Positions 1 through 64,000 of a stretch of DNA of 64,000 bases are shown here, one piece after another. This DNA is from Streptomyces sp. NBC_01260 (GTDB taxonomy: Bacteria; Actinomycetota; Actinomycetes; Streptomycetales; Streptomycetaceae): the NCBI RefSeq assembly GCF_036226405.1, contig NZ_CP108464.1, positions 4,836,001-4,900,000 of the forward strand, given 5' to 3'. Under the pieces are notes generated by a model. The model saw only the letters and a list, made by a program, of their open reading frames with translations. It had not been told where the DNA came from and did no database searches. Made by a program: the position numbers and the translations under genes. The number at the start of each line of letters is the position of its first letter. Positions within the stretch are counted from its first letter, which is position 1.

Positions 1-1
1 C

Positions 2-2670
2 GGTGAGCTGAGCGCTCTCCTGGCCGGCCGCGGTGATCAGCTGCCCGAGCCGCTGCCCTTCCGCAACTTCGTGGCGCAGGCCCGCCTCGGTGTGGCGCGC
101 GAGGAACACGAGCGCTACTTCGCAGAGCTGCTCGGCGACGTGGAGGAGACGACGGCGCCGTACGGGATGCTGGACGTTCGCGGCGACACGAGTGGTGCTC
201 AGCGGGCGCGACGGTACGTCGACGGTGAACTCGCGGCTCGGGTACGGGAGACGGCCCGTTCGCGCGGCGTGAGCGTGGCCACGGTGTTCCACCTTGCGTG
301 GGCGCGGGTACTTGCGGCGGTCAGCGGCCGGGACGACGTGGTCTTCGGAACGGTCCTCTTTGGACGGATGAACGCCGGAGCGGGTGCCGACCGGGTGCCG
401 GGACTGTTTCTCAACACGCTGCCGGTGCGGGTACACGTCGACTCGACCGGCGCAGACGAGGCGCTGTCGGGGGTCCGGGAGCAGTTGGCCGAGTTGCTGT
501 TGCACGAGCACGCGCCGCTGGCGCTGGCTCAGCAGGCCAGCGGGGTGCAGGGAGACAGCCCGCTGTTCACCTCGATCTTCAACTACCGACACAGCCAGAC
601 GGCTGGACAGGCAGCTGCCCAGAGAGCGGACACCGGGCTCGAGGGCATCAGGACCGTACTGACAAGGGAGGCGAGCAACTATCCCGTCAGCGTGTCGGTC
701 GACGACCACGGCACCGGATTCGGCCTGAGCGTCAACGCGATCGGTCTGGCCGAGTCGGAACAGATGTGCGGATTGCTGCACACGTGCATGGAGAACCTGG
801 TCACCGCCCTGGAGGACGCGCCGACGACTCGGATGTCGGCGGTGGAGATCCTCGAAACCGGTGAGCGGAACCAGCTCCTGGCGGAGTGGAACGACACGGC
901 GGTCGAGGTGGCGGATATGACGCTGCCGGAGCTGTTCGCCGCGCAGGTGGCGCGAACCCCTGACGCGGTGGCGGTGGTTTCGCAGGGCGTGGAGGTCTCG
1001 TACGCGGAGCTCGACGCGCGTGCGAACCGGCTGGCCCGGCACATGCTGGGACAGGGTGTGGCACCGGAGTCCTTGGTCGGGGTGTGCCTGGAGCGCGGCA
1101 TCGACATGGTGGTGGCCCTGCTGGGTGTCCTGAAGGCGGGAGGCGTGTGCCTTCCGCTCGACCCGGAGTATCCGGCGGATCGCAACGCGTACATGCTGGA
1201 CGACGCGGCACCGGACGCGGTGCTGGCATCGGTGGCCACGGCGTCGCTGCTGCCGCGCTCCGTGGCGCCGGTGGTCCTCGACTCGCCGGAAACGGTGCAG
1301 GCGCTTGCCGCCCTGTCGCCGGACACGGCCGCCCCGGGTGAATGGGCCGGCCCGCTGCCCGCGAACTCCGCGTATGTGATCTACACGTCGGGGTCGACCG
1401 GCCGTCCCAAGGGAGTGGCCGCGCGGCACGAAGGCCTCAGCAACCTGTACGCCTTCCACCGCACCCGAGTGATGCCGCAAGGGCCGGACCGCATGCGGAT
1501 GGCGTTGACGGCCTCGTTCTCCTTCGACACCTCGTGGGAGGGCCTGCTGTGGATGGTGGCGGGACACGAGCTGCATGTCATCAGCGACGAAGAGCGCCGT
1601 GACGCAACGGCTCTGGTCCGGCACATCGAGGCCCGAGAGATCAATGTCATCAACGTGACGCCCACGCACGCCGAGCAACTTGTCGCGGAAGGGCTCCTGG
1701 ACACACCTGAGTCGGTCCTCCAACTCGTGATGCTGGGGGGCGAGGCGCTCGGCGGGCCGCTGTGGGACCGGGTGCGGCAGGCCGGGGGCGTTCAGGTCCT
1801 CAACCTGTACGGCCCGACCGAATGCACTGTGGACACACTCTGGTTCGACGCGGAAGGAAGTGAACGGCCCTTGGTGGGCGGGCCGCTGGCCAACGCGCGG
1901 GTGTACGCGCTGGACGGGGAACTGCGGCCGGTGCCCGCCGGCACTACAGGCGAGTTGTACGTGGCGGGTGCGGGGCTGGCCCGCGGCTATATACGCCGGT
2001 CGGCTCTGACGGCTGAGCGTTTTGTGGCGTGCCCGTTCGAGCCCGGTACGCGGATGTACCGGACGGGTGACCTGGTGCGCTGGGACCGGGAAGGCCGTCT
2101 GGAGTACCTGGGGCGCGCGGACGACCAGGTCAAGATCCGTGGCTTCCGGATCGAGCCGGGCGAGATCCAGGCTGTGCTGGGCGACCATCCGCAGCTGAAC
2201 CAGGCCGCGGTCATCGCGCGTGACCACAGCACGGGGGACAAGCGGCTGGTTGCCTATGTCGTCCCGGCCGAGCCGGATGCCGCGCCAGCCGAACTGGCTT
2301 CGGAAGTAAGGCAGTTTGCCGCTGAGCGTCTGCCGCAGTACATGGTGCCCTCGGCCGTGGTCGTGCTTGATGAGCTGCCGCTTACGGTGAACGGGAAGCT
2401 CGACCGCAACGCCCTTCCCGCTCCGCAGTACGCCTCGGGCGCCGGGCGCGGACCTGCCACCGCACAGGAGGAGATCCTCTGTGGGGCGTTCGCCCAGGTG
2501 CTCGGCGTGGACAGCGTCGGGGTGGATGACGACTTCTTCGCGCTCGGCGGCCATTCGCTGCTGGCGATGCGGCTCGTGGGCCGGGTGCGCGCGGTGCTGG
2601 GCGTGGAGTTGCCGCTGAGGGCGTTGTTCGATACACCGACGCCGGCCGGAGTGGCCGCACGGCTGGACAC
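2..2670 (+). other. NRPS module 1 (partial dual C - A - PCP), substrate unassigned
   Basis: The first 870 bases are the 3' half of a dual-type C domain, recognised because they match the complete dual domains of the next protein (FGRMNAG, FNYRHS). The A domain spans about 917-2420, with the core FDTSWEG. Pocket residues by eye are D-T-W-N-M-G-L-V-D, which I cannot assign. The PCP spans about 2460-2670, with the phosphopantetheine serine at 2555-2557. A dual C here implies that the residue loaded by the missing upstream module is D. Confidence 0.8.
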
Positions 2671-5600
2671 GGTGGGAACGGCCCGCCCCGAACTGGTACC
2701 CATGGTGCGTCCGGAGCGGATCCCGCTGTCGTACGCGCAGCGCCGGCTGTGGTTCTTCGGCGAGCTGGAGGGGCCGAGTGCGACCTACAACATCCCACTG
2801 GTGCTGCGACTGTCCGGCCGACTGGACCGAACAGCACTTGAAAGCGCTCTGCGGGACGTGATCGGGCGCCACGAGGTGCTCAGGACCATATTCCCGGCGG
2901 TCGCCGGTGAGCCGTATCAGCGGATGCTTCCGGTCGAGGAATCCGGCTTCGAGCTGCAGGTCGTAGACGTGGCCCCGGAGGAATTGGCCGAAGCAGTGGC
3001 CGAAGGGGCGACTCGCTCGTTCGATCTGGGTGCTGAAATCCCCTTGAGGGCAGCCCTGTTCGCTGTGAGTCCTGACGACCACGCCCTCTTGGTGGTGGTC
3101 CATCACATCGCCGGGGACGGCTGGTCGAGCGGTCCGCTGGCACGAGACCTGTCGGCGGCGTACTCGGCCCGTTGCTTGGGCGCGGCTCCCGAGTGGACCC
3201 CGTTGCCGGTGCAGTACGCGGACTACGCGCTGTGGCAGCGAGAGCTGTTGGGCGCGGAGGACACCTCCGACGGGGTCATGTCGGAGCAGGTCGCGTACTG
3301 GCGGGAAGCGCTCGTAGGAGCCCCCGAAGAGCTGACGCTTCCCGCCGACCGGCCACGGCCGACGGTGTCGACCCATCGGGGACACCGCATCGCGCTGGAC
3401 GTACCGGCCGAGGTGCATGAGCGGCTCGTGGAGGTGGCGCGCGAGCGCGGAGTGACCGTGTTCATGCTGCTGCAGGCCGGACTGGCGGTGACGCTCAACC
3501 GGATCGGAGCAGGAACGGACATCCCGATCGGGTCCCCGATCGCGGGACGTACCGACAAGGCACTGGACGATCTGGTCGGCTTCTTCGTCAACAACCTCGT
3601 GCTGCGTATCGACGTGTCGGGGGATCCGACGTTCGCCGAGCTGCTGGAGCAGGTTCGGGAAGCGGGCTTGCTGGCGTTCGCGAACCAGGATGTGCCGTTC
3701 GAGCGCCTGGTGGAGGAGCTGGCCCCGGCCCGCTCGCTCGCCAGGCACCCGCTGTTCCAGGTCATGCTGACGGTGCAGAACACGGGTGCGGCGGAGGTGA
3801 GCCTGCCCGGTCTCGAGATTGCCGGGCTGCCTGCCGCGGGAGCGGCGGCGAAGTTCGACCTCGAAGTCTCTGTGGGGGAGAAGTTCGACTCACAGGGAGC
3901 ACCGGCAGGTCTGCGGGGATCGCTGATCGCGGCGGCGGACCTCTTCGAGGAGAGGTCCGCCCAGCGCATCGCCGGTCACTGGGCGAAGGTCCTGGAAGCC
4001 CTGGCCATCGATCCGCAGACGCGGATGTCGGCGGTGGAAATCCTCGACACCGGCGAGCGGAACCAGCTCCTGGCGGAGTGGAACGACACGGCGGCCGACG
4101 TGCCGGACGCGACGCTGTCCGAGCTGTTCGCGGCCCAGGTGGCCCAGAACCCCGAAGCGGTCGCCGTTGTCTTTGAGGGCGCAGAGGTCTCGTATGCGGA
4201 ACTCGACGCCCGCGCAAACCGGCTGGCCCACCACCTTGTGGACCGGGGAGCCGGCCCTGAGTCGATCGTCGCCGTATGCATGGAACGCGGTGTCGACCTG
4301 GTGGTCGCGCTGCTGGGCGTGCTGAAGGCGGGAAGCGCCTATCTTCCCGTGGATCCGGAGTACCCGGCGGATCGGATCGCCTTCACGTTGGCCGATGCCG
4401 GTGCGGTCTGCATGGTGACTACGGCGGCGTTCGACGAAGCGTTGCCCGAGCACGTGGCGCGGGTCGTGGTGGACGCCCCGGCGACCGCGGAGGACCTCGA
4501 CTCCAGGCCGGAAACTGCCCCCGAGGCATCGACGACATCAAGCAATCCGGCGTACGTGATCTACACATCGGGCTCGACAGGCCGTCCGAAGGGCGCGGTG
4601 GTCCCGCACGCGGGCATCGTCAATCGGCTCGCGTGGATGCAGTCCCGGTACAGCCTGACTCCGGGCGAACGTGTGCTGCAGAAGACACCGTTTGGTTTCG
4701 ACGTGTCGGTGTGGGAGTTTTTCTGGCCACTGCTGAGCGGCGCCGCCCTCGTCCTTGCCCGGCCGGGCGAGCACCGGGACCCCGTCTACATCGCGGAACT
4801 CGTACGCGAGCAGTGGGTGACGACTGCCCATTTCGTGCCCTCGATGCTGGACGCATTCCTGTCCGAACCCTCGGCGAGCGAGTGCGTGACCCTGCGGCGG
4901 GTGCTCTGCTCGGGCGAGGCGCTGCCCCTGCCGACTCAGACGCGCTTCTTCGACCTCTACGACGGAGTGGAACTCCACAACCTGTACGGCCCCACCGAGG
5001 CGGCGGTCGACGTGACGGCGTGGCACTGCCGGCCCGAGCAGACGGACGGATCCGTACCGATCGGCACGCCGATAGCCAACACCCAGGTGTACGTCCTTGA
5101 CGCTTCGCTGAATCCGGCCCCGGTCGGGGTGGGCGGCGAACTGTACCTGGCAGGGGTGCAGTTGGCGCGCGGATATGTCGGCGACAGCGCACGGACGGCA
5201 GAGCGGTTCGTGGCGTCCCCGTTCGTGCCCGGCGAGCGGATGTACCGCACGGGCGACATCGCGAGGTGGAACGCCGACGGTCACCTGGAGTACCTCGGGC
5301 GCGAGGACGAGCAGGTGAAGATCCGGGGATTCCGCGTGGAACTCGGCGAGATCCAGGCCGTGATCGCCATGCATCGGGCAGTCACGCAAGTCACCGTGTC
5401 CGTTCGCGAGGACATACGGGGGGACAAGCGTCTGGTCGCGTACGTCGTTCCGTCGGACGACGCTGAAACCGGTGCGCTGCCTGACGCCGTGCGTGCCCAC
5501 GCGGCCGGACTGCTGCCGCAGTACATGGTCCCGTCGGCCGTCGTCGTCCTGGACGAGCTGCCGCTGACGGTGAACGGAAAGCTGGATCGCAAGGCCCTTC

Positions 5601-8600
5601 CTGCCCCGGAGTTCGCCTCGGGCGCGGGGCGCGGACCAGCCACCGCACAGGAGGAGATTCTCTGCGGCGCCTTCGCGCAGGTACTGGGGCTTGCCTCGGT
5701 CAGCGTGGAGGACGACTTCTTCGCGCTCGGCGGCCATTCGCTTCTGGCGACCCGGCTGGCGAGCCGGATCCGCGCGTTGCTCGGCGTGGAGCTGCCGCTG
5801 CGGTCGCTGTTCGAGGCTCCCACGCCGGCGGGCGTCGCTGCCCGTCTCAGCGGAGAGCAGATGGCACGCCCCGTGCTGCTGCCGATGGCACGTCCGGAAC
5901 AGATCCCGCTGTCGTACGCGCAACGCCGACTGTGGATCATCGGTCAGCTGGAGGGGCCGAGCCCCACCTACAACATCTCCGTGGCGCTGCGCCTCACCGG
6001 TGAGCTCGACCGGAAGGCGCTCGAGGGCGCGTTGCGTGATGTCATCGGCAGGCATGAGGCGCTCCGCACGGTGTTCGGAGTGGCTGACGACGGTGAGCCC
6101 TACCAGCGGATTCTTCCGGTCGAGGAGACCGGGTTCGAGCTGGCCTTCACTGAGGCGGACTCGGACGCGCTGACGGACAAGCTGTCTAACGCCACGCGGT
6201 ACGCGTTCGATCTTAGTGCCGAGATCCCCTTGCGGGCATCGCTCTTCGCGGTGGCACCGACGGAGCACGTACTACTTCTGACCGTGCATCACATTGCCAC
6301 GGACGGCTGGTCGAACGGTCCGTTGGCGCGGGATCTGTCGGCTGCGTATGAGGCGCGGTGTGCGGGTGGTGCTCCGGAGTGGTCTGCGTTGCCGGTGCAG
6401 TACGCGGATTACGCGCTGTGGCAGAGGGAGCTGCTGGGTTCGGACGATGATCCGGAGAGTGTGCTGTCCCAGCAGGTGGCGTACTGGCGCGATGAACTCA
6501 CCGGTATCCCTGACGAGTTGATGCTGCCGCACGACCGCCCCCGTCCGGCTGTCCCATCGCACCAGGGCCACCGGGTGGCCCTTGACGTGTCCGCCGAACT
6601 GCACGGCGAGCTGCTGGCGTTGGCGCGCGAGCGCGGCGTGACTCTGTTCATGCTGATGCAGGCCGGTCTGGCCGTGACGCTGTCGCGGTTGGGCGCGGGT
6701 TCTGACGTGCCGATCGGTGCGGCGATCGCAGGTCGCACGGACGAGGCACTTGACGAGCTGGTCGGGTGTTTCCTTAACACTCTCGTGATACGGAGCGAAT
6801 TGTCCGGCAATCCGACGTTCGCTGAACTTCTGGAGCAGGTGCGAGAGACAGGGCTGCGAGCCTTCGCACATCAGGATGTGCCGTTCGAGCGGTTGGTGGA
6901 GGAGCTGGCTCCGGCTCGCTCTCTGTCCCGTCATCCGCTCTTCCAGGTCATCCTCACTTTCCAGGACACCGCCTCGATGGAAGGAGCCGACGCGAGTGCT
7001 GCCGCCGGGCTTTCCGGGCTTCAGGTGAGCGGCATGCCAGCGGGCAAGGCGGGGGCGAAGTTCGACTTGGCCTTGGCCGTAGGGGAGGTCTTCGACGAGC
7101 AGGCCGCTCCGGCGGGGCTGCGTGGTGCTTTGATCGCGGCGGCGGACCTCTTCGACGTCGAGACCGCTGAGCGGCTCATGGGTTATCTGGTTCGGGTGCT
7201 ATCGACGGTGGTCGAGGATTCGTCGATACCCGTGAGTGACGTTGATGTGCTCGGTGGGGGTGAGCGTCGTCGGGTTCTGACTGGGTGGAATGACACGGGT
7301 GTTGAGGCGTCGGGTGTGTTGGTTCCTGGGTTGTTTGAGGCTCAGGTGGCGCGGACGCCGGGCGCGGTGGCTGTGGTCTCGGATGGTGTGTCGGTTTCGT
7401 TTGCGGAGTTGGATGGTCGGGCGAATCGGCTGGCGCATTACCTGAGGTCCCAGGGGATCGGCGGCGAGTCGGTGGTCGGTCTGTGTCTGCCGCGTGGTGT
7501 CGAGACGATCGCCGGGATTTTGGCGGTGTGGAAGGCGGGCGCCGGGTATCTGCCGATCGATCCCGCGCAGCCGGCGGAGCGGATCGCGTTCATGATGCGG
7601 GACAGCCGTGCCGTACTGACCTTGACGACCGAGGAGATCCTGGACGATCTCCCGGCGGGTCGTCAGCGGCTGGTCGCGGTGGATGGTGCGCTGGTGGCGA
7701 TGCAGCTCGCCGCCGCCCCGGCAACGGTTCCTGAAGTGGCGCTCTCTGGCGGTCAGGTGGCGTATGTGATCTATACGTCGGGTTCGACCGGGCGCCCCAA
7801 GGGTGTTGCGGTGACGCACGGTGCGTTGGCGAACTACGTCAGCTCGGTTCCGGCTCGTGTCGGGTTGGGCGGGTCGGGGGGCCGGTATGCGGTGCTGCAG
7901 GCGCAGGCCACCGATCTGGGTAACACGGTGGTGTTCGCGAGCCTGACCACCGGTGGCGAGCTGCACATCCTCCAGGAAGAGGCGGTCACCGACCCGGTGG
8001 CAGTCGCCTCGTACCTGGAAGCACAGCGGATCGACTTCCTGAAGGCGGTGCCCTCGCATGTGGCCGCGCTGGGAGCGGCAGCCGCGCTGCCCGCCAAGGC
8101 GCTGGTGCTCGGTGGTGAGGCGGCCTCGCCGGAGCTGGTCGGTGAGCTGCTGGCGGCTGCGGGCGAGTGCGGCGTGTTCAACCATTACGGTCCGACGGAG
8201 GCGACGATCGGTGTCGCCACGACACGCCTGACTGCGGAGATGGTCGCGTCCGGGGTGATTCCTGTCGGGTCCCCGGTGGCCAACACCCAGCTGTACGTGC
8301 TCAACAGCGCTCTGCAGCCGGTGGCGCCGGGTGTCGTCGGTGAGCTGTACATTGCAGGCGGACAGCTGGCGCGCGGTTACGTGGGTCAGCCGGGTTTGAC
8401 GTCAGAGCGTTTCGTCGCCTGTCCGTTCGTCCCGGGTGTGCGCATGTACCGGACGGGGGACCGTGCCCGTTGGACGTCGGACGGGCAGGTGGTGTTCGCC
8501 GGGCGTGCGGATGACCAAGTGAAGGTCCGCGGCTTCCGCATCGAGCTGGGCGAGGTCGAGTCGGCCTTGTCGATGCACCCGCAGCTGGCGCAGGTGGCCG

Positions 8601-11600
8601 TAACCGCGCGCGAGGATGTCGCCGGCGATGTCCGCCTGGTCGCTTACGTCGTTGCGGACGACGAGGACACCGAGACCTCGGAACTCGCCACGTCGGTACG
8701 TGAGTTCGCAGCATCTCGCCTGCCGGAGCACATGGTTCCCTCGGCAGTCGTGGTTCTGGACGCTCTGCCGCTGACGGGCAACGGAAAGCTGGACCGCAAG
8801 GCCCTGCCCGCCCCCGACTACGAGGCCGCCATCTCCTCCACGGGCCGCGGTCCAGCCAACCTCCAGGAGGAAATCCTGTGCGGCGCGTTCGCCCAGGTAC
8901 TCGGCCTGGATCATGTCGGCGTCGACGACGACTTCTTCGAGCTGGGCGGACACTCACTCCTCGCGACCCGGCTGGTGAGCCGCGTGCGCGCGGTGCTCGG
9001 AGTGGAGATGGAGATTCGGACGCTCTTCGACGCGCCCACCCCGTCCGGAGTGGCTGCCGCGCTGGGCCGGGCAGATGTCGCCCGCGCGGCGCTGGTGGCC
9101 GGTGAACGTCCGGAGAGGATTCCGCTGTCGTACGCGCAGCGACGGCTCTGGTTCATCGGGCAGTTGGAGGGGCCGAGCACGACCTACAACATCCCGACGG
9201 TGCTTCGCCTGGATGGCGACCTGGACCGTGGCGCTCTTGAGGATGCCCTCAGGGACGTGATCGACCGGCACGAGGTGCTGCGCACCGTCTTCGGAGTGGC
9301 GGCCGATGGGGAGCCGTACCAGCGCATCCTCCCGGTCACGGAGTCAGGCTTCGAGCTGCCGGTGGTGGACGTGGCGGCTGGGGAAATCGCCGCTTCGGTA
9401 GCCGGGGCGACGGGATACGGATTCGATCTGGGCGCGGAGATTCCGTTGAAGGCCTCGCTGTTCGCGGTGGGCCCGGAGGAGCACGTGCTGGTGGTCGTGG
9501 TGCACCACATCGCGAGCGACGGCTGGTCCAACGGCCCGTTGGCGCGGGACCTTTCGGCAGCGTACGCGGCCCGACGCGCAGGTGAGGCTCCAGAGCGGAC
9601 ACCGCTCCCGGTGCAGTACGCGGACTACGCCCTGTGGCAGCGCGAGCTGCTGGGAGATGCCGACGATCCGGAGAGTGTGCTGGCCCAGCAAGTGGCGTAC
9701 TGGCGCGAGGAACTGGACGGTGTTCCGGAGGAGTTGGCGCTTCCCTTCGACCGCCCGAGGCCAGCGGACTCCTCCCGTCAGGGGCACACGGTAGGACTGA
9801 ACGTGTCGGCCGAGGTGCACGCTCGACTGCTGGAGCTGGCCCGCGAGCGCGGGGTGACTGCGTTCATGTTGATGCAGGCCAGCTTGGCGGTGACGCTGTC
9901 GCGGCTGGGTGGGGGCTATGACGTCTCGATCGGGGCTGCGATTGCGGGGCGTACGGACGAGGCACTGGACAATCTCGTCGGTTGCTTCCTGAACACCTTG
10001 GTGATCCGCAGCGACCTCTCCGGTGACCCGACCTTCACCGAAGTTCTGGAGCAGGTGCGGGAAGCGGGGCTGCGAGCCTTCGCCAACCAGGATGTGCCGT
10101 TCGAGCGGCTGGTGGAAGAGCTGGCACCGGCTCGCTCGTTGTCCCGGCATCCGCTGTTCCAGGTCATGCTCGCCTTCCAAGACACCACGTCGATGGCAGG
10201 TGATGACGCCGATGCGGGCCTGGGATTGACCGGGCTGCAAGTGAGGGGGTTGTCCGCCGGGAAGGTCGGGGCGAAGTTCGACCTCGCTGTCTCGATGGGC
10301 GAGAAGTTCGACGCTCAGGGTGTACCGGCCGGTCTTCGCGGTCGGCTGATCGTCGCGGCGGATCTGTTCGACGCGGAGACTGCCGAGCGGATCGCGGGCC
10401 GGCTCCTGCGAGTTGTCGAGACCGTCGCTGCCTCACCGGAGACGCGGATCTCGGCGGTGGACGTGCTGGATGACGCTGAGCGTCGTCGGGTTCTGACCGA
10501 CTGGAACGACACGGCTGTTGAGACTACGGGTGTGCTGGTTCCGGGGCTGATCACAGCGCAGGTGGCTCGCACCCCTGAGGCGGTGGCTCTGGTCGATCAA
10601 AGCCAGCAGGTGTCGTTCGCGGAGTTGGATGAGCGGGCGAACCGTCTGGCGCATTACCTGAGGTCGCAGGGGATTGGTGGCGAGTCGGTCGTCGGTCTGT
10701 GCCTGCCGCGTGGCGTGGAGACCATTGCCGGGATTTTGGCGGTGTGGAAGGCAGGGGCGGGGTATCTGCCGATTGATCCGGGGCAGCCGGCGGAGCGGAT
10801 CGCGTTCATGATGCGTGACAGCCGGGCCGTACTGACCCTGGCCACCGAGGAGATCCTGGACGATCTTCCTTCGGTCGATGGTGCTCTGGTGGCGGTGAAC
10901 GATGCGGCGGTGGCGATGCAGATCGCCGCCGCTCCAACGACCGCTCCGGAAGTTGTCCTGGCATCGGAGCAGTTGGCGTATGTGATCTATACGTCGGGTT
11001 CGACGGGCCGTCCTAAGGGCGTGGCGGTCACCCATGGCGCGCTGGCGAACTACGTCCACTCGGTTCCGGCCCGTGTCGGGTTCGCTGATTCTGCGGGCCG
11101 GTATGCGGTGCTCCAGGCGCAGGCCACGGACCTGGGCAACACGGTGGTGTTCGCGAGCCTGACGACCGGGGGTGAGCTGCACATCCTCCAGGAGGAGGCG
11201 GTCACCGATCCGGTTGCGGTCTCCTCGTATCTGGCGGAGCAGCGGATCGACTTCCTCAAGGCGGTGCCCTCGCATGTGGCTGCGCTGGGTGCGGAAGCGG
11301 CCTTGCCGGCGAAGGCGTTGGTCCTTGGCGGTGAGGCGGCCTCGCCGGAGCTGGTGGATGAGCTGCTGGCGGTGGCCGGCGACCGTGAGGTGTTTAACCA
11401 CTATGGGCCGACGGAGGCAACGATCGGTGTCGCGACGACGCGCCTGACTGCGGAGCTGGTGGCGTCCGGTGTGGTGCCGGTGGGTACTCCGGTGGCCAAC
11501 AGCCAGCTGTACGTCCTGGACGGCTCGCTGCAGCCGGCGGCGCCCGGTGTCGTGGGAGAGTTGTACATCGCGGGTGCACAGTTGGCGCGCGGCTATGTGG

Positions 11601-12343
11601 GCCAGGCCGGTCTGACCGCCGAGCGCTTCAACGCCTGCCCCTTCATTCCCGGCGTTCGCATGTACCGCACGGGGGACCTGGCCCGCTGGACAATGGACGG
11701 CCAGGTGGTGTTCGCCGGCCGAGCTGACGAGCAGGTGAAGGTCCGCGGCTTCCGTGTGGAGCCGGGCGAGGTGGAGTCGGCTCTGGCCGCGCACCCGCAG
11801 GTCACGCAGACAGCAGTAGTCGCCAGAGAGGACATCCCAGGGGACGTCCGTCTGATTGCGTACGCAGTCGCCTCAGGAGGCGGCATTGGATTCTCCGAGG
11901 AACTGCGGGAGTTCGTCGCCAAGAGGCTCCCTGAGCACATGGTTCCCTCGGCGATCGTCGTCCTGGACGCGTTGCCGTTGACCGGCAACGGGAAATTGGA
12001 CCGCAGGGCCCTGCCTGCCCCCGACTACGCGGCGGCAGCCTCACGGGCGAGCCGGAAGCCGTCCACCCCCCAGGAGGGGGTTCTCTGCTTGGCGTTCGCA
12101 ACGGTCCTCGGCCTGGACGCGGTCGGCGTCGAGGACAACTTCTTCAAGTTGGGCGGGCACTCGCTCCTGGCGACCAGGTTGGTCAGTGAGTTGAGGGCTG
12201 AGTCGGGTGTGGAGCTGCCTATCCGGGCGGTCTTCCAAACGCCGACACCGGCCGGACTCGCCGCCTGGCTCGCAGATCAAGGCAGTCATGAACAGAAAGC
12301 TAGGCCCGCGCTGCGGCCGATGCGTAAGCAGGAGGAGTTCTGA
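2..12343 (+). CDS. NRPS subunit, four A-PCP modules, 5' end outside window
   Basis: Cytosolic nonribosomal peptide synthetase that activates and condenses amino acids on carrier-protein thioesters. The frame is open from base 2, so the start lies upstream; the GTG at 71 is internal. Domain order seen: C-terminal half of a dual-type C, then A-PCP, C-A-PCP, C-A-PCP, C-A-PCP. Each A domain has [11 protein letters not shown] and NGKLDR; each PCP has GGHSL. The complete C domains carry HHxxxDG. Pocket residues read by eye give unknown, Ser, Asp, Asp for the four A domains. The protein ends about 30 residues after the last PCP, with no E or TE domain, and its stop overlaps the ATG of the next NRPS by one base. 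The chain is therefore passed to that protein in trans. An AGGAGG at 12330-12335, inside this gene, serves the downstream start. Confidence 0.97.
2700..5850 (+). other. NRPS module 2 (C-A-PCP), predicted Ser
   Basis: The C domain starts near [11 protein letters not shown], with HHIAGDG from 3101. The A domain has FDVSVWEFF and pocket D-V-W-H-L-S-L-V-D, the classic serine code (EntF reads the same except for one hydrophobic position). The PCP serine is at 5738-5740. The C domain is LCL-type by its HHxxxDG and its lack of the dual N-terminal motif. Confidence 0.88.
5880..9060 (+). other. NRPS module 3 (C-A-PCP), predicted Asp
   Basis: The C domain has HHIATDG at 6287. The A core has TDLGNT, and the pocket reads D-L-T-K-V-G-H-I-G, the standard Asp code. 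The A domain is nearly identical to that of module 9 and very close to module 4, pointing to duplication within the cluster. The PCP contains [10 protein letters not shown]. Confidence 0.88.
9100..12265 (+). other. NRPS module 4 (C-A-PCP), predicted Asp
   Basis: The C domain has HHIASDG near 9503. The A pocket again reads D-L-T-K-V-G-H-I-G (Asp). The PCP ([10 protein letters not shown] near 12154) is the last domain of this subunit and should dock with the N-terminal C domain of the next protein. I could not identify a recognisable docking helix in the short tail. Confidence 0.87.
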
Positions 12344-15300
12344 TGATTCCACTCTCGTTCGCTCAGCGCCGTCTGTGGTTCCTGGCGAAGCTCGAAGGCC
12401 CGAGCGCCACATACAACAGCCCCAATGTGCTGCGCCTTACCGGAACGCTCAACCGAGAGGCGCTGGAAGCGGCGTTTCGGGATGTGATCGGGCGGCACGA
12501 GGTGCTGCGCACCGTGTTCCCGGAGACCGACGGTGAGCCGTATCAGCGGGTTCTTTCATTGGATGAGGCTGATTTCGAGCTGACCGTCGCTGAAGTCGCT
12601 CCTGGAGAGCTGACGGATACGGTGGCCGCGTCGGCGCGGTACTCGTTTGATCTCGGTACGGAGATTCCGCTGCGGGCCTGGCTCTTCGCGACGGGCCCGG
12701 ACGAGCACGTCCTGATGGTCGTCGTGCATCACATTGCGAGCGACGCCTGGTCGTGGGGCCCGTTGGCGCGCGACCTGGCCGCGGCGTACGCGGCCCGGTG
12801 CGAGGGCGGGCAGCACGAGTGGAAGCCCCTGCCGGTTCAGTACGCGGACTACACCTTGTGGCAGCGGGAGTTGCTCGGCGACGCGAGCGACCCCGAGAGC
12901 GTCATGTCGCGTCAGCTGGCCTACTGGCGTGCAGCGTTGGCGGAGATCCCGGAAGAGCTGACGCTCCCGGCTGATCGCCCGAGGCCGGCAGTGGCTTCGC
13001 ACCGGGGACACACCGTTCCTTTGGAGGTGCCGGCCGAGGTGCATGAGCGGCTGGTCAGGGTGGCGCGTGATCGCGGTATGACCCTGTTCATGCTCATGCA
13101 GGCCGCCATGGCCGTGACACTCAACCGAGTGGGTGCGGGCACGGACATCCCGATCGGTTCGGCGATCGCCGGGCGTACCGACAAGGCCCTGGACGACCTG
13201 GTCGGCTTCTTTGTCAACACTCTGGTGATCCGTACCGACTTGTCCGGCGACCCAACCTTCGACGACGTTCTGGACCGTGTACGTGAAGCGGGAGTCGGGG
13301 CTTTCGAGCATCAGGATGTGCCGTTCGAGCGGCTCGTGGAGGAGCTCGCTCCGGTCCGCTCGCTGTCCCGCCATCCGCTGTTCCAGGTCATGCTGACGGT
13401 GCAGAACGCGGGTTCGTCGAGCCTGAGCCTGTCCGGGCTCCAGGCCGAAGGGCTGTCCGCGGGCGGGTCGGCCGCGAAGTTCGACCTGGAAATGTGGGTG
13501 GGCGAGAGGTTCGGCCCTCAGAGTGCACCGGCAGGCCTGCGCGGGGCTCTGATCGCCTCGGAGGACCTGTTCGACGTGGAGTCGGCCGAGCGTGTCGCAC
13601 GCCGTTGGGCGCGCGTGATCGAGGCACTCGCCGCCGATCCCCGCACTCGGCTCAGCGAGATCGACGTTCTCGATGCCGGTGAGCGTGACCGTCTGCTGAC
13701 GGAGTGGAATGACACGGCGATCGAGGTGGCGGATGCGATGCTGCCTGAGCTGTTCGCGGCTCAGGTGGCGCGGACCCCTGACGCCGTGGCGGTGGTTTCG
13801 CAGGGTGCGGAGGTCTCCTACACGGAGCTCGACGCGCGTGCGAACCGGCTGGCCCGGTTGCTGGTCGGCCGTGGCGTGCGCCGGGAGTCTGTGGTGGGCG
13901 TCGTGCTGGAGCGCGGCGTCGACACGGTGGTGGCGCTGCTGGCTGTGCTGAAGGCGGGAGGCGTGTACCTCCCGGTCGACCCGGAGTACCCGTCCGACCG
14001 GATCGCGTACATGCTGAAGGACTCGGCGACGGTCGCGGTGTTGGTGTCGGAGGCTACGGATTCGCTGGTGCCGCATTCCGTGGCCTCTGTGGTCCTCGAC
14101 TCGCCGGAGACGGTGGAGGCGCTGGCCGCGCTGTCGCCCGCGGACACTGACGGATGGGCGAAGCCGCTGCCCGGGAACTCCGCGTACGTGATCTACACGT
14201 CGGGCTCGACAGGCCGTCCCAAGGGTGTGGTCGCCCGGCACGAAGGCCTCAGCAACCTCTACGCCTTCCACCACTCCAAGGTGATGCCGCAGAGGTCCGG
14301 ACGCATGAAGGTGGCGTCCACCTACTCGTTCTCCTTCGACACTTCGTGGGAGGGCCTGCTGTGGATGGTGGCAGGTCACGAGCTGCATGTGATCAGCGAC
14401 GATGTACGCCGTGACGCGAGTGCCATGGTCCGGCATGTCGCGGAGCACGGAATCAATGTGCTGGACCTGACTCCGACGTACGCCGAACAGCTGGTGGCCC
14501 AGGGCCTGCTGGACAACCCCGAGTCACGCCCCGGCCTCATCGTGCTGGGTGGCGAGGCGGCCGGCAGCGCCCTGTGGGAGCGTATGCGAGGGGCGGAGGG
14601 AACTCAGGTCCTGAACGTCTACGGCCCGACCGAATCCACTGTGGACGCGCTGTGGTTCGACGCGGCGGACAGCGAGCGTCCGCTGGTGGGCCGGCCCGTC
14701 GCGAACACGCGCGCGTACGTGCTCGACCACCGGCTGCAGCCCGCTGCTGAGGGCACGGTCGGAGAGCTGTACTTGGCGGGTGCGGGGCTGGCCCGCGGCT
14801 ACCTGGGCCGAGCCGATCTGACGGGTGAGCGTTTTGTGGCGTGCCCGTTCGAGGCTGGTGTGCGGATGTACCGGACGGGTGACCTGGTGCGCTGGGACCG
14901 GGAAGGCCGCTTGGAGTACCTGGGGCGGGCGGACGACCAGGTCAAGATCCGTGGCTTCCGGATTGAGCCTGGCGAAATCCAGACGCTCCTCACAAGTCAT
15001 CCCTCGGTGGCCCAGGCAGCGGCCGTGGTGTCGCGGGCGTGGACCAATGGAGACCTGCGCCTCGTCGCCTACGTCGTGCCGTCCGACGACCAGGATGCCG
15101 TTGACGGCGCTGCGCTGTCCGAGGCCGTCCGAGCGTTCGCGGCTGAGCGGGTGCCGCAGTACATGGTGCCCGCTGCCGTGATCGTCCTCGACGCGCTGCC
15201 GTTGACGGTGAATGGGAAGCTCGACCGCGAGGCCCTGCCCGCCCCCGACTTCGCCGCGATCGCCGGCACCGGCCGCGGTCCTGCCACCGTGCAGGAAGAG

Positions 15301-15480
15301 ATCCTCTGTCAGACCTTCGCCGAGGTTCTGGGCCTGCCCTCGGTCGGTGTGGACGGCGACTTCTTCGCGCTGGGCGGGCATTCGCTGCTTGCGGTGTCGT
15401 TGGTGGAGCGGCTGCGGGGCCGGGGTGTGTCGGTTTCGGTGCGTGCGTTGTTCCAGACGCCTACACCGGCCGGACTCGCG
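12343..15480 (+). other. NRPS module 5 (C-A-PCP), substrate unassigned
   Basis: N-terminal C domain of the second subunit, which accepts the Asp4 chain in trans. Its motif is HHIASDA, with the Ala codon at 12745-12747. The A core is FDTSWEG and the pocket D-T-W-D-V-G-V-V-D, related to module 1 but with D in place of N at the 278 position. The PCP is of the [14 protein letters not shown] type, seen before the dual C domains. Residue 5 should be epimerised by the following dual C. Confidence 0.8.
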
Positions 15481-18400
15481 GCCGCGGCAGGGCCGGCTGA
15501 GGTCACGGTTCCGCCGAACCTGATTCCTGCGGGCGCAGCGGAGATCACGCCGGACATGCTTCCACTGGTCGACCTCTCACCCGAAGAGATCGAGCGGATT
15601 GTCGCGCAGGTTCCGGGAGGCGCCGCCAATGTCGCGGATGTCTACCCGTTGGCTTCGCTTCAGGAAGGGATGTTCTTCCACTACTTGCTGCAGGCCGACA
15701 GCGATGTCGACGTGTACGCGTCGCCGAGGGTCGTCGGATTCGAGTCGCGGGGACGCCTCGACGCGTTCCTCGCAGCCTTGCAGCGAGTGGTGGACCGGCA
15801 CGACATCTACCGCACGGCGATCGTGTGGGAGGGCGTGCGTGAGCCGGTCCAAGTCGTGGTGCGCGAAGCGGTGCTTCCCGTTGAGGAGGTCGTGCTCGAG
15901 GACCAGGGATCTGACGCGGTGGAGCAGCTGCTGGACGTGTGCGGTTCGAGGATGGACATGGGCAGTGCTCCGCTGATCCGGGTGCACGTCACTGCCGAGC
16001 CGGGCGGGAACCGGTGGCTCGCGCTGCTGCGCATCCATCACCTGGTGCAGGACCACACCACGCAGGACGTGCTGCTCGCGGAGCTGCGCGCGTTTTTGAC
16101 CGGGCGCGAGGAATCGCTGCCCGAGCCGCTGCCGTTCCGCAACTTCGTGGCGCAGGCCCGTCTTGGTGTGTCGCGCGAGGAGCACGAGCGCTACTTCGCC
16201 GGGCTCCTCGGCGACGTGGAGGAGACCACGGCACCGTACGGACTGCTGGACGTCCATGGCGACGGCAGCGGCGTCGAGCGCGCGCGCATGCTCGTCGACG
16301 ACGCTGTGGCCGAACAGATCCGTGACCTGGCGGGCTCCCTCGGGGGCAGCGCGGCCACCGTGTTCCATCTCGCCTGGGCGCGGGTGCTGTCTGCCCTCAG
16401 TGGCCGGGATGACGTCGTCTTCGGCACGGTCCTGTTCGGCCGCATGAACGCCGGCATCGGCGCGGACCGGGTTCCGGGACTCTTCATCAACACCCTGCCG
16501 GTGCGTGTGCGTGCCGGCGCGTCCGGTGTCGGGGAGTCTCTGTCCGGGTTGCGGGAGCAGTTGGCCGAGCTGTTGGTGCATGAGCATGCGCCGTTGGCGT
16601 TGGCTCAGCAGGCCAGTGGTGTGCAGGGTGACAGCCCGTTGTTCACCTCGATCTTCAACTACCGGTACAGCAACAACGCTCAGGCAGGAACCGGCCAGCA
16701 GACTGACGCCGGGGCCGAGGGCATCAGCACGGTGTTCACGCGGGACGTCACCAACTACCCGGTGTCCGTTGCCGTCGACGACAGAGGAATTGGCTTCGGT
16801 CTGACGGTCGACTCGGTGGGACCGGCCGACCCGGAGCAGGTGTGCAGGCTGCTCCACACCTGCGTAGAGAACCTTGTGGCCGCCCTGTCCGGCAACTCGG
16901 AATCCCGCATGTCGGCGGTGGATGTGCTCGACGCCGGTGAGCGGGAGCGCGTCCTCGCCGAGTGGAACGACACCCGGGTCGAGACGGCGTGCTCGACTGT
17001 GCCGGAGTTGTTTGCGGGGCAGGTGGTGCGTTCGGCGGATGCGGTTGCTGTGGTGTCGGGTGGTGTGGGGGTTTCGTTTGCGGAGTTGGATGGTCGGGCG
17101 AGTCGGCTGGCGCATTATCTGAGGTCTCAGGGTGTGGGTGCGCAGTCGGTGGTGGGTTTGTGTCTGCCGCGTGGTGTGGTGATGGTCGAGGCGATTTTGG
17201 GGGTGTGGCGTGCGGGGGCGGCTTATGTGCCGTTGGATCCGGAGTATCCGGCGGACCGGTTGGCGTTCATGCTTGCTGACAGTCGTGCGTCGGTTCTGAT
17301 CGGTACCGGTGAGGTGCTTGATGATCTGCCGGTGGGCCGTATCCGTACGCTGGATCTGGATGATCCGATGGTGGTCGGTGCGCTGGCCGTTCAGCCGACG
17401 ACGGCACCTGAACTCGCTCTCCACCGCGACGAGCTCGCCTACGTGATGTACACCTCCGGATCCACGGGCGTGTCGAAGGGCGTGGCGGTCACTCACGGCG
17501 GCCTTGCTAACTACGTGACCTGGGCCGCGCAGGCGTACGGGATGGAAGAAGGCGGCGGAGGCGCCGCCCTGCACTCGTCGCTCGCGTTCGACCTGACGGT
17601 CACGAGCGTCCTTGTCCCGCTGGTGTCGGGTTCGGCCGTGGTGGTCAGCGAGGCCGGTGGCGCCGAGGGGCTCGCGGAGCTCGTGCGGAACCATGATGAG
17701 TTCGGTCTAGTGAAGGTGGTGCCGGGGCATCTGCCGCTGCTGGCTGAGACGCTGTCGGCCGCCGAGGTCGAGAACGCGGCACGGCGTCTGGTCGTGGGTG
17801 GTGAGGCTCTGCCGGGTGCGGATGTCAGTGCTTGGCTGGAGCGGGTGCCGCGATCGGTGGTGATCAACGAGTATGGCCCGACCGAGACGGTGGTCGGCTG
17901 CTGCATCTTCGAGGTGACGGTCGGCGACGCCGTCGGAGAGGTTGTGCCGATCGGCCGTCCGGTCGCCAACACACAGCTGTACGTGCTCGACGGGCAGCTC
18001 CAGCCGGTGCCGGTGGGTGTCGCGGGTGAGCTCTACATCGCCGGTGATCAGTTGGCGCGGGGATACGCGGGGCGTGCGGGTCTGACGTCGGAGCGGTTCA
18101 TCGCGTGCCCCTTCGAGACCGGTACGCGCATGTACCGGTCCGGTGACTTGGCTCGTTGGTCAGCGGATGGGCAGTTGGTGTTCCTCGGCCGGGCGGACGA
18201 GCAGGTGAAGATCCGCGGGTTCCGCGTGGAGCCGGGCGAGGTGCAGGGCGTACTGGTGGGACATCGGGCCGTGGCCCAGGCCGCCGTGGTCGCCCGTGAG
18301 GATCTGCCGGGCGACAAGCGACTCGTCGCCTACGTGGTGCCCGCAGACGAGGAGAACGCCGACGAGCTTGCCGCGCTGGTCGAGGAGTTCGCTGCCGAGC

Positions 18401-21400
18401 GGCTGCCGGAGCACATGGTGCCGTCTGCGGTCGCCGTCCTGAACGCGCTGCCGCTGACGGTGAACGGAAAGCTGGACCGCAAGGCCCTGCCCGCCCCTGA
18501 CTACGCGGCGGGATCCTCCGGTGCGCGTCGCGGTCCTGTGACCCTGCAGGAGGAGATTCTCTGCGGCGCGTTCGCTCAGGTTCTCGGCCTGGAGAGCGTC
18601 GGTGTCGACGACGACTTCTTCGAGCTCGGCGGGCACTCGCTTCTCGCGACGCGACTGTCGAGCCGTGTGCGGGCGGTCCTTGGCGTGGAACTGCCGATGC
18701 GTGCTCTGTTCGATGCGCCGACACCGGCCGGCGTCGCCGCCCGCCTGGGGGCCGAGGGCACGGCACGGACCGCGCTGGCGCCGATGCAGCGTCCGGAGCG
18801 GGTTCCGCTGTCGTACGCGCAGCAGCGACTGTGGTTCATCGGGCAGCTGGAAGGCCCGAGCGCCACTTACAACATCCCGATGACACTGCGCCTGACGGGC
18901 GCGCTGAACCGCACCGCACTCGAAGACGCACTGCGGGACATCATCGGCCGGCACGAGGTGCTGCGCACTGTGTTCCCCGCGTTCGACGGACGGCCCTGCC
19001 AGCGGATTCTGCCCGTGGAAGAGAGCGGCTTCGGCCTGACCGTCACTAGCGTGACGCAGGAAGGCCTCACGGATGCCCTGGCCGATGCGATGGGGCTCGG
19101 CTTCGATCTGGCCGCGGAGATACCTCTGCGGGCCACGTTGTTCGAGGTGACCCCGGACGAGAGCGTTCTGCTGCTGCTGGTGCACCACATCGCCGGTGAC
19201 GGATGGGCGACCGCTCCGCTGGCAAGGGACCTGACACTCGCCTACGCGGCTCGCGTCGAGGGCCGCGTTCCGGAGTGGACTCCGCTGCCCGTGCAGTACG
19301 CGGATTACGCCCTGTGGCAGCGGGAGCTGCTGGGGGAGGAGAACGACGAGGGCAGCCTCTTGTCCGCTCAGGTCGGCTACTGGCGCGAGGTGCTCTCCGA
19401 CCTGCCTCAGGAGCTGGAACTCCCCTTCGACAAGCCGCGTCCGGCGGTGGCGTCCCACCAGGGACACCGCGTGCCTCTGGACCTCTCGGCCGAACTGCAC
19501 GCACGCCTCCTCGAAGTGGCTCGTGCCGAGGGCGTGACGGTGTTCATGGTGCTGCAGGCCGCCCTCGCGGCACTGTTGTCCCGGCTCGGTGCCGGCACGG
19601 ACATCCCGATCGGCTCCGCGACCGCGGGGCGCACGGATGAAGCACTGGACGATCTGGTCGGATCGTTCGTCAACACCCTGGTGATCCGCACGGACCTGTC
19701 GGGCGACCCGACCTTCACCGAGCTGCTCTCTCGGGTGCGGGAGAGCGGACTTGGTGCGTACGCCCATCAGGATGTGCCGTTCGAGCGGCTCGTGGAGGAG
19801 CTGGCCCCGGACCGCTCGCTCGCCAGGCACCCGCTGTTCCAGATCATGCTCACCCTGCAGAACAACGCCCGAGCGGTCCTGGACATGCCGGGAGTGCGGG
19901 CCGGTGGTCTGCCGGCCGGAACAGGTGGGCAGACCGGGGCCACCAGCGTGAAGTTCGACCTGGAGGTGACCGCCGCCGAGACGTTTGACGCGGAGGGCGC
20001 TCCGGCCGGACTGCGTGGTGCGATCGTCGCCGCGGCGGATCTCTTCGACACGGAGTCGGTCGAGCGATTCGTGACACGGTGGGCACGTGTCCTGGAAGCG
20101 CTGGCCGGTGACCCGAGCCTGCGGCTGAGCACGGTCGACGTGCTGGGCGACGCGGAGCGCCGACAGATCGAGGAGTGGAACGACACCGCACGCACCCTGC
20201 CGGACGCGCTGGTGCCGGAGCTGTTCGCTCAGCGGGCGGCCGCCGACCCCACCGCGGTCGCGGTGGTGTGCGACGGCGTCGAGGTGTCGTATGCGGAGCT
20301 GGAGGAGCGGTCCAACCGTCTGGCGCACTACCTCAGGGCTCAGGGCGTGGGCTCCCGGAGCGTGGTGGGGCTGTGCCTGCCCCGCGGGGTGGACATCGTG
20401 GTCGCCCTGTTCGGTGTGTGGAAGGCGGGTGCGGCCTACGTGCCGCTGGACCCGGAATACCCCTCCGACCGGCTCGCGTTCATGCTCGCCGACTCCGAGG
20501 TCGACGTCCTCGTAGGGATCGGAGGGTCGACCGCGGAGCTGAGCGCGGCCCACGTCGTCATGCTGGATGACCCGGAGGTGCTCGCGGCGCTCGCCGCGGC
20601 GCCGACGACGGCACCTGAGATCACGCTGGTGCCGAAGCAGCTGGCTTACGTGATCTACACCTCGGGCTCGACGGGCCGTCCGAAGGGCGTGCAGGCCACG
20701 CACGGCGGACTGACGAACCTCGCGGTGGCGTTGGGGCCGGTCCTCGGCGCGGCGCCTGGCGTTCCGGTACTGCAGTTCGCCTCGTTCAGCTTCGACGCGT
20801 CCGTACTGGATGTGGCGGTGACCCTGGTGGCTGGAGGCACTCTGGTGGTTGCCGCCCCGGCCGAACGGTCGGACACGGAGCTGTTGGTGGGCATGGTCCG
20901 CGATGCGGGCGTGCGGTCGACCAGCGTGGTGCCGTCGCTGCTCGGGGTGCTCGAGCCCGGGGAGCTTCCGGACGTCTCCACCATCCTGGTGGGCGCGGAA
21001 CCGATCGGCGTGCAGCAGGCCGATGCCTGGGCGCGCGGACGGCGCCTCGTCAACACGTACGGTCCCACCGAGGCGACCGTGATGGTGACCACCGGGGTCG
21101 TCGACCCCGGGTGCGGGCCGGTGGTCCCCATGGGGGCACCGATCGCCAACACACGCCTGTTCGTGCTCGACGACTCGCTGAACCCCGTTCCGGCAGGCGT
21201 TGCAGGCGGGTTGTACCTGGCCGGTGCCGGGCTCGCGCAGGGCTATGCGCGACGGCCCGACCTGACCGCTGAGCGCTTCGTAGCCTGCCCGTTCGGGACG
21301 CCCGGTGAACGGATGTACCACACCGGGGACCGGGCACGGTGGACCGACGACGGACAGCTGGTCTTCGCAGGGCGTGCGGACGAACAGCTGAAGATCCGCG

Positions 21401-24400
21401 GCTTCCGGATCGAGCCGGGGGAGATCGCGGAGGTGCTCGCCGGACATCCGGAGGTGGCGCAAGCCGTGGTGCTCCCCGTCGAAGACTCGGCCGGGGAGCA
21501 GCAGTTGATCGCCTATGCCGTGCCGTCCGGCCAGGACGCGGACACCGGCTCGCTCGTCGGGGAACTGCGAGGCTTCGCCACCGGCAAGCTGCCGGGGTAC
21601 ATGGTGCCCGCGGCCATCGTCCTCATCGACGCTGTGCCGTTGACGTCGAACGGGAAGCTCGACCGGGCGGCGCTGCCCGCACCGGACTTCGCCGCGGCGG
21701 CCGGCGCGGGCCGGGCGCCCGCCACCGTGCAGGAGGAGATCATCTGCGGCGTGTTCGCAGAGGTGCTCGGACTGCCCGAAGTGGGAGTCGACGACGGCTT
21801 CTTCGCGCTGGGCGGGCATTCGCTGCTTGCGGTGTCGTTGGTGGAGCGGCTGCGTGGCCGGGGTGTGTCGGTGTCGGTGCGTGCGTTGTTCCAGACGCCC
21901 ACACCGGCTGGACTCGCGGCCGCGGCAGGGCCTGAGCACGTAGTGGTCCCGCAGAACGGGATACCTGACGGCGCGCAGGAGATCACCCCCGAGATGCTGC
22001 CGCTGGTCGACCTCACGGCCGAGGAGATCGCGCGTGTCGTCGCGGGGGTGGAGGGCGGTGCGGCCAACATCGCGGACGTGTACCCGCTCGCCCCGCTCCA
22101 GGAGGGCTTCCTCTTCCACCACCTGCTGGCGGACGGCGGAGATGACACCTACGCCATCCCGACGGTGCTCGGGTTCGACTCGCGGGATCGGCTGGACGCT
22201 CTCCTCGAAGCATTGCAGCGGGTGGTCGCGCGGCACGACATCTACCGCACTGCGATCGTGTGGGAAGGCCTGCGCGAGCCGGCCCAGGTGGTGGTGCGTC
22301 AGGCGGTGCTGCCGATCCAGGAGGTCGTGCTCGACTGCCATGGCACCGCACCCGCACAGCAGTTGATGGCGGCAGCAGGCGTCGGCATGGACTTGAGCCG
22401 CGCCCCCTTGATCGACGTACACACGGCTGCCGAACCGAACGGCGACGGGTGGCTGGCACTGATTCGCATCCACCACCTGGTGCAGGACCACACCACGCAG
22501 GAAGCGCTGCTGGGAGAGCTGCGTGCGTTCCTCTCCGGGCAGGGCGATTCACTGTCCGAGCCGCTGCCGTTCCGCAACTTCGTGGCGCAGGCCCGCCTTG
22601 GCGTCTCGCGCGAGGAGCACGAGCGCTACTTCGCCGAGCTCCTCGGCGACGTGGAGGAGACAACCGCTCCCTATGGTCTGCTCGACGTCCTCAGCGGCGG
22701 AGCGGACGCCGAGCGGGCACTGCTCCTCCTGGATGGAGAACTGGCACGACAGGTACGTCAGTTGGCGAGCAGGCTCGGTGTGAGCGCGGCCACCGTCTTC
22801 CACTTGGCGTGGGCGCGAGTACTGGCCACGGTGAGCGGCCGGGACGACGTGGTGTTCGGCACGGTGCTCTTCGGCCGCATGAACGCCGGAGAGGGCGCGG
22901 ACCGGGTGCAAGGCCCCTTCCTCAACACCCTGCCGGTGCGTGTACGGGTCGACACGACCGGTGTCGGGGAGTCTCTGTCCGGGTTGCGGGAGCAGTTGGC
23001 CGAGCTGTTGGTGCATGAGCATGCGCCGTTGGCGCTGGCGCAGCAGGCCAGTGGTGTGCAGGGTGACAGCCCGTTGTTCACCTCGATCTTCAACTACCGG
23101 CACCGCCACAGTGCGACCGACGGAGCGGACGAGGCGCGTGGCACCGAATCTCAAGGCATCCGGACCGTCTTCACGCGGGACATCACCAACTACCCGGTGT
23201 CTGTAGCCGTGGACGACACCACGGCCGGATTCGTCCTGAAGGTCGGCGCGGTAGCCCCCGTCGACCCGGAGCAGATGTGCAAGCTGCTGTACACCTGCGT
23301 AGAGAACCTTGTGGTCGCCCTGGAGCAGGCTCCGGAGACCGGGATGTCTGCGGTGGACGTCCTCGACGCGGATGAGCGGGATCAGGTCCTGACGGAGTGG
23401 AACGATACCGAGGCCGACATTGAGACCGCACTGCTACCGGAGTTGTTTGCGGGGCAGGTGGTGCGTTCGGCGGATGCGGTTGCTGTGGTGTCGGGTGGTG
23501 TGGGGGTTTCGTTTGCGGAGTTGGATGGTCGGGCGAGTCGGCTGGCGCATTATCTGAGGTCTCAGGGTGTGGGTGCGCAGTCGGTGGTGGGTTTGTGTCT
23601 GCCGCGTGGTGTGGTGATGGTCGAGGCGATTTTGGGGGTGTGGCGTGCGGGGGCGGCTTATGTGCCGTTGGATCCGGAGTATCCGGCGGACCGGTTGGCG
23701 TTCATGCTTGCTGACAGTCGTGCGTCGGTTCTGATCGGTACCGGTGAGGTGCTTGATGATCTGCCGGTGGGCCGTATCCGTACGCTGGATCTGGATGATC
23801 CGATGGTGGTCGGTGCGCTGGCCGTTCAGCCGACGACGGCACCTGAACTCGCTCTCCACCGCGACGAGCTCGCCTACGTGATGTACACCTCCGGATCCAC
23901 AGGACGCCCTAAGGGCGTGCAGGTCACGCACGGAGCGATGGCGAACCTGGCGGTGACCGCGGGGCCGAACCTCGGTGCGGTCGCCGGCGCTCGTCTCCTG
24001 CAGTTCGCTTCGTTCAGTTTCGACGCGTCTGTGCTGGACGTGGCGGCGACGCTTGCTGCGGGTGCCACATTGGTGGTGGCCAACGAGGCCGAGCGCGCGG
24101 ATACCGGCCTCCTGGTCAGCATGATCCGCGAGCAGGGGGTGCAGGCGGTCAACGTGCCGCCGCCGCTGCTCGGCGTGCTCGACCCGACGGCACTGCCGGA
24201 CGTGACCACTGTGCAGGTCGGCGCCGAGGCGATTCCCGTGGAGCAGGCCGCACGGTGGAGCTCCGGTCGACGCCTGGTGCATGCCTATGGCCCGACCGAG
24301 TCGACCGTGATGGTCACCGGGGGCTTCGTGGACGGCTCGGGACCGGTGGTCCCCATGGGCTCTCCGATCGCCAACACCAAGGTCTTCGTACTGGACGGCT

Positions 24401-27400
24401 CGCTCGGCCCGGTGCCGGTCGGCGTCGCGGGCGAGGTATACATCGCCGGTGACCAGCTGGCCCGTGGCTACGTCGGCCGCAGCGCGATGACAGCCGAGCG
24501 GTTCGTGGCCTGCCCGTATAGCGGTTCGGGCGACCGGATGTACCGCACGGGTGACCTGGCGCGGTGGACCGATGACGGTCAGCTGGTGTTCGCGGGTCGA
24601 TCCGACGAACAGGTGAAGGTCCGCGGCTTCCGCGTGGAGCCAGGCGAAGTCTCTGTCGCACTAGCGGCATCCCCTGAGGTCGCTCAGGTCGCGGTCATTG
24701 CCCGGGAGGATGTGCCGGGCGACAAGCGACTGGTCGCCTACGTGGTCCCGGAAGACGAGGAGACGACTGAAGAACTGCCCTCTCTCGTCAGGGAGTTCGC
24801 CGCCGACCGGCTGCCCGAACACATGGTGCCGTCGGCCGTCGTCGTCCTGGACGAGCTGCCGTTGACGGTGAACGGCAAACTGAACCGCAAGGCCCTGCCC
24901 GCGCCGCACTATGCAACGGCGTCGTCGGGCACGGGCCGAGTCGCCTCCACCCCGCAGGAAGAGATCATTTGCGGGGCCTTCGCGCTGGTTCTCGGCTTGG
25001 AGAGCGTCGGCATGGACGACGACTTCTTCGAGTTGGGAGGGCACTCGCTGCTCGCGACTCGTCTTGTGAGCCGCCTGAGAGCGGTTCTGGGAATGGAGCT
25101 GCCGATCAGAGCGCTGTTCGACGAGCCGACGCCGACCGCGGTCGCCGCGCACCTGGGCAGCGAGGAAACGACCCGAACCATGCTGGCGCCGAAGGAGCGT
25201 CCGGAGCGGATCCCGCTGTCGTACGCGCAGCAGCGGCTTTGGTTCATCGGGCAGCTGGAAGGCCCGAGCTCCACCTACAACATCCCGACGGCACTGCGTC
25301 TGACCGGCAGGCTGGACCAGGACGCGCTGGGCGCGGCTCTGCGGGACATGGTCGAGCGGCACGAGGTGCTGCGCACCGTCTACGCGGTGGCTGCCGACGG
25401 CGAGCCCTACCAGCAGATCCTGGACCCGTCGGAACTGTCGTGGGACCTGCAGGTGGTGGACCTCACCGACTCCGACGGTCCGGTGGATCCGACGGACGCC
25501 GTCGCGCAGGCAACCGGGTACGCCTTCGACCTTGCCGCCGAGGTGCCGATCCGTGCATCGCTGATCGCGGTGGGGCCGGACGAGCACGTCCTGGTGGTCG
25601 TGGTGCACCACATCGCGAGCGACGGCTGGTCGACGGGCCCGTTGGCGCGGGATCTGTCGGCTGCCTACTCGGCGCGATTGGAGGGGCAGGCTCCGGAGTG
25701 GTCTGCGTTGCCGGTTCAGTACGCGGACTATGCGCTGTGGCAGAGGGAGCTGCTGGGTTCGGACGATGATCCGGAGAGTGTGCTGTCCCAGCAGGTGGCG
25801 TACTGGCGTGACGAGCTCGCGGATGTTCCGGATGAGTTGTCACTGCCGCACGACCGTCCTCGTCCGGCAGTCCCGTCGCACCAGGGGCACACCGTGAAGC
25901 TGGACGTCCCGGCTGACGTGCATGGCCGACTCCTGAACCTGGCGCGTGAGCGCGGCGTGACCCCGTTCATGCTGATGCAGGCCGGTCTGGCCGTAACCCT
26001 CTCCAGGATGGGGGCTGGTACGGACGTCCCGATCGGGACCGCGATCGCGGGACGCACCGACGAGTCGCTGGACAACCTGGTCGGATGCTTCCTCAACACC
26101 CTCGTGATTCGAAGCGACTTGTCCGCCAACCCGACGTTCGGCGAACTGTTGCAGCAGGTCCGCGGAACGGGCCTGCGCGCGTTCGCACACCAGGATGTGC
26201 CGTTCGAGCGCCTGGTGGAGGAGCTGGCACCGACCCGCTCGCTGGCGCGCCAGCCGCTCTTCCAGGTCATGCTCACGTTCCAGGACACCCTCGCGATGGC
26301 CAGCACGGATGGTGAGGCCGCGCGTGGCCTGGCCGGGCTGCAGGCGAGTGGGATGCCGATGGGCCAGGCAGGGGCGAAGTTCGACCTCTTCGTGCAGGTG
26401 GGGGAGAAGTTCGACGAGCAGGGTGTCCCTGCGGGCATAGGCGGAATGGTCGTCGGCGCGGCGGATCTCTTCGAGGAATCCACGGTCGAGTGGGCTGTTG
26501 AATGCCTGGTTCGTGTGTTGTCGACGGTGGTCGAGGATCCGTCGATACCCGTGAGTGACGTTGATGTGCTCGGTGAGGGTGAGCGTCGTCGGGTTCTGAC
26601 TGGGTGGAATGACACGGGTGTTGAGGCGTCGGGTCTTTTGACGCCTGGGTTGTTTGAGGCTCAGGTGGCGCGGACGCCGGGCGCGGTGGCGGTGGTCTCG
26701 GATGGTGTCGGGGTTTCGTTTGCGGAGTTGGATGGTCGGGCGAATCGGCTGGCGCATTACCTGAGGTCGCAGGGGATCGGCGGCGAGTCGGTGGTCGGTC
26801 TGTGTCTGCCGCGTGGCGTGGAGACCATCGCCGGGATTTTGGCGGTGTGGAAGGCCGGGGCGGGGTATCTGCCGATCGATCCCGCGCAGCCGGCGGAGCG
26901 GATCGCGTTCATGATGCGTGACAGCCGTGCGGTGTTGACGCTGACGACCGAGGAGATTCTGGATGATCTCCCGGCGGGTCGTCAGCGGCTGGTGGCGGTG
27001 GACGGGACGCTGGTCCAGATGCAGCTGGCGTCTGCTGCGGTGACGGCACCGGACGTCACCGTTGCTGCGGGTCAGTTGGCGTATGTGATCTATACGTCGG
27101 GTTCGACGGGCCGTCCCAAGGGTGTTGCGGTGACGCACGGTGCGTTGGCGAACTACGTCAGCTCGGTTCCGGCTCGTGTCGGATTGGGCGGGTCGGGGGG
27201 CCGGTATGCGGTGCTGCAGGCGCAGGCAACCGACCTGGGCAACACCGTGGTGTTCGCGAGCCTGACCACCGGTGGCGAGCTGCACATCCTCGCGGAGGAG
27301 GCGGTCACCGACCCGGTGGCGGTCGCCTCCTACCTGGCGGAGCAGCGGATCGACTTCCTGAAGGCGGTGCCCTCGCATGTGGCCGCGCTGGGAGCCGCAG

Positions 27401-30400
27401 CGGCGCTGCCGGCGAAGGCGCTGGTGCTGGGCGGTGAGGCGGCCTCGCCGGAGTTGGTCGGTGAGCTGCTGGCGGCGGCGGGCGAGCGGGAGGTGTTCAA
27501 CCATTACGGTCCGACGGAGGCGACGATCGGTGTCGCGACGACACGTCTGACACCGGAGATGGTCGCGTCCGGGGTGGTGCCGGTGGGTACCCCGGTGGCC
27601 AACACTCAGCTCTACGTGCTCGACAGCGCTCTGCAGCCGGTGGCGCCGGGTGTGGTGGGTGACCTGTACATCGCGGGTGCTCAGCTGGCACGGGGCTACG
27701 TGGGGCAGCCAGGCCTGACGGCCGAGCGCTTCATCGCCTGCCCCTTCACCATGGGCGTCCGTATGTACCGGACGGGGGACCGCGCCCGCTGGACGTCGGA
27801 CGGGCAGGTGGTCTTCACGGGCCGAGCCGACGACCAGGTGAAGGTCCGCGGCTTCCGCATCGAGCTGGGCGAGGTGGAATCGGCGCTGGCCGCGCACCCG
27901 CAGCTTGCCCAGGTGGCCGTCACCGTTCGCGAGGACATCCCCGGCGATGTCCGCCTGGTCGCTTACGTCGTCGCCGATGACGAGGACACCGAGACCTCGG
28001 AACTCGCCACGTCGGTACGTGAGTTCGCAGCATCTCGCCTGCCGGAGCACATGGTTCCCTCGGCGGTCGTGGTTCTGGACGCTCTGCCGTTGACGGGCAA
28101 CGGAAAGCTGGACCGCAAGGCCCTGCCCGCCCCCGACTACGCGGCCGCAGCATCGAGCTCGGGCCGAGGCCCGGCGACGGTGCAGGAAGAGATCATCTGC
28201 TCCGGCTTCGCAGAGGTCCTGGGCCTGCCTTCCGTGGCGGTCGACGACGACTTCTTCGCGCTCGGCGGGCACTCGCTGCTCGCCGTGTCGTTGGTGGAGC
28301 AGCTGCGGGCGCGCGGCGTATCCATCTCGGTCCGGGCACTGTTCCAGACGCCGACGCCGGAGGAGCTGGCCACGGTGGCCGCTCCAGGACAAGTGGAGGT
28401 ACCGGCCCGACGGATTCCGGACGGTGCCACCGCGATCACACCTGACATGTTGCCGCTGGTCGACCTTTCGGCCGAAGAGGTTGATCAGGTCGTCGCCCAG
28501 GTGTCAGGGGGTGCGATCAACACGCTGGACGTGTACCCGCTCGCACCGCTGCAGGAAGGCATCTTCTTCCACTACCTGCTGCAGGCCGAGAGTGGCGCGG
28601 ATGTCTACGCCGCCCCCAGGGTCATCGGATTCGACTCGCGGGACAGGCTGGACGCCTTCCTAAAGGCATTGCAGCGCGTGGTCGACCGGCACGACATCTA
28701 CCGCACGTCGATCGTCTGGGAAGGCCTGCGCGAGCCGGTACAGGTCGTCGCGCGCGAAGTGGTGCTGCCGGTCGAGGAGGTCACTCTCGACCCCCAGGGT
28801 CCTGATGTGATCGAGCAGTTGCTGGCGGCGTCCGCGGCGAGGATGGACCTGGTTCGTGCCCCGCTGATCCGGGCGCATGTCACAGCCGAGCCCGGCAGTG
28901 GCCGGTGGCTTGCGCTGCTGCGCATCCACCACCTCGTGCAGGACCACACCACGCAGGATGTGCTCCTGGGTGAGCTGCGCGCGTTCCTGACGGGACGGGA
29001 GCACACACTGCCCGAGCCGCTGCCGTTCCGTGACTTCGTCGCACAGTCCAGGCTTGGTGTGCCGCGCGAGGAGCACGAGCAGTACTTCGCCGAGCTCCTC
29101 GGTGACGTGGAGGAGACCACGGCACCGTACGGACTGCTGGACGTCCATGGCGACGGCAGCGGCGTTGTGCGCGCCCACTTGTCGGTGGAGGACGAAGTCA
29201 GCGTCCGGGTACGTGAGCTGGCACGCTCCCTCGGGGTGAGTGCCGCCACCGTGTTCCACCTCGCGTGGGCGCGAGTGCTCTCCGCGATCAGCGGTCGTGA
29301 CGACGTCGTGTTCGGAACGGTCCTGTTCGGGCGTATGAACGCTGGAGCGGGCGCGGACCGGGTGCCCGGCCTGTTCCTCAACACGCTTCCTGTGCGTGTG
29401 CGGGTCGACTCGACCGGCGTACGCGAGACGCTGGCGGGGCTGAGGGAGCAGTTGGCAGATCTGCTGGTGCACGAGCACGCGCCCTTGGCGCTGGCTCAGC
29501 AGGCGAGCGGAGTGCCGGGCGACAGCCCGCTGTTCACGTCGATCTTCAACTACCGGCACCGCCAGCGGGTGGCTCCTGAGCCGGCCCAGGGGAGCGGGCC
29601 CCGTTCGCAAGGCATCAAGACGGTGTTCACACGGGATGCCACCAACTATCCCGTGGGTGTGGCCGTCGACGATTCCGAGACCGGGTTCGCTCTGACGGTC
29701 GATGCCGTGGTGTCGGTCGACGCGGAGCAGGTGTGCCGACTGCTGCACACATGCCTGGAGAACCTGGTGGCTGCTCTGGAGGACGCCCCGGAGACACGTG
29801 TGTCGGCGGTGGACGTCCTCGGCGACAGCGAGCGGGACCGGCTCGTGAGTGAGTGGAACGACACGGCGACGTCGGATGTCGTGGCCGCGACGGTGCCCGA
29901 CCTGTTCGCGGTCCAGTTGGCACGGACCCCGGACGCGGTGGCGGTAGTGGCCGGAGGCACTGAGGTGTCGTACGCCGAGCTCGACGCTCGTGCCAACCGG
30001 CTGGCTAGGTACTTGGTCCGTCGGGGCATTGGTCCGGAGTCTTTGGTCGGGGTGTGCCTCGAGAGAGGGATCCAGCTGCAAGTGGCGCTGCTGGCCGTGC
30101 TGAAGGCGGGGGGCGCGTATGTGCCGCTGGATCCCGAGCACCCGGCGGAGCGAATCAGCTACGTCGTTCAGGACGCCGGCGTCGGGGTCGTGCTGACCTC
30201 CGAGGCGCTCGACAAGGTGGTGCCCGCGGAGGTGTCGCGGGTGGTGCTCGACGATGTGGCGGTAGCCGCGGAGCTGGCAGCCTTCGACGCTGCGCCGCTG
30301 ACCGGTGATGAGCGGGGCGGGCTGCGGCCGCAGCACCCGGCGTACGTGATCTATACGTCGGGTTCGACGGGCCGCCCCAAGGGTGTGCTTGTCTCGCACG

Positions 30401-32382
30401 TGGGCGCGGCGAGCCTGGTGGCAGGTCATGTGCGATACCTGGGCGTGGGCTCCGGGGCTCGGGTGGCGCAGTTCGCGTCCGCGGCCTTCGACACCTTCGG
30501 CTGGGAGTGGATGATGGCCCTGCTGTCGGGGGCAGCCCTGGTGGTGGTGCCTGCTGACCGGCGCCTCGGCGCTGCTCTGCCGGAGTACTTGACCGAGGAA
30601 GGAGTGACACACGCGACGCTGCCGCCCGCAGTCCTCGCCACCCTCGATGAGGGATCGATCAGTGAGGAGACCGTGCTGGTGGTGGCGGGAGAGGCGTGCC
30701 CGCCCGAGGTGATGGCCCGCTGGGCGCAGGGCCGGGCGTTGTTCAACTCTTACGGCCCGACGGAGACCACGGTCGATGCGACGCTGTGGCGCTGTGACGC
30801 CGATGCAGGGCAGGTCGCCATCGGTTCACCAGTGGTGAACACCCAGGTGTACGTACTGGACGAGAATCTGGCGCCGACACCGGTGGGCGTCGCCGGTGAG
30901 CTGTACGTCGCGGGTGCGGGGCTGGCGCGTGGCTACGTGGGGCGTGCGGGCTTGACCGCCGAGCGGTTCGTGGCGGACCCGTTCGCTGGGGACGGCTCAC
31001 GGCTCTATCGGACCGGGGACCGGGCGCGATGGACGCCGGACGGTCAACTGGTCTTCGCGGGCAGGACGGACGATCAGGTGAAGATCCGTGGCTTCCGGAT
31101 CGAGCCGGGCGAGATCGAGGCGGTGCTCGCCATGCAGGCACAGCTGAGCCAGGCCTCGGTCATCGCACGTGAGGACGCCCCGGGAGACGTGCGCCTGGTC
31201 GCCTACGTCGTTCCGTCCGACCGGGACGTCGAGCCTGGCGTGCTGGCCGGTGCTGTACGGGAGTTCGCGGCCGAATGGCTGCCTCAGTACATGGTGCCGT
31301 CCGCCGTGGTCGTCCTGGACGCGCTGCCGTTGACGGTGAACGGCAAGTTGGACCGTCGAGCCCTGCCGGCGCCGCAGCACACTGCCGGGCCCGCTGGTGA
31401 ACGTTCGGGCAGCCGCGGCCCCGCCGGCGTGCTGGAAGAGTCCGTGTGCGAGGCATTCGCCCAGGTGCTCGGGATTCCGTCGGTCGGGGTGGACGACGAC
31501 TTCTTCGCACTGGGCGGGCATTCCTTGCTCGCGGTGTCGCTGATGGAGCTTCTGCGGACCAGGGGAGTCTCCGTGACCATGCGGGACCTGATCATGAACC
31601 CGACACCGGCGCGGCTGATGAGCACGCTGAACCTGTCGTCCGTCCAGGACGCGCTCGGCGGACTCCTGCCGATCCGGACAGGTGGCACGAAGCCCGCCTT
31701 CTTCTTCGTCCACCCAGGAGGCGGACTGAGTTGGTGCTACCTGCCGTTTGCCCGGTACATCCCGGAGGACTATCCGCTGTACGGCCTCCAGGCCCAAGGG
31801 CTCGACGGAACGGCCGAGTTCGTGGGCTCCGTCAAGGACATGGCCGCGGAGTACGTGCGTCAACTTCGCTCCGTGCAGGAGTCCGGGCCCTACCACCTGG
31901 TGGGCTGGTCCTTCGGCGGAACTCCGGCGCACGAGATCGCGGTTCAACTGCGGGCGGAGGGCGAGCAGGTGTCCTTGATCCTCATGGATGCCTACCCGCC
32001 GATGGCAACCGGCAGCTCCGATGTCCGTTCCGGTGACGCACAGCCCGGTGACGACGCCGGACTGGCGGACAGGATCCGTGCCGAGCTGGGGCACCTGCTC
32101 GGTGGCTTCTCGGACGAGGAGCTCAAGCTCATGGCGCGTGCGTACCACAACAACGCGGCGATCAAGGATGAGCACGAGTTCGGTCGATTCGATGGGGACG
32201 CACTGCTCCTCGTCGCAGAGGAGGGCAAGCCGGCAGGTATCTCGCACACTGCTCCGTGGGAGCCCTTCATCGAACGCCGGATCTCCGTGGTCTGCCTGCC
32301 CTGCGAGCACTCCAACATGGTCATGCCCGACATGTTGGCGATGGCATGGGAGGCCATCTCGGATTGGCTGCGCCGAGACTAG
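12343..32382 (+). CDS. NRPS subunit, six modules plus thioesterase
   Basis: A 6679-residue nonribosomal peptide synthetase that finishes and releases the peptide. Domain order: C-A-PCP, dualC-A-PCP, C-A-PCP, dualC-A-PCP, C-A-PCP, dualC-A-PCP-TE. The start is the ATG at 12343, which overlaps the previous stop (TGATG) with AGGAGG 8 bases upstream. Pockets by eye give unknown, Asn, arylglycine-like, arylglycine-like, Asp, aromatic. The dual C domains sit before modules 6, 8 and 10, so residues 5, 7 and 9 are inferred to be D. The first C domain has HHIASDA instead of HHxxxDG. The TE has GWSFGG. Blocks of modules 6 and 8 are identical at DNA level, a sign of recent internal recombination. A strong hairpin follows the stop. 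Confidence 0.97.
15540..18750 (+). other. NRPS module 6 (dual C-A-PCP), predicted Asn
   Basis: The dual-type C begins with a YPLASLQEG motif. Its epimerisation-type N-terminal motif is degenerate (HYLLQADSD instead of HHLxxxxGD), and the central motif is HHLVQDH. The A core is FDLTVTS, and the pocket D-L-T-K-V-G-E-V-G is a standard Asn code. The PCP has [10 protein letters not shown]. Bases 17002-17465 are identical to part of module 8. A CmlA-type hydroxylase encoded in the cluster could act on this carrier-bound Asn (inference). Confidence 0.85.
18790..21930 (+). other. NRPS module 7 (C-A-PCP), arylglycine-like A domain
   Basis: The C domain has HHIAGDG near 19183. The A core is FDASVLD, and the pocket reads D-A-L-S-L-G-T-V-M. 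It resembles module 8 and no common proteinogenic code that I know. Because the cluster encodes complete Hpg and Dpg supply, an arylglycine (Dpg more likely) is inferred. The PCP is the [10 protein letters not shown] type and precedes a dual C, so a D residue is expected. Confidence 0.6.
21960..25160 (+). other. NRPS module 8 (dual C-A-PCP), arylglycine-like A domain
   Basis: The dual C has the intact N-terminal motif HHLLADGGD at 22117-22143 (consensus HHI/LxxxxGD) plus HHLVQDH. The A core is FDASVLD, and the pocket D-A-L-N-Q-G-A-V-M is related to module 7. The N-terminal part of A (23437-23900) is base-for-base the same as in module 6, so the two A domains share a swapped N-subdomain. The PCP is the LLATRL type. 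Confidence 0.6.
25200..28370 (+). other. NRPS module 9 (C-A-PCP), predicted Asp
   Basis: The C domain has HHIASDG near 25606. The A pocket D-L-T-K-V-G-H-I-G gives Asp. The module is closely related to module 3 across C-A, including long near-identical DNA runs. The PCP is of the [10 protein letters not shown] type and feeds a dual C, so D-Asp is inferred. Confidence 0.86.
28420..31640 (+). other. NRPS module 10 (dual C-A-PCP), aromatic-like A domain
   Basis: The dual C has a degenerate N-terminal motif, HYLLQAESG. The A core is FDTFGWEW, and the pocket D-T-W-T-V-A-S-V-D partly resembles Phe/Trp codes (GrsA Phe reads D-A-W-T-I-A-A-I-C). An aromatic residue is a tentative call. The PCP is followed directly by the thioesterase. 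Confidence 0.6.
31660..32379 (+). other. Type I thioesterase domain of the terminal module
   Basis: An alpha/beta hydrolase release domain. It starts around FFFVHPGGG; the nucleophile motif is GWSFGG, with its Ser codon near 31909. It should hydrolyse or cyclise the finished chain from PCP10. Sequence alone does not separate linear release from macrocyclisation. Confidence 0.9.
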
Positions 32383-32400
32383 GAACGACCTGAGCCAAGC

Positions 32401-32437
32401 GAGGCCTCGTCTGAACATGCAGGTCAGACGGGGCCTC
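32401..32437 (+). terminator. Terminator-like hairpin after NRPS operon
   Basis: Arms of 14 bases at 32401-32414 and 32424-32437 pair with a single G-T wobble around a 9-base loop. The hairpin starts 19 bases after the NRPS stop. Confidence 0.75.
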
Positions 32438-32499
32438 TTGGCGTCCGAGCACTGCTGGTCCTCATCTCCTCAACAGTCCCTTGGGGCTGGCAATCTATT

Positions 32500-32517
32500 G
32501 TGCTAGGGTCCTAGTAC
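32500..32517. promoter_or_regulatory. Palindromic operator before GntR/ABC operon
   Basis: GTGCTAGG, 2 bases, CCTAGTAC: the arms match at 7 of 8 positions. It sits immediately upstream of the AAGGAGG (32518-32524) of the GntR gene, as expected for an autorepressor site of YtrA-type GntR proteins. A repressor bound here would block transcription of the whole three-gene operon. Confidence 0.65.
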
Positions 32518-32534
32518 AAGGAGGTGGAGATGCC

Positions 32535-32924
32535 TTGATCGACTTTCATCTGGATGTCCAAACCGGCGTGTCGCCGTACGCTCAGCTGGTTCAGCAGGTC
32601 CGACAGGCCCTGCGGCTAGGTCTGTTGGACGTCGGGGACCAGTTGCCGACGGTCAAGGAAGTCGTGGCCAAGGTGGCGATCAACCCCAATACGGTCCTCA
32701 AGGCCTATCGAGAACTTGAGCATGAGGGCCTGGTGTCCCCCCGCCCGGGAGTGGGGACTTTCGTAACCCGCACTCTCACCGACGATTCACTTCCCGCTCA
32801 TGAACCTCTTCGGCAGGAATTGCAGCAGTGGCTCGAGAAGGCACACCGTGCGGGGCTTGATACGGACAGTATCGAAGCCCTCTTTATGACCACATTCCGA
32901 ACTTCCGTAAAGGTGAGGAAATGA
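32535..32924 (+). CDS. GntR family (YtrA-type) transcriptional regulator
   Basis: A short GntR protein of 129 residues: an N-terminal winged helix (SPYAQLVQQVRQAL, then LPTVKEVVAK and NPNTVLKAYRELE) with only a small C-terminal tail. This is the architecture of the YtrA subfamily, which controls adjacent ABC genes. The start is taken as TTG at 32535 because AAGGAGG lies 10 bases upstream; the earlier in-frame ATG at 32481 would overlap the palindromic operator and has no such site. The stop overlaps the ATPase start (ATGA). It probably represses this ABC operon in response to cell-envelope or antibiotic stress. A role in self-resistance to the peptide is inferred from position only. Confidence 0.85.
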   Translation: MIDFHLDVQTGVSPYAQLVQQVRQALRLGLLDVGDQLPTVKEVVAKVAINPNTVLKAYRELEHEGLVSPRPGVGTFVTRTLTDDSLPAHEPLRQELQQWLEKAHRAGLDTDSIEALFMTTFRTSVKVRK

Positions 32925-33823
32925 CGCTTGTCCTTGAGGCTGACGGCCTCGGTAAGAAGTACGGCCGCCATCAGGCGCTGGCCGACTGCAACCTCAAGAT
33001 TCCAGTCGGCCGGGTCATCGGCCTCGTTGGTCCCAACGGAGCTGGCAAGTCCACGCTTCTCGGGCTGACGTGCGGGATGATCAAGCCAACCGACGGAACC
33101 ATCAAGGTTCTTGGCAGTGAGCCGACGGATAGTTCGGAACAGCTGGCGCGTGTTGGTTTCGTGGCCCAGGACACTCCGGTCTACGCGAACCTGACCGTTG
33201 CTGAACACCTTCGACTGGGCGCGAAGTTGAACCCGCGCTGGGACCAGTCGTTGGCGGAGCGGCGAATCCAGCAGCTCAATCTCGGGCTCGACCAGAAGGC
33301 CGGGGGGCTTTCAGGTGGGCAGCGCGCGCAGCTCGCGCTCACCGTTGCCGCCGCCAAGCGGCCGGAGCTGCTCATCTTCGACGAGCCGGTCGCCGCATTG
33401 GATCCGCTGGCTCGCAGGGGGTTCCTGCAGAACCTGATGGAATTCGTGGCCGAACTCGAGGCCAGCGTCATGCTCTCCTCGCACCTGCTCGGCGACTTGG
33501 AGCGGGTCTGCGACTACCTCATCGTCATGGGATCGGGCCGCGTGCAGATGGCGGGGGAGGCCGATGACCTGGTGGCCAGCCACTACCGGCTCGTGGGAGC
33601 TCCCGGCGACTTTGATGACCTGCCCTCGACGATCGAGGTCATCCAGGCGGACAACACCGCTCGCCAGAGCACGCTGATCGTGCACTCACCAGGCCCGATT
33701 CCCTACTCGATCTCGGGAGCGACGCACCTCGATCTCGAGGACATCATCCTCGCTTACATGAGCCGCGCCGCGAACGCTTCCCTGACTGGAACGACGCCGA
33801 AGACTCTGGAGGCTCAGCGATGA
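32921..33823 (+). CDS. ABC transporter ATP-binding protein
   Basis: A cytosolic ATPase of 300 residues that powers the membrane partner encoded next. Walker A is GPNGAGKST, near residue 34; the signature is LSGGQRAQLALT; Walker B is LLIFDEPVAALDP, followed by an H-loop in MLSSHLLGDLERV. The C-terminal 80 residues form the extra domain typical of ABC-2 type ATPases. It is coupled by ATGA overlaps to both the GntR gene before it and the permease after it, so all three genes are one translational unit. The arrangement is common for antibiotic-responsive YtrA operons. The substrate cannot be read from the sequence. Confidence 0.92.
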   Translation: MTLVLEADGLGKKYGRHQALADCNLKIPVGRVIGLVGPNGAGKSTLLGLTCGMIKPTDGTIKVLGSEPTDSSEQLARVGFVAQDTPVYANLTVAEHLRLGAKLNPRWDQSLAERRIQQLNLGLDQKAGGLSGGQRAQLALTVAAAKRPELLIFDEPVAALDPLARRGFLQNLMEFVAELEASVMLSSHLLGDLERVCDYLIVMGSGRVQMAGEADDLVASHYRLVGAPGDFDDLPSTIEVIQADNTARQSTLIVHSPGPIPYSISGATHLDLEDIILAYMSRAANASLTGTTPKTLEAQR

Positions 33824-34812
33824 TCTGGCTCACCTGGCGCCAATTCCGTGTGCAGGCCCTGGCTGCCGCAGCCGCCGTGGCAGCCATCGCGATTTACTTT
33901 GTCATACTCGGCATGCAGCTTCGCAGCTCATACGACTCCGATATCGCCGGTTGCGGAGCGAAGGACAGCTGCGATACCGCCAAGAGCTTCTTTCTTGAGC
34001 AGTACGAGACTCAGCTTACCCTGGCCAGTATCGTGCTCGTCGTTGCCCCCGCCTTGATCGGGATCTTCTGGGGTGCGCCTCTGATCACCCGCGAGGTTGA
34101 GACAGGCACGCATCGCCTGGTCTGGAATCAGAGCGTGACCCGCGCGCGCTGGCTCACGGTCAAGCTCCTCTTCGTCGGCCTCGCCAGCACGGCGGTGATC
34201 GGTGTCCTGAGCATCTTGCTCACCTGGGCAGCCAGCCCGTACGACCAGGTAGAAGGCGCGAGGTTCGGCGCTCTGGCCTTTATTTCCAGGAACATCGCTC
34301 CGATCGGGTACGCGGTCTTCGCCTTCGTCCTTGCGACGGCCATCGGTCTCCTGACGCGCCGTACCATGCCGGCGATGGCCATCACTCTCGCCGTCCTCGC
34401 TGTCACCCAGGTCCTCGTTCCCTTCGTCGTCCGCCCGTACATGCAGTCCCCCGTCAAGACGACGATGGCGATGAGCAGCGATCCCACCAAGGCCCCGAGT
34501 CTCGTGCTCGCGAATGGGCAGATGAGTATCGCGGACTTCTCCATTCCTGGGGCCTGGGTGCTGGATTCCAGGGTCAAGCTGCTCAACTCGAGTGGCAAGC
34601 CGGTCACGGAGAAGATGATCAGTGACTGCCCCACGCGCACCTTCTCCGAGGAAGTGAAGTGCATGGCCGAGAAGGACCTGCACTTCAACGTGTCCTACCA
34701 GCCTGCTGATCGCTATTGGACATTCCAGTGGATCGAGCTCGTGGGCTATCTGGTACTCGCGGGTCTCCTCTCGCTCTTCTGTCTCCGGCGGATCCGTCAG
34801 CCCCTCCTCTGA
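33820..34812 (+). CDS. ABC-2 type transporter permease
   Basis: An integral membrane protein of 330 residues. Hydrophobic segments are visible near residues 11-33, 66-88, 115-138, 155-175, 185-205 and 300-323. A long soluble loop lies between the fifth and sixth. It starts inside the stop of the ATPase gene (ATGA) and is the last gene of the GntR-ABC operon; a strong hairpin at 34843-34890 follows. It forms the membrane half of the exporter or resistance pump. No substrate motif is visible. Confidence 0.87.
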   Translation: MIWLTWRQFRVQALAAAAAVAAIAIYFVILGMQLRSSYDSDIAGCGAKDSCDTAKSFFLEQYETQLTLASIVLVVAPALIGIFWGAPLITREVETGTHRLVWNQSVTRARWLTVKLLFVGLASTAVIGVLSILLTWAASPYDQVEGARFGALAFISRNIAPIGYAVFAFVLATAIGLLTRRTMPAMAITLAVLAVTQVLVPFVVRPYMQSPVKTTMAMSSDPTKAPSLVLANGQMSIADFSIPGAWVLDSRVKLLNSSGKPVTEKMISDCPTRTFSEEVKCMAEKDLHFNVSYQPADRYWTFQWIELVGYLVLAGLLSLFCLRRIRQPLL

Positions 34813-34842
34813 GGCGGTACTGCGGATGTCTTCAACGAGGCG

Positions 34843-34890
34843 GTAGCCACGTCAGCGAGTAGCCCTCCGGTTAGTCGCTGATGTGGCTAC
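34843..34890. terminator. Terminator hairpin after GntR-ABC operon
   Basis: Two 16-base arms (34843-34858 and 34875-34890) pair with one wobble around a 16-base loop, then TTGCCTTT. Confidence 0.8.
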
Positions 34891-34970
34891 TTGCCTTTGT
34901 AGCTGGTGAACGTGTCCCGGCGTGTGCGTATGCCTGCATTGTGTTCGCTTCCACGGGGGAGAGGTCTCTT

Positions 34971-35942
34971 ATGGCCCCGATCGCCATCTTCGCTCGGTTC
35001 GTACTCTGTGGTGGCGGAGTGGGCGTCGCCACCAGTGCCGCAGTGCCCCTGCTCGCAGCGCAGTTGCCCTGGGCTGTCGCGAATGCCCTGGTGACCGTCG
35101 CCGGGACACTCCTCGGCACGGAATTACATGCGCGCTTCACTTTTGGATCGGACCACCGCTGTGGGATACGCAGACATCTGCAATCCGCCGGAACAGCGGT
35201 GGCGGCGTACGCGGCCACGACCGCCGCGGTGCTCGCGATCCAACCTCTTCCCGGCTCTCTGCGGGAGCAGGCGGTGTACCTGATGGCGTCAGCCTTGGCA
35301 GGTACCGGTCGCTTCGTGGTGCTACGACTCTTCGTCTTCGCCTCCGTTGGGAACCGGGAGCCGGCTTCCGTAGGCGTACGGACCGAGTTCGTTCCGGGCG
35401 ATCTCAACGCGTCGGCGAACGCCCTGCGCTCATGTCACGCTCTGCCTCACGCCTCGCTTCACGGACCGCCGCGTCGTGTCGCGCCTTGTCGGCGGGCAGC
35501 GCGATGTCGTCCGCTCGGGCGAGACAGGACGGGGCCTCTAGCGGTGACGACTCCCTGCGGGCGTGGGAGACCCCGCGGGTGCGCGGCGGTGACCGGCTCT
35601 GCGCAGCGTCCTCTGCTTTTCGTGGGCAGGATCGATCGCGAGAAGGTCGGCCGACAGGCCGCACCGCCGTGTGATCTGATCTGGGCGACGACGCGGATCG
35701 CCGACGCCAACGAGTGCGTCGCGCTGCGGACCGGTCTGCCCGAGCCGGCAGTGATGATGTGGCCGGAACGACCCGAGTGGGACGCGCCGGACGGCCTGCA
35801 CGGGAAGACGCGTGCTTGGGGCGACCGGGCCGCAGGGGCCCCGTCGCCTGGGTCGACGACGAAGTCACTGAGCATTTTCAGAGTGGCCACCGATGGGGTG
35901 ACGGCGGCGGAGGCACAACGCACGAGGCACCCGTGCCGTTGA
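34971..35942 (+). CDS. GtrA-like membrane protein, C-terminus runs into decayed DNA
   Basis: The first about 130 residues have four hydrophobic helices and the GtrA look (ARFVLCGGGVGVATSA, then ANALVTVAGTLLG, AAYAATTAAVLAI and GRFVVLRLFVFA). GtrA proteins are small flippase-like membrane proteins of cell-surface glycan synthesis, usually 130-150 residues. The start is the ATG at 34971, preceded by GGGGGAGAGG; the earlier ATG at 34881 lies inside the terminator arm. After about base 35400 the frame loses family character and reads through a HAD-like remnant, ending inside an insertion sequence. The natural stop was probably lost by a small deletion or frameshift. It may be non-functional. Confidence 0.55.
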   Translation: MAPIAIFARFVLCGGGVGVATSAAVPLLAAQLPWAVANALVTVAGTLLGTELHARFTFGSDHRCGIRRHLQSAGTAVAAYAATTAAVLAIQPLPGSLREQAVYLMASALAGTGRFVVLRLFVFASVGNREPASVGVRTEFVPGDLNASANALRSCHALPHASLHGPPRRVAPCRRAARCRPLGRDRTGPLAVTTPCGRGRPRGCAAVTGSAQRPLLFVGRIDREKVGRQAAPPCDLIWATTRIADANECVALRTGLPEPAVMMWPERPEWDAPDGLHGKTRAWGDRAAGAPSPGSTTKSLSIFRVATDGVTAAEAQRTRHPCR

Positions 35943-36743
35943 GGGGGGTGTTCTAAGTCTCAACTTATCAGCGCGGGTGCCTCGTTGGTTTCCTATCCTG
36001 CCGCACTCGATCTGCCTCATGCGCTGGTCGAGTGGGTCACCATGCTCATCGTCACCCGCGAGGGTGACCGCCGCTGCAAGCTCCCGCCGCACCAACGCGC
36101 GCTCGTCGGTCTGGTGTACCTGCGCAAGCACGACACTCTGGCCCAGATAGCGGCCGGCTTCGGCATCTCGGTCGGCACCGCCCACGCCTACGCCACCGCG
36201 GTGATCGGCCTCCTGGCTGGCCGTGCACCCGGCCTGCTGAAGGTCCTGCGTGAGCACGAACCGGAGTACTTACTGCTCGATGGGACGCTCGCCGAGTGCG
36301 ACCGTGTGGGCGACGGCAGGGCCGACTACTCGCACAAGCACCGTCGCCACGGCGTGAAGGTGCAGGTCGTGACCGACCCGACCGGGCAGGTGCTGTGGAT
36401 CTCTCTGGCCTTGCCAGGCCGGTGCCACGTCCTGACCGTGGCCCGCACTCACCGGATCATCCGGATCTGCGAACGCCAAGGCGTCCCTGTCCTGGCCGAC
36501 CGCGCCTACCAGGGCGCCGGCCCCTGGGCCACCACCGGACGCAGACGGCCGGCCCGTCGGGCAGTTGCCCCCTACACAGCGGACGGTCAACCGGGCTCTG
36601 GCCAGGTCCCGCGCGCCCGTCGAACAAGGCATGGCACTGCTGAAGTCCTGGCGGATCTTCCGAAGATCCCGGATCAGCCCGAACCGCATGACGTCAGTCG
36701 CCAAGGCCGTCCTCACCCTGGAGAGGCAACGCTGAAAATGCTC
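35870..36743 (+). mobile_element. IS5-type insertion sequence, 874 bp
   Basis: Perfect 12-base terminal inverted repeats, GAGCATTTTCAG at 35870-35881 and its complement at 36732-36743. They are flanked by the 3-base target duplication ACT (35867-35869 and 36744-36746). The element contains one transposase gene on the plus strand, which is frameshifted. Confidence 0.85.
35985..36731 (+). pseudogene. IS transposase, frameshifted
   Basis: A DDE transposase with an N-terminal helix-turn-helix region ([20 protein letters not shown], then [10 protein letters not shown]) and catalytic-core motifs [25 protein letters not shown] and [10 protein letters not shown]. It starts at TTG 35985. The frame is lost between about 36520 and 36541. 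The expected C-terminus ([19 protein letters not shown], then [11 protein letters not shown]) continues in another frame to a TGA at 36733-36735. The element is probably immobile unless helped in trans. Confidence 0.75.
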
Positions 36744-36847
36744 ACTGACGTCGACCGGGCGTGGGTTTGGGCATCACCACGGACCGGCCCTGCTCCACCG
36801 CGTGGACCCCGGCTGTGACCGGTCACGACTCTCCCACTTCAGCCCGT

Positions 36848-37014
36848 GTGAACTGGTCATCACCAGCAACCGGGCGCCCAGCGGTATCCGCTCTTCCCCG
36901 ATCCCGTCGTCGCCGAGTTGCTACTGGACCGGCTGAGCAACACCAGCCACCAGGTCATCATGAACGGCTTGAGCTACCGCCCCAACAAACGTCCCAAGAA
37001 TCGAACGAATTAAC
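36848..37014 (+). pseudogene. IstB-like ATPase C-terminal fragment (IS21 family)
   Basis: The reading PLFPDPVVAELLLDRL, then HQVIMNGLSYRPNKRP, ending at TAA 37012-37014, matches the C-terminal end of IS21 helper proteins. A preceding LVITSNRAPS lies in a neighbouring frame, so there is also a frameshift. Only about 55 codons remain. Confidence 0.65.
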
Positions 37015-37046
37015 TTGAACCCAAGAAGAAGTAGCCGCAGCCACCT

Positions 37047-37080
37047 CCAGGGCTGAGGACTTGCGCGACCTCGGCCCTGG
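37047..37080. terminator. Hairpin downstream of ABC exporter
   Basis: Arms CCAGGGCTGAGG (37047-37058) and CCTCGGCCCTGG (37069-37080) pair with one wobble around a 10-base loop. It lies 130 bases past the 3' end of the minus-strand exporter gene. Confidence 0.55.
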
Positions 37081-37211
37081 GGAAGCGCCTTCGTTCACAC
37101 TCCGGCCAAGGCCCTACCGCAGGGGACCTCGCTGCTCTGAGCAAAGTGACTTCGTGGCCATGGATACGCACGGTGCTTCTCTCAAGCCATCGCAAGTGCC
37201 GCACCGTTCGC

Positions 37212-39173
37212 TCAATCCAATGTGGCTGTCTGCGCAATCGGTGCACCAGAAGGCAATTCCGGTGCCTGGTGGGCAAACTGGGTGTTGTAAAGGTCGGCGT
37301 AGAGACCGCCCATCGCCAGCAGTTCATCGTGCGTTCCACTTTCACGGATCCGTCCGGAGGCGACGACCAGGATGAGATCGGCCTCGCGGATGGTGGAAAG
37401 CCGGTGCGCGATCACCAGCGAGGTACGGCCGGCGAGCGCGGTCTTGAGCGCGTGTTGGATGGCCGCTTCCGACTCGGAGTCCAGGTGGGCGGTCGCCTCG
37501 TCGAGGACGACGATCGGCGGTGCCTTGAGCAGCAGCCGCGCCAAAGCAATCCGTTGCTTCTCTCCGCCCGAGAGACGATAGCCGCGGTCACCTACCATCG
37601 TGTCCAGGCCATCGGGGAGAGCTTGGACTGTGTCCCAGATCAGGGCTGCTTTGCAGGCCCGGATCAGGTCTTCCTCACCAGCATCCGGCCGGGCGTACGA
37701 GAGGTTGAAGCGGAGCGAGTCGTGGAACAGATGCGCGTCCTGTGTGACCACGCCGACGGTGTCGCGCAGAGACTGCAGCGTCAGGTCCCGAATGTCGTGG
37801 CCGCCAATGCGCACGGCCCCCGAAGTCGGGTCGTACAGACGCGGTACCAGGTGAGTGATCGTTGTCTTGCCGGCGCCTGAGGGGCCGACCAGCGCGGTGA
37901 GCTTCCCGGCCGGGGCACGGAAGGTCAGCTCCTCAAGGGTCAACACGCTACTCGCGTTCTCCGGCTTGCGCATCGCGACCGACTCCAGTGAGGCGAGGGA
38001 GACCTCGTCGGCGCCTGGATACCTGAAGGAAACTTCGTCGAACTCGATGTCCGGTGCGCTTGAACGCTCGCCACCGAGCTCATCGACTGGGGCCGGGTCT
38101 GTCAGCTCCTGGGCGTCCGGCCGCTCAGCGATGAGCGGCTTTAGGTCGAGCACTTCGAAGACCCGCTCAAAACTCACCAGGGCTATCAGCGCGGTGGTGT
38201 GCATGCTCGACAGCTGGTTGATGGGCCCGTACAGCCGGAGGAGGAGCGCAACCATCGCTACCAGCGTGCCGATTTCGACCGTGCCGTTGATCGTGAGGGC
38301 TCCGCCCAGGCCGTAGACGAGAGCCGTGGTGACGGAGGTGAGCACGGTGACGATGATGAACAGCAGACGGCCCCAGACGACCCCCTTGGCGGCGACGTCG
38401 CGAACCTGGCCCGCCTTGCCGGCGAACAGCTCTGACTCTTCTAGCGTACGGCCGTAGAGTTTGACGAGCATCGCCCCGGAGATGTTGAAGCGCTCGTTCA
38501 TCATCGAGCTCATCTCCGCGTCCAACTGCATGGATCGTTTGGCGATCCCCTTCAGCTTGCGTGCGATCAGCCGCGCGGGAATCAGGAAGAGCGGGATCAT
38601 CACCATGGCGGCGGCGGTGATCTGCCAGGACAGGTAGAACATCGCCCCAAGAGTGAGCACCAGGGTCAAGACGGTCGAGACCGCCTGCGACAGCAATGTG
38701 GTGACAGCCTGTCGGGCCCCGATCACGTCGGTGTTGAGTCTGCTGATCAGCGCGCCGGTCTGCGCTCGCGTGAAGAATGCCAGCGGCTGTGCCTGTACGT
38801 GCGTGAACACCTTGGTGCGCAGCTCGAAGACGAGCCCCTCACCCACCCGCCCCGAGCACCAGCTCTGGACGAAGATGGCCGCCGCGTCCACGAGGGCCAG
38901 ACCGGTCAGCCCCAGACAGAGCCACACCACGACTGCGAGGTGCCCGGGCAGGATGCCGTCATCAATGATTTTCTTGAGGATCAATGGGCCCGCGGCCGCG
39001 ATGCCCGCGCTGATGACGGTGGTCACCAGCAGCAGGGCGACCTGCCTGCGGAACGGCCGCGCATAGGGCAGGATCCGGCGCACAGTACTCGCCTTGACCC
39101 GAGCACCCTTGATGGCGTCTTCACCTCGCCGCACGCCTGCCGGGCCCAATTGTGGACCGCCAAGAAGGGTCAC
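37212..39173 (-). CDS. ABC exporter, fused transmembrane and ATPase domains
   Basis: A 653-residue half-transporter that should homodimerise in the membrane. Residues about 35-320 form the exporter-type transmembrane domain with six helices. The nucleotide-binding domain follows, with Walker A GPSGAGKTT, the signature YRLSGGEKQRIALAR, Walker B PIVVLDEATAHLD and the switch His in VIAHRLSTIR. This is the type of single-gene exporter found in many glycopeptide and lipopeptide clusters. It is encoded 88 bases downstream of the alpha/beta hydrolase on the same strand and is probably co-transcribed with it. Export of the finished peptide is the natural inference. Confidence 0.93.
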   Translation of the reverse strand: MTLLGGPQLGPAGVRRGEDAIKGARVKASTVRRILPYARPFRRQVALLLVTTVISAGIAAAGPLILKKIIDDGILPGHLAVVVWLCLGLTGLALVDAAAIFVQSWCSGRVGEGLVFELRTKVFTHVQAQPLAFFTRAQTGALISRLNTDVIGARQAVTTLLSQAVSTVLTLVLTLGAMFYLSWQITAAAMVMIPLFLIPARLIARKLKGIAKRSMQLDAEMSSMMNERFNISGAMLVKLYGRTLEESELFAGKAGQVRDVAAKGVVWGRLLFIIVTVLTSVTTALVYGLGGALTINGTVEIGTLVAMVALLLRLYGPINQLSSMHTTALIALVSFERVFEVLDLKPLIAERPDAQELTDPAPVDELGGERSSAPDIEFDEVSFRYPGADEVSLASLESVAMRKPENASSVLTLEELTFRAPAGKLTALVGPSGAGKTTITHLVPRLYDPTSGAVRIGGHDIRDLTLQSLRDTVGVVTQDAHLFHDSLRFNLSYARPDAGEEDLIRACKAALIWDTVQALPDGLDTMVGDRGYRLSGGEKQRIALARLLLKAPPIVVLDEATAHLDSESEAAIQHALKTALAGRTSLVIAHRLSTIREADLILVVASGRIRESGTHDELLAMGGLYADLYNTQFAHQAPELPSGAPIAQTATLD

Positions 39174-39261
39174 GGAAACCTGCCTCGCTCTCTTGCTTTC
39201 CTCTTGTGCGCGGTGAGATGTGGCCAGTTGAGGCTCGATGAGGGATGGGAGCGTCCCTCAG

Positions 39262-40065
39262 TCAGTACTTGTCGAGGAATTCGATGATGGCCGTATTGAC
39301 CTCGTCTGGGCGCTCTAAGTATCCGAGGTGGCCGCAGTCGGCAATCTCTATGAGGTCGCAGTTCGGAATCGCATCAGCAACCTCGGTGACGAGATGCGGA
39401 GGACAGACGAGATCGTCGGTGAAAGCTATGGCGCGGCACGGGACGCTGATTTTCCGTAGGGCCGCACGATGGTCCTTGGAATGGTCGATGGCCGCAGCTT
39501 GACCTGCAGCGGGCTCTCCGCCATCGGACAGCTCGAAGATGTCCAGCCACGTGGAGACAGAGCTGTCGTCGTTGAGAGTTGCGGGGGAGAGCATTTCGAT
39601 CGCTTTCTTGGCGGCCGCGTATTTAGGCGGCAACTGGATGCCGCTGCCCCTCAGCGCGCGGTCCGCCGCCGACTGCGCGCGCCGAATGGCATCAGAGCGT
39701 GCTCTGCTCGCCAAGAGAACTGCAGAGCGGACGAGTTGCGGCCAGCCGCGTGCCAACTCCTGGGCGATCATGGATCCCAGCGACGTCCCGACGATGTGGC
39801 ACGGGCCGAGATCCAGGGCCTCGATCAGCCCGCGGGTGTCGGCGACCATGTCGTCGAGCGAGTAGTCACCGTCGGGAGCGTCCGAGGGGGCAATGCCGCG
39901 GTTGTCAAAGGTGACCGTCTCGTATCCGGCCCGGTTGAGCGCGGGTGTCTGGTGCATGGTCCAGACTCGGCCGGCAGCCGACGAGCCCATGATCAACATG
40001 ACGGGCTCTCCATGCCCTGAGCGCTGGTAGGAGAGCCGGATGCCGTTGGTGTTCACGAAGGGCAT
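39262..40065 (-). CDS. Alpha/beta hydrolase
   Basis: A 267-residue alpha/beta hydrolase-fold protein. The oxyanion region is LIMGSSAAG; the nucleophile elbow is GTSLG, with Ser95. A candidate acid is in AFTDDLVCPP and the catalytic His is in CGHLGYLERP near the C-terminus. The start is placed at the ATG 40065, where the family-like sequence begins; an in-frame ATG at 40170 would add 35 residues of low-complexity character. It is the first gene of a minus-strand pair with the ABC exporter and is divergent from the hydroxylase gene across a StrR-type operator. Ester or thioester editing, or precursor or product hydrolysis, is possible; the substrate is unknown. Confidence 0.85.
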   Translation of the reverse strand: MPFVNTNGIRLSYQRSGHGEPVMLIMGSSAAGRVWTMHQTPALNRAGYETVTFDNRGIAPSDAPDGDYSLDDMVADTRGLIEALDLGPCHIVGTSLGSMIAQELARGWPQLVRSAVLLASRARSDAIRRAQSAADRALRGSGIQLPPKYAAAKKAIEMLSPATLNDDSSVSTWLDIFELSDGGEPAAGQAAAIDHSKDHRAALRKISVPCRAIAFTDDLVCPPHLVTEVADAIPNCDLIEIADCGHLGYLERPDEVNTAIIEFLDKY

Positions 40066-40703
40066 GGGCGACCAGTTCTCGTGGTGGGCAAGGCACTCTC
40101 CTCGTCGTAGGGCGGGGAGTCTCGGGTGGTCTGCGCTCGCGGTGTCCGCTGACGCCATGGCAGGCGCCAACTGAATCTGCCCGCGCGTGGCGCGCGTCCG
40201 AACTCTCGCTCACACGGCTCGTTCTGGCACCCGGACTCAGCATGCAGCACGTCACCTTGGCACTGCTCCGCCGTGTGGATCAATCCCGATCAGGTGCGGT
40301 CACTCCTACACCCTCGCATTCGTTCAACTGCGTCCTGAAGCAGGGATGGCAGGACTTGACGGCATGGGGGACGGAGCCTGGGAGAAGCTCGACGAGAGCA
40401 ATGCTGTTTAACTGACGTGACAGCGCAGTTGAACAGGCGCACTGAGTTGTCCGGGGTGACACCGGCGGCCACGCGTTCAACCGGTGTTGGGGCTGTTGAG
40501 CATTGTTCGTTCGAGTGCGCCCGAGTCATCCTGTTGGAGGGCAACACCCCATCGGTGCCGTGAACTTCAGGCCATTTTTCCCTGATGGTGTCGATTCAAG
40601 TTCCCAATGAACTGTGGCCCGAATAGTGAGCCACGGGGAATCGGCCTGCCCGCGTTCCGGGTAAGCCGATGCTTTTGTCTTTCTCCTGGAGGTAGGGGTA
40701 CAG
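40066..40703. promoter_or_regulatory. Divergent control region, hydrolase/hydroxylase
   Basis: A gene-free stretch between two divergent transcription units. It holds the StrR-type site at 40406-40434 and, about 100 bases before it (40325-40335), a lone half-site-like GTTCAACTGCG that is the exact reverse complement of the bases around the second arm. No ORF with coding character was seen. A GGAGGTAGGGG (40688-40698) serves the hydroxylase start. Confidence 0.7.
40406..40434. promoter_or_regulatory. StrR-type operator
   Basis: GTTTAACTG, exactly 11 bases, then CAGTTGAAC. The known StrR/Bbr/Tei15-type site is GTTCGACTG-N11-CAGTCGAAC. The spacing is exact, and 7 of 9 and 8 of 9 positions match in the two arms. 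It lies 270 bases upstream of the hydroxylase gene and about 340 upstream of the hydrolase gene. The likely binding protein is encoded at 57590-58648. Confidence 0.75.
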
Positions 40704-42287
40704 ATGACTGACCAGCCGCTGTTCCTGCGGTCGAAGGTTATTGCCGAGCCGCTGGTGGACAGGTTCTTCGCCTGGCCATACACGATGGCGCCGGTGCAAG
40801 CGGCAATGAACCTCGCATTCCTTCAAGTGCCGCTCCTCGAGTCATATCTGCAGTCTCCGCAGGTGCATATCGCTGCGAGCAACAACCCGGAGCTGCGCGG
40901 CGGCTACTTCATCAATATCCCGGAGGAGCGCGCCGACGAGGTACGCGACCTGCTCGCCGCGATCAAGCGGGACAGGGCGGGCATCCTGCAGTTCGCCGAG
41001 GCGATCGCCGCCGGCCAGGAGCTGCTGCGAGCCAACGCGACCGGGTTCGACCTGACCCCCCTGTATCCGAAGCTCCCGCCGGAGCTGGGAGGCCTGGTCG
41101 AGCTGGCCTACGACACCGACAACCAGGCGCAGATGCGCTTCATGGAGCCGATCGTCTACACCAGCGACTACTACCAGGAGTCGCGTCAGTCGGTCCAGCT
41201 GTCGTTCGAGACGGGGATCGAGCGCCCGTTCGTCCTGAGTACGCCTCGGCTGCCTTCGCCGGACGTGCTGGAGCTGGACCTCCCGTTCCGGCACGCCGGA
41301 CTAGAGGAGCTGTTCAAGTCCCGTGTGCACCCCACCACTCTGGGGCATTTGCGTGACGAGCTTGGTCTGAACGACGCCCAGGCGGGACAGCTGTCCGGGA
41401 TGCTGAGCCCTGAGCCCAGTCTCGCGGAGGACCGGCACATCGAGGGCGGCGGGCGCATCCGCTACTTCGGGCACGCCTGTCTGGTTCTGCAGACACCGCA
41501 GGCCGCCATCGTGACCGACCCGTTCATCAGCGCCGACAGCTCTGCCGGTGACCGCTACACCCTCGATGACCTGCCTGACTTCATCGACCTGGTGGTGATC
41601 ACCCACGGGCACCAGGACCACATCGTCCTAGAGACCCTGCTGCAGCTGCGCGGCCGCATTGGAGCGATCGTGGTGCCGCGTTCCTCGCGGGGTAATCTCG
41701 CCGACCCGTCGATGGCGCTGATGCTCAAGCACCAGGGCTTCCCGGTGATCGAGGTCGACGACTTCGACGAGGTGGAGTTCCCCGGTGGCAAGATCACCGC
41801 GACACCGTTCCTGGGTGAGCACTGCGACCTGGACATTCGCGCCAAGTCGACGTACTGGGCCGAACTCGCCGGCAAGAAGATCTTCATCGGAGCCGACTCC
41901 TCCGGCATCGACCCGCAGCTCTACCGCTACATCAAGCAGCACCTAGGCACCGCGGACATGGCCTTCCTCGGCATGGAGTGCGACGGCGCGCCGCTGACCT
42001 GGCTCTACCAGGCTCTGCTGACCATTCCGATCACGAAGAAGATGAGCAACTCCCGCAAGCTCTCGGGGTCAAATGCCGAGCAGGCCGCCGCGATCATGAC
42101 TGAGCTGGGCGCCAACGAGGCGTATGTGTACGCCATGGGTGAGGAGCCCTGGCTCGGCCACGTCATGGCCACGACGTACACCGAGGACACGTACCAGATC
42201 AAGCAGATCGATGAGTTCATGACTTGGTGCAAGGACCGCGGCATCAAGGCCGGCCACCTCTACGGCCAGCAGGAATGGCGCTGGTAG
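40704..42287 (+). CDS. CmlA-type diiron beta-hydroxylase
   Basis: A 527-residue protein with the length and layout of CmlA, the non-haem diiron oxygenase that beta-hydroxylates a carrier-bound amino acid in chloramphenicol biosynthesis. The N-terminal about 245 residues are the CmlA-specific domain. A metallo-beta-lactamase fold follows, with His301-x-His303-x-Asp305-His306, then Glu372 and Asp398 at the positions of the CmlA iron ligands (from memory). Homologues act on Asn, Asp, Tyr or Phe bound to NRPS carriers (Ramo10 in ramoplanin, for example). Here Asn6 or one of the Asp residues is a reasonable target; this is inference. It is the first gene of the tailoring and precursor operon. Confidence 0.88.
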   Translation: MTDQPLFLRSKVIAEPLVDRFFAWPYTMAPVQAAMNLAFLQVPLLESYLQSPQVHIAASNNPELRGGYFINIPEERADEVRDLLAAIKRDRAGILQFAEAIAAGQELLRANATGFDLTPLYPKLPPELGGLVELAYDTDNQAQMRFMEPIVYTSDYYQESRQSVQLSFETGIERPFVLSTPRLPSPDVLELDLPFRHAGLEELFKSRVHPTTLGHLRDELGLNDAQAGQLSGMLSPEPSLAEDRHIEGGGRIRYFGHACLVLQTPQAAIVTDPFISADSSAGDRYTLDDLPDFIDLVVITHGHQDHIVLETLLQLRGRIGAIVVPRSSRGNLADPSMALMLKHQGFPVIEVDDFDEVEFPGGKITATPFLGEHCDLDIRAKSTYWAELAGKKIFIGADSSGIDPQLYRYIKQHLGTADMAFLGMECDGAPLTWLYQALLTIPITKKMSNSRKLSGSNAEQAAAIMTELGANEAYVYAMGEEPWLGHVMATTYTEDTYQIKQIDEFMTWCKDRGIKAGHLYGQQEWRW

Positions 42288-42418
42288 CCACTCCCCGTTG
42301 TCATCGAGAGGCGGGACATCCAAAACGCAGCGCGCGTCAAGCGGACGTCCCGCCTCGGGCGGTGTCTGACAAGAACCGACCATCTTCCTTAGCCCTGGCC
42401 CTTCAGGAGGAACCCCCA

Positions 42419-43441
42419 ATGGCTGTGCGGGACATAGCGCACGTCGAGATGTACACGCGGGACAAAGTGTCGACTGTCGAGTATTTCGTCTCAGCCATGG
42501 GCTTCACCCGGGTCGCGGACTCAGTGGAGGTCGACCGGAGTTCCGCACTCCTTCGGCAGGGTGAACTGCAGCTGGTGGTCACCTCGGGCCGGGGAGTCTG
42601 GAAGTTCCTTGACGAGCACGGGGACGGGATCGCTGACATCGCATTCACCTGCGACGACGTGACGGTGACCCACGATTCGGCGGTGGCGGCCGGTGCCAAG
42701 TCGATGGGGGCGCCGTACGGAAGCCCTGTCGTGTCGGGATTCGGCGCTGTCTCCCATACGCTCGTCCCCCTGTTGGAGAGCCCGGCCACCACGTTGCCCG
42801 CCGGTCGCCGGTGGGTCGCCGCGCAGGAGTCGCAGCCACGGTCGGCAGGATCCGTCCGGCTGCTCGATCATGTCGCGATCTGCCTCGAAGGGGGCAGTTT
42901 GGAGGACTACGCCGACTTCTACCGGGACGCCTTCGGGTTCTCACGCTATTCCTCCGAGTACGTGGCCGTCGGCGGACAGGCGATGGACTCGCTCGTCGTG
43001 CGCAGCGAGTCCGAGCGCGTCATCTTCACTTTGGTGGCACCTGACCCGACGAAAGAGGCCGGTCAGCTCGACGCCTTCCTGCAGCGGAACGCCGGCCCGG
43101 GCGTGCAGCACCTGGCCTTCCTGGTGGACGACATCATCCCCGCGGTGCGCGATTTCCGGGACCGTGGCGTGGAGTTCCTCAGCACCCCTGACAGCTACTA
43201 CGACATGCTCTCCGACCGACTGGCTGGGATGGGCGAGGAGATCGCGGGACTCCGGGAGGCGCAGGTGCTGGCCGACAGCGATGAATGGGGCCACCTCCTG
43301 CAGCTGTTCACCCGCTCGCCCTATGAGAGGAACACACTCTTCTTCGAGCTCATCCAGCGTCAGGGTTCCCGCGGATTCGGAAGCGCCAACATACGTGCCC
43401 TGTACGAAGCGGTGGAGCGCGACCGTCTGACTGCCTCGTGA
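42419..43441 (+). CDS. hmaS: 4-hydroxymandelate synthase
   Basis: A non-haem iron dioxygenase of the HPPD superfamily that turns 4-hydroxyphenylpyruvate into L-4-hydroxymandelate, the first committed step to Hpg. The protein has 340 residues and two vicinal-oxygen-chelate repeats. The iron ligands are visible as His151 (LLDHVAICLE), His231 (GPGVQHLAFLV) and Glu310 (LFFELIQRQG). HPPD itself would fit the same fold, but the next gene oxidises and transaminates the mandelate, which fixes the assignment. The start is ATG 42419, with AGGAGG at 42405-42410. Its stop overlaps the next start (GTGA). Confidence 0.93.
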   Translation: MAVRDIAHVEMYTRDKVSTVEYFVSAMGFTRVADSVEVDRSSALLRQGELQLVVTSGRGVWKFLDEHGDGIADIAFTCDDVTVTHDSAVAAGAKSMGAPYGSPVVSGFGAVSHTLVPLLESPATTLPAGRRWVAAQESQPRSAGSVRLLDHVAICLEGGSLEDYADFYRDAFGFSRYSSEYVAVGGQAMDSLVVRSESERVIFTLVAPDPTKEAGQLDAFLQRNAGPGVQHLAFLVDDIIPAVRDFRDRGVEFLSTPDSYYDMLSDRLAGMGEEIAGLREAQVLADSDEWGHLLQLFTRSPYERNTLFFELIQRQGSRGFGSANIRALYEAVERDRLTAS

Positions 43442-45891
43442 ACGGCTCAGGGGCCAGCAGTGCCGCGTCGAGCGCGCTCACCTTGGCGGACTATGCCGCC
43501 CAGGCAAGCGAGAGAATGTCCCCCGGCGTCTGGGACTTCATCGACGGCGGTGCCGGGCAGGAGCGCACGCTCGCAGCCAACGTGGAGGCCTTCAACCGGG
43601 TACGTCTGAACACGCGTGTACTCAGCGGCGTCGCCTACCCCGACACTGGAACACGGATCCTCGGCCGCGCCTGGGCGGCACCGCTTGCCATCGCCCCTGT
43701 GGCCTACCACACGCTGGCCGACCCGGAGGGCGAGGTTGCCACGGCGCGGGCCGCAGGAGAGACCGGCGTGCCCCTCGTTGTGAGCACCTTCGCGGGGCGC
43801 ACGTTTGAGGACATCGCATCGGCCGCGTCTTGTCCGTTGTGGCTGCAGGTGTACTGCTTCCGCGACCGCGACACGACACGTCAGCTGATCGAGCGTGCCG
43901 AGCGAGCCGGCTTCGAGGCTCTGGTCCTCACGGTGGACGCCCCGCATCTCGGCAGACGACTGCGCGACCTGCGTAATGACTTCCGGCTGCCGCCGGGAAT
44001 CGAACCCGCGAACCTCACTGGTACCGGTTTCGATTCGCCCAGTGGACACGCGCGGTCCGAGTTCGACGCCACCCTCGACTGGTCGGTGATCGAGTGGCTG
44101 CGTTCCTTCAGCTCACTCCCTGTGCTGGTCAAGGGGATTCTGACGGCCTCCGATGCTCAGCAGGCGATCGCGTCCGGCGCCCAAGGCATCGTGGTGTCGA
44201 ACCACGGAGGTCGGCAGCTGGACGGTGCTCCGGCGACACTCGACGTACTGCCGGAGATCGCGGAGGAGGTAGCGGGAGCCTGCCCGGTGCTTCTCGACGG
44301 AGGCATACGGCACGGCGCGGACGTACTTGCGGGGCTGGCGCTTGGTGCCGACGCGGTTCTGCTGGGGCGGCCCGTGCTGCACGGCCTGGCGGTAGGTCAG
44401 GAAGAGGGCGTCCGACGTGTTCTGAGCATCCTCACGGAGGAGCTCAGGGAGGCGATGACGCTCACGGGTACGAGCGCGGTAACGGCAGTGCGGCCGGACC
44501 TGGTGCGGTCTGCTGCGGCCGTTGCCCGGCCGAACGTTCCAGCACGGGTGGGGACTGCACTCGGGCGGTTGCCGTCGAACGGCTCGAGCCTGCTCAAAGA
44601 GGATCTGCACGGTAGCCTCGGTGACCCGGTCCTCGACACCATGAACTTCCTTAACGAGATCACGCACCGCTACCCCGACGCGGTTTCGTTCGCTCCCGGC
44701 CGTCCCTACGACGGCTTCTTTGAGACCGAGCAGATCTTCGAGTACCTCCGTCGCTACATGGAACACCTGGTGGCGGGTGGAGCCTCGCCGGACCAGGTTC
44801 GCTCCGCACTCTTCCAGTACGGTCCGACCAGCGGTCAGATCCGCGATGTGCTCGCTGACTGGCTTCGCAAGGACGAGGACATCGACGTTCCCCCCGAGTC
44901 GATCGTGGTCACCGTCGGCTGCCAGGAGGCGATGCTCCTCGCGGTGCGGGCGCTGATCTCAGGTCCGGAGGACGTCCTTCTGGTCTCCAGCCCTTGCTAC
45001 GTCGGGATCACGGGTGCGGCCCGCCTCCTCGATGCCGAGTTGACCGCTGTGGCGGAGCACATCGACGGCTTCCGGTGCGCCGATCTCGAAGCGGCGATCC
45101 GCGCGGAGCGGGCTCAGGGACGCCGCCCTCGTGCGTTCTATGTCATCCCGGACCACGCGAATCCCTCGGGCACCACCATCCCTCTGAAGACCCGTCATGA
45201 GCTCCTCGAACTGGCGGCCCGCGAGGACATCCTCCTGCTGGAGGACAGCCCCTACAGGCTGGTGAGCGAGGGTAACCAGCTGCCCAGCCTCAAGTCCCTG
45301 GACCGTGACCGACGGGTTGTTCACCTCGGCTCGCTCTCCAAGACGCTCTTCCCCGGCGCGCGTGTCGGCTTCGTCGTCGCGGATCAGACGGTCGTCGACA
45401 GCACGGGCGGCACAGGACTCCTGGCCGAGGAACTCACCAAGATCAAGAGCATGGTCACGGTGAACACATCGCCAGTGGCTCAGGCCATGGTGGCCGGCAT
45501 GCTCCTCGCTGCCGACGGACGGGCTTCGGAATTCAACTCCAAGACGGCTCAGTACTACGGCGACGCGATGCGGGTGACGCTCCAGCAGCTCGAGGAGACG
45601 TTCCCGAAGGACGAGAGAGAAGCGCTCGGCATCCGATGGAACGAGCCCAGTGGGGGCTTCTTTCTTGCCGTGAGCGTCCCGTTCCGCGCCGACAACGCCG
45701 CGTTGGAGCGTTCAGCGGAGGAATTCGGGGTGATCTGGACACCCATGTCGTACTTCTACCCGCAAGGGGGTGGCGAGCACGGCCTTCGCCTCTCCGTGAG
45801 CTATCTGAGCCATGCGGAGATCGCCGACGGTATCGGACGCCTGGCTCGCTTCATCAAGGCGCAGTCGGCTGCCCCGCGGCCTACCACCTGA
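43438..45891 (+). CDS. Fused hydroxymandelate oxidase - Hpg aminotransferase
   Basis: An 817-residue two-enzyme fusion. Residues about 10-360 are an FMN-dependent alpha-hydroxyacid oxidase (Hmo): MSPGVWDFIDGGAGQE, VKGILTASDA and the catalytic His in SNHGGRQLDG near 256. It oxidises hydroxymandelate to hydroxybenzoylformate. Residues about 395-810 are a fold-type I PLP aminotransferase (HpgT): QYGPTSGQ, PDHANPSG and the PLP lysine in GSLSKTLFPGARVG near 634. It makes Hpg and very likely also transaminates the Dpg keto acid. The usual glycopeptide clusters carry two separate genes. A linker of about 30 residues joins the domains. It starts at GTG 43438, overlapping hmaS by 4 bases. Confidence 0.92.
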   Translation: MNGSGASSAASSALTLADYAAQASERMSPGVWDFIDGGAGQERTLAANVEAFNRVRLNTRVLSGVAYPDTGTRILGRAWAAPLAIAPVAYHTLADPEGEVATARAAGETGVPLVVSTFAGRTFEDIASAASCPLWLQVYCFRDRDTTRQLIERAERAGFEALVLTVDAPHLGRRLRDLRNDFRLPPGIEPANLTGTGFDSPSGHARSEFDATLDWSVIEWLRSFSSLPVLVKGILTASDAQQAIASGAQGIVVSNHGGRQLDGAPATLDVLPEIAEEVAGACPVLLDGGIRHGADVLAGLALGADAVLLGRPVLHGLAVGQEEGVRRVLSILTEELREAMTLTGTSAVTAVRPDLVRSAAAVARPNVPARVGTALGRLPSNGSSLLKEDLHGSLGDPVLDTMNFLNEITHRYPDAVSFAPGRPYDGFFETEQIFEYLRRYMEHLVAGGASPDQVRSALFQYGPTSGQIRDVLADWLRKDEDIDVPPESIVVTVGCQEAMLLAVRALISGPEDVLLVSSPCYVGITGAARLLDAELTAVAEHIDGFRCADLEAAIRAERAQGRRPRAFYVIPDHANPSGTTIPLKTRHELLELAAREDILLLEDSPYRLVSEGNQLPSLKSLDRDRRVVHLGSLSKTLFPGARVGFVVADQTVVDSTGGTGLLAEELTKIKSMVTVNTSPVAQAMVAGMLLAADGRASEFNSKTAQYYGDAMRVTLQQLEETFPKDEREALGIRWNEPSGGFFLAVSVPFRADNAALERSAEEFGVIWTPMSYFYPQGGGEHGLRLSVSYLSHAEIADGIGRLARFIKAQSAAPRPTT

Positions 45892-46002
45892 GCTCGCCCC
45901 GCTCCTCCAACACCTCGGCCAACCTCCCGGAAGGGTGATCGACATGCTGTCAGCAGTACCTCTTATCCGCAGCAAGGTCCGTATGTGGGGGTGGACATTC
46001 CG

Positions 46003-47147
46003 ATGACCAGCAGCGCGGGTGTTCAGGACCTCCTCCTCGCTGAAGTCCTGGCACCCGAGGGAAAGAACAACACAGGCGCCGCCAGAATTGTCGGCGTCGG
46101 CACGGCGAATACGGAGAATTCCTATTCGCAGCTTGAGCTACTCGAGCTCTTCAAGATCACGGATCCGAAGGTCCGCTCGGTCTTCCTCAACAGCGCGATC
46201 GACCGACGGTACTTGACCGTCCCGCCACAGGACGCCGATGGCAACTGCCTCCCGGAGGTCCAAGGCGAACTGCTCGCCAAGCACAAGAAGCTCGCCCTGG
46301 ACATGGGTGCTCAGGCCGTACGGGCCTGCCTGGAGGCCTCCGGCATCGAGCTGACCGACATCGACTACCTGTGCTGCGTGACCACCACCGGTTTTCTCGC
46401 CCCCGGCCTGAGCGCCCTCCTCATGCGCGAGATGGGCATCCTCCCTAAGACCAGCCGGGTCGATGTAGTGGGTATGGGCTGCAACGCAGGTCTCAACGCC
46501 CTCAATGCGACGGCCGGCTGGGCTGTGGCCAACCCCGGCAAGGTCGCTGTCATGCTGTGCGCGGAGGCATGCTCGGCCGCCTATATCATCGATTCGACGA
46601 TGCGTGCCGCGGTGGTGAACAGCCTGTTCGGCGACGGTGCGGCCGCGATCGCTCTGGTGGCCGACACTCCTGACGCCGCGCACGGGCCTTCCGATCCCGC
46701 ATCGGGTTCCGGCAGCCCCCGCCTCCTCGGGTTTGCAAGCCACCTCATCACCGACGCGATCGACGCGATGCGCTTCGACTGGGACGACGCGCAGGGGAAG
46801 TTCAGCTTCTATCTCGATCCCAACGTCCCGTACGTGGTCGGTGCCCATGCGGAGCGGGTCGTCGACCGTCTACTGACGGGGGCCGGACTGCGGCGCAGCG
46901 ACATCAGTCAGTGGCTGGTGCACTCGGGCGGGAAGAAGGTCATCGACGCGGTCCGGGTGAACCTCGGCCTCACGCGCCATGACGTCCGGCACACGACCGG
47001 CGTACTCCGCGACTACGGAAATCTGTCGAGCGGCTCGTTCCTCTTCTCTTACGAGCGGCTGCTCAAGGAGAAGGTCACCAAGGCCGGCGACTACGGCGTC
47101 CTGATGACTATGGGCCCTGGCTCGACCATCGAGACCGCGTTGGTGCA

Positions 47148-47154
<7 letters not shown>
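46003..47154 (+). CDS. dpgA: DpgA, 3,5-dihydroxyphenylacetyl-CoA synthase (type III PKS)
   Basis: A chalcone-synthase-fold enzyme that condenses four malonyl-CoA to the 3,5-dihydroxyphenylacetyl-CoA precursor together with DpgB and DpgD. The catalytic Cys lies in VGMGCNAGLNAL near residue 160; a His and Asn are expected later, and HSGGKKVIDAV and SSGSFLFSYERLL are recognisable. The protein has 383 residues from ATG 46003, which is preceded by GGGGGTGG; GTG 45985 in the same frame is an alternative that adds six residues. It is the first of four translationally coupled dpg genes. Confidence 0.95.
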
Positions 47155-50013
<2,859 letters not shown>

Positions 50014-50026
50014 GGAGACCGTGCTC

Positions 50027-50043
50027 CAGCGCCTGCGGCGCTG
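50027..50043 (+). terminator. Small hairpin after dpgD
   Basis: CAGCGCC, 3-base loop, GGCGCTG: seven perfect pairs, without a T run. It could end the dpg operon. Confidence 0.35.
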
Positions 50044-50137
50044 TCCTTCATGGGCGGCGCCGTAGAGCTGTTTCTACGCTTAGGGGAACCCCGTGGGAGG
50101 ATCGGGCCGCTCGGCTTGTCCGCAGCGCGCGCCGATG

Positions 50138-51223
50138 TCAGTGTGAGACTGCCCAGCCGCCCGCGCCCAGCAGACGGGCCAGCTTCGCGGCCGAACCTTG
50201 GTGCACGTGGAGTTCGACGAGCCCTTGGCCGTGCCCGGGAGAGTGCTCGATGCGGATGTCCTCGATGTTCACCCCGATCTCACCCACGGCCGTGAACACT
50301 CGGGCCAACGACTTCGGTTGATCGGGAATGGCCACGGTCACTGTGGAGAGATCGACGAGCGTCGTACCTGGTTTGTGCTCGATGCGGGTGTGCCCCTGGT
50401 TGCCGCGTTCGAGTAGCTCCTCCACGTCGTCCGTCGCGCGCTTCTGCACCTCCGGATCGCCAGCGGCCAGGGCGCGCAGCGCGGCGATGGCCCTATCCAG
50501 GTCGGCTGCGTACGCGTCGAGGACGTCCGCCACCGCCTCGGCGTTGGTGTTGAGGATGTCCCCCCAGAGCCCGGGATCCCCCGCTGCGATGCGGGTTACA
50601 TCCCGCAAGCCTTGCCCTGAGACACGGATGCTCGCCTCTGTGGCGTGGGTGAGTTGAGCCGCCATCAGCGAGGAGACCAGGTGTGGGGCATGAGAGGTGA
50701 GAGCGACGGCGCGGTCGTGCGAGACGGCGTCCATGATGACCGGAGTGCCGGCGCACAGCGTGACCAGCTCCAGGGAGTAGTTGACGACCGACTGCTCGGT
50801 CTGTGTTGAGGGAGTGAGGACCCAGGGTCGGCCTTCAAAGAGATCGGCTCGAGCAGCCAGCGGGCCGGAGCGTTCCGTGCCGGCGAGTGGGTGTCCCCCG
50901 ATATAGGTGGACAGGTCGGTGCTCGCCGCCCGCATCTCGTCGTGCGTGCGCGCCTTGACACTGGCGACATCTGTGTAGGCGCGTGCGAGCCCAATGTGCT
51001 GCAGGCGCGTGAGCACCGGGGCGATATGTGCCGGGGGCACCGCAAGCACGGCGAGGTCCACTTGCTCGTCCGGTGCCTGGAAGAAACCCGCGCCCATGGC
51101 TTCGGCGGTCCTGGCCGCCGTGCTGTTGACGTCGTCCAAATGAACCGACACACCGGTGCGGGTGAGGGCGAGTGCGATAGAGGTGCCTATCGCGCCGGTG
51201 CCGATGACCGCGGCACTCTTCAT
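50138..51223 (-). CDS. tyrA: Prephenate dehydrogenase with ACT domain
   Basis: An NAD(P)-dependent enzyme of 361 residues that makes 4-hydroxyphenylpyruvate from prephenate. The Rossmann motif is VIGTGAIGTSIALAL at the N-terminus; GGHPLAGTERSGP is the typical substrate loop. The C-terminal about 75 residues (VAIPDQPKSLARVF, then VNIEDIRIEHSPG) are an ACT regulatory domain. Extra copies of this gene are usual in Hpg clusters, where they feed hmaS. It is encoded convergent to the dpg operon. The ACT domain may keep it sensitive to tyrosine. Confidence 0.93.
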   Translation of the reverse strand: MKSAAVIGTGAIGTSIALALTRTGVSVHLDDVNSTAARTAEAMGAGFFQAPDEQVDLAVLAVPPAHIAPVLTRLQHIGLARAYTDVASVKARTHDEMRAASTDLSTYIGGHPLAGTERSGPLAARADLFEGRPWVLTPSTQTEQSVVNYSLELVTLCAGTPVIMDAVSHDRAVALTSHAPHLVSSLMAAQLTHATEASIRVSGQGLRDVTRIAAGDPGLWGDILNTNAEAVADVLDAYAADLDRAIAALRALAAGDPEVQKRATDDVEELLERGNQGHTRIEHKPGTTLVDLSTVTVAIPDQPKSLARVFTAVGEIGVNIEDIRIEHSPGHGQGLVELHVHQGSAAKLARLLGAGGWAVSH

Positions 51224-51627
51224 CGGCCGCGGCCCTCAGGAGCTGGCGTACTGGCTCGTGACGCGAAGTTTACGGGCGCGATGCTGGGTACGAGCATGTT
51301 GATCCCCTTCGAGAGCCGAGGCGGCTCGGGCACTTGGCCCGGCTCGCTGCGTTACACGAGCAGGACGGTTCACAGATATTCCATAGCGATGGCTCATGGC
51401 CGGGCTGCCGAAGCTTCCCTGAGCGAGCGCCGGAACGTTTCAAACGGCCAAGAGCCGGCTGTCAACTGAATATTGCAGGCCGCTCGGCGGCGTTGTCAGC
51501 ACCGGAGTGCAGTGTGCCCGGAGGGCGCCTAACCCACTCTTTCGGACGCGGGTGGACCGTGGAGACTCGCTCCAGTTTGCCATCAAGTAAGGCTCACGGG
51601 AATGAAGTGCCGCCGAACGTAGTACTA
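51224..51627. other. Intergenic region upstream of tyrA, no gene seen
   Basis: About 400 bases with no convincing ORF. The only structures are a 6-base GAGCCG/CGGCTC dyad at 51313-51327 and the TA target site of the insertion sequence at its end. It must contain the tyrA promoter. I found no StrR-type site here. Confidence 0.5.
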
Positions 51628-52504
51628 AGAGGATGTCTCACGTGGCGAGCTTCGCGAGTCTCTTGTAGCAGGTGAGGGCTGCGGCGAGGCCGAGAAAGGC
51701 GAGGAAGTGGCTGCCTTTTCGTTCGTACCGGACGGTGAGGCGTCGGTATCCGAAGAGCCAGGAGATCGACCGCTCGATCTTCCAGCGGTGCTGGCCGAGC
51801 CGCTCGCCGGACTCGATACCGGGGCGGGCGATCCGTGCGATGAGGTTGCGGCCGCGGAGCCAGCGGAGGTGCTCGGCGGAGTAGTACGCCTTGTCCGCAC
51901 GGACCTTCACCGGCTTCCTCCGACGTGGTCCGCGCCGGGACCGGACGGCGGGGATGCCGAGAATCAACGCCTTGAACGCTTGGCTGTCGTGCAGGTTGGC
52001 GCCGGACACCGCCACGGCCAGCAGCAGGCCCTGGGCCTCGGACAGCACGTGGAGTTTGCTGCCCTTCTTACCGCGATCGACCGGATTCGGCCCGGTCAGC
52101 GAGCCCCCCTTTTTGCCCGGACCGACGCGGCATCGACGATCGCGGACGACCAGTCCAGCTCACCCCGGGCGCCGAGTTCGTCCAGCACCGCCCGGTGCAG
52201 CCTGCGCCACAACCCGGCCTCGGTCCACACCGTGAACCGGCGGTGCGCGGTGGCCGGTGAGACACCGAACGACTCCGGTAGATACCGCCACGCACACCCA
52301 CTCGTCAGCACGTACACCACGGCCGTGAACACCGCCCGCTCGTCCACCGGAGCCGTACCACCACCCTGCGGACGGGACGTGAACCTCGGCAACAACGGAG
52401 CGGTCAGCTCCCACAGTTCGTCCGGCACCAGCCGACGCGACAGATCAGCACCCACGATCCAACATCATGCCGCATCAGCGGAACAGCCACGTGAGACATC
52501 CTCT
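51628..52504 (-). mobile_element. IS5-type insertion sequence, 877 bp
   Basis: Terminal inverted repeats of 19 perfect bases (AGAGGATGTCTCACGTGGC at 51628-51646 and its complement at 52486-52504), flanked by a TA duplication (51626-51627 and 52505-52506). It holds a two-frame transposase on the minus strand. Confidence 0.88.
51638..52455 (-). CDS. IS5-family transposase, two frames joined by a slip site
   Basis: The first frame starts at ATG 52455 and covers the N-terminal part (LVPDELWELTAPLLPRF, then SAIVDAASVRAKRG). The second frame carries the rest (VRADKAYYSAEHLRWLRGR, then RWKIERSISWLFGYRRL) and ends at 51638. They meet at a run of five A and six G on the coding strand (near 52110). 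This is the usual place for programmed -1 frameshifting in this group, so the gene may be intact. Both ends of the element and both frames look undamaged, so it may still be mobile. Confidence 0.8.
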
Positions 52505-52506
52505 TA

Positions 52507-52917
52507 AACCCACGGCCTGGTAAGTGAGTTCGCTGCCGTGCTCGACTCCCGCGGCACCGCCTTGCTGGCATGCTGGCTCGAACGGCTCCCTGCCTCCCAC
52601 CTTGGTTGGCCTGGCCGACGCCATCCGCGAGGACCAACCCGCGGTCGTCGGCTAGGGCAATCACCACCCTGTTCTACTCCGGTGTCAACGACGACCGCGT
52701 CGCCGACCTCAAGCTCCAGAAGTGGATCATGGTCGGAATGCCCAGGAGTTCTACTGCCCCGTCGCCGCATCATTCTCATGACTCTGCTCCGACGCCAATT
52801 CCCGGAGCAGAGGGGGTATATCTCAACTTTACGAAAGCTTGCCAGGGCCAAATATGGCCGTACGCCGACACGCGCCATGCGGCAGCTGATCGACGCCCGA
52901 TTATGACTGATCATCTA
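52507..52917. other. Decayed DNA between insertion sequences
   Basis: No intact gene. Short stretches resemble transposase debris (for example SRGTALLACWLERL near 52540), but the match is too weak to name a family. Confidence 0.35.
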
Positions 52918-53140
52918 CCAACTACGCACCTACGCCCCCGTGTTCAACCCGGTTGAGGACGTGTGGTCACACCTGAGACCTGCTGGTCAACCTCGCCAGA
53001 CACAGTCCCGACCGGCTCACCCGCACTGGTGGAGACCCGCCGCAAACGGATGCAGTAGCCACCCGGGCTCATCGATGGCCTCATCGCCAAGACCGGCATC
53101 GGCTTCCAGTCGAGGCAACCTGAGCCATTGAAGATCTCTA
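52918..53140 (+). pseudogene. IS630-family transposase C-terminal remnant
   Basis: YAPVFNPVEDVWSHL corresponds to the last catalytic motif (PxxNPVExxW) of IS630-type transposases. The continuation NLARHSPDRL, then GLIDGLIAKTG, is the expected C-terminus but is scattered over other frames. No inverted repeat or start is left. Confidence 0.65.
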
Positions 53141-53639
53141 CAGTAGTGACGGCCAATGAATGACCTTATCCCGGGGCGCTGCTGTTTCTGGTTAATAAGC
53201 GCATGGGGCAGACCATTGCATCAGGCGGTGAAACATTCCTTTTTTCCTCCGCTTTGGGAGGGGTGGGCAGGAGTTGGTGCAGTTTGGTCATGTATTTCCC
53301 GTTGGGTTCCAATTCCGGTTGACTATGTTTTTGGCCAAGTTTTCTCGGCCTCGCTGAAAAATCTGCTTCCTGTCACCGCTGCTACATGCTTATCGTGGCC
53401 ACCATGTTCGTAGGTCCAGCCCGCAGGCCGTAGGTGTAATTGGGGGGAGGCGCTTAGCGCGATACTCGGTGGGGCGTCGCAGTCCGTCCGGACTCTGGCC
53501 CCATTCTTGAAATATGCTGGCAAATGGGACGCGGTCGGGCCGATAGGGCCAGGCGTAAGGTCTGTGCCCTGCCCCCTTTCGGGGAAAAGGGGCAGGGTAT
53601 TGTTCGGGGGATGACTGTGGCGAGGCTTGGGGGTGAACG
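53141..53639. other. Gene-free region before HExxH gene
   Basis: Lower GC than the surroundings in its first half, with no coding ORF. It ends with the terminator-like hairpin at 53567-53597. Confidence 0.5.
53567..53597. terminator. Terminator-like hairpin upstream of HExxH gene
   Basis: CCCTGCCCC (53567-53575) pairs perfectly with GGGGCAGGG (53589-53597). The inner CTTT/AAAA may extend the stem. Since it lies just 42 bases before the next start, it could also act as a leader element. Confidence 0.5.
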
Positions 53640-54245
53640 ATGACGCGGGCGTCGAAGGAAGAACGTGGCGTGGGGCTTATGAACAGAGCTCTCGACCAGA
53701 TACGGACCCGGCGTAAACAGCGTCTGCTGCGGCGTGAGACCGAGGGCCTGGTGGCCTCTATGCCGATCCCGCGGCCTTTCGATCTCGATCAGTTTGTTGC
53801 GAATATCGAGCAGGCTCGAGGTCGGCGCATCGTTCTGAAGCCGATGCCGGCCCATCTAGCCAATCTCACCGGATTTTGCGGTCTTTGGATCAGGCACGAT
53901 ACCCGGCCATTCGACCTGATCCTTCACCTCAAGGGCGGTTCGCCCTCACACGAGCTCCAGATACAAGTGCATGAGCTCGTCCACCTCTGGGCGGAGGATG
54001 CCACCGGTGTCGTTGGTACCGACGAGGTCCTGCGAGACCTCACACCAGCGCGAGTCGAGCAGCTGGTAGCCGCTGGCCAAGCCGCCGGACGGCGCCGCTA
54101 CGACACCGCGATTGAGAAGCGCACCGAGGACGCGGCCTCCCTCATCAGCCAGCGAGCCAACAGCTCCAACCTGATCGAAGACTCCGTGGCCCGACGCCTC
54201 GCCGAAGACTTCGCCTACCCGTTCAGTAGCGATACCCCGCTTTAA
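53640..54245 (+). CDS. HExxH metallopeptidase-like protein
   Basis: A 201-residue protein of unknown function. Its clearest mark is HELVHLWAED near residues 110-120, an HExxH zinc-binding motif as in ImmA/IrrE-type peptidases. No signal peptide or membrane segment is seen, so it should be cytosolic. It is followed after 7 bases by a membrane protein gene, and the group also includes an XRE regulator (56033-56896). Similar actinobacterial proteins are often labelled toxin or regulatory protein without experimental support. A protease that cleaves or senses through the neighbouring XRE repressor would fit the ImmA precedent; this is inference. Confidence 0.6.
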   Translation: MTRASKEERGVGLMNRALDQIRTRRKQRLLRRETEGLVASMPIPRPFDLDQFVANIEQARGRRIVLKPMPAHLANLTGFCGLWIRHDTRPFDLILHLKGGSPSHELQIQVHELVHLWAEDATGVVGTDEVLRDLTPARVEQLVAAGQAAGRRRYDTAIEKRTEDAASLISQRANSSNLIEDSVARRLAEDFAYPFSSDTPL

Positions 54246-54252
54246 GGAAGCC

Positions 54253-55542
54253 ATGACCGTGACCGATGCGTTCGCCTACGCGATCGCAAGCATTCTGCTC
54301 ATTCAGGCCGTCCTGAGAGTCAAGTCTGCCTGGAGCGGGCGCCGTCGCGAGCGTTCACTGTGGGGTGCATTCGCCGCACTTGCGGTGAGCTGGTTGTGCC
54401 GAACATCGACTGCCAACGATCTCCTGGATGCGACGGGCATCCTCGATCTCGGCTTCCTGGTCAAGCACGCCACGGCGATTGTAGGGATCTGCGTCCTGCT
54501 GCGCTACGTCACTGCGGTCTACACGGACGCCGATCGCGCCGTAGGCGCGCGACGTAGCGCCCGCGTATCCGCCGTCGTCCATCGGGTTGCCACGCGCGCC
54601 TCGGGCGGCACGATCGCCGTTATGGCGGCCGTGTTCATTTTCCTACTGAACCCGCCGGACACCAGAACCCTGTTCTTCCTGGAGCGCCATGAAGGAGATC
54701 TGGGCCTGCCGATCTACATGGGTCTGTTCTACGTCTACATGGGTGCCGCCGCCGCGGTCTGCGCCGTCCAGTGGGGCGGCGCAGCCCGAGTAACTCCGAT
54801 TCGGTCGGTCCGTATAGGCATGATCCTTATGTCCTGCGCGATGGTCCTGGCTGTGCTCTACGTGCTGCTGCGTACCGCCTTCGTCGTGACGATCACTGTT
54901 ACGGCGGTGTCCGACAGCACCAGCCAAGCCCAGGAGACACTTACCGATTCCTTGCTCTACCTGTTCTCGCTACTCTGGGGGATCGGCGCCATTGCGCCCG
55001 TCAGCCGAGCGGGGGCCGAGCGATACCGGGCGGCCCGCAGCCTCCTCTCGCTGCACTGGCTCTGGAGGGAGTTGGCGATGGCCGCACCTGACGTCGTCCG
55101 CTACCGGCCCAGCCGGCTCTTCGCGCGTCTGCCGTTCGGCCAGGCCCTCGATACCTTCCGTGACGTGTTCGCGAGCCCTGATGCTTCCTTGCTCGTGCGG
55201 CTCAACCGTTTCACGGTCGACATCCGCGACGCGATCTTCGAACTGCAGCGACGAGCCCCGACAGGCCTTGCCGAGCAGGCCCGCGACCATGCGCAGGGCA
55301 CGCCGAATGGCTTCCAGGACACCGAGATCCAGGCCGAGGCGCTGTGGATCCGTTCAGCCCTGTTGTGCGGGGGCCCTGCAATTTCCGGCAAGCCAGGCGG
55401 TCCAGCACCGTACCCCTTCGACCCCGGCACCGACTCACGGCACGAAGTGCAGCACTTGCGGGCTGTGGCTGCTGCGTACAGGCGCATCCGCAACGCCGAA
55501 GCCCGCGCCCTGCTGGCCAGCACCACTGCCAACTACGCCTGA
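54253..55542 (+). CDS. Seven-TM membrane protein (MAB_1171c-like)
   Basis: A 429-residue protein. The first about 260 residues hold seven hydrophobic segments (for example YAIASILLIQAVL, TAIVGICVLLRYVTAVY, GTIAVMAAVFIFLL, MILMSCAMVLAVLYVLL and YLFSLLWGIGAIAPV). The C-terminal about 170 residues are soluble and helical (LHWLWRELAMAAPDV, then LDTFRDVFASPDASLLVRL). From memory this is the layout of the MAB_1171c putative transporter family, which occurs beside XRE and HExxH genes in Streptomyces. The start is ATG 54253, with AAGGAAG just upstream. No catalytic motif was recognised; a sensor role is as likely as transport. Confidence 0.65.
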   Translation: MTVTDAFAYAIASILLIQAVLRVKSAWSGRRRERSLWGAFAALAVSWLCRTSTANDLLDATGILDLGFLVKHATAIVGICVLLRYVTAVYTDADRAVGARRSARVSAVVHRVATRASGGTIAVMAAVFIFLLNPPDTRTLFFLERHEGDLGLPIYMGLFYVYMGAAAAVCAVQWGGAARVTPIRSVRIGMILMSCAMVLAVLYVLLRTAFVVTITVTAVSDSTSQAQETLTDSLLYLFSLLWGIGAIAPVSRAGAERYRAARSLLSLHWLWRELAMAAPDVVRYRPSRLFARLPFGQALDTFRDVFASPDASLLVRLNRFTVDIRDAIFELQRRAPTGLAEQARDHAQGTPNGFQDTEIQAEALWIRSALLCGGPAISGKPGGPAPYPFDPGTDSRHEVQHLRAVAAAYRRIRNAEARALLASTTANYA

Positions 55543-55565
55543 TCTCCAGACGCAAGGAGTCACTG

Positions 55566-56015
55566 GTGAACGCCAGCCCTGCTCAACCGACCATGTCGGC
55601 TGCCGCCGTCCTGACCAACGGCGATGGCGAGTACCTCATCGTCAAGCCCGGATACAAGCACGGCTGGAACCTGCCAGGCGGCCGAGTCGACGAGGGCGAG
55701 ACACCCAGACAGGCATGTACGCGTGAACTCAAGGAAGAACTTGGTATCGACCAGACACCCGGGCGCCTCCTGCTGTCCGCCTATGTGCACACTTCGGATG
55801 GTCCGCACATCTACTGGGTGTTCGACGGCGGAACGCTCACCACTGAGCAGCAGGAAGCGATTGTGCTGCAGGAAAGTGAACTCACCGCATTCCGCTTCAG
55901 TGCCCCCGGCGAGATCTCTCCGGACGAGATCCCGCCGTCACGCAAACCCCTGTGGGACGCGGCGCTCGGTGCACTCACAGACGGCGGTACAGCTCACCTT
56001 GAGGTGGTCGGCTAG
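55566..56015 (+). CDS. NUDIX hydrolase
   Basis: A 149-residue enzyme with a complete Nudix box: GGRVDEGETPRQACTREL, followed by KEELGI (pattern Gx5Ex7REUxEExGU). It should hydrolyse a nucleoside diphosphate linked to another group; the substrate is not deducible. The start is GTG 55566 with AAGGAGT at 55554-55560; longer in-frame starts lie inside the preceding gene. It is 23 bases downstream of the membrane protein gene and is probably co-transcribed with it. It is convergent with the XRE gene. Confidence 0.87.
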   Translation: MNASPAQPTMSAAAVLTNGDGEYLIVKPGYKHGWNLPGGRVDEGETPRQACTRELKEELGIDQTPGRLLLSAYVHTSDGPHIYWVFDGGTLTTEQQEAIVLQESELTAFRFSAPGEISPDEIPPSRKPLWDAALGALTDGGTAHLEVVG

Positions 56016-56032
56016 GGAGGGCCTATCGGGGG

Positions 56033-56896
56033 CTACGTCGGCATGTTGTCCGCATCGGTGCCGAGGATCTCCGCCATGGTGTCGCTGATGAACTCCCGGA
56101 GCTGATCCCGCGCTTCCTGTGAAATCTCCCTCTCTCCGCCGCGCGCGGCCATGACAGTGAACTGACTGCGCACGGCGCGTGCCGAGACGACCAGGCGGTC
56201 GATCTCCGGATCGCTGCTACGGAAGAACACCGGAGGGACGTCGAAAGCCAGAGCCAGGGCATCGAGAACGTCATCCGGGGCAGTCGGCAGCGTACCCGCG
56301 CGCAAGTCCCTGACCAGGTCCTCCGTCAGGAGAGACCTGCCACTCTTACGGTTGCCGTCCGAGGCGAGGGCTGCGTCCAGGGGCGCAGTCCCGCGGTAGA
56401 TCTCTGTCTGCAGGTACTTGATCTTCTCGGCAACAGTGTTGACGACCTGTGGCGACGTCTTCTTCACAGCAGGCACGCTGTGGCCGAACGATCGCTTCTG
56501 TGCCGCCAACAGTTCGGTGCGGGTGACCTTGTAGGCGGCTGCCAGCGCCGTCACCGCCTCATCGGATAGTGCGCGTTTCCCCTGCTCGGCTGCACGGATT
56601 GGCATCGGCGACGTGGTGTTGGTGTAGCACGTGGTGTCCGACTGTCTCATGCCGGCGTCGCAGCGCAAATCGGCGAGATTGGGCGGCTCCAGCCGCGGAA
56701 AGAGCTCGTCAAGTTCGGCCCCGACCAGCGCAGCGATCGCCGGCAAACGCTCCTGCGGCGGCGTGGCCAGGTGGTTTTCCCAGCGGTAGACGGCGTTCAC
56801 CTTGACGTTCAAGCCTGCGGCCAGATCGGCCTGCGACAGGCGCTTGGCCACGCGGCGATCGCGCAGCTTGCTGCCGTCGAAGACGCGGTCGGGCAT
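56033..56896 (-). CDS. XRE-family regulator with two HTH-like units
   Basis: A 287-residue DNA-binding protein. Residues about 8-62 form a Cro/C1-type helix-turn-helix (LRDRRVAKRLSQADLAAG, then VNAVYRWENH). A middle segment (ALSDEAVTALAAAYKVTRTE) may be a degenerate copy. Residues about 175-240 (LVRDLRAGTLPTAPDDVLDA, then LALAFDVPPVFF) match the second XRE-like unit common in Streptomyces regulators. The start is taken as ATG 56896, with GGAG upstream; the ATG at 56953 would add 19 residues. It probably regulates the HExxH, membrane protein and NUDIX genes convergent to it. Confidence 0.8.
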   Translation of the reverse strand: MPDRVFDGSKLRDRRVAKRLSQADLAAGLNVKVNAVYRWENHLATPPQERLPAIAALVGAELDELFPRLEPPNLADLRCDAGMRQSDTTCYTNTTSPMPIRAAEQGKRALSDEAVTALAAAYKVTRTELLAAQKRSFGHSVPAVKKTSPQVVNTVAEKIKYLQTEIYRGTAPLDAALASDGNRKSGRSLLTEDLVRDLRAGTLPTAPDDVLDALALAFDVPPVFFRSSDPEIDRLVVSARAVRSQFTVMAARGGEREISQEARDQLREFISDTMAEILGTDADNMPT

Positions 56897-57589
56897 ACAG
56901 GAACTCCATGAGGTTGGCGCAAGGAACTCTGACCACCTGATTGAATCACTCAAAGGCGATGGTGTAACCTTTCGGTGATCTGCGAGGCGGGTGGTCTACG
57001 CCTCAATCGCTCAATCCGTCCACTGTAGAGCGACCTGCTTCTCGGGGGGAAGCGGGTCGACCTTTTTGGCGAAGGTGCGAGGCTGCGTGATGGCCGGGCT
57101 CGGCCGTGCGCGATGTCAAAGGTCGGGTCGATGGTGCCAGTGTTGGTCGCCCTTGCGTATGCGTGAGAGGCGTCACCAGTGCAGGTCGTATCAAATCGTA
57201 GCCAAGACCGAATGAAGAGCAGCCAGTTCTGGAATGTTGCTTGACTGTGACCAAGGGGGCAGGGTGGTATCAGTGGCCATTCTGAGGGGGGATGGCGCCA
57301 TGGGCGCGTTTTATCAGCATGTTGCCGTAGCTGGCTTGGTGGATGCTACGGGCAAATAACGCACACGCTTCCGATCGCTGCTGCCGCAGATTTTTTTGAC
57401 GGCTGGAGAAATCGTTGGCCCCATATATTCAGGCCAAGGCGAATCTATCGTCACTCGCGACTAATTCGCCTGCTGTCACGGCCCCGGTGGGTGTCGAGCG
57501 TGAAGGAACTCGTCTGTAACAACTCAAACTGACAGGATCAGGGTCGCGAGACGCCAGATTCTGATCGCATATCTACGTGGGGGATAAGC
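56897..57589. other. Long intergenic region before StrR-like gene
   Basis: About 690 bases with no credible ORF and lower GC than the neighbours. It must hold the divergent promoters of the XRE gene and the StrR-like gene. I found no StrR-type site, so autoregulation by that motif is not supported. A GGGGGA at 57579-57584 serves the TTG start at 57590. Confidence 0.55.
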
Positions 57590-58648
57590 TTGAATCGTCA
57601 CATTGTTGCCGACCTCATCGAAACCACGCGGACCGATCGCGTCGTCAGTCTGACCAAACCGACCATCGCCGGAAGGGGCGGTGAGCGAGTGATCATCTCG
57701 GTTCCCATTTCCATGCTCCTGCCCGGTGAGTCTCCGCGCCTGGAAGGGCAGGAAGCGGATCACGTCGCCCGTTTAGCGGAGCTGGACGTACCGCTTCCGC
57801 CGATTCTCGTGGATCGACGCAGCATGCGCGTCATTGACGGTATGCATCGCCTCATGGCTGCCCTCCTGAAGGGCGATGAAACGATCGATGCTGAGCTTTT
57901 CGAAGGCACCACGGAGGAGGCATTTCTGCGGGCTGTCGAGGCGAATGTGACGCATGGCCTTCCGCTTTCTCGTGAGGATCGTCGAGCCGCGGCCGCGCGG
58001 ATAATCGCCTCTCATCCAGAGATGTCGGACCGGGCGATCGCGCGCGCGGCAGGATTGGGCGCGAAGGCGGTCGCTACGGTGAGGCGAACGGCACTCGAAA
58101 CGGCGCCGCTTGGCGCGCGTGTCGGCAGAGACGGCAAGGTGCGTCCGCTAAGCAGCGTGGAAGGCCGGAGGCGGGCCGCCGAGCTGATTGCCGAGAACCC
58201 GCAGGCATCTCTGCGCGAGGTGGCGCGGCACGCTGGAATCTCGCCGGCGACAGTGAGCGATGTCAGGAAGCGCCTGATGTCAGGCGAGTCGCCAGTGCCG
58301 GAACAGCGAGCCGGCACGTCCCACTCTGGTGCTGATCAGGCTGAATCAGCCGATCGATCGCAGTCGGGCGAGCAGCGCACCGGGCAGAAGATGCGGCTCG
58401 TGCAGCCAGCCCCCGCCTCACTAGTGGAGAAGCTTCTGCGCGACCCATCCTTGCGTCACAAGGAGGAGGGGCGACACCTTCTGAGGGTTCTCCAGCAAAA
58501 CGCACTCGGGGATCAGGGGTGGGCCAAGCTGGCCGCCGCAGTTCCATCGCACTATGGGGACTTGGTCGTCGACCTTGCAAGGCAGTACGCAGAGACCTGG
58601 ATGGAGTTCGCGAAGGAACTCGACGGCCGAATCCAGAAACGTCGGTGA
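57590..58648 (+). CDS. StrR-like (ParB-fold) pathway regulator
   Basis: A 352-residue DNA-binding activator of the StrR family (StrR, Bbr, Tei15-type), which controls streptomycin and glycopeptide clusters. The N-terminal ParB/Srx-like domain has ISVPISMLLPGESPR, then LPPILVDRRSMRVIDGMHRL. Helix-turn-helix segments lie in SDRAIARAAGLGAKAVATV and SLREVARHAGISPATVSDV. It starts at TTG 57590 after GGGGGATAAGC. There is one TTA leucine codon at 57773-57775 (in ARLAELDV), so translation should depend on the bldA tRNA. The fitting operator lies at 40406-40434. It stands apart from the biosynthetic genes, beyond two insertion-sequence scars. Confidence 0.87.
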   Translation: MNRHIVADLIETTRTDRVVSLTKPTIAGRGGERVIISVPISMLLPGESPRLEGQEADHVARLAELDVPLPPILVDRRSMRVIDGMHRLMAALLKGDETIDAELFEGTTEEAFLRAVEANVTHGLPLSREDRRAAAARIIASHPEMSDRAIARAAGLGAKAVATVRRTALETAPLGARVGRDGKVRPLSSVEGRRRAAELIAENPQASLREVARHAGISPATVSDVRKRLMSGESPVPEQRAGTSHSGADQAESADRSQSGEQRTGQKMRLVQPAPASLVEKLLRDPSLRHKEEGRHLLRVLQQNALGDQGWAKLAAAVPSHYGDLVVDLARQYAETWMEFAKELDGRIQKRR

Positions 58649-58765
58649 GACGCCTCAGGCTTGGCTGTGAAAGCGGGTCGGGTTACGGGTACTACAGCCG
58701 GAGATCTTGTGACCGTGTCCTGTCATGCTCGTTGACCGGGTCATGATGGCGGATGTGACGGCTAA

Positions 58766-59600
58766 AGAGCTCGTAACACGATCTTGTTGATGTTGGCTGG
58801 TGGGGCGTTACCGGTGTGACGATTCGGCCGTTCGTGAGGGTGTGGGTACTCGACCGTGGATCGTGGACGATGAGTTGTGGGCGTTGATCGAGCCGTTGCT
58901 GCCGCCGTGGCCGGAGCGGTCGCCGGTGTCGGACCGGCTCTGCCTGCAGGGCATCCTGCTCGTCCTCTACAACGACATAGCCTGGCAACTGCTGCCTCTG
59001 GAGCTGGGGTTCGGCTCAGGGCAGACGTGCTGGCGTCGCCTGGACCGGTGGCAGAAGGCAGAGGTTTTTGACCGGTTGCACCGGGTCCTGCTCACCGAGC
59101 TGAACGCGGCAGGCGAACTCGACTGGTCACGCGCGTGCGTGGATGGCTCCCACAGCCGCGCGAAAAAGGGGGGCCCGACACCGGTCCGTCGCCGGTCGAC
59201 CGGCGGAAGACGGGCAGCAAACACCACTTGATCTGCGACGGACGCGGCACCCCGCTCAAGGCCATCACCACCGCGCCCAACGTCAACGACGTCACACAGA
59301 CCCTCGCCCTGGTCGACGGCATCCCACCCGTCGCGGGCCGCCCCGGCCGGCCCCGTCGACGACCAAAAGCCCTCCTCGGCGACAAGGGCTACGGCTCCAA
59401 CGCGCACCGCGACGAGCTGCGTCACCGACTGATCCTGCCCGTCATCTCCCGCAAGGGATCACCCAACATCAAAGGCATCGGCAAGCTCCGCTACGTCGTT
59501 GAGCAGACCTTCGCCCTGCTCCACCACTTCAAACGCCTCGCCGTCGGACTGCAGATCGCGAGCGGTGCACGACATGCGGCGGGCTGGACGGATCAAGCCA
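58766..59600 (+). mobile_element. IS5-type insertion sequence, right end missing
   Basis: The left end looks intact near AGAGCTCGTAACACG (58766). The complementary right repeat is not found in the following DNA, and the transposase C-terminus is altered. The right boundary is approximate. Confidence 0.6.
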
Positions 59601-59641
59601 ATCTCGATTGCGTACAGCGGCACGTTCAGTCTCCTCGGTGA
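58800..59641 (+). pseudogene. IS5-family transposase, two frames, 3' end lost
   Basis: The first frame has WIVDDELWALIEPLLPPWPE and ELDWSRACVDGSHSRAKKGG. The second has DRRKTGSKHHLICDGRG, LLGDKGYGSN and GKLRYVVEQTFALLHHFKRL. They join at a run of five A and six G near 59163-59173, the normal slip site. After FKRLAV the sequence leaves the family consensus and runs into the neighbouring gene, so the end was lost by deletion. Confidence 0.7.
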
Positions 59642-59642
59642 C

Positions 59643-60116
59643 TCAGTACAGGGAAATTGGGCCGTCGGGAAGCCAGCCCTCGACGTATCCGAGGGCAAGG
59701 AGAATGACGCCCTCCGGGGAGATCATGCGTCGGTGCTGGGCGAGATCTCGTGCGCCCCATCTCGCGTGATGCGGCGACATCGCCACGAACGACGCCGAGT
59801 CCCCGGCGCTGACGCGCACGATGAATACCTGCGAAACGGTCGGTCGGTCCCGTTCCCAGCAGTCCTTCATACTCGTCTTGTGGATGCCGAGTACGCGGCC
59901 GTACTGCGGATTATCGATACGGAGTCTTGTCGAGAGGAATTGAGTGGTCGCCGCCCGGAAACTGACATCTGGATCGACCGGGAACTGGGGAACGGTCCAG
60001 CCGCCGCAGCAGCTTCCGCACAGCATCAGTCGATTCTCGTCGTCCAGCAGGAGTGCGTAGACGCGACGCTCGGCCCATGTGGTGGAGGGCGGGAAGGTGG
60101 CGCGGTTCGTGGGCAT
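59643..60116 (-). CDS. NUDIX-fold protein with degenerate Nudix box
   Basis: A 157-residue protein. The start VYALLLDDENRLMLC and the pattern of strands suggest a Nudix fold. At the place of the box it reads GGWTVPQFPVDPDVSFRAA, then TTQFLSTRLRI, which lacks the REUxEE glutamates needed for metal binding. It may be a binding protein or a decayed enzyme. Its ATG (60116) lies inside the 3' arm of an 11-base perfect palindrome, with no obvious ribosome binding site upstream. An AT-rich TATAGA about 25 bases upstream could be a -10 element of a nearly leaderless transcript. Confidence 0.6.
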   Translation of the reverse strand: MPTNRATFPPSTTWAERRVYALLLDDENRLMLCGSCCGGWTVPQFPVDPDVSFRAATTQFLSTRLRIDNPQYGRVLGIHKTSMKDCWERDRPTVSQVFIVRVSAGDSASFVAMSPHHARWGARDLAQHRRMISPEGVILLALGYVEGWLPDGPISLY

Positions 60117-60137
60117 ACCCGCAGCCTGCGGGTATGC
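60113..60137. promoter_or_regulatory. Palindrome over the start codon of the NUDIX-like gene
   Basis: GCATACCCGCA, 3 bases, TGCGGGTATGC: perfect 11-base arms that include the start codon. A second dyad, GCTAT-4-ATAGC, overlaps its edge at 60136-60149. It may be an operator or an RNA hairpin that masks the start. Confidence 0.6.
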
Positions 60138-60149
60138 TATTTCTATAGC

Positions 60150-61161
60150 AAGGCGTGGCCGTCGTATGGGTGAGTCAAGGGGTAGCTTCAGGGGGCGGCA
60201 GGCTGTGCGGAGGGTTCAGGCTGGACCGTCTGGGTCGGCCCGCACAAGCCTGGCGCCCCATCCCGCCTGACCTGGACAAGCCTGGCGGAGCGTTCGGAAT
60301 TCGGGGCTGACTCGTTCGCAAGCCCGCCAGTAGCCACGCTCTGACCTGCGGCGACGTAATTTCCCACAGACCCCACGAAGGCGTGGGCTTGGAGGGAGCC
60401 TTGCTGAAGACCCGGTGGACGGGTCATCGCCAAGGGCTACAAGCCCGCTGGTCGGACAGGGTGTGGCGCCTTCTGCGATCCTGCTGGGGCAGGCGGCGGG
60501 ACATACCAATGACCGATCAGGGACAGCCTAGCGGATTCATCCCTGCGAAGGGCCTCCCCATGGGGTTGGCGGCATCGGACGCCGTGCGCCCGCTCCTGAC
60601 CTGCTATTTCTGTGAGCCTGGGGTCCTCCGGTAGGGAGGCGCTGCCTGCCCGGCCATGCGGCGCGCATGGCGGCTCCCCGCCTTCCCGTCTCCCTGATGT
60701 CCATGCTCAACTGCGCAACGTCCAGCGAAGGCGTTTTCGGTGGTGATCGCGGAGTCGGCGGTATCTCCTCCGGCAAGGGCGCAATCTCGCAGCGTTGCTC
60801 TCCGTCCTGATCGCCGGGGCGCCGACCGTGCTGGGCCTCACCCTGTACCCGTGCTCACGGTTCACCCGGCAGGCCTGTCGGTGGCACACTTCGCCGGCCG
60901 TGTGGCGGGACGTATCTGTGACGGCGGCCGCCGTGGCGCCGGTCCTCTGTCTGTTATCTGTGGGGGTGTCTCCTCGCCCTTTTCCTCGAAGGCCAGGGAA
61001 AGGGCGAGGTGCGCGGGCGGGGGCGCCCCGAGGGTGTGCCGATGCTCGTCGACCGCAGAGGCGACTTCATCAATCCGGCCCTCGCCGCCCCGTTGCCGAT
61101 CGCGCTCGCTTGCGCCCTCGTCGCCACCGTCCTTCACCGTGAGCGGCGCACGACGAGTTGA
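60150..61161. other. About 1 kb of poorly coding DNA
   Basis: No intact gene is convincing. At its end, one frame reads GVPMLVDRRGDFINPALAAP, then LPIALACALVATVLHRERR, up to a TGA at 61159-61161. This looks like the C-terminus of a small membrane protein, but the frame upstream is broken. The rest shows no RNA gene or repeat I can support. Confidence 0.4.
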
Positions 61162-61174
61162 TGACGCATCACGG

Positions 61175-61199
61175 ACACTTGGAGTGTGACGTGGGTCAC
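61175..61199. promoter_or_regulatory. Twin dyads upstream of ECF sigma gene
   Basis: ACACT-3-AGTGT at 61175-61187 and GTGAC-4-GTCAC at 61186-61199 overlap by two bases, 35 bases before the sigma factor start. They could be a regulator binding site. Confidence 0.4.
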
Positions 61200-61233
61200 T
61201 GGAACTTGTGAGGGTGGGCGGACAAGACAAGAC

Positions 61234-61872
61234 GTGAACTACTCGATGCATGTCCGCATTCGCGCGGGAGATCCTGATGCCTTCAGGGAGCTCTTCCGTG
61301 ACTACGCGCAGCTGGTCTACCGGCACGCCGTGCGTAATACGGGGAATTGGGCCGTGGCCGAGGACGTCGTGTCGTTGACCTTCCTGGAGGCGTGGCGGCT
61401 GCGGGAGAAGTTGCGGGACGAGGGGGAGAGCCCCCGGCCGTGGCTGATGGGGATCGCGGTCAATGTGCTGCGTAATACGGGGCGCGCGGCCCGGCGCCAT
61501 GACCGGGCCCTGGCGCGGCTGCCCCTCCGGGACGTACTGCCGGACTTCGCCGACGAGTTGGTCGGGCGGATAGCGGATTCCGAGGAGTTGGCTGCGGCGA
61601 AGGTCGCGCTGGGGAAGCTGCGGCGGTCCGAGCGGGAGGTGTTCGCGCTGTGCGTGTGGTCAGGTCTCGGTTACGCGGAAGCCGCCGAGGCACTGGGAGT
61701 GCCGGTCGGGACGGTGAGATCGCGGCTGTCGCGGGCGCGGATCCGGCTGCGCAAGCTCACGGACGGGGAGCTGTGGCGCTCACGAAGCAGGGCGGAACCG
61801 GTCGGGGTGTGCGGACAAGTACAGGGTGACCGCATCGCAGCGGTCCGGTCGAACGAGGAGAGTGACCGATGA
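61234..61872 (+). CDS. ECF-type RNA polymerase sigma factor
   Basis: A 212-residue sigma-70 family protein of the extracytoplasmic function class. Region 2 is at residues about 10-80 (DAFRELFRDYAQLVYRHAV, then AEDVVSLTFLEAW). Region 4 is at residues about 125-180 (LRRSEREVFALCVWSGLGYA, then VPVGTVRSRLSRARIRL). The start is GTG 61234; ATG 61246 is an alternative, and the far upstream ATG at 61186 overlaps the dyads. Its stop overlaps the next start (ATGA). The next gene encodes a membrane-anchored protein that commonly accompanies this sigma subgroup and may modulate it. Confidence 0.9.
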   Translation: MNYSMHVRIRAGDPDAFRELFRDYAQLVYRHAVRNTGNWAVAEDVVSLTFLEAWRLREKLRDEGESPRPWLMGIAVNVLRNTGRAARRHDRALARLPLRDVLPDFADELVGRIADSEELAAAKVALGKLRRSEREVFALCVWSGLGYAEAAEALGVPVGTVRSRLSRARIRLRKLTDGELWRSRSRAEPVGVCGQVQGDRIAAVRSNEESDR

Positions 61873-62972
61873 TTCGCGCCCCTTGGCGGCGGCGAAAGCC
61901 GCTCGACCGTGTGGAGCTGGCCCGGCTGTTCCCGGGGCCGGGCGATCCGGAGCTGCCTCAAGACCGCTTGACCACGCTTGAGGAGCACTTGATGAACGAG
62001 ATTCAGCAGCACCAGGCGCGTCAGCAGGCTGAGTTGCGGCAGATCCCGGTCTTTCCGCCGCCTCCGGTAGTGGAGCGCCGGTCCCGTCGCAAGGTTGCGT
62101 TGATCAGTGCGGCGGTCGCGGTGGCCGTGCTGGCCGGTGTGGTGGGCGTCGGACGGCTGGGGCTCGGGCAGGGAGGCGGGGGCGGTGCGGAGGCCTTGGT
62201 GCCCGCCCCTGTCGTGCGGGTGGTGCCGGGGACGACGCGGGGGCTGGGCGGCACGGTGGACCGGATCTCGGTGGCGGCCGGCAAGGATGCGCTGCCGGAG
62301 CCGGGGCCGGGGCAGTTCATTTACGTCAAGAGTCAGGTGTCATGGCTCGCTTCGGAACACAACCTCAGCACCGGCGAGGAGAAGACATGGGTGCAGAAGC
62401 TGCATCCGCGCGAGGTGTGGATGTCGCCGGACGGACGCAAGGGCTGGCTGATCGAGGCGGACAACGGCACCACCTCGAAGGAGGGCATGGATCTGGACAG
62501 CGACGTCGAGCCCCATCTGTCCGCGCCCAGCTACGACTACCTCAAGACCTTGCCCACCGACCCGGACGCGCTGCTGAAGAAGATCTATGCCGAGACCGAG
62601 GGGCTGGGCAATGGAAGGAACCAGGAGGCCTTCACCGTCATCGGTGATCTGGTGATGGAGCAGTTGATGACACCCGAGCTGACTGCCGCCCTGTACCGGG
62701 CTGCCGCGAAGATTCCGGGTGTGGTGCTGGTGGACGAGGCGAAGGACGCGGAGGGGCGGAGCGGAATCGCCATAGCGCGGGTCGACGAGGAGGCGGGTGA
62801 GCGCACGGAGTGGATCTTCGACGCGAAGTCGTACGACTACCTCGGTGAGCGCACGGTCCGGATTCGGGAGGCCGACGGAATAGCGGCCGGCACCGTCACC
62901 GCGCGGACCGCGATCACCCAGCGGGCCGTGGTCGACGAGATGAAGGCGCTGCCGGGGACGGGCAAGGCCTAG
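61869..62972 (+). CDS. CU044_5270-family membrane-anchored protein
   Basis: A 367-residue protein with an N-terminal cytosolic part rich in charged residues, one transmembrane helix at about residues 74-95 (KVALISAAVAVAVLAGVVGV), and a large extracytoplasmic domain. Segments such as GQFIYVKSQVSW, REVWMSPDGRKGWL and YDYLKTLPTDPDALL identify it (from memory) as the CU044_5270 family. It is translationally coupled to the ECF sigma factor by ATGA. An anti-sigma or envelope-sensor role is inferred; no zinc-binding anti-sigma motif is visible. Confidence 0.82.
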   Translation: MIRAPWRRRKPLDRVELARLFPGPGDPELPQDRLTTLEEHLMNEIQQHQARQQAELRQIPVFPPPPVVERRSRRKVALISAAVAVAVLAGVVGVGRLGLGQGGGGGAEALVPAPVVRVVPGTTRGLGGTVDRISVAAGKDALPEPGPGQFIYVKSQVSWLASEHNLSTGEEKTWVQKLHPREVWMSPDGRKGWLIEADNGTTSKEGMDLDSDVEPHLSAPSYDYLKTLPTDPDALLKKIYAETEGLGNGRNQEAFTVIGDLVMEQLMTPELTAALYRAAAKIPGVVLVDEAKDAEGRSGIAIARVDEEAGERTEWIFDAKSYDYLGERTVRIREADGIAAGTVTARTAITQRAVVDEMKALPGTGKA

Positions 62973-63009
62973 GCGGGGAGGGGGTGAAAGTGGCAAGGAT
63001 GGGAGGTAG

Positions 63010-63024
63010 CCCCTGTGACAGGGG
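63010..63024 (+). terminator. Small hairpin after the CU044_5270-family gene
   Basis: CCCCTGT, 1 base, ACAGGGG: seven perfect pairs 37 bases past the stop. The loop is too tight for all seven, so the closed stem is shorter. Confidence 0.35.
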
Positions 63025-63156
63025 GTGGGGTGATGGGGAGGCTGCCCAGGCACCCAGGCACCCCAGACACTCCAGGTGCCGGGTGATCTCTTGACGGGGT
63101 GCGGGCGCGGGCATAGCGTCACGAAAGCCCTGAGCAAGCGCTTAGAAAGGTCGTTC

Positions 63157-64000
63157 GTGTCGCACACCGACCCGACTCCAGCCACACCCGCTCCCGAGCC
63201 TGCTGAAGGGGCTGAAGAGCCCGCTGCCGCTGCCGAATTCGATTCCGAGCCTGGTGCCGCCCCCGCGCCCCGGCCCCTCGCCCCCGCCGCCACCGAGGCA
63301 GCCACAGCTGTTGCCGAGGCTGCTGTCCGGGTGGAGGCCGCGCTGACCGGACCCGGGGGCCCGTTCGCCGTCGTACGTGCTGAGGACGGGCCGCAGGCGG
63401 GCTCACTCGTCTATGCGGACGGGCCCAGGACCCTCCGTGAGTTCGTGGAGACCACCTGGGCGTTCGGGGACCAGCCGTTCCTGATCGCGGGGGAACGCAG
63501 CTATTCGTACGGGGAGTTCTTCGCCGCGGCATCCGCGCTGGCGTGCCGGCTGAGCGAGACGTACGGGCTTCGGCCGGGCGACCGGGCCGTGGTGGCGATG
63601 CGCAATCACCCGGAGTGGCAGATCGCGTTCTGGGCCGTCCAGCTGGCCGGACTGGTCGCCGTCCCGCTGAACGCCTGGTGGACCGAGGAGGAGTTCACGT
63701 ATGCGCTCGACGACTCCGGACCGCGGGTGCTCCTGGTCGACGGGGAGCGGATGCCGCGGGTCGCGGCCTGGGCCCGTAGCTCCGAGGCGCGCGTGATCGT
63801 CTTTCACGACGAGGAGCGCGAGGCCCGCGGGGCGGTGCCGCCGCGCGGGGTCGAGTGGTACGAGGACCTGCCCGCGCCCGATCCCTTCGCCGCGCCGCCG
63901 GAGGTCGAGATCCGGCCCGAGGACGACGCGACGATCATCTACACCTCCGGCACCACCGGCAGGCCCAAGGGTGCCGTCGCCACACAGCTCGCCCAGGCGG
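63157..64000 (+). CDS. Acyl-CoA synthetase/AMP ligase, 3' end outside window
   Basis: The N-terminal 281 residues of an adenylate-forming (ANL) enzyme. After a low-complexity Pro/Ala/Glu-rich leader of about 65 residues come TLREFVETTWAFGDQPFLIA, YSYGEFFAAASALA, MRNHPEWQIAFWAVQLAG and the phosphate loop TIIYTSGTTGRPKGA just before the window ends. The TSGTTG form is typical of fatty acyl-CoA ligases rather than NRPS A domains. The start is GTG 63157, after AGAAAGG. It lies beyond the sigma factor operon and looks like primary metabolism. The acid substrate cannot be told. Confidence 0.88.
   Translation, partial: MSHTDPTPATPAPEPAEGAEEPAAAAEFDSEPGAAPAPRPLAPAATEAATAVAEAAVRVEAALTGPGGPFAVVRAEDGPQAGSLVYADGPRTLREFVETTWAFGDQPFLIAGERSYSYGEFFAAASALACRLSETYGLRPGDRAVVAMRNHPEWQIAFWAVQLAGLVAVPLNAWWTEEEFTYALDDSGPRVLLVDGERMPRVAAWARSSEARVIVFHDEEREARGAVPPRGVEWYEDLPAPDPFAAPPEVEIRPEDDATIIYTSGTTGRPKGAVATQLAQA

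Follow-up and report, generated by a model that had tools for sequence, protein, structure and literature searches.

The window, i.e., the whole stretch of 64,000 nucleotides of Streptomyces sp. NBC_01260 that was analysed (NZ_CP108464.1, positions 4,836,001 to 4,900,000), holds the end of one NRPS gene and the whole of a second, while a third lies upstream. The upstream gene, N1, comprises five modules; its longest frame encodes 5421 aa, and the protein database entry has 5416 aa. N2 starts upstream, at L002:16273, and reaches into the window with its 3' part (from position 1/2 to 12343, forward strand); it encodes 5356 aa according to the protein database and five modules (m6-m10), nearly four of which fall within the window, where Pfam finds four C, four A and four T domains. 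N3 is complete (12343-32382, forward strand, 6679 aa), with six modules (m11-m16) followed by a terminal thioesterase (TE) bearing GWSFG. The features of this part are the following, in window coordinates:

1358-2432, forward: N2 m7 A domain (possibly basic, Orn-like)
2723 (C) and 4538-5615 (A), forward: N2 m8 (Ser)
5906 (C) and 7748-8822 (A), forward: N2 m9 (Asp)
9122 (C), 10964-12029 (A) and 12149 (T), forward: N2 m10 (Asp), then the C-terminal tail
14170-15253, forward: N3 m11 A domain core, DTEDVGVVDK (basic, Orn-like; low confidence)
15634-16944, forward: N3 m12 C domain, dual C/E type, HHLVQDH, FHYLL replacing FHHLL
17425-18505, forward: N3 m12 A domain core, DLTKVGEVGK (Asn)
20632-21691, forward: N3 m13 A domain core, DALSLGTVMK (Dpg by co-occurrence with DpgA)
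22072-23385, forward: N3 m14 C domain, dual C/E type, a ten-residue motif and HHLVQDH
23860-24952, forward: N3 m14 A domain core, DALNQGAVMK (Hpg or Dpg)
27067-28141, forward: N3 m15 A domain core, DLTKVGHIGK (Asp)
28528-29844, forward: N3 m16 C domain, dual C/E type, HHLVQDH, FHYLL replacing FHHLL
30328-31381, forward: N3 m16 A domain core, DTWTVASVDK (aromatic, Trp-like)
31570-32382, forward: N3 thioesterase, GWSFG (PF00975 in P0001)

All three reading frames are open from end to end, A and T core motifs are seen in each of the 16 modules (5+5+6), and the TE motif is present in N3. A whole-genome scan gave 17 C-domain matches in the cluster (4816056-4865844), one domain being split in two, which leaves 16 C domains. 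N1 and N2 end in a common type of C-terminal tail (..LRPMRKQEE). The initial annotation had counted ten modules and a TE; its ten residue calls agree with the codes aligned here, but the line has six more modules upstream. Judging from this layout, N1, N2 and N3 quite probably constitute one collinear 16-module line, whose predicted product is an acidic lipopeptide containing Hpg and Dpg.

The cluster lies on an island of about 97 kb at a tRNA-Arg gene. It begins near L001:3206-3220, where the 5' end of tRNA-Arg(CCT) lies, and its right end is within the window:

60375-60397: island right end, onward sequence as in the empty site G507:C493

This island is acquired DNA; the site is empty in one same-species genome (G507:C493). 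If the present reading is right, a whole 16-module NRPS is carried here on a tRNA-linked island that another member of the species lacks.

Specificity codes were taken from the alignment to GrsA (1amu). Upstream of N3 they read DGWLFGAVVK (m1, hydrophobic), DLTKVGHIGK (m2, m3 and m4, all Asp), DVFSVAIVYK (m5, possibly small), DAYHLGLLCK (m6, Hpg), DTENMGLVDK (m7, possibly basic), DVWHLSLVDK (m8, Ser) and again DLTKVGHIGK (m9 and m10, Asp). Together with those of N3, the predicted order would be hydrophobic-Asp-Asp-Asp-small(?)-Hpg-basic(?)-Ser-Asp-Asp-basic(?)-Asn-Dpg-(Hpg/Dpg)-Asp-aromatic, followed by TE, the codes at 1, 5, 7 and 11 not being firm. The Asp, Ser, Asn and arylglycine codes proposed by eye in the initial annotation come out in the same order. 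Its three Asp positions stand as well, although over the full line there are six Asp codes; these bear out the acidic peptide it had suggested, while the two probably basic codes would make that peptide less one-sided than had been thought. If this reading is true, it provides a concrete 16-residue prediction usable for mass matching.

Some of these codes deserve a closer look. In m7 and m11 the alignment puts a gap before W-E and thus gives DTW; the reading DTE is tentatively preferred because it is analogous to the fengycin Orn code DMENLGLINK. The DLTKV-type code is described as a family common to Asp and Asn domains (PMC12283262), and the DNA of the m15 A domain is 95.4% identical to that of m3. 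For m14, the nearest code among the proteins compared is DALSVGAVI (74.4% and 72.3%). The m13 code falls under DALS[LV]GTV[MI], which occurs in 15 genomes, all of them (15/15) with DpgA, against a base rate of 23 in 150 genomes. This supports its assignment to Dpg, although the association could partly stem from both belonging to one cluster type; if true, the pattern would be a usable Dpg pocket code backed by DpgA co-occurrence. As a separate observation, the A10 motif deviates in m1, m6 and m14.

Neither the domain scan nor the motifs reveal a separate E domain among the 16 modules. Instead, five C domains (modules 5, 7, 12, 14 and 16) are of the dual C/E type, whose marks are HHxxxDH and an N-terminal HH[I/L]xxxxGD; the second His of HHxxxDH is called crucial for catalysis, and dual domains can be idle (PMC10531924). 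Five low-scoring C matches were considered as E domains and rejected, since each is followed by a full A-T and shows dual-type motifs. In m11 the C domain reads HHIASDA instead of HHxxxDG. Both HH pairs are there in the dual domains of m7 and m14, with exact spacing in m14; the m5 domain keeps the epimerisation motif but reads HQMVRDH, with Gln for the second catalytic His; m12 and m16 have HHLVQDH intact and FHY where FHH is expected. This suggests D residues at 4, 6 and 13. Those at 11 and 15 are predicted less surely, given the altered motif, and would hold if epimerisation works. Thus, among the D calls made earlier, 13 is backed by both HH pairs of m14, but 11 and 15 are weakened.

Is the His-to-Gln change in m5 a sign of decay? 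Bond formation after D-Asp4 must proceed without that His, slowly, or in some other way. A silent or partly decayed cluster, in which the m5 C domain cannot condense and no product, or just a truncated acyl-tetrapeptide, is made, would agree with this substitution and with the several transposase genes or pieces on the island. We regard this as unlikely, since the frames are open, the A, T and TE motifs run throughout, the Dpg genes pass their NCBIfam models and the HQ motif is retained elsewhere. Three NRPSs, from Spirillospora sp. CA-294931 (P0164), Actinoallomurus iriomotensis (P0151) and Actinomadura fulvescens (P0163), read X-Asp-Asp-Asp-X at their start and, among the related NRPSs compared, they and the present line alone carry HQ in the dual domain that follows, which speaks for function over decay. 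In RzmA-Cs, moreover, loss of the second His is reported not to have wholly abolished condensation. More tentatively, the present line might form, with the Spirillospora, Actinomadura and Actinoallomurus NRPSs, a class of its own, not described so far, whose products would be long acidic lipopeptides headed by Asp-Asp-D-Asp. The HQxxRDH domain would then do something other than plain condensation on the D-Asp-bound chain (for example, an Asp-carboxylate-aided bond or an aspartimide/isoaspartyl step) and the peptide might bind calcium or another metal without Asp-X-Asp-Gly; we hold this for possible rather than probable. If the overall reading is right, this retained replacement of His by Gln offers a direct way to probe what that His does in a dual C/E domain.

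The lipid part of the prediction comes from the first module of N1. The best solved relatives of its starter C domain are RzmA-Cs (2.6e-78; entries as named in PMC7804268), then CDA synthetase C1 (3.6e-51) and EntF (2.9e-47), and a Gly occupies the position of RzmA R148, where a change of Arg to Gly is reported to have given longer acyl chains, of C8 or C10. With RzmA-Cs as the best solved relative, the module would probably bear a lipoinitiation-type starter domain, the aryl-loading type being less likely; in NCBIfam the same domain matches MxcG (1.5e-98) and EntF (2e-59). These matches, together with the six Asp codes and a beta-hydroxylase, are what a metallophore would predict, in which the starter domain loads an aryl acid (2,3-dihydroxybenzoate, for instance) and hydroxy-Asp residues chelate iron. 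Such a product seems highly improbable, as EntF ranks behind the lipoinitiation domain RzmA-Cs and CDA synthetase C1 among solved relatives, no DHB or iron-uptake family appears among the proteins scanned, and the adjoining genes are those for Hpg and Dpg. An acyl chain remains the preferred start of the peptide. Among the proteins scanned there is neither a fatty acyl-AMP ligase nor a free ACP, small frames not having been scanned individually.

Downstream of N3, the window contains genes for export, tailoring and precursor supply:

32921-34812, forward: ABC transporter ATPase and ABC-2 permease
34881-35942, forward: possible membrane protein; weak GtrA-like match under cut-off
37212-39173, reverse: MsbA-like ABC exporter; under NCBIfam cut-offs
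39262-40170, reverse: alpha/beta hydrolase; start uncertain
40704-42287, forward: CmlA-type diiron beta-hydroxylase, CmlA_N and metallo-beta-lactamase fold
42353-43441, forward: HmaS by context; NCBIfam names 4-hydroxyphenylpyruvate dioxygenase (HPPD), over cut-off
43438-45891, forward: Hmo-HpgT fusion, FMN-dependent dehydrogenase and aminotransferase
45985-47154, forward: DpgA, over NCBIfam cut-off
47148-47876, forward: DpgB, over NCBIfam cut-off
47876-49210, forward: DpgC, over NCBIfam cut-off
49207-50013, forward: DpgD, over NCBIfam cut-off
50138-51223, reverse: prephenate dehydrogenase (hydroxyphenylpyruvate supply)

The predicted gene sets for Hpg and Dpg supply are complete, and an MbtH is found along with the Hpg genes, so that the arylglycine supply noted in the initial annotation is upheld, with DpgA-D all passing their cut-offs. 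The beta-hydroxylase it had mentioned can be specified as of CmlA type: CmlA_N (2.4e-83) and the metallo-beta-lactamase fold span its full length, and CmlA structures are matched, from which its function is predicted. The A domains near its close relatives do not single out one substrate: two loci have an Asn code, three have an Asp code along with DMFHIGLVW, and different codes occur at further loci. No P450 family is found among the scanned proteins or in the domains listed for P0001, and Rfam has no match within the window.

From these elements, the assembly may be envisaged as follows. The N1 starter C domain would acylate residue 1, probably with a chain of C8 or more, and the 16 modules would build hydrophobic-Asp-Asp-D-Asp-small-D-Hpg-basic-Ser-Asp-Asp-basic-Asn-D-Dpg-(Hpg/Dpg)-Asp-aromatic, with the dual C/E domains of modules 5, 7, 12, 14 and 16 epimerising the preceding residue before condensing it (epimerisation may be idle at 12 and 16). 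The CmlA-type diiron enzyme would beta-hydroxylate a single residue on its carrier, be it Asn, Asp or an arylglycine, the N3 TE would free the peptide, perhaps as a macrocycle, and the ABC transporters would export it.

Does this order belong to a known product? The initial annotation had called it unrecognised, and this holds for the proteins compared: of the other related NRPS proteins, 177 in number, not one has the identical module order, the longest common run being three modules for N1 and N2 and two for N3. In the matches listed, identity to the nearest relatives of N1, N2 and N3 does not exceed 66%. A literature search on the six unusual codes retrieved no paper, and searches on Hpg/Dpg lipopeptides listed none that fitted, judging from titles and the opening of abstracts. 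All this argues against the cluster making an already described peptide whose deposited gene cluster escaped comparison, which we deem rather improbable even though MIBiG lay outside the comparison and the hydroxylase has relatives at 29 loci in named genomes (85-90% identity for 26). The line is best read as an orphan. Two candidates could be set aside directly: the seemingly syntenic cluster of S. bobili (L032/L161), where the TE comes after an Asn code, which implies another product, and the Catenulispora contigs G049 and G043, whose module orders differ.

Parts of the line do recur in sister orphans. Streptomyces sp. NPDC051572 (P0080) ends in Dpg-Hpg-Asp-m16-TE (TE 71%, m16 A domain 85-86%), and S. 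pseudovenezuelae GGS1 (G011) has a TE 75% and an m16 A domain 86% identical. These two, like the three HQ-bearing sisters, have many other residues; the full order is in none of them, and no product is named.

Glycopeptide antibiotics and feglymycin are Hpg/Dpg peptides, with both residues supplied by the same enzymes as here, whereas the glycopeptide-type Dpg code, DPYHGGTLCK, differs from the present one. A glycopeptide heptapeptide line with an X domain and Oxy P450s is not what is found, the line having 16 modules and no P450 among the scanned proteins. The calcium-dependent antibiotics (the daptomycin, CDA, friulimicin and malacidin groups) are, like the predicted product, acidic lipopeptides with several Asp, and CDA contains Hpg and has a Trp code resembling m16. 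In contrast, neither FAAL nor ACP is seen here among the scanned proteins, and the 16 codes hold no Asp-X-Asp-Gly run and no Gly code (residues 1, 5, 7 and 11 not being firm). Table 7 of PMC9113097 gives DIYHLGLLCK for Hpg (author's prediction) and DGWAVASVCK for Trp, in support of the Hpg and Trp-like readings of m6 and m16; the two terminal codes of the present line differ from those tabulated there.

The closest design is that of ramoplanin, enduracidin and chersinamycin, likewise long Hpg lipopeptide lines (17 there vs 16 here) with Hpg supply genes. Domains of the dual C/E type occur there as well (HHLVQDH in P0044 and P0064), three modules of the Micromonospora chersina NRPS (P0044) carry the Hpg code found here, and the N1 and N2 tails are 56-70% identical over the last ~90 residues to those of chersina- and enduracidin-like NRPSs, among others. 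The present line differs from ramoplanin and enduracidin in its six Asp and Dpg, in having no Thr code, and in its three NRPSs (5+5+6) instead of four. In enduracidin, EndB module 8 is described as having no A domain and EndD as a stand-alone A-T protein (PMC13320435); no such module or protein was found here, as all 16 modules have an A domain. Membership was therefore rejected on the codes, the module number (16 not 17, without the Hpg/allo-Thr/Orn order) and the lack of a trans-A feature. By its sequence, then, and within the proteins compared, the line reads as a genuine orphan among Hpg/Dpg lipopeptide NRPSs, a variant of ramoplanin/enduracidin-like design but not a member of that family, and, if this is right, it would add an unstudied scaffold to the Hpg-type lipopeptides, a group with cell-wall-active antibiotics.

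The assembly line lies in a genome of 9.28 Mb (the window being G000:C1:4836001-4900000 of its own contig) and is encoded by three successive NRPS genes that extend into L002, a stretch flanking the window upstream:

L002:11-16276, forward strand: NRPS gene N1, 5421 aa as longest frame
L002:16273 to window 12343, forward strand: NRPS gene N2, 5356 aa in the protein database
Window 12343-32382, forward strand: NRPS gene N3, 6679 aa

The N1 and N2 frames share four bases, and the final base of the N2 stop codon is the first of N3. They encode five, five and six modules (m1-m16) of condensation (C), adenylation (A) and carrier (T) domains, with a thioesterase (TE) at the end of N3; a PF00668 scan of the whole genome places 16 condensation domains in the cluster, one of them split into two hits. 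The assembly line of the initial annotation spanned N2 from about 430 bases into module 7, plus the whole of N3. The pocket codes were read after alignment to GrsA, using a stretch identical to 1amu except for one residue near the start.

Adenylation-domain codes of the sixteen modules
m1: DGWLFGAVVK
m2, m3, m4: DLTKVGHIGK each
m5: DVFSVAIVYK
m6: DAYHLGLLCK
m7: DTENMGLVDK
m8: DVWHLSLVDK
m9, m10: DLTKVGHIGK each
m11: DTEDVGVVDK
m12: DLTKVGEVGK
m13: DALSLGTVMK
m14: DALNQGAVMK
m15: DLTKVGHIGK
m16: DTWTVASVDK

The Asp, Asn and Ser assignments are based on well-known codes, and m7 and m11 are presumably basic by resemblance to an Orn code, without a firm call (the alignment prints DTW in both owing to a one-residue gap, DTE being our reading). 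DLTKVGHVGK occurs in Asp and Asn domains alike (PMC12283262). Compared with DIYHLGLLCK, an entry with Hpg specificity in Table 7 of PMC9113097, the m6 code has a single changed position; it recurs in three modules of the Micromonospora chersina NRPS P0044. The m16 code shares 7/10 positions with the Trp code of CDA, DGWAVASVCK (Table 7, PMC9113097). The residue of m1 is likely hydrophobic or aromatic, since the nearest A domains in the fetched proteins are coded DAWLLGAVC or DAWTVAAVC (68.7%) and a DAWTIAAVC domain of S. pseudovenezuelae GGS1 (G011) is 73% identical; the pocket shape of m5 would suit a small residue, with no firm call. The A-T blocks of m3 and m15 have in common a 1786-base stretch with 93.7% identity (L002:7871-9648 versus window 26507-28283), and their A cores are 95.4% identical, compared with 80-90% for the remaining Asp pairs, which makes copying of Asp modules inside the assembly line probable.

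The assignment of m13 to Dpg was approached through co-occurrence across 150 genomes from the genus, in which DpgA (E <= 1e-100) is present in 23, an A domain like that of m13 (E <= 1e-110) in 19, and both together in 15 (Fisher p = 9.3e-12; with the own genome excluded, 14/18 m13-like genomes with DpgA, p = 4.8e-11). HpgT accompanies the m13 hits more closely than DpgA does (17/19, p = 8.9e-17), and therefore co-occurrence alone is no proof of Dpg over Hpg; the case for Dpg would be carried more by the codes, which were read in 30 returned loci (a part of the listed matches that covers all 19 m13-like genomes) and which split cleanly into three types. DALS[LV]GTV[MI] occurs in 15 genomes, all 15 with DpgA and HpgT (at least 60% identity); DALSVGAVI in two (G063 and G134), both with HpgT at 60% or more and neither with DpgA; and DAMCVGTVI in another two (G036 and G072), without DpgA and with an HpgT-like match of only 47-48%. 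Because these types are divided by the presence of DpgA, m13 is read as Dpg; DALSVGAVI may be an Hpg code, with weaker support than Dpg at m13. In eight genomes with DpgA and no m13-like hit, Dpg is either loaded through another code or not loaded. For m14, a looser search gave a weaker link than for m13 (DpgA in 18/61 genomes with a match versus 5/89 without, p = 1.2e-4). Its closest relatives are two DALSVGAVI domains of P0080, an NRPS of Streptomyces sp. NPDC051572 (74.4 and 72.3%), whose run Dpg-Hpg-Asp-m16-TE aligns with m13-m16, and Hpg appears more likely than Dpg. As a side observation, giant NRPS clusters with many Dpg-type A domains near DpgA (frames up to 11,145 aa) were seen in other genomes of the genus:

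G133:C1:8722283-8807431: giant Dpg-type NRPS cluster
G122:C1:6969802-7031821: giant Dpg-type NRPS cluster
G164:C2:238076-298984: giant Dpg-type NRPS cluster
G125:C1:8336499-8380714: giant Dpg-type NRPS cluster

Regarding precursor supply, DpgA, DpgB, DpgC and DpgD all score above their NCBIfam cut-offs. Hpg supply would be complete with an Hmo-HpgT fusion, a prephenate dehydrogenase and a gene read as HmaS from its context, which NCBIfam itself places above its HPPD cut-off. An MbtH gene and a histidine kinase/response regulator pair lie upstream. The cluster also includes a candidate hydroxylase:

40704-42287: CmlA-like protein, similar along its whole length

Named genomes of Streptomyces, Peterkaempfera, Kitasatospora, Actinomadura, Streptosporangium and Catenulispora hold 29 loci with a relative of the hydroxylase at 66-90% identity; HmaS or Hmo-HpgT was noted in 24/29 (the exceptions being L033 and L040, both short, and L037, L051 and L054); the nearest gene orders are those of S. 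pseudovenezuelae GGS1, Streptomyces sp. AC555_RSS877 and S. bobili. In 26/29 of these loci (L030-L058) the enzyme is 85-90% identical while the adjoining A-domain codes vary, pointing to a single shared substrate or to a sub-cluster that is mobile.

Stand-alone epimerisation (E) domains are absent from N1-N3. The C domains of m5, m7, m12, m14 and m16, which begin PLA[PS]LQ[ED]G..FH, score 157-179 bits against PF00668, compared with 210-322 for the other eleven (the split domain scored by its larger piece). According to PMC10531924, dual E/C domains are marked by HHxxxDH and by an N-terminal HH[I/L]xxxxGD; m7 carries FHHLMGGEHGND and HHLVQDH, m14 HHLVQDH alongside its N-terminal motif, m12 and m16 FHYLL and HHLVQDH, and m5 FHHLM and HQMVRDH. 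The C domain of m11, not one of these five, reads HHIASDA. Because of these motifs, D configuration would be expected at residues 4, 6 and 13 and is doubtful at 11 and 15. A script located 228 dual-type domains in 180 fetched proteins, 223 of them from other genomes. In the 223, HH forms the N-terminal pair 213 times, HS 6 times, HY twice, and HN and HA once each; the second pair is HH in 211, HQ in 3 and unreadable by the pattern in 9. The HQ carriers, P0151 (Actinoallomurus iriomotensis), P0163 (Actinomadura fulvescens) and P0164 (Spirillospora sp. CA-294931), are exactly the three that read X-Asp-Asp-Asp-X, the variant lying after the fourth A domain in N1, P0151 and P0163; a scan of 166 sequences (1.48 Mb) for the motif pattern gave 25 occurrences with HH and one with HQ, that in N1. 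Since HQ is common to all four X-Asp-Asp-Asp-X proteins, N1 included, the Gln is no error; the sub-group has conserved it. The second His is termed crucial in PMC10531924, and replacing it by Val in RzmA-Cs reduced condensation without abolishing it (PMC7804268); titles and abstract openings returned no paper on the HQ variant.

For the C domain that opens N1, the best solved relative is RzmA-Cs (2.6e-78; the 7C1 structure entries, according to PMC7804268), followed by C1 of the CDA synthetase (3.6e-51) and EntF (2.9e-47). Shortening the R148 side chain of RzmA down to Gly led to a longer acyl chain, C8 or C10, in PMC7804268, and N1 has Gly at this place in the printed alignment, by analogy with which the attached chain may be about C8 in length or more. 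Against an acyl starter stand the NCBIfam matches of this domain to MxcG and EntF, both aryl-loading, and the fact that the scanned proteins showed neither a FAAL nor an ACP; one ligase-like frame lies outside the island described below:

63076-65034: acyl-CoA-ligase-like frame, by eye

Relatives of N1-N3 were taken as the best 120 of 778, 985 and 979 scored proteins in three protein searches limited to 0.55-1.75 times the query length, which gave 180 distinct proteins among the matches listed (three from the own genome) and 1102 A domains for comparison. The initial annotation had matched the module order to no Hpg/Dpg peptide, and none of the 177 other proteins among the matches listed has the same order, the longest common runs there being three modules for N1, three for N2 and two for N3. 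P0151, P0163 and P0164 form a kin group of N1 (63-66% identity), all three with an LRPMR-type tail, and the starter domain of P0164 is of the same type (55%). P0080 resembles the end of N3 (TE 71%, m16 A domain 85-86%), and G011 carries a fragmented sister line, with 75% identity in the TE, 86% in the A domain of m16 and 73% in that of the first module; one of its contigs reads Ser-Gly-Asp-DGWAVASVD. A TE match (E <= 1e-75) is found in 11/391 genomes drawn from the order and 12/392 from the genus, the own genome being counted in both.

The cluster resides in an island that is missing at the matching site of G507, a genome with the same species label: L001:723-1700 (a SIS protein, in the upstream flank) and window 61869-62969 are separated by 100 kb here and by 2.9 kb on one G507 contig (L164, G507:C493), whose bases 1-3057 and 3191-4266 match the left flank and 4244-6876 the right flank at 95-97% identity. 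The break is at the 5' end of a tRNA-Arg(CCT) gene (L001:3131-3220; right end at window 60375-60397), and the word ACGAAGGCG is present at both ends; from these matches and end words, the island measures about 97 kb, from about -36785 to 60383 of the window. In G507, an 84% complete genome, nothing matches the 14-kb precursor block well, the best-scoring hit being 67% over 329 bases; the empty site is itself found on a single contig. With dnaA at 4.10 Mb, the island would lie 0.7 Mb from the likely origin. It holds transposase genes of several families, some recognised by eye, the three IS-type sites lying between and behind cluster genes; no integrase was identified in it.

L001:12956-15751, reverse strand: 932-aa frame, Mu-type transposase C-terminal domain joined to a TniB-like AAA domain
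L001:15748-16257, reverse strand: adjoining 170-aa frame, without NCBIfam match
Window 35985-36818: IS-type transposase gene or piece (Pfam)
Window 51638-52455 and 58800-59641: IS-type transposase genes or pieces (by eye)
Window 54253-55542: DUF6545 membrane protein, near the right island end
Window 56033-56953: HTH regulator paired with the DUF6545 gene, near the right island end

The 932-aa frame may represent an unusual Tn7/Tn5053-like transposition gene.

No peptide of such composition appeared in titles and abstract openings of literature on Hpg/Dpg lipopeptides, ramoplanin-type clusters, calcium-dependent types and unusual codes (MIBiG and subscription journals being outside this scope). 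The cluster gains interest from its clear prediction of 16 residues, the Dpg code and the conservation of the Gln, and loses some because orphan NRPS clusters are frequent. The working design is similar to that of enduracidin/ramoplanin-type lipopeptide lines; membership of that family is rejected because of the 17 modules, one of them A-less, and the stand-alone A-T protein of enduracidin (PMC13320435). Judging from its sequence, the cluster is best described as a putative orphan Hpg/Dpg lipopeptide NRPS, belonging to a sub-group marked by an Asp-Asp-Asp start and a Gln-variant dual domain.
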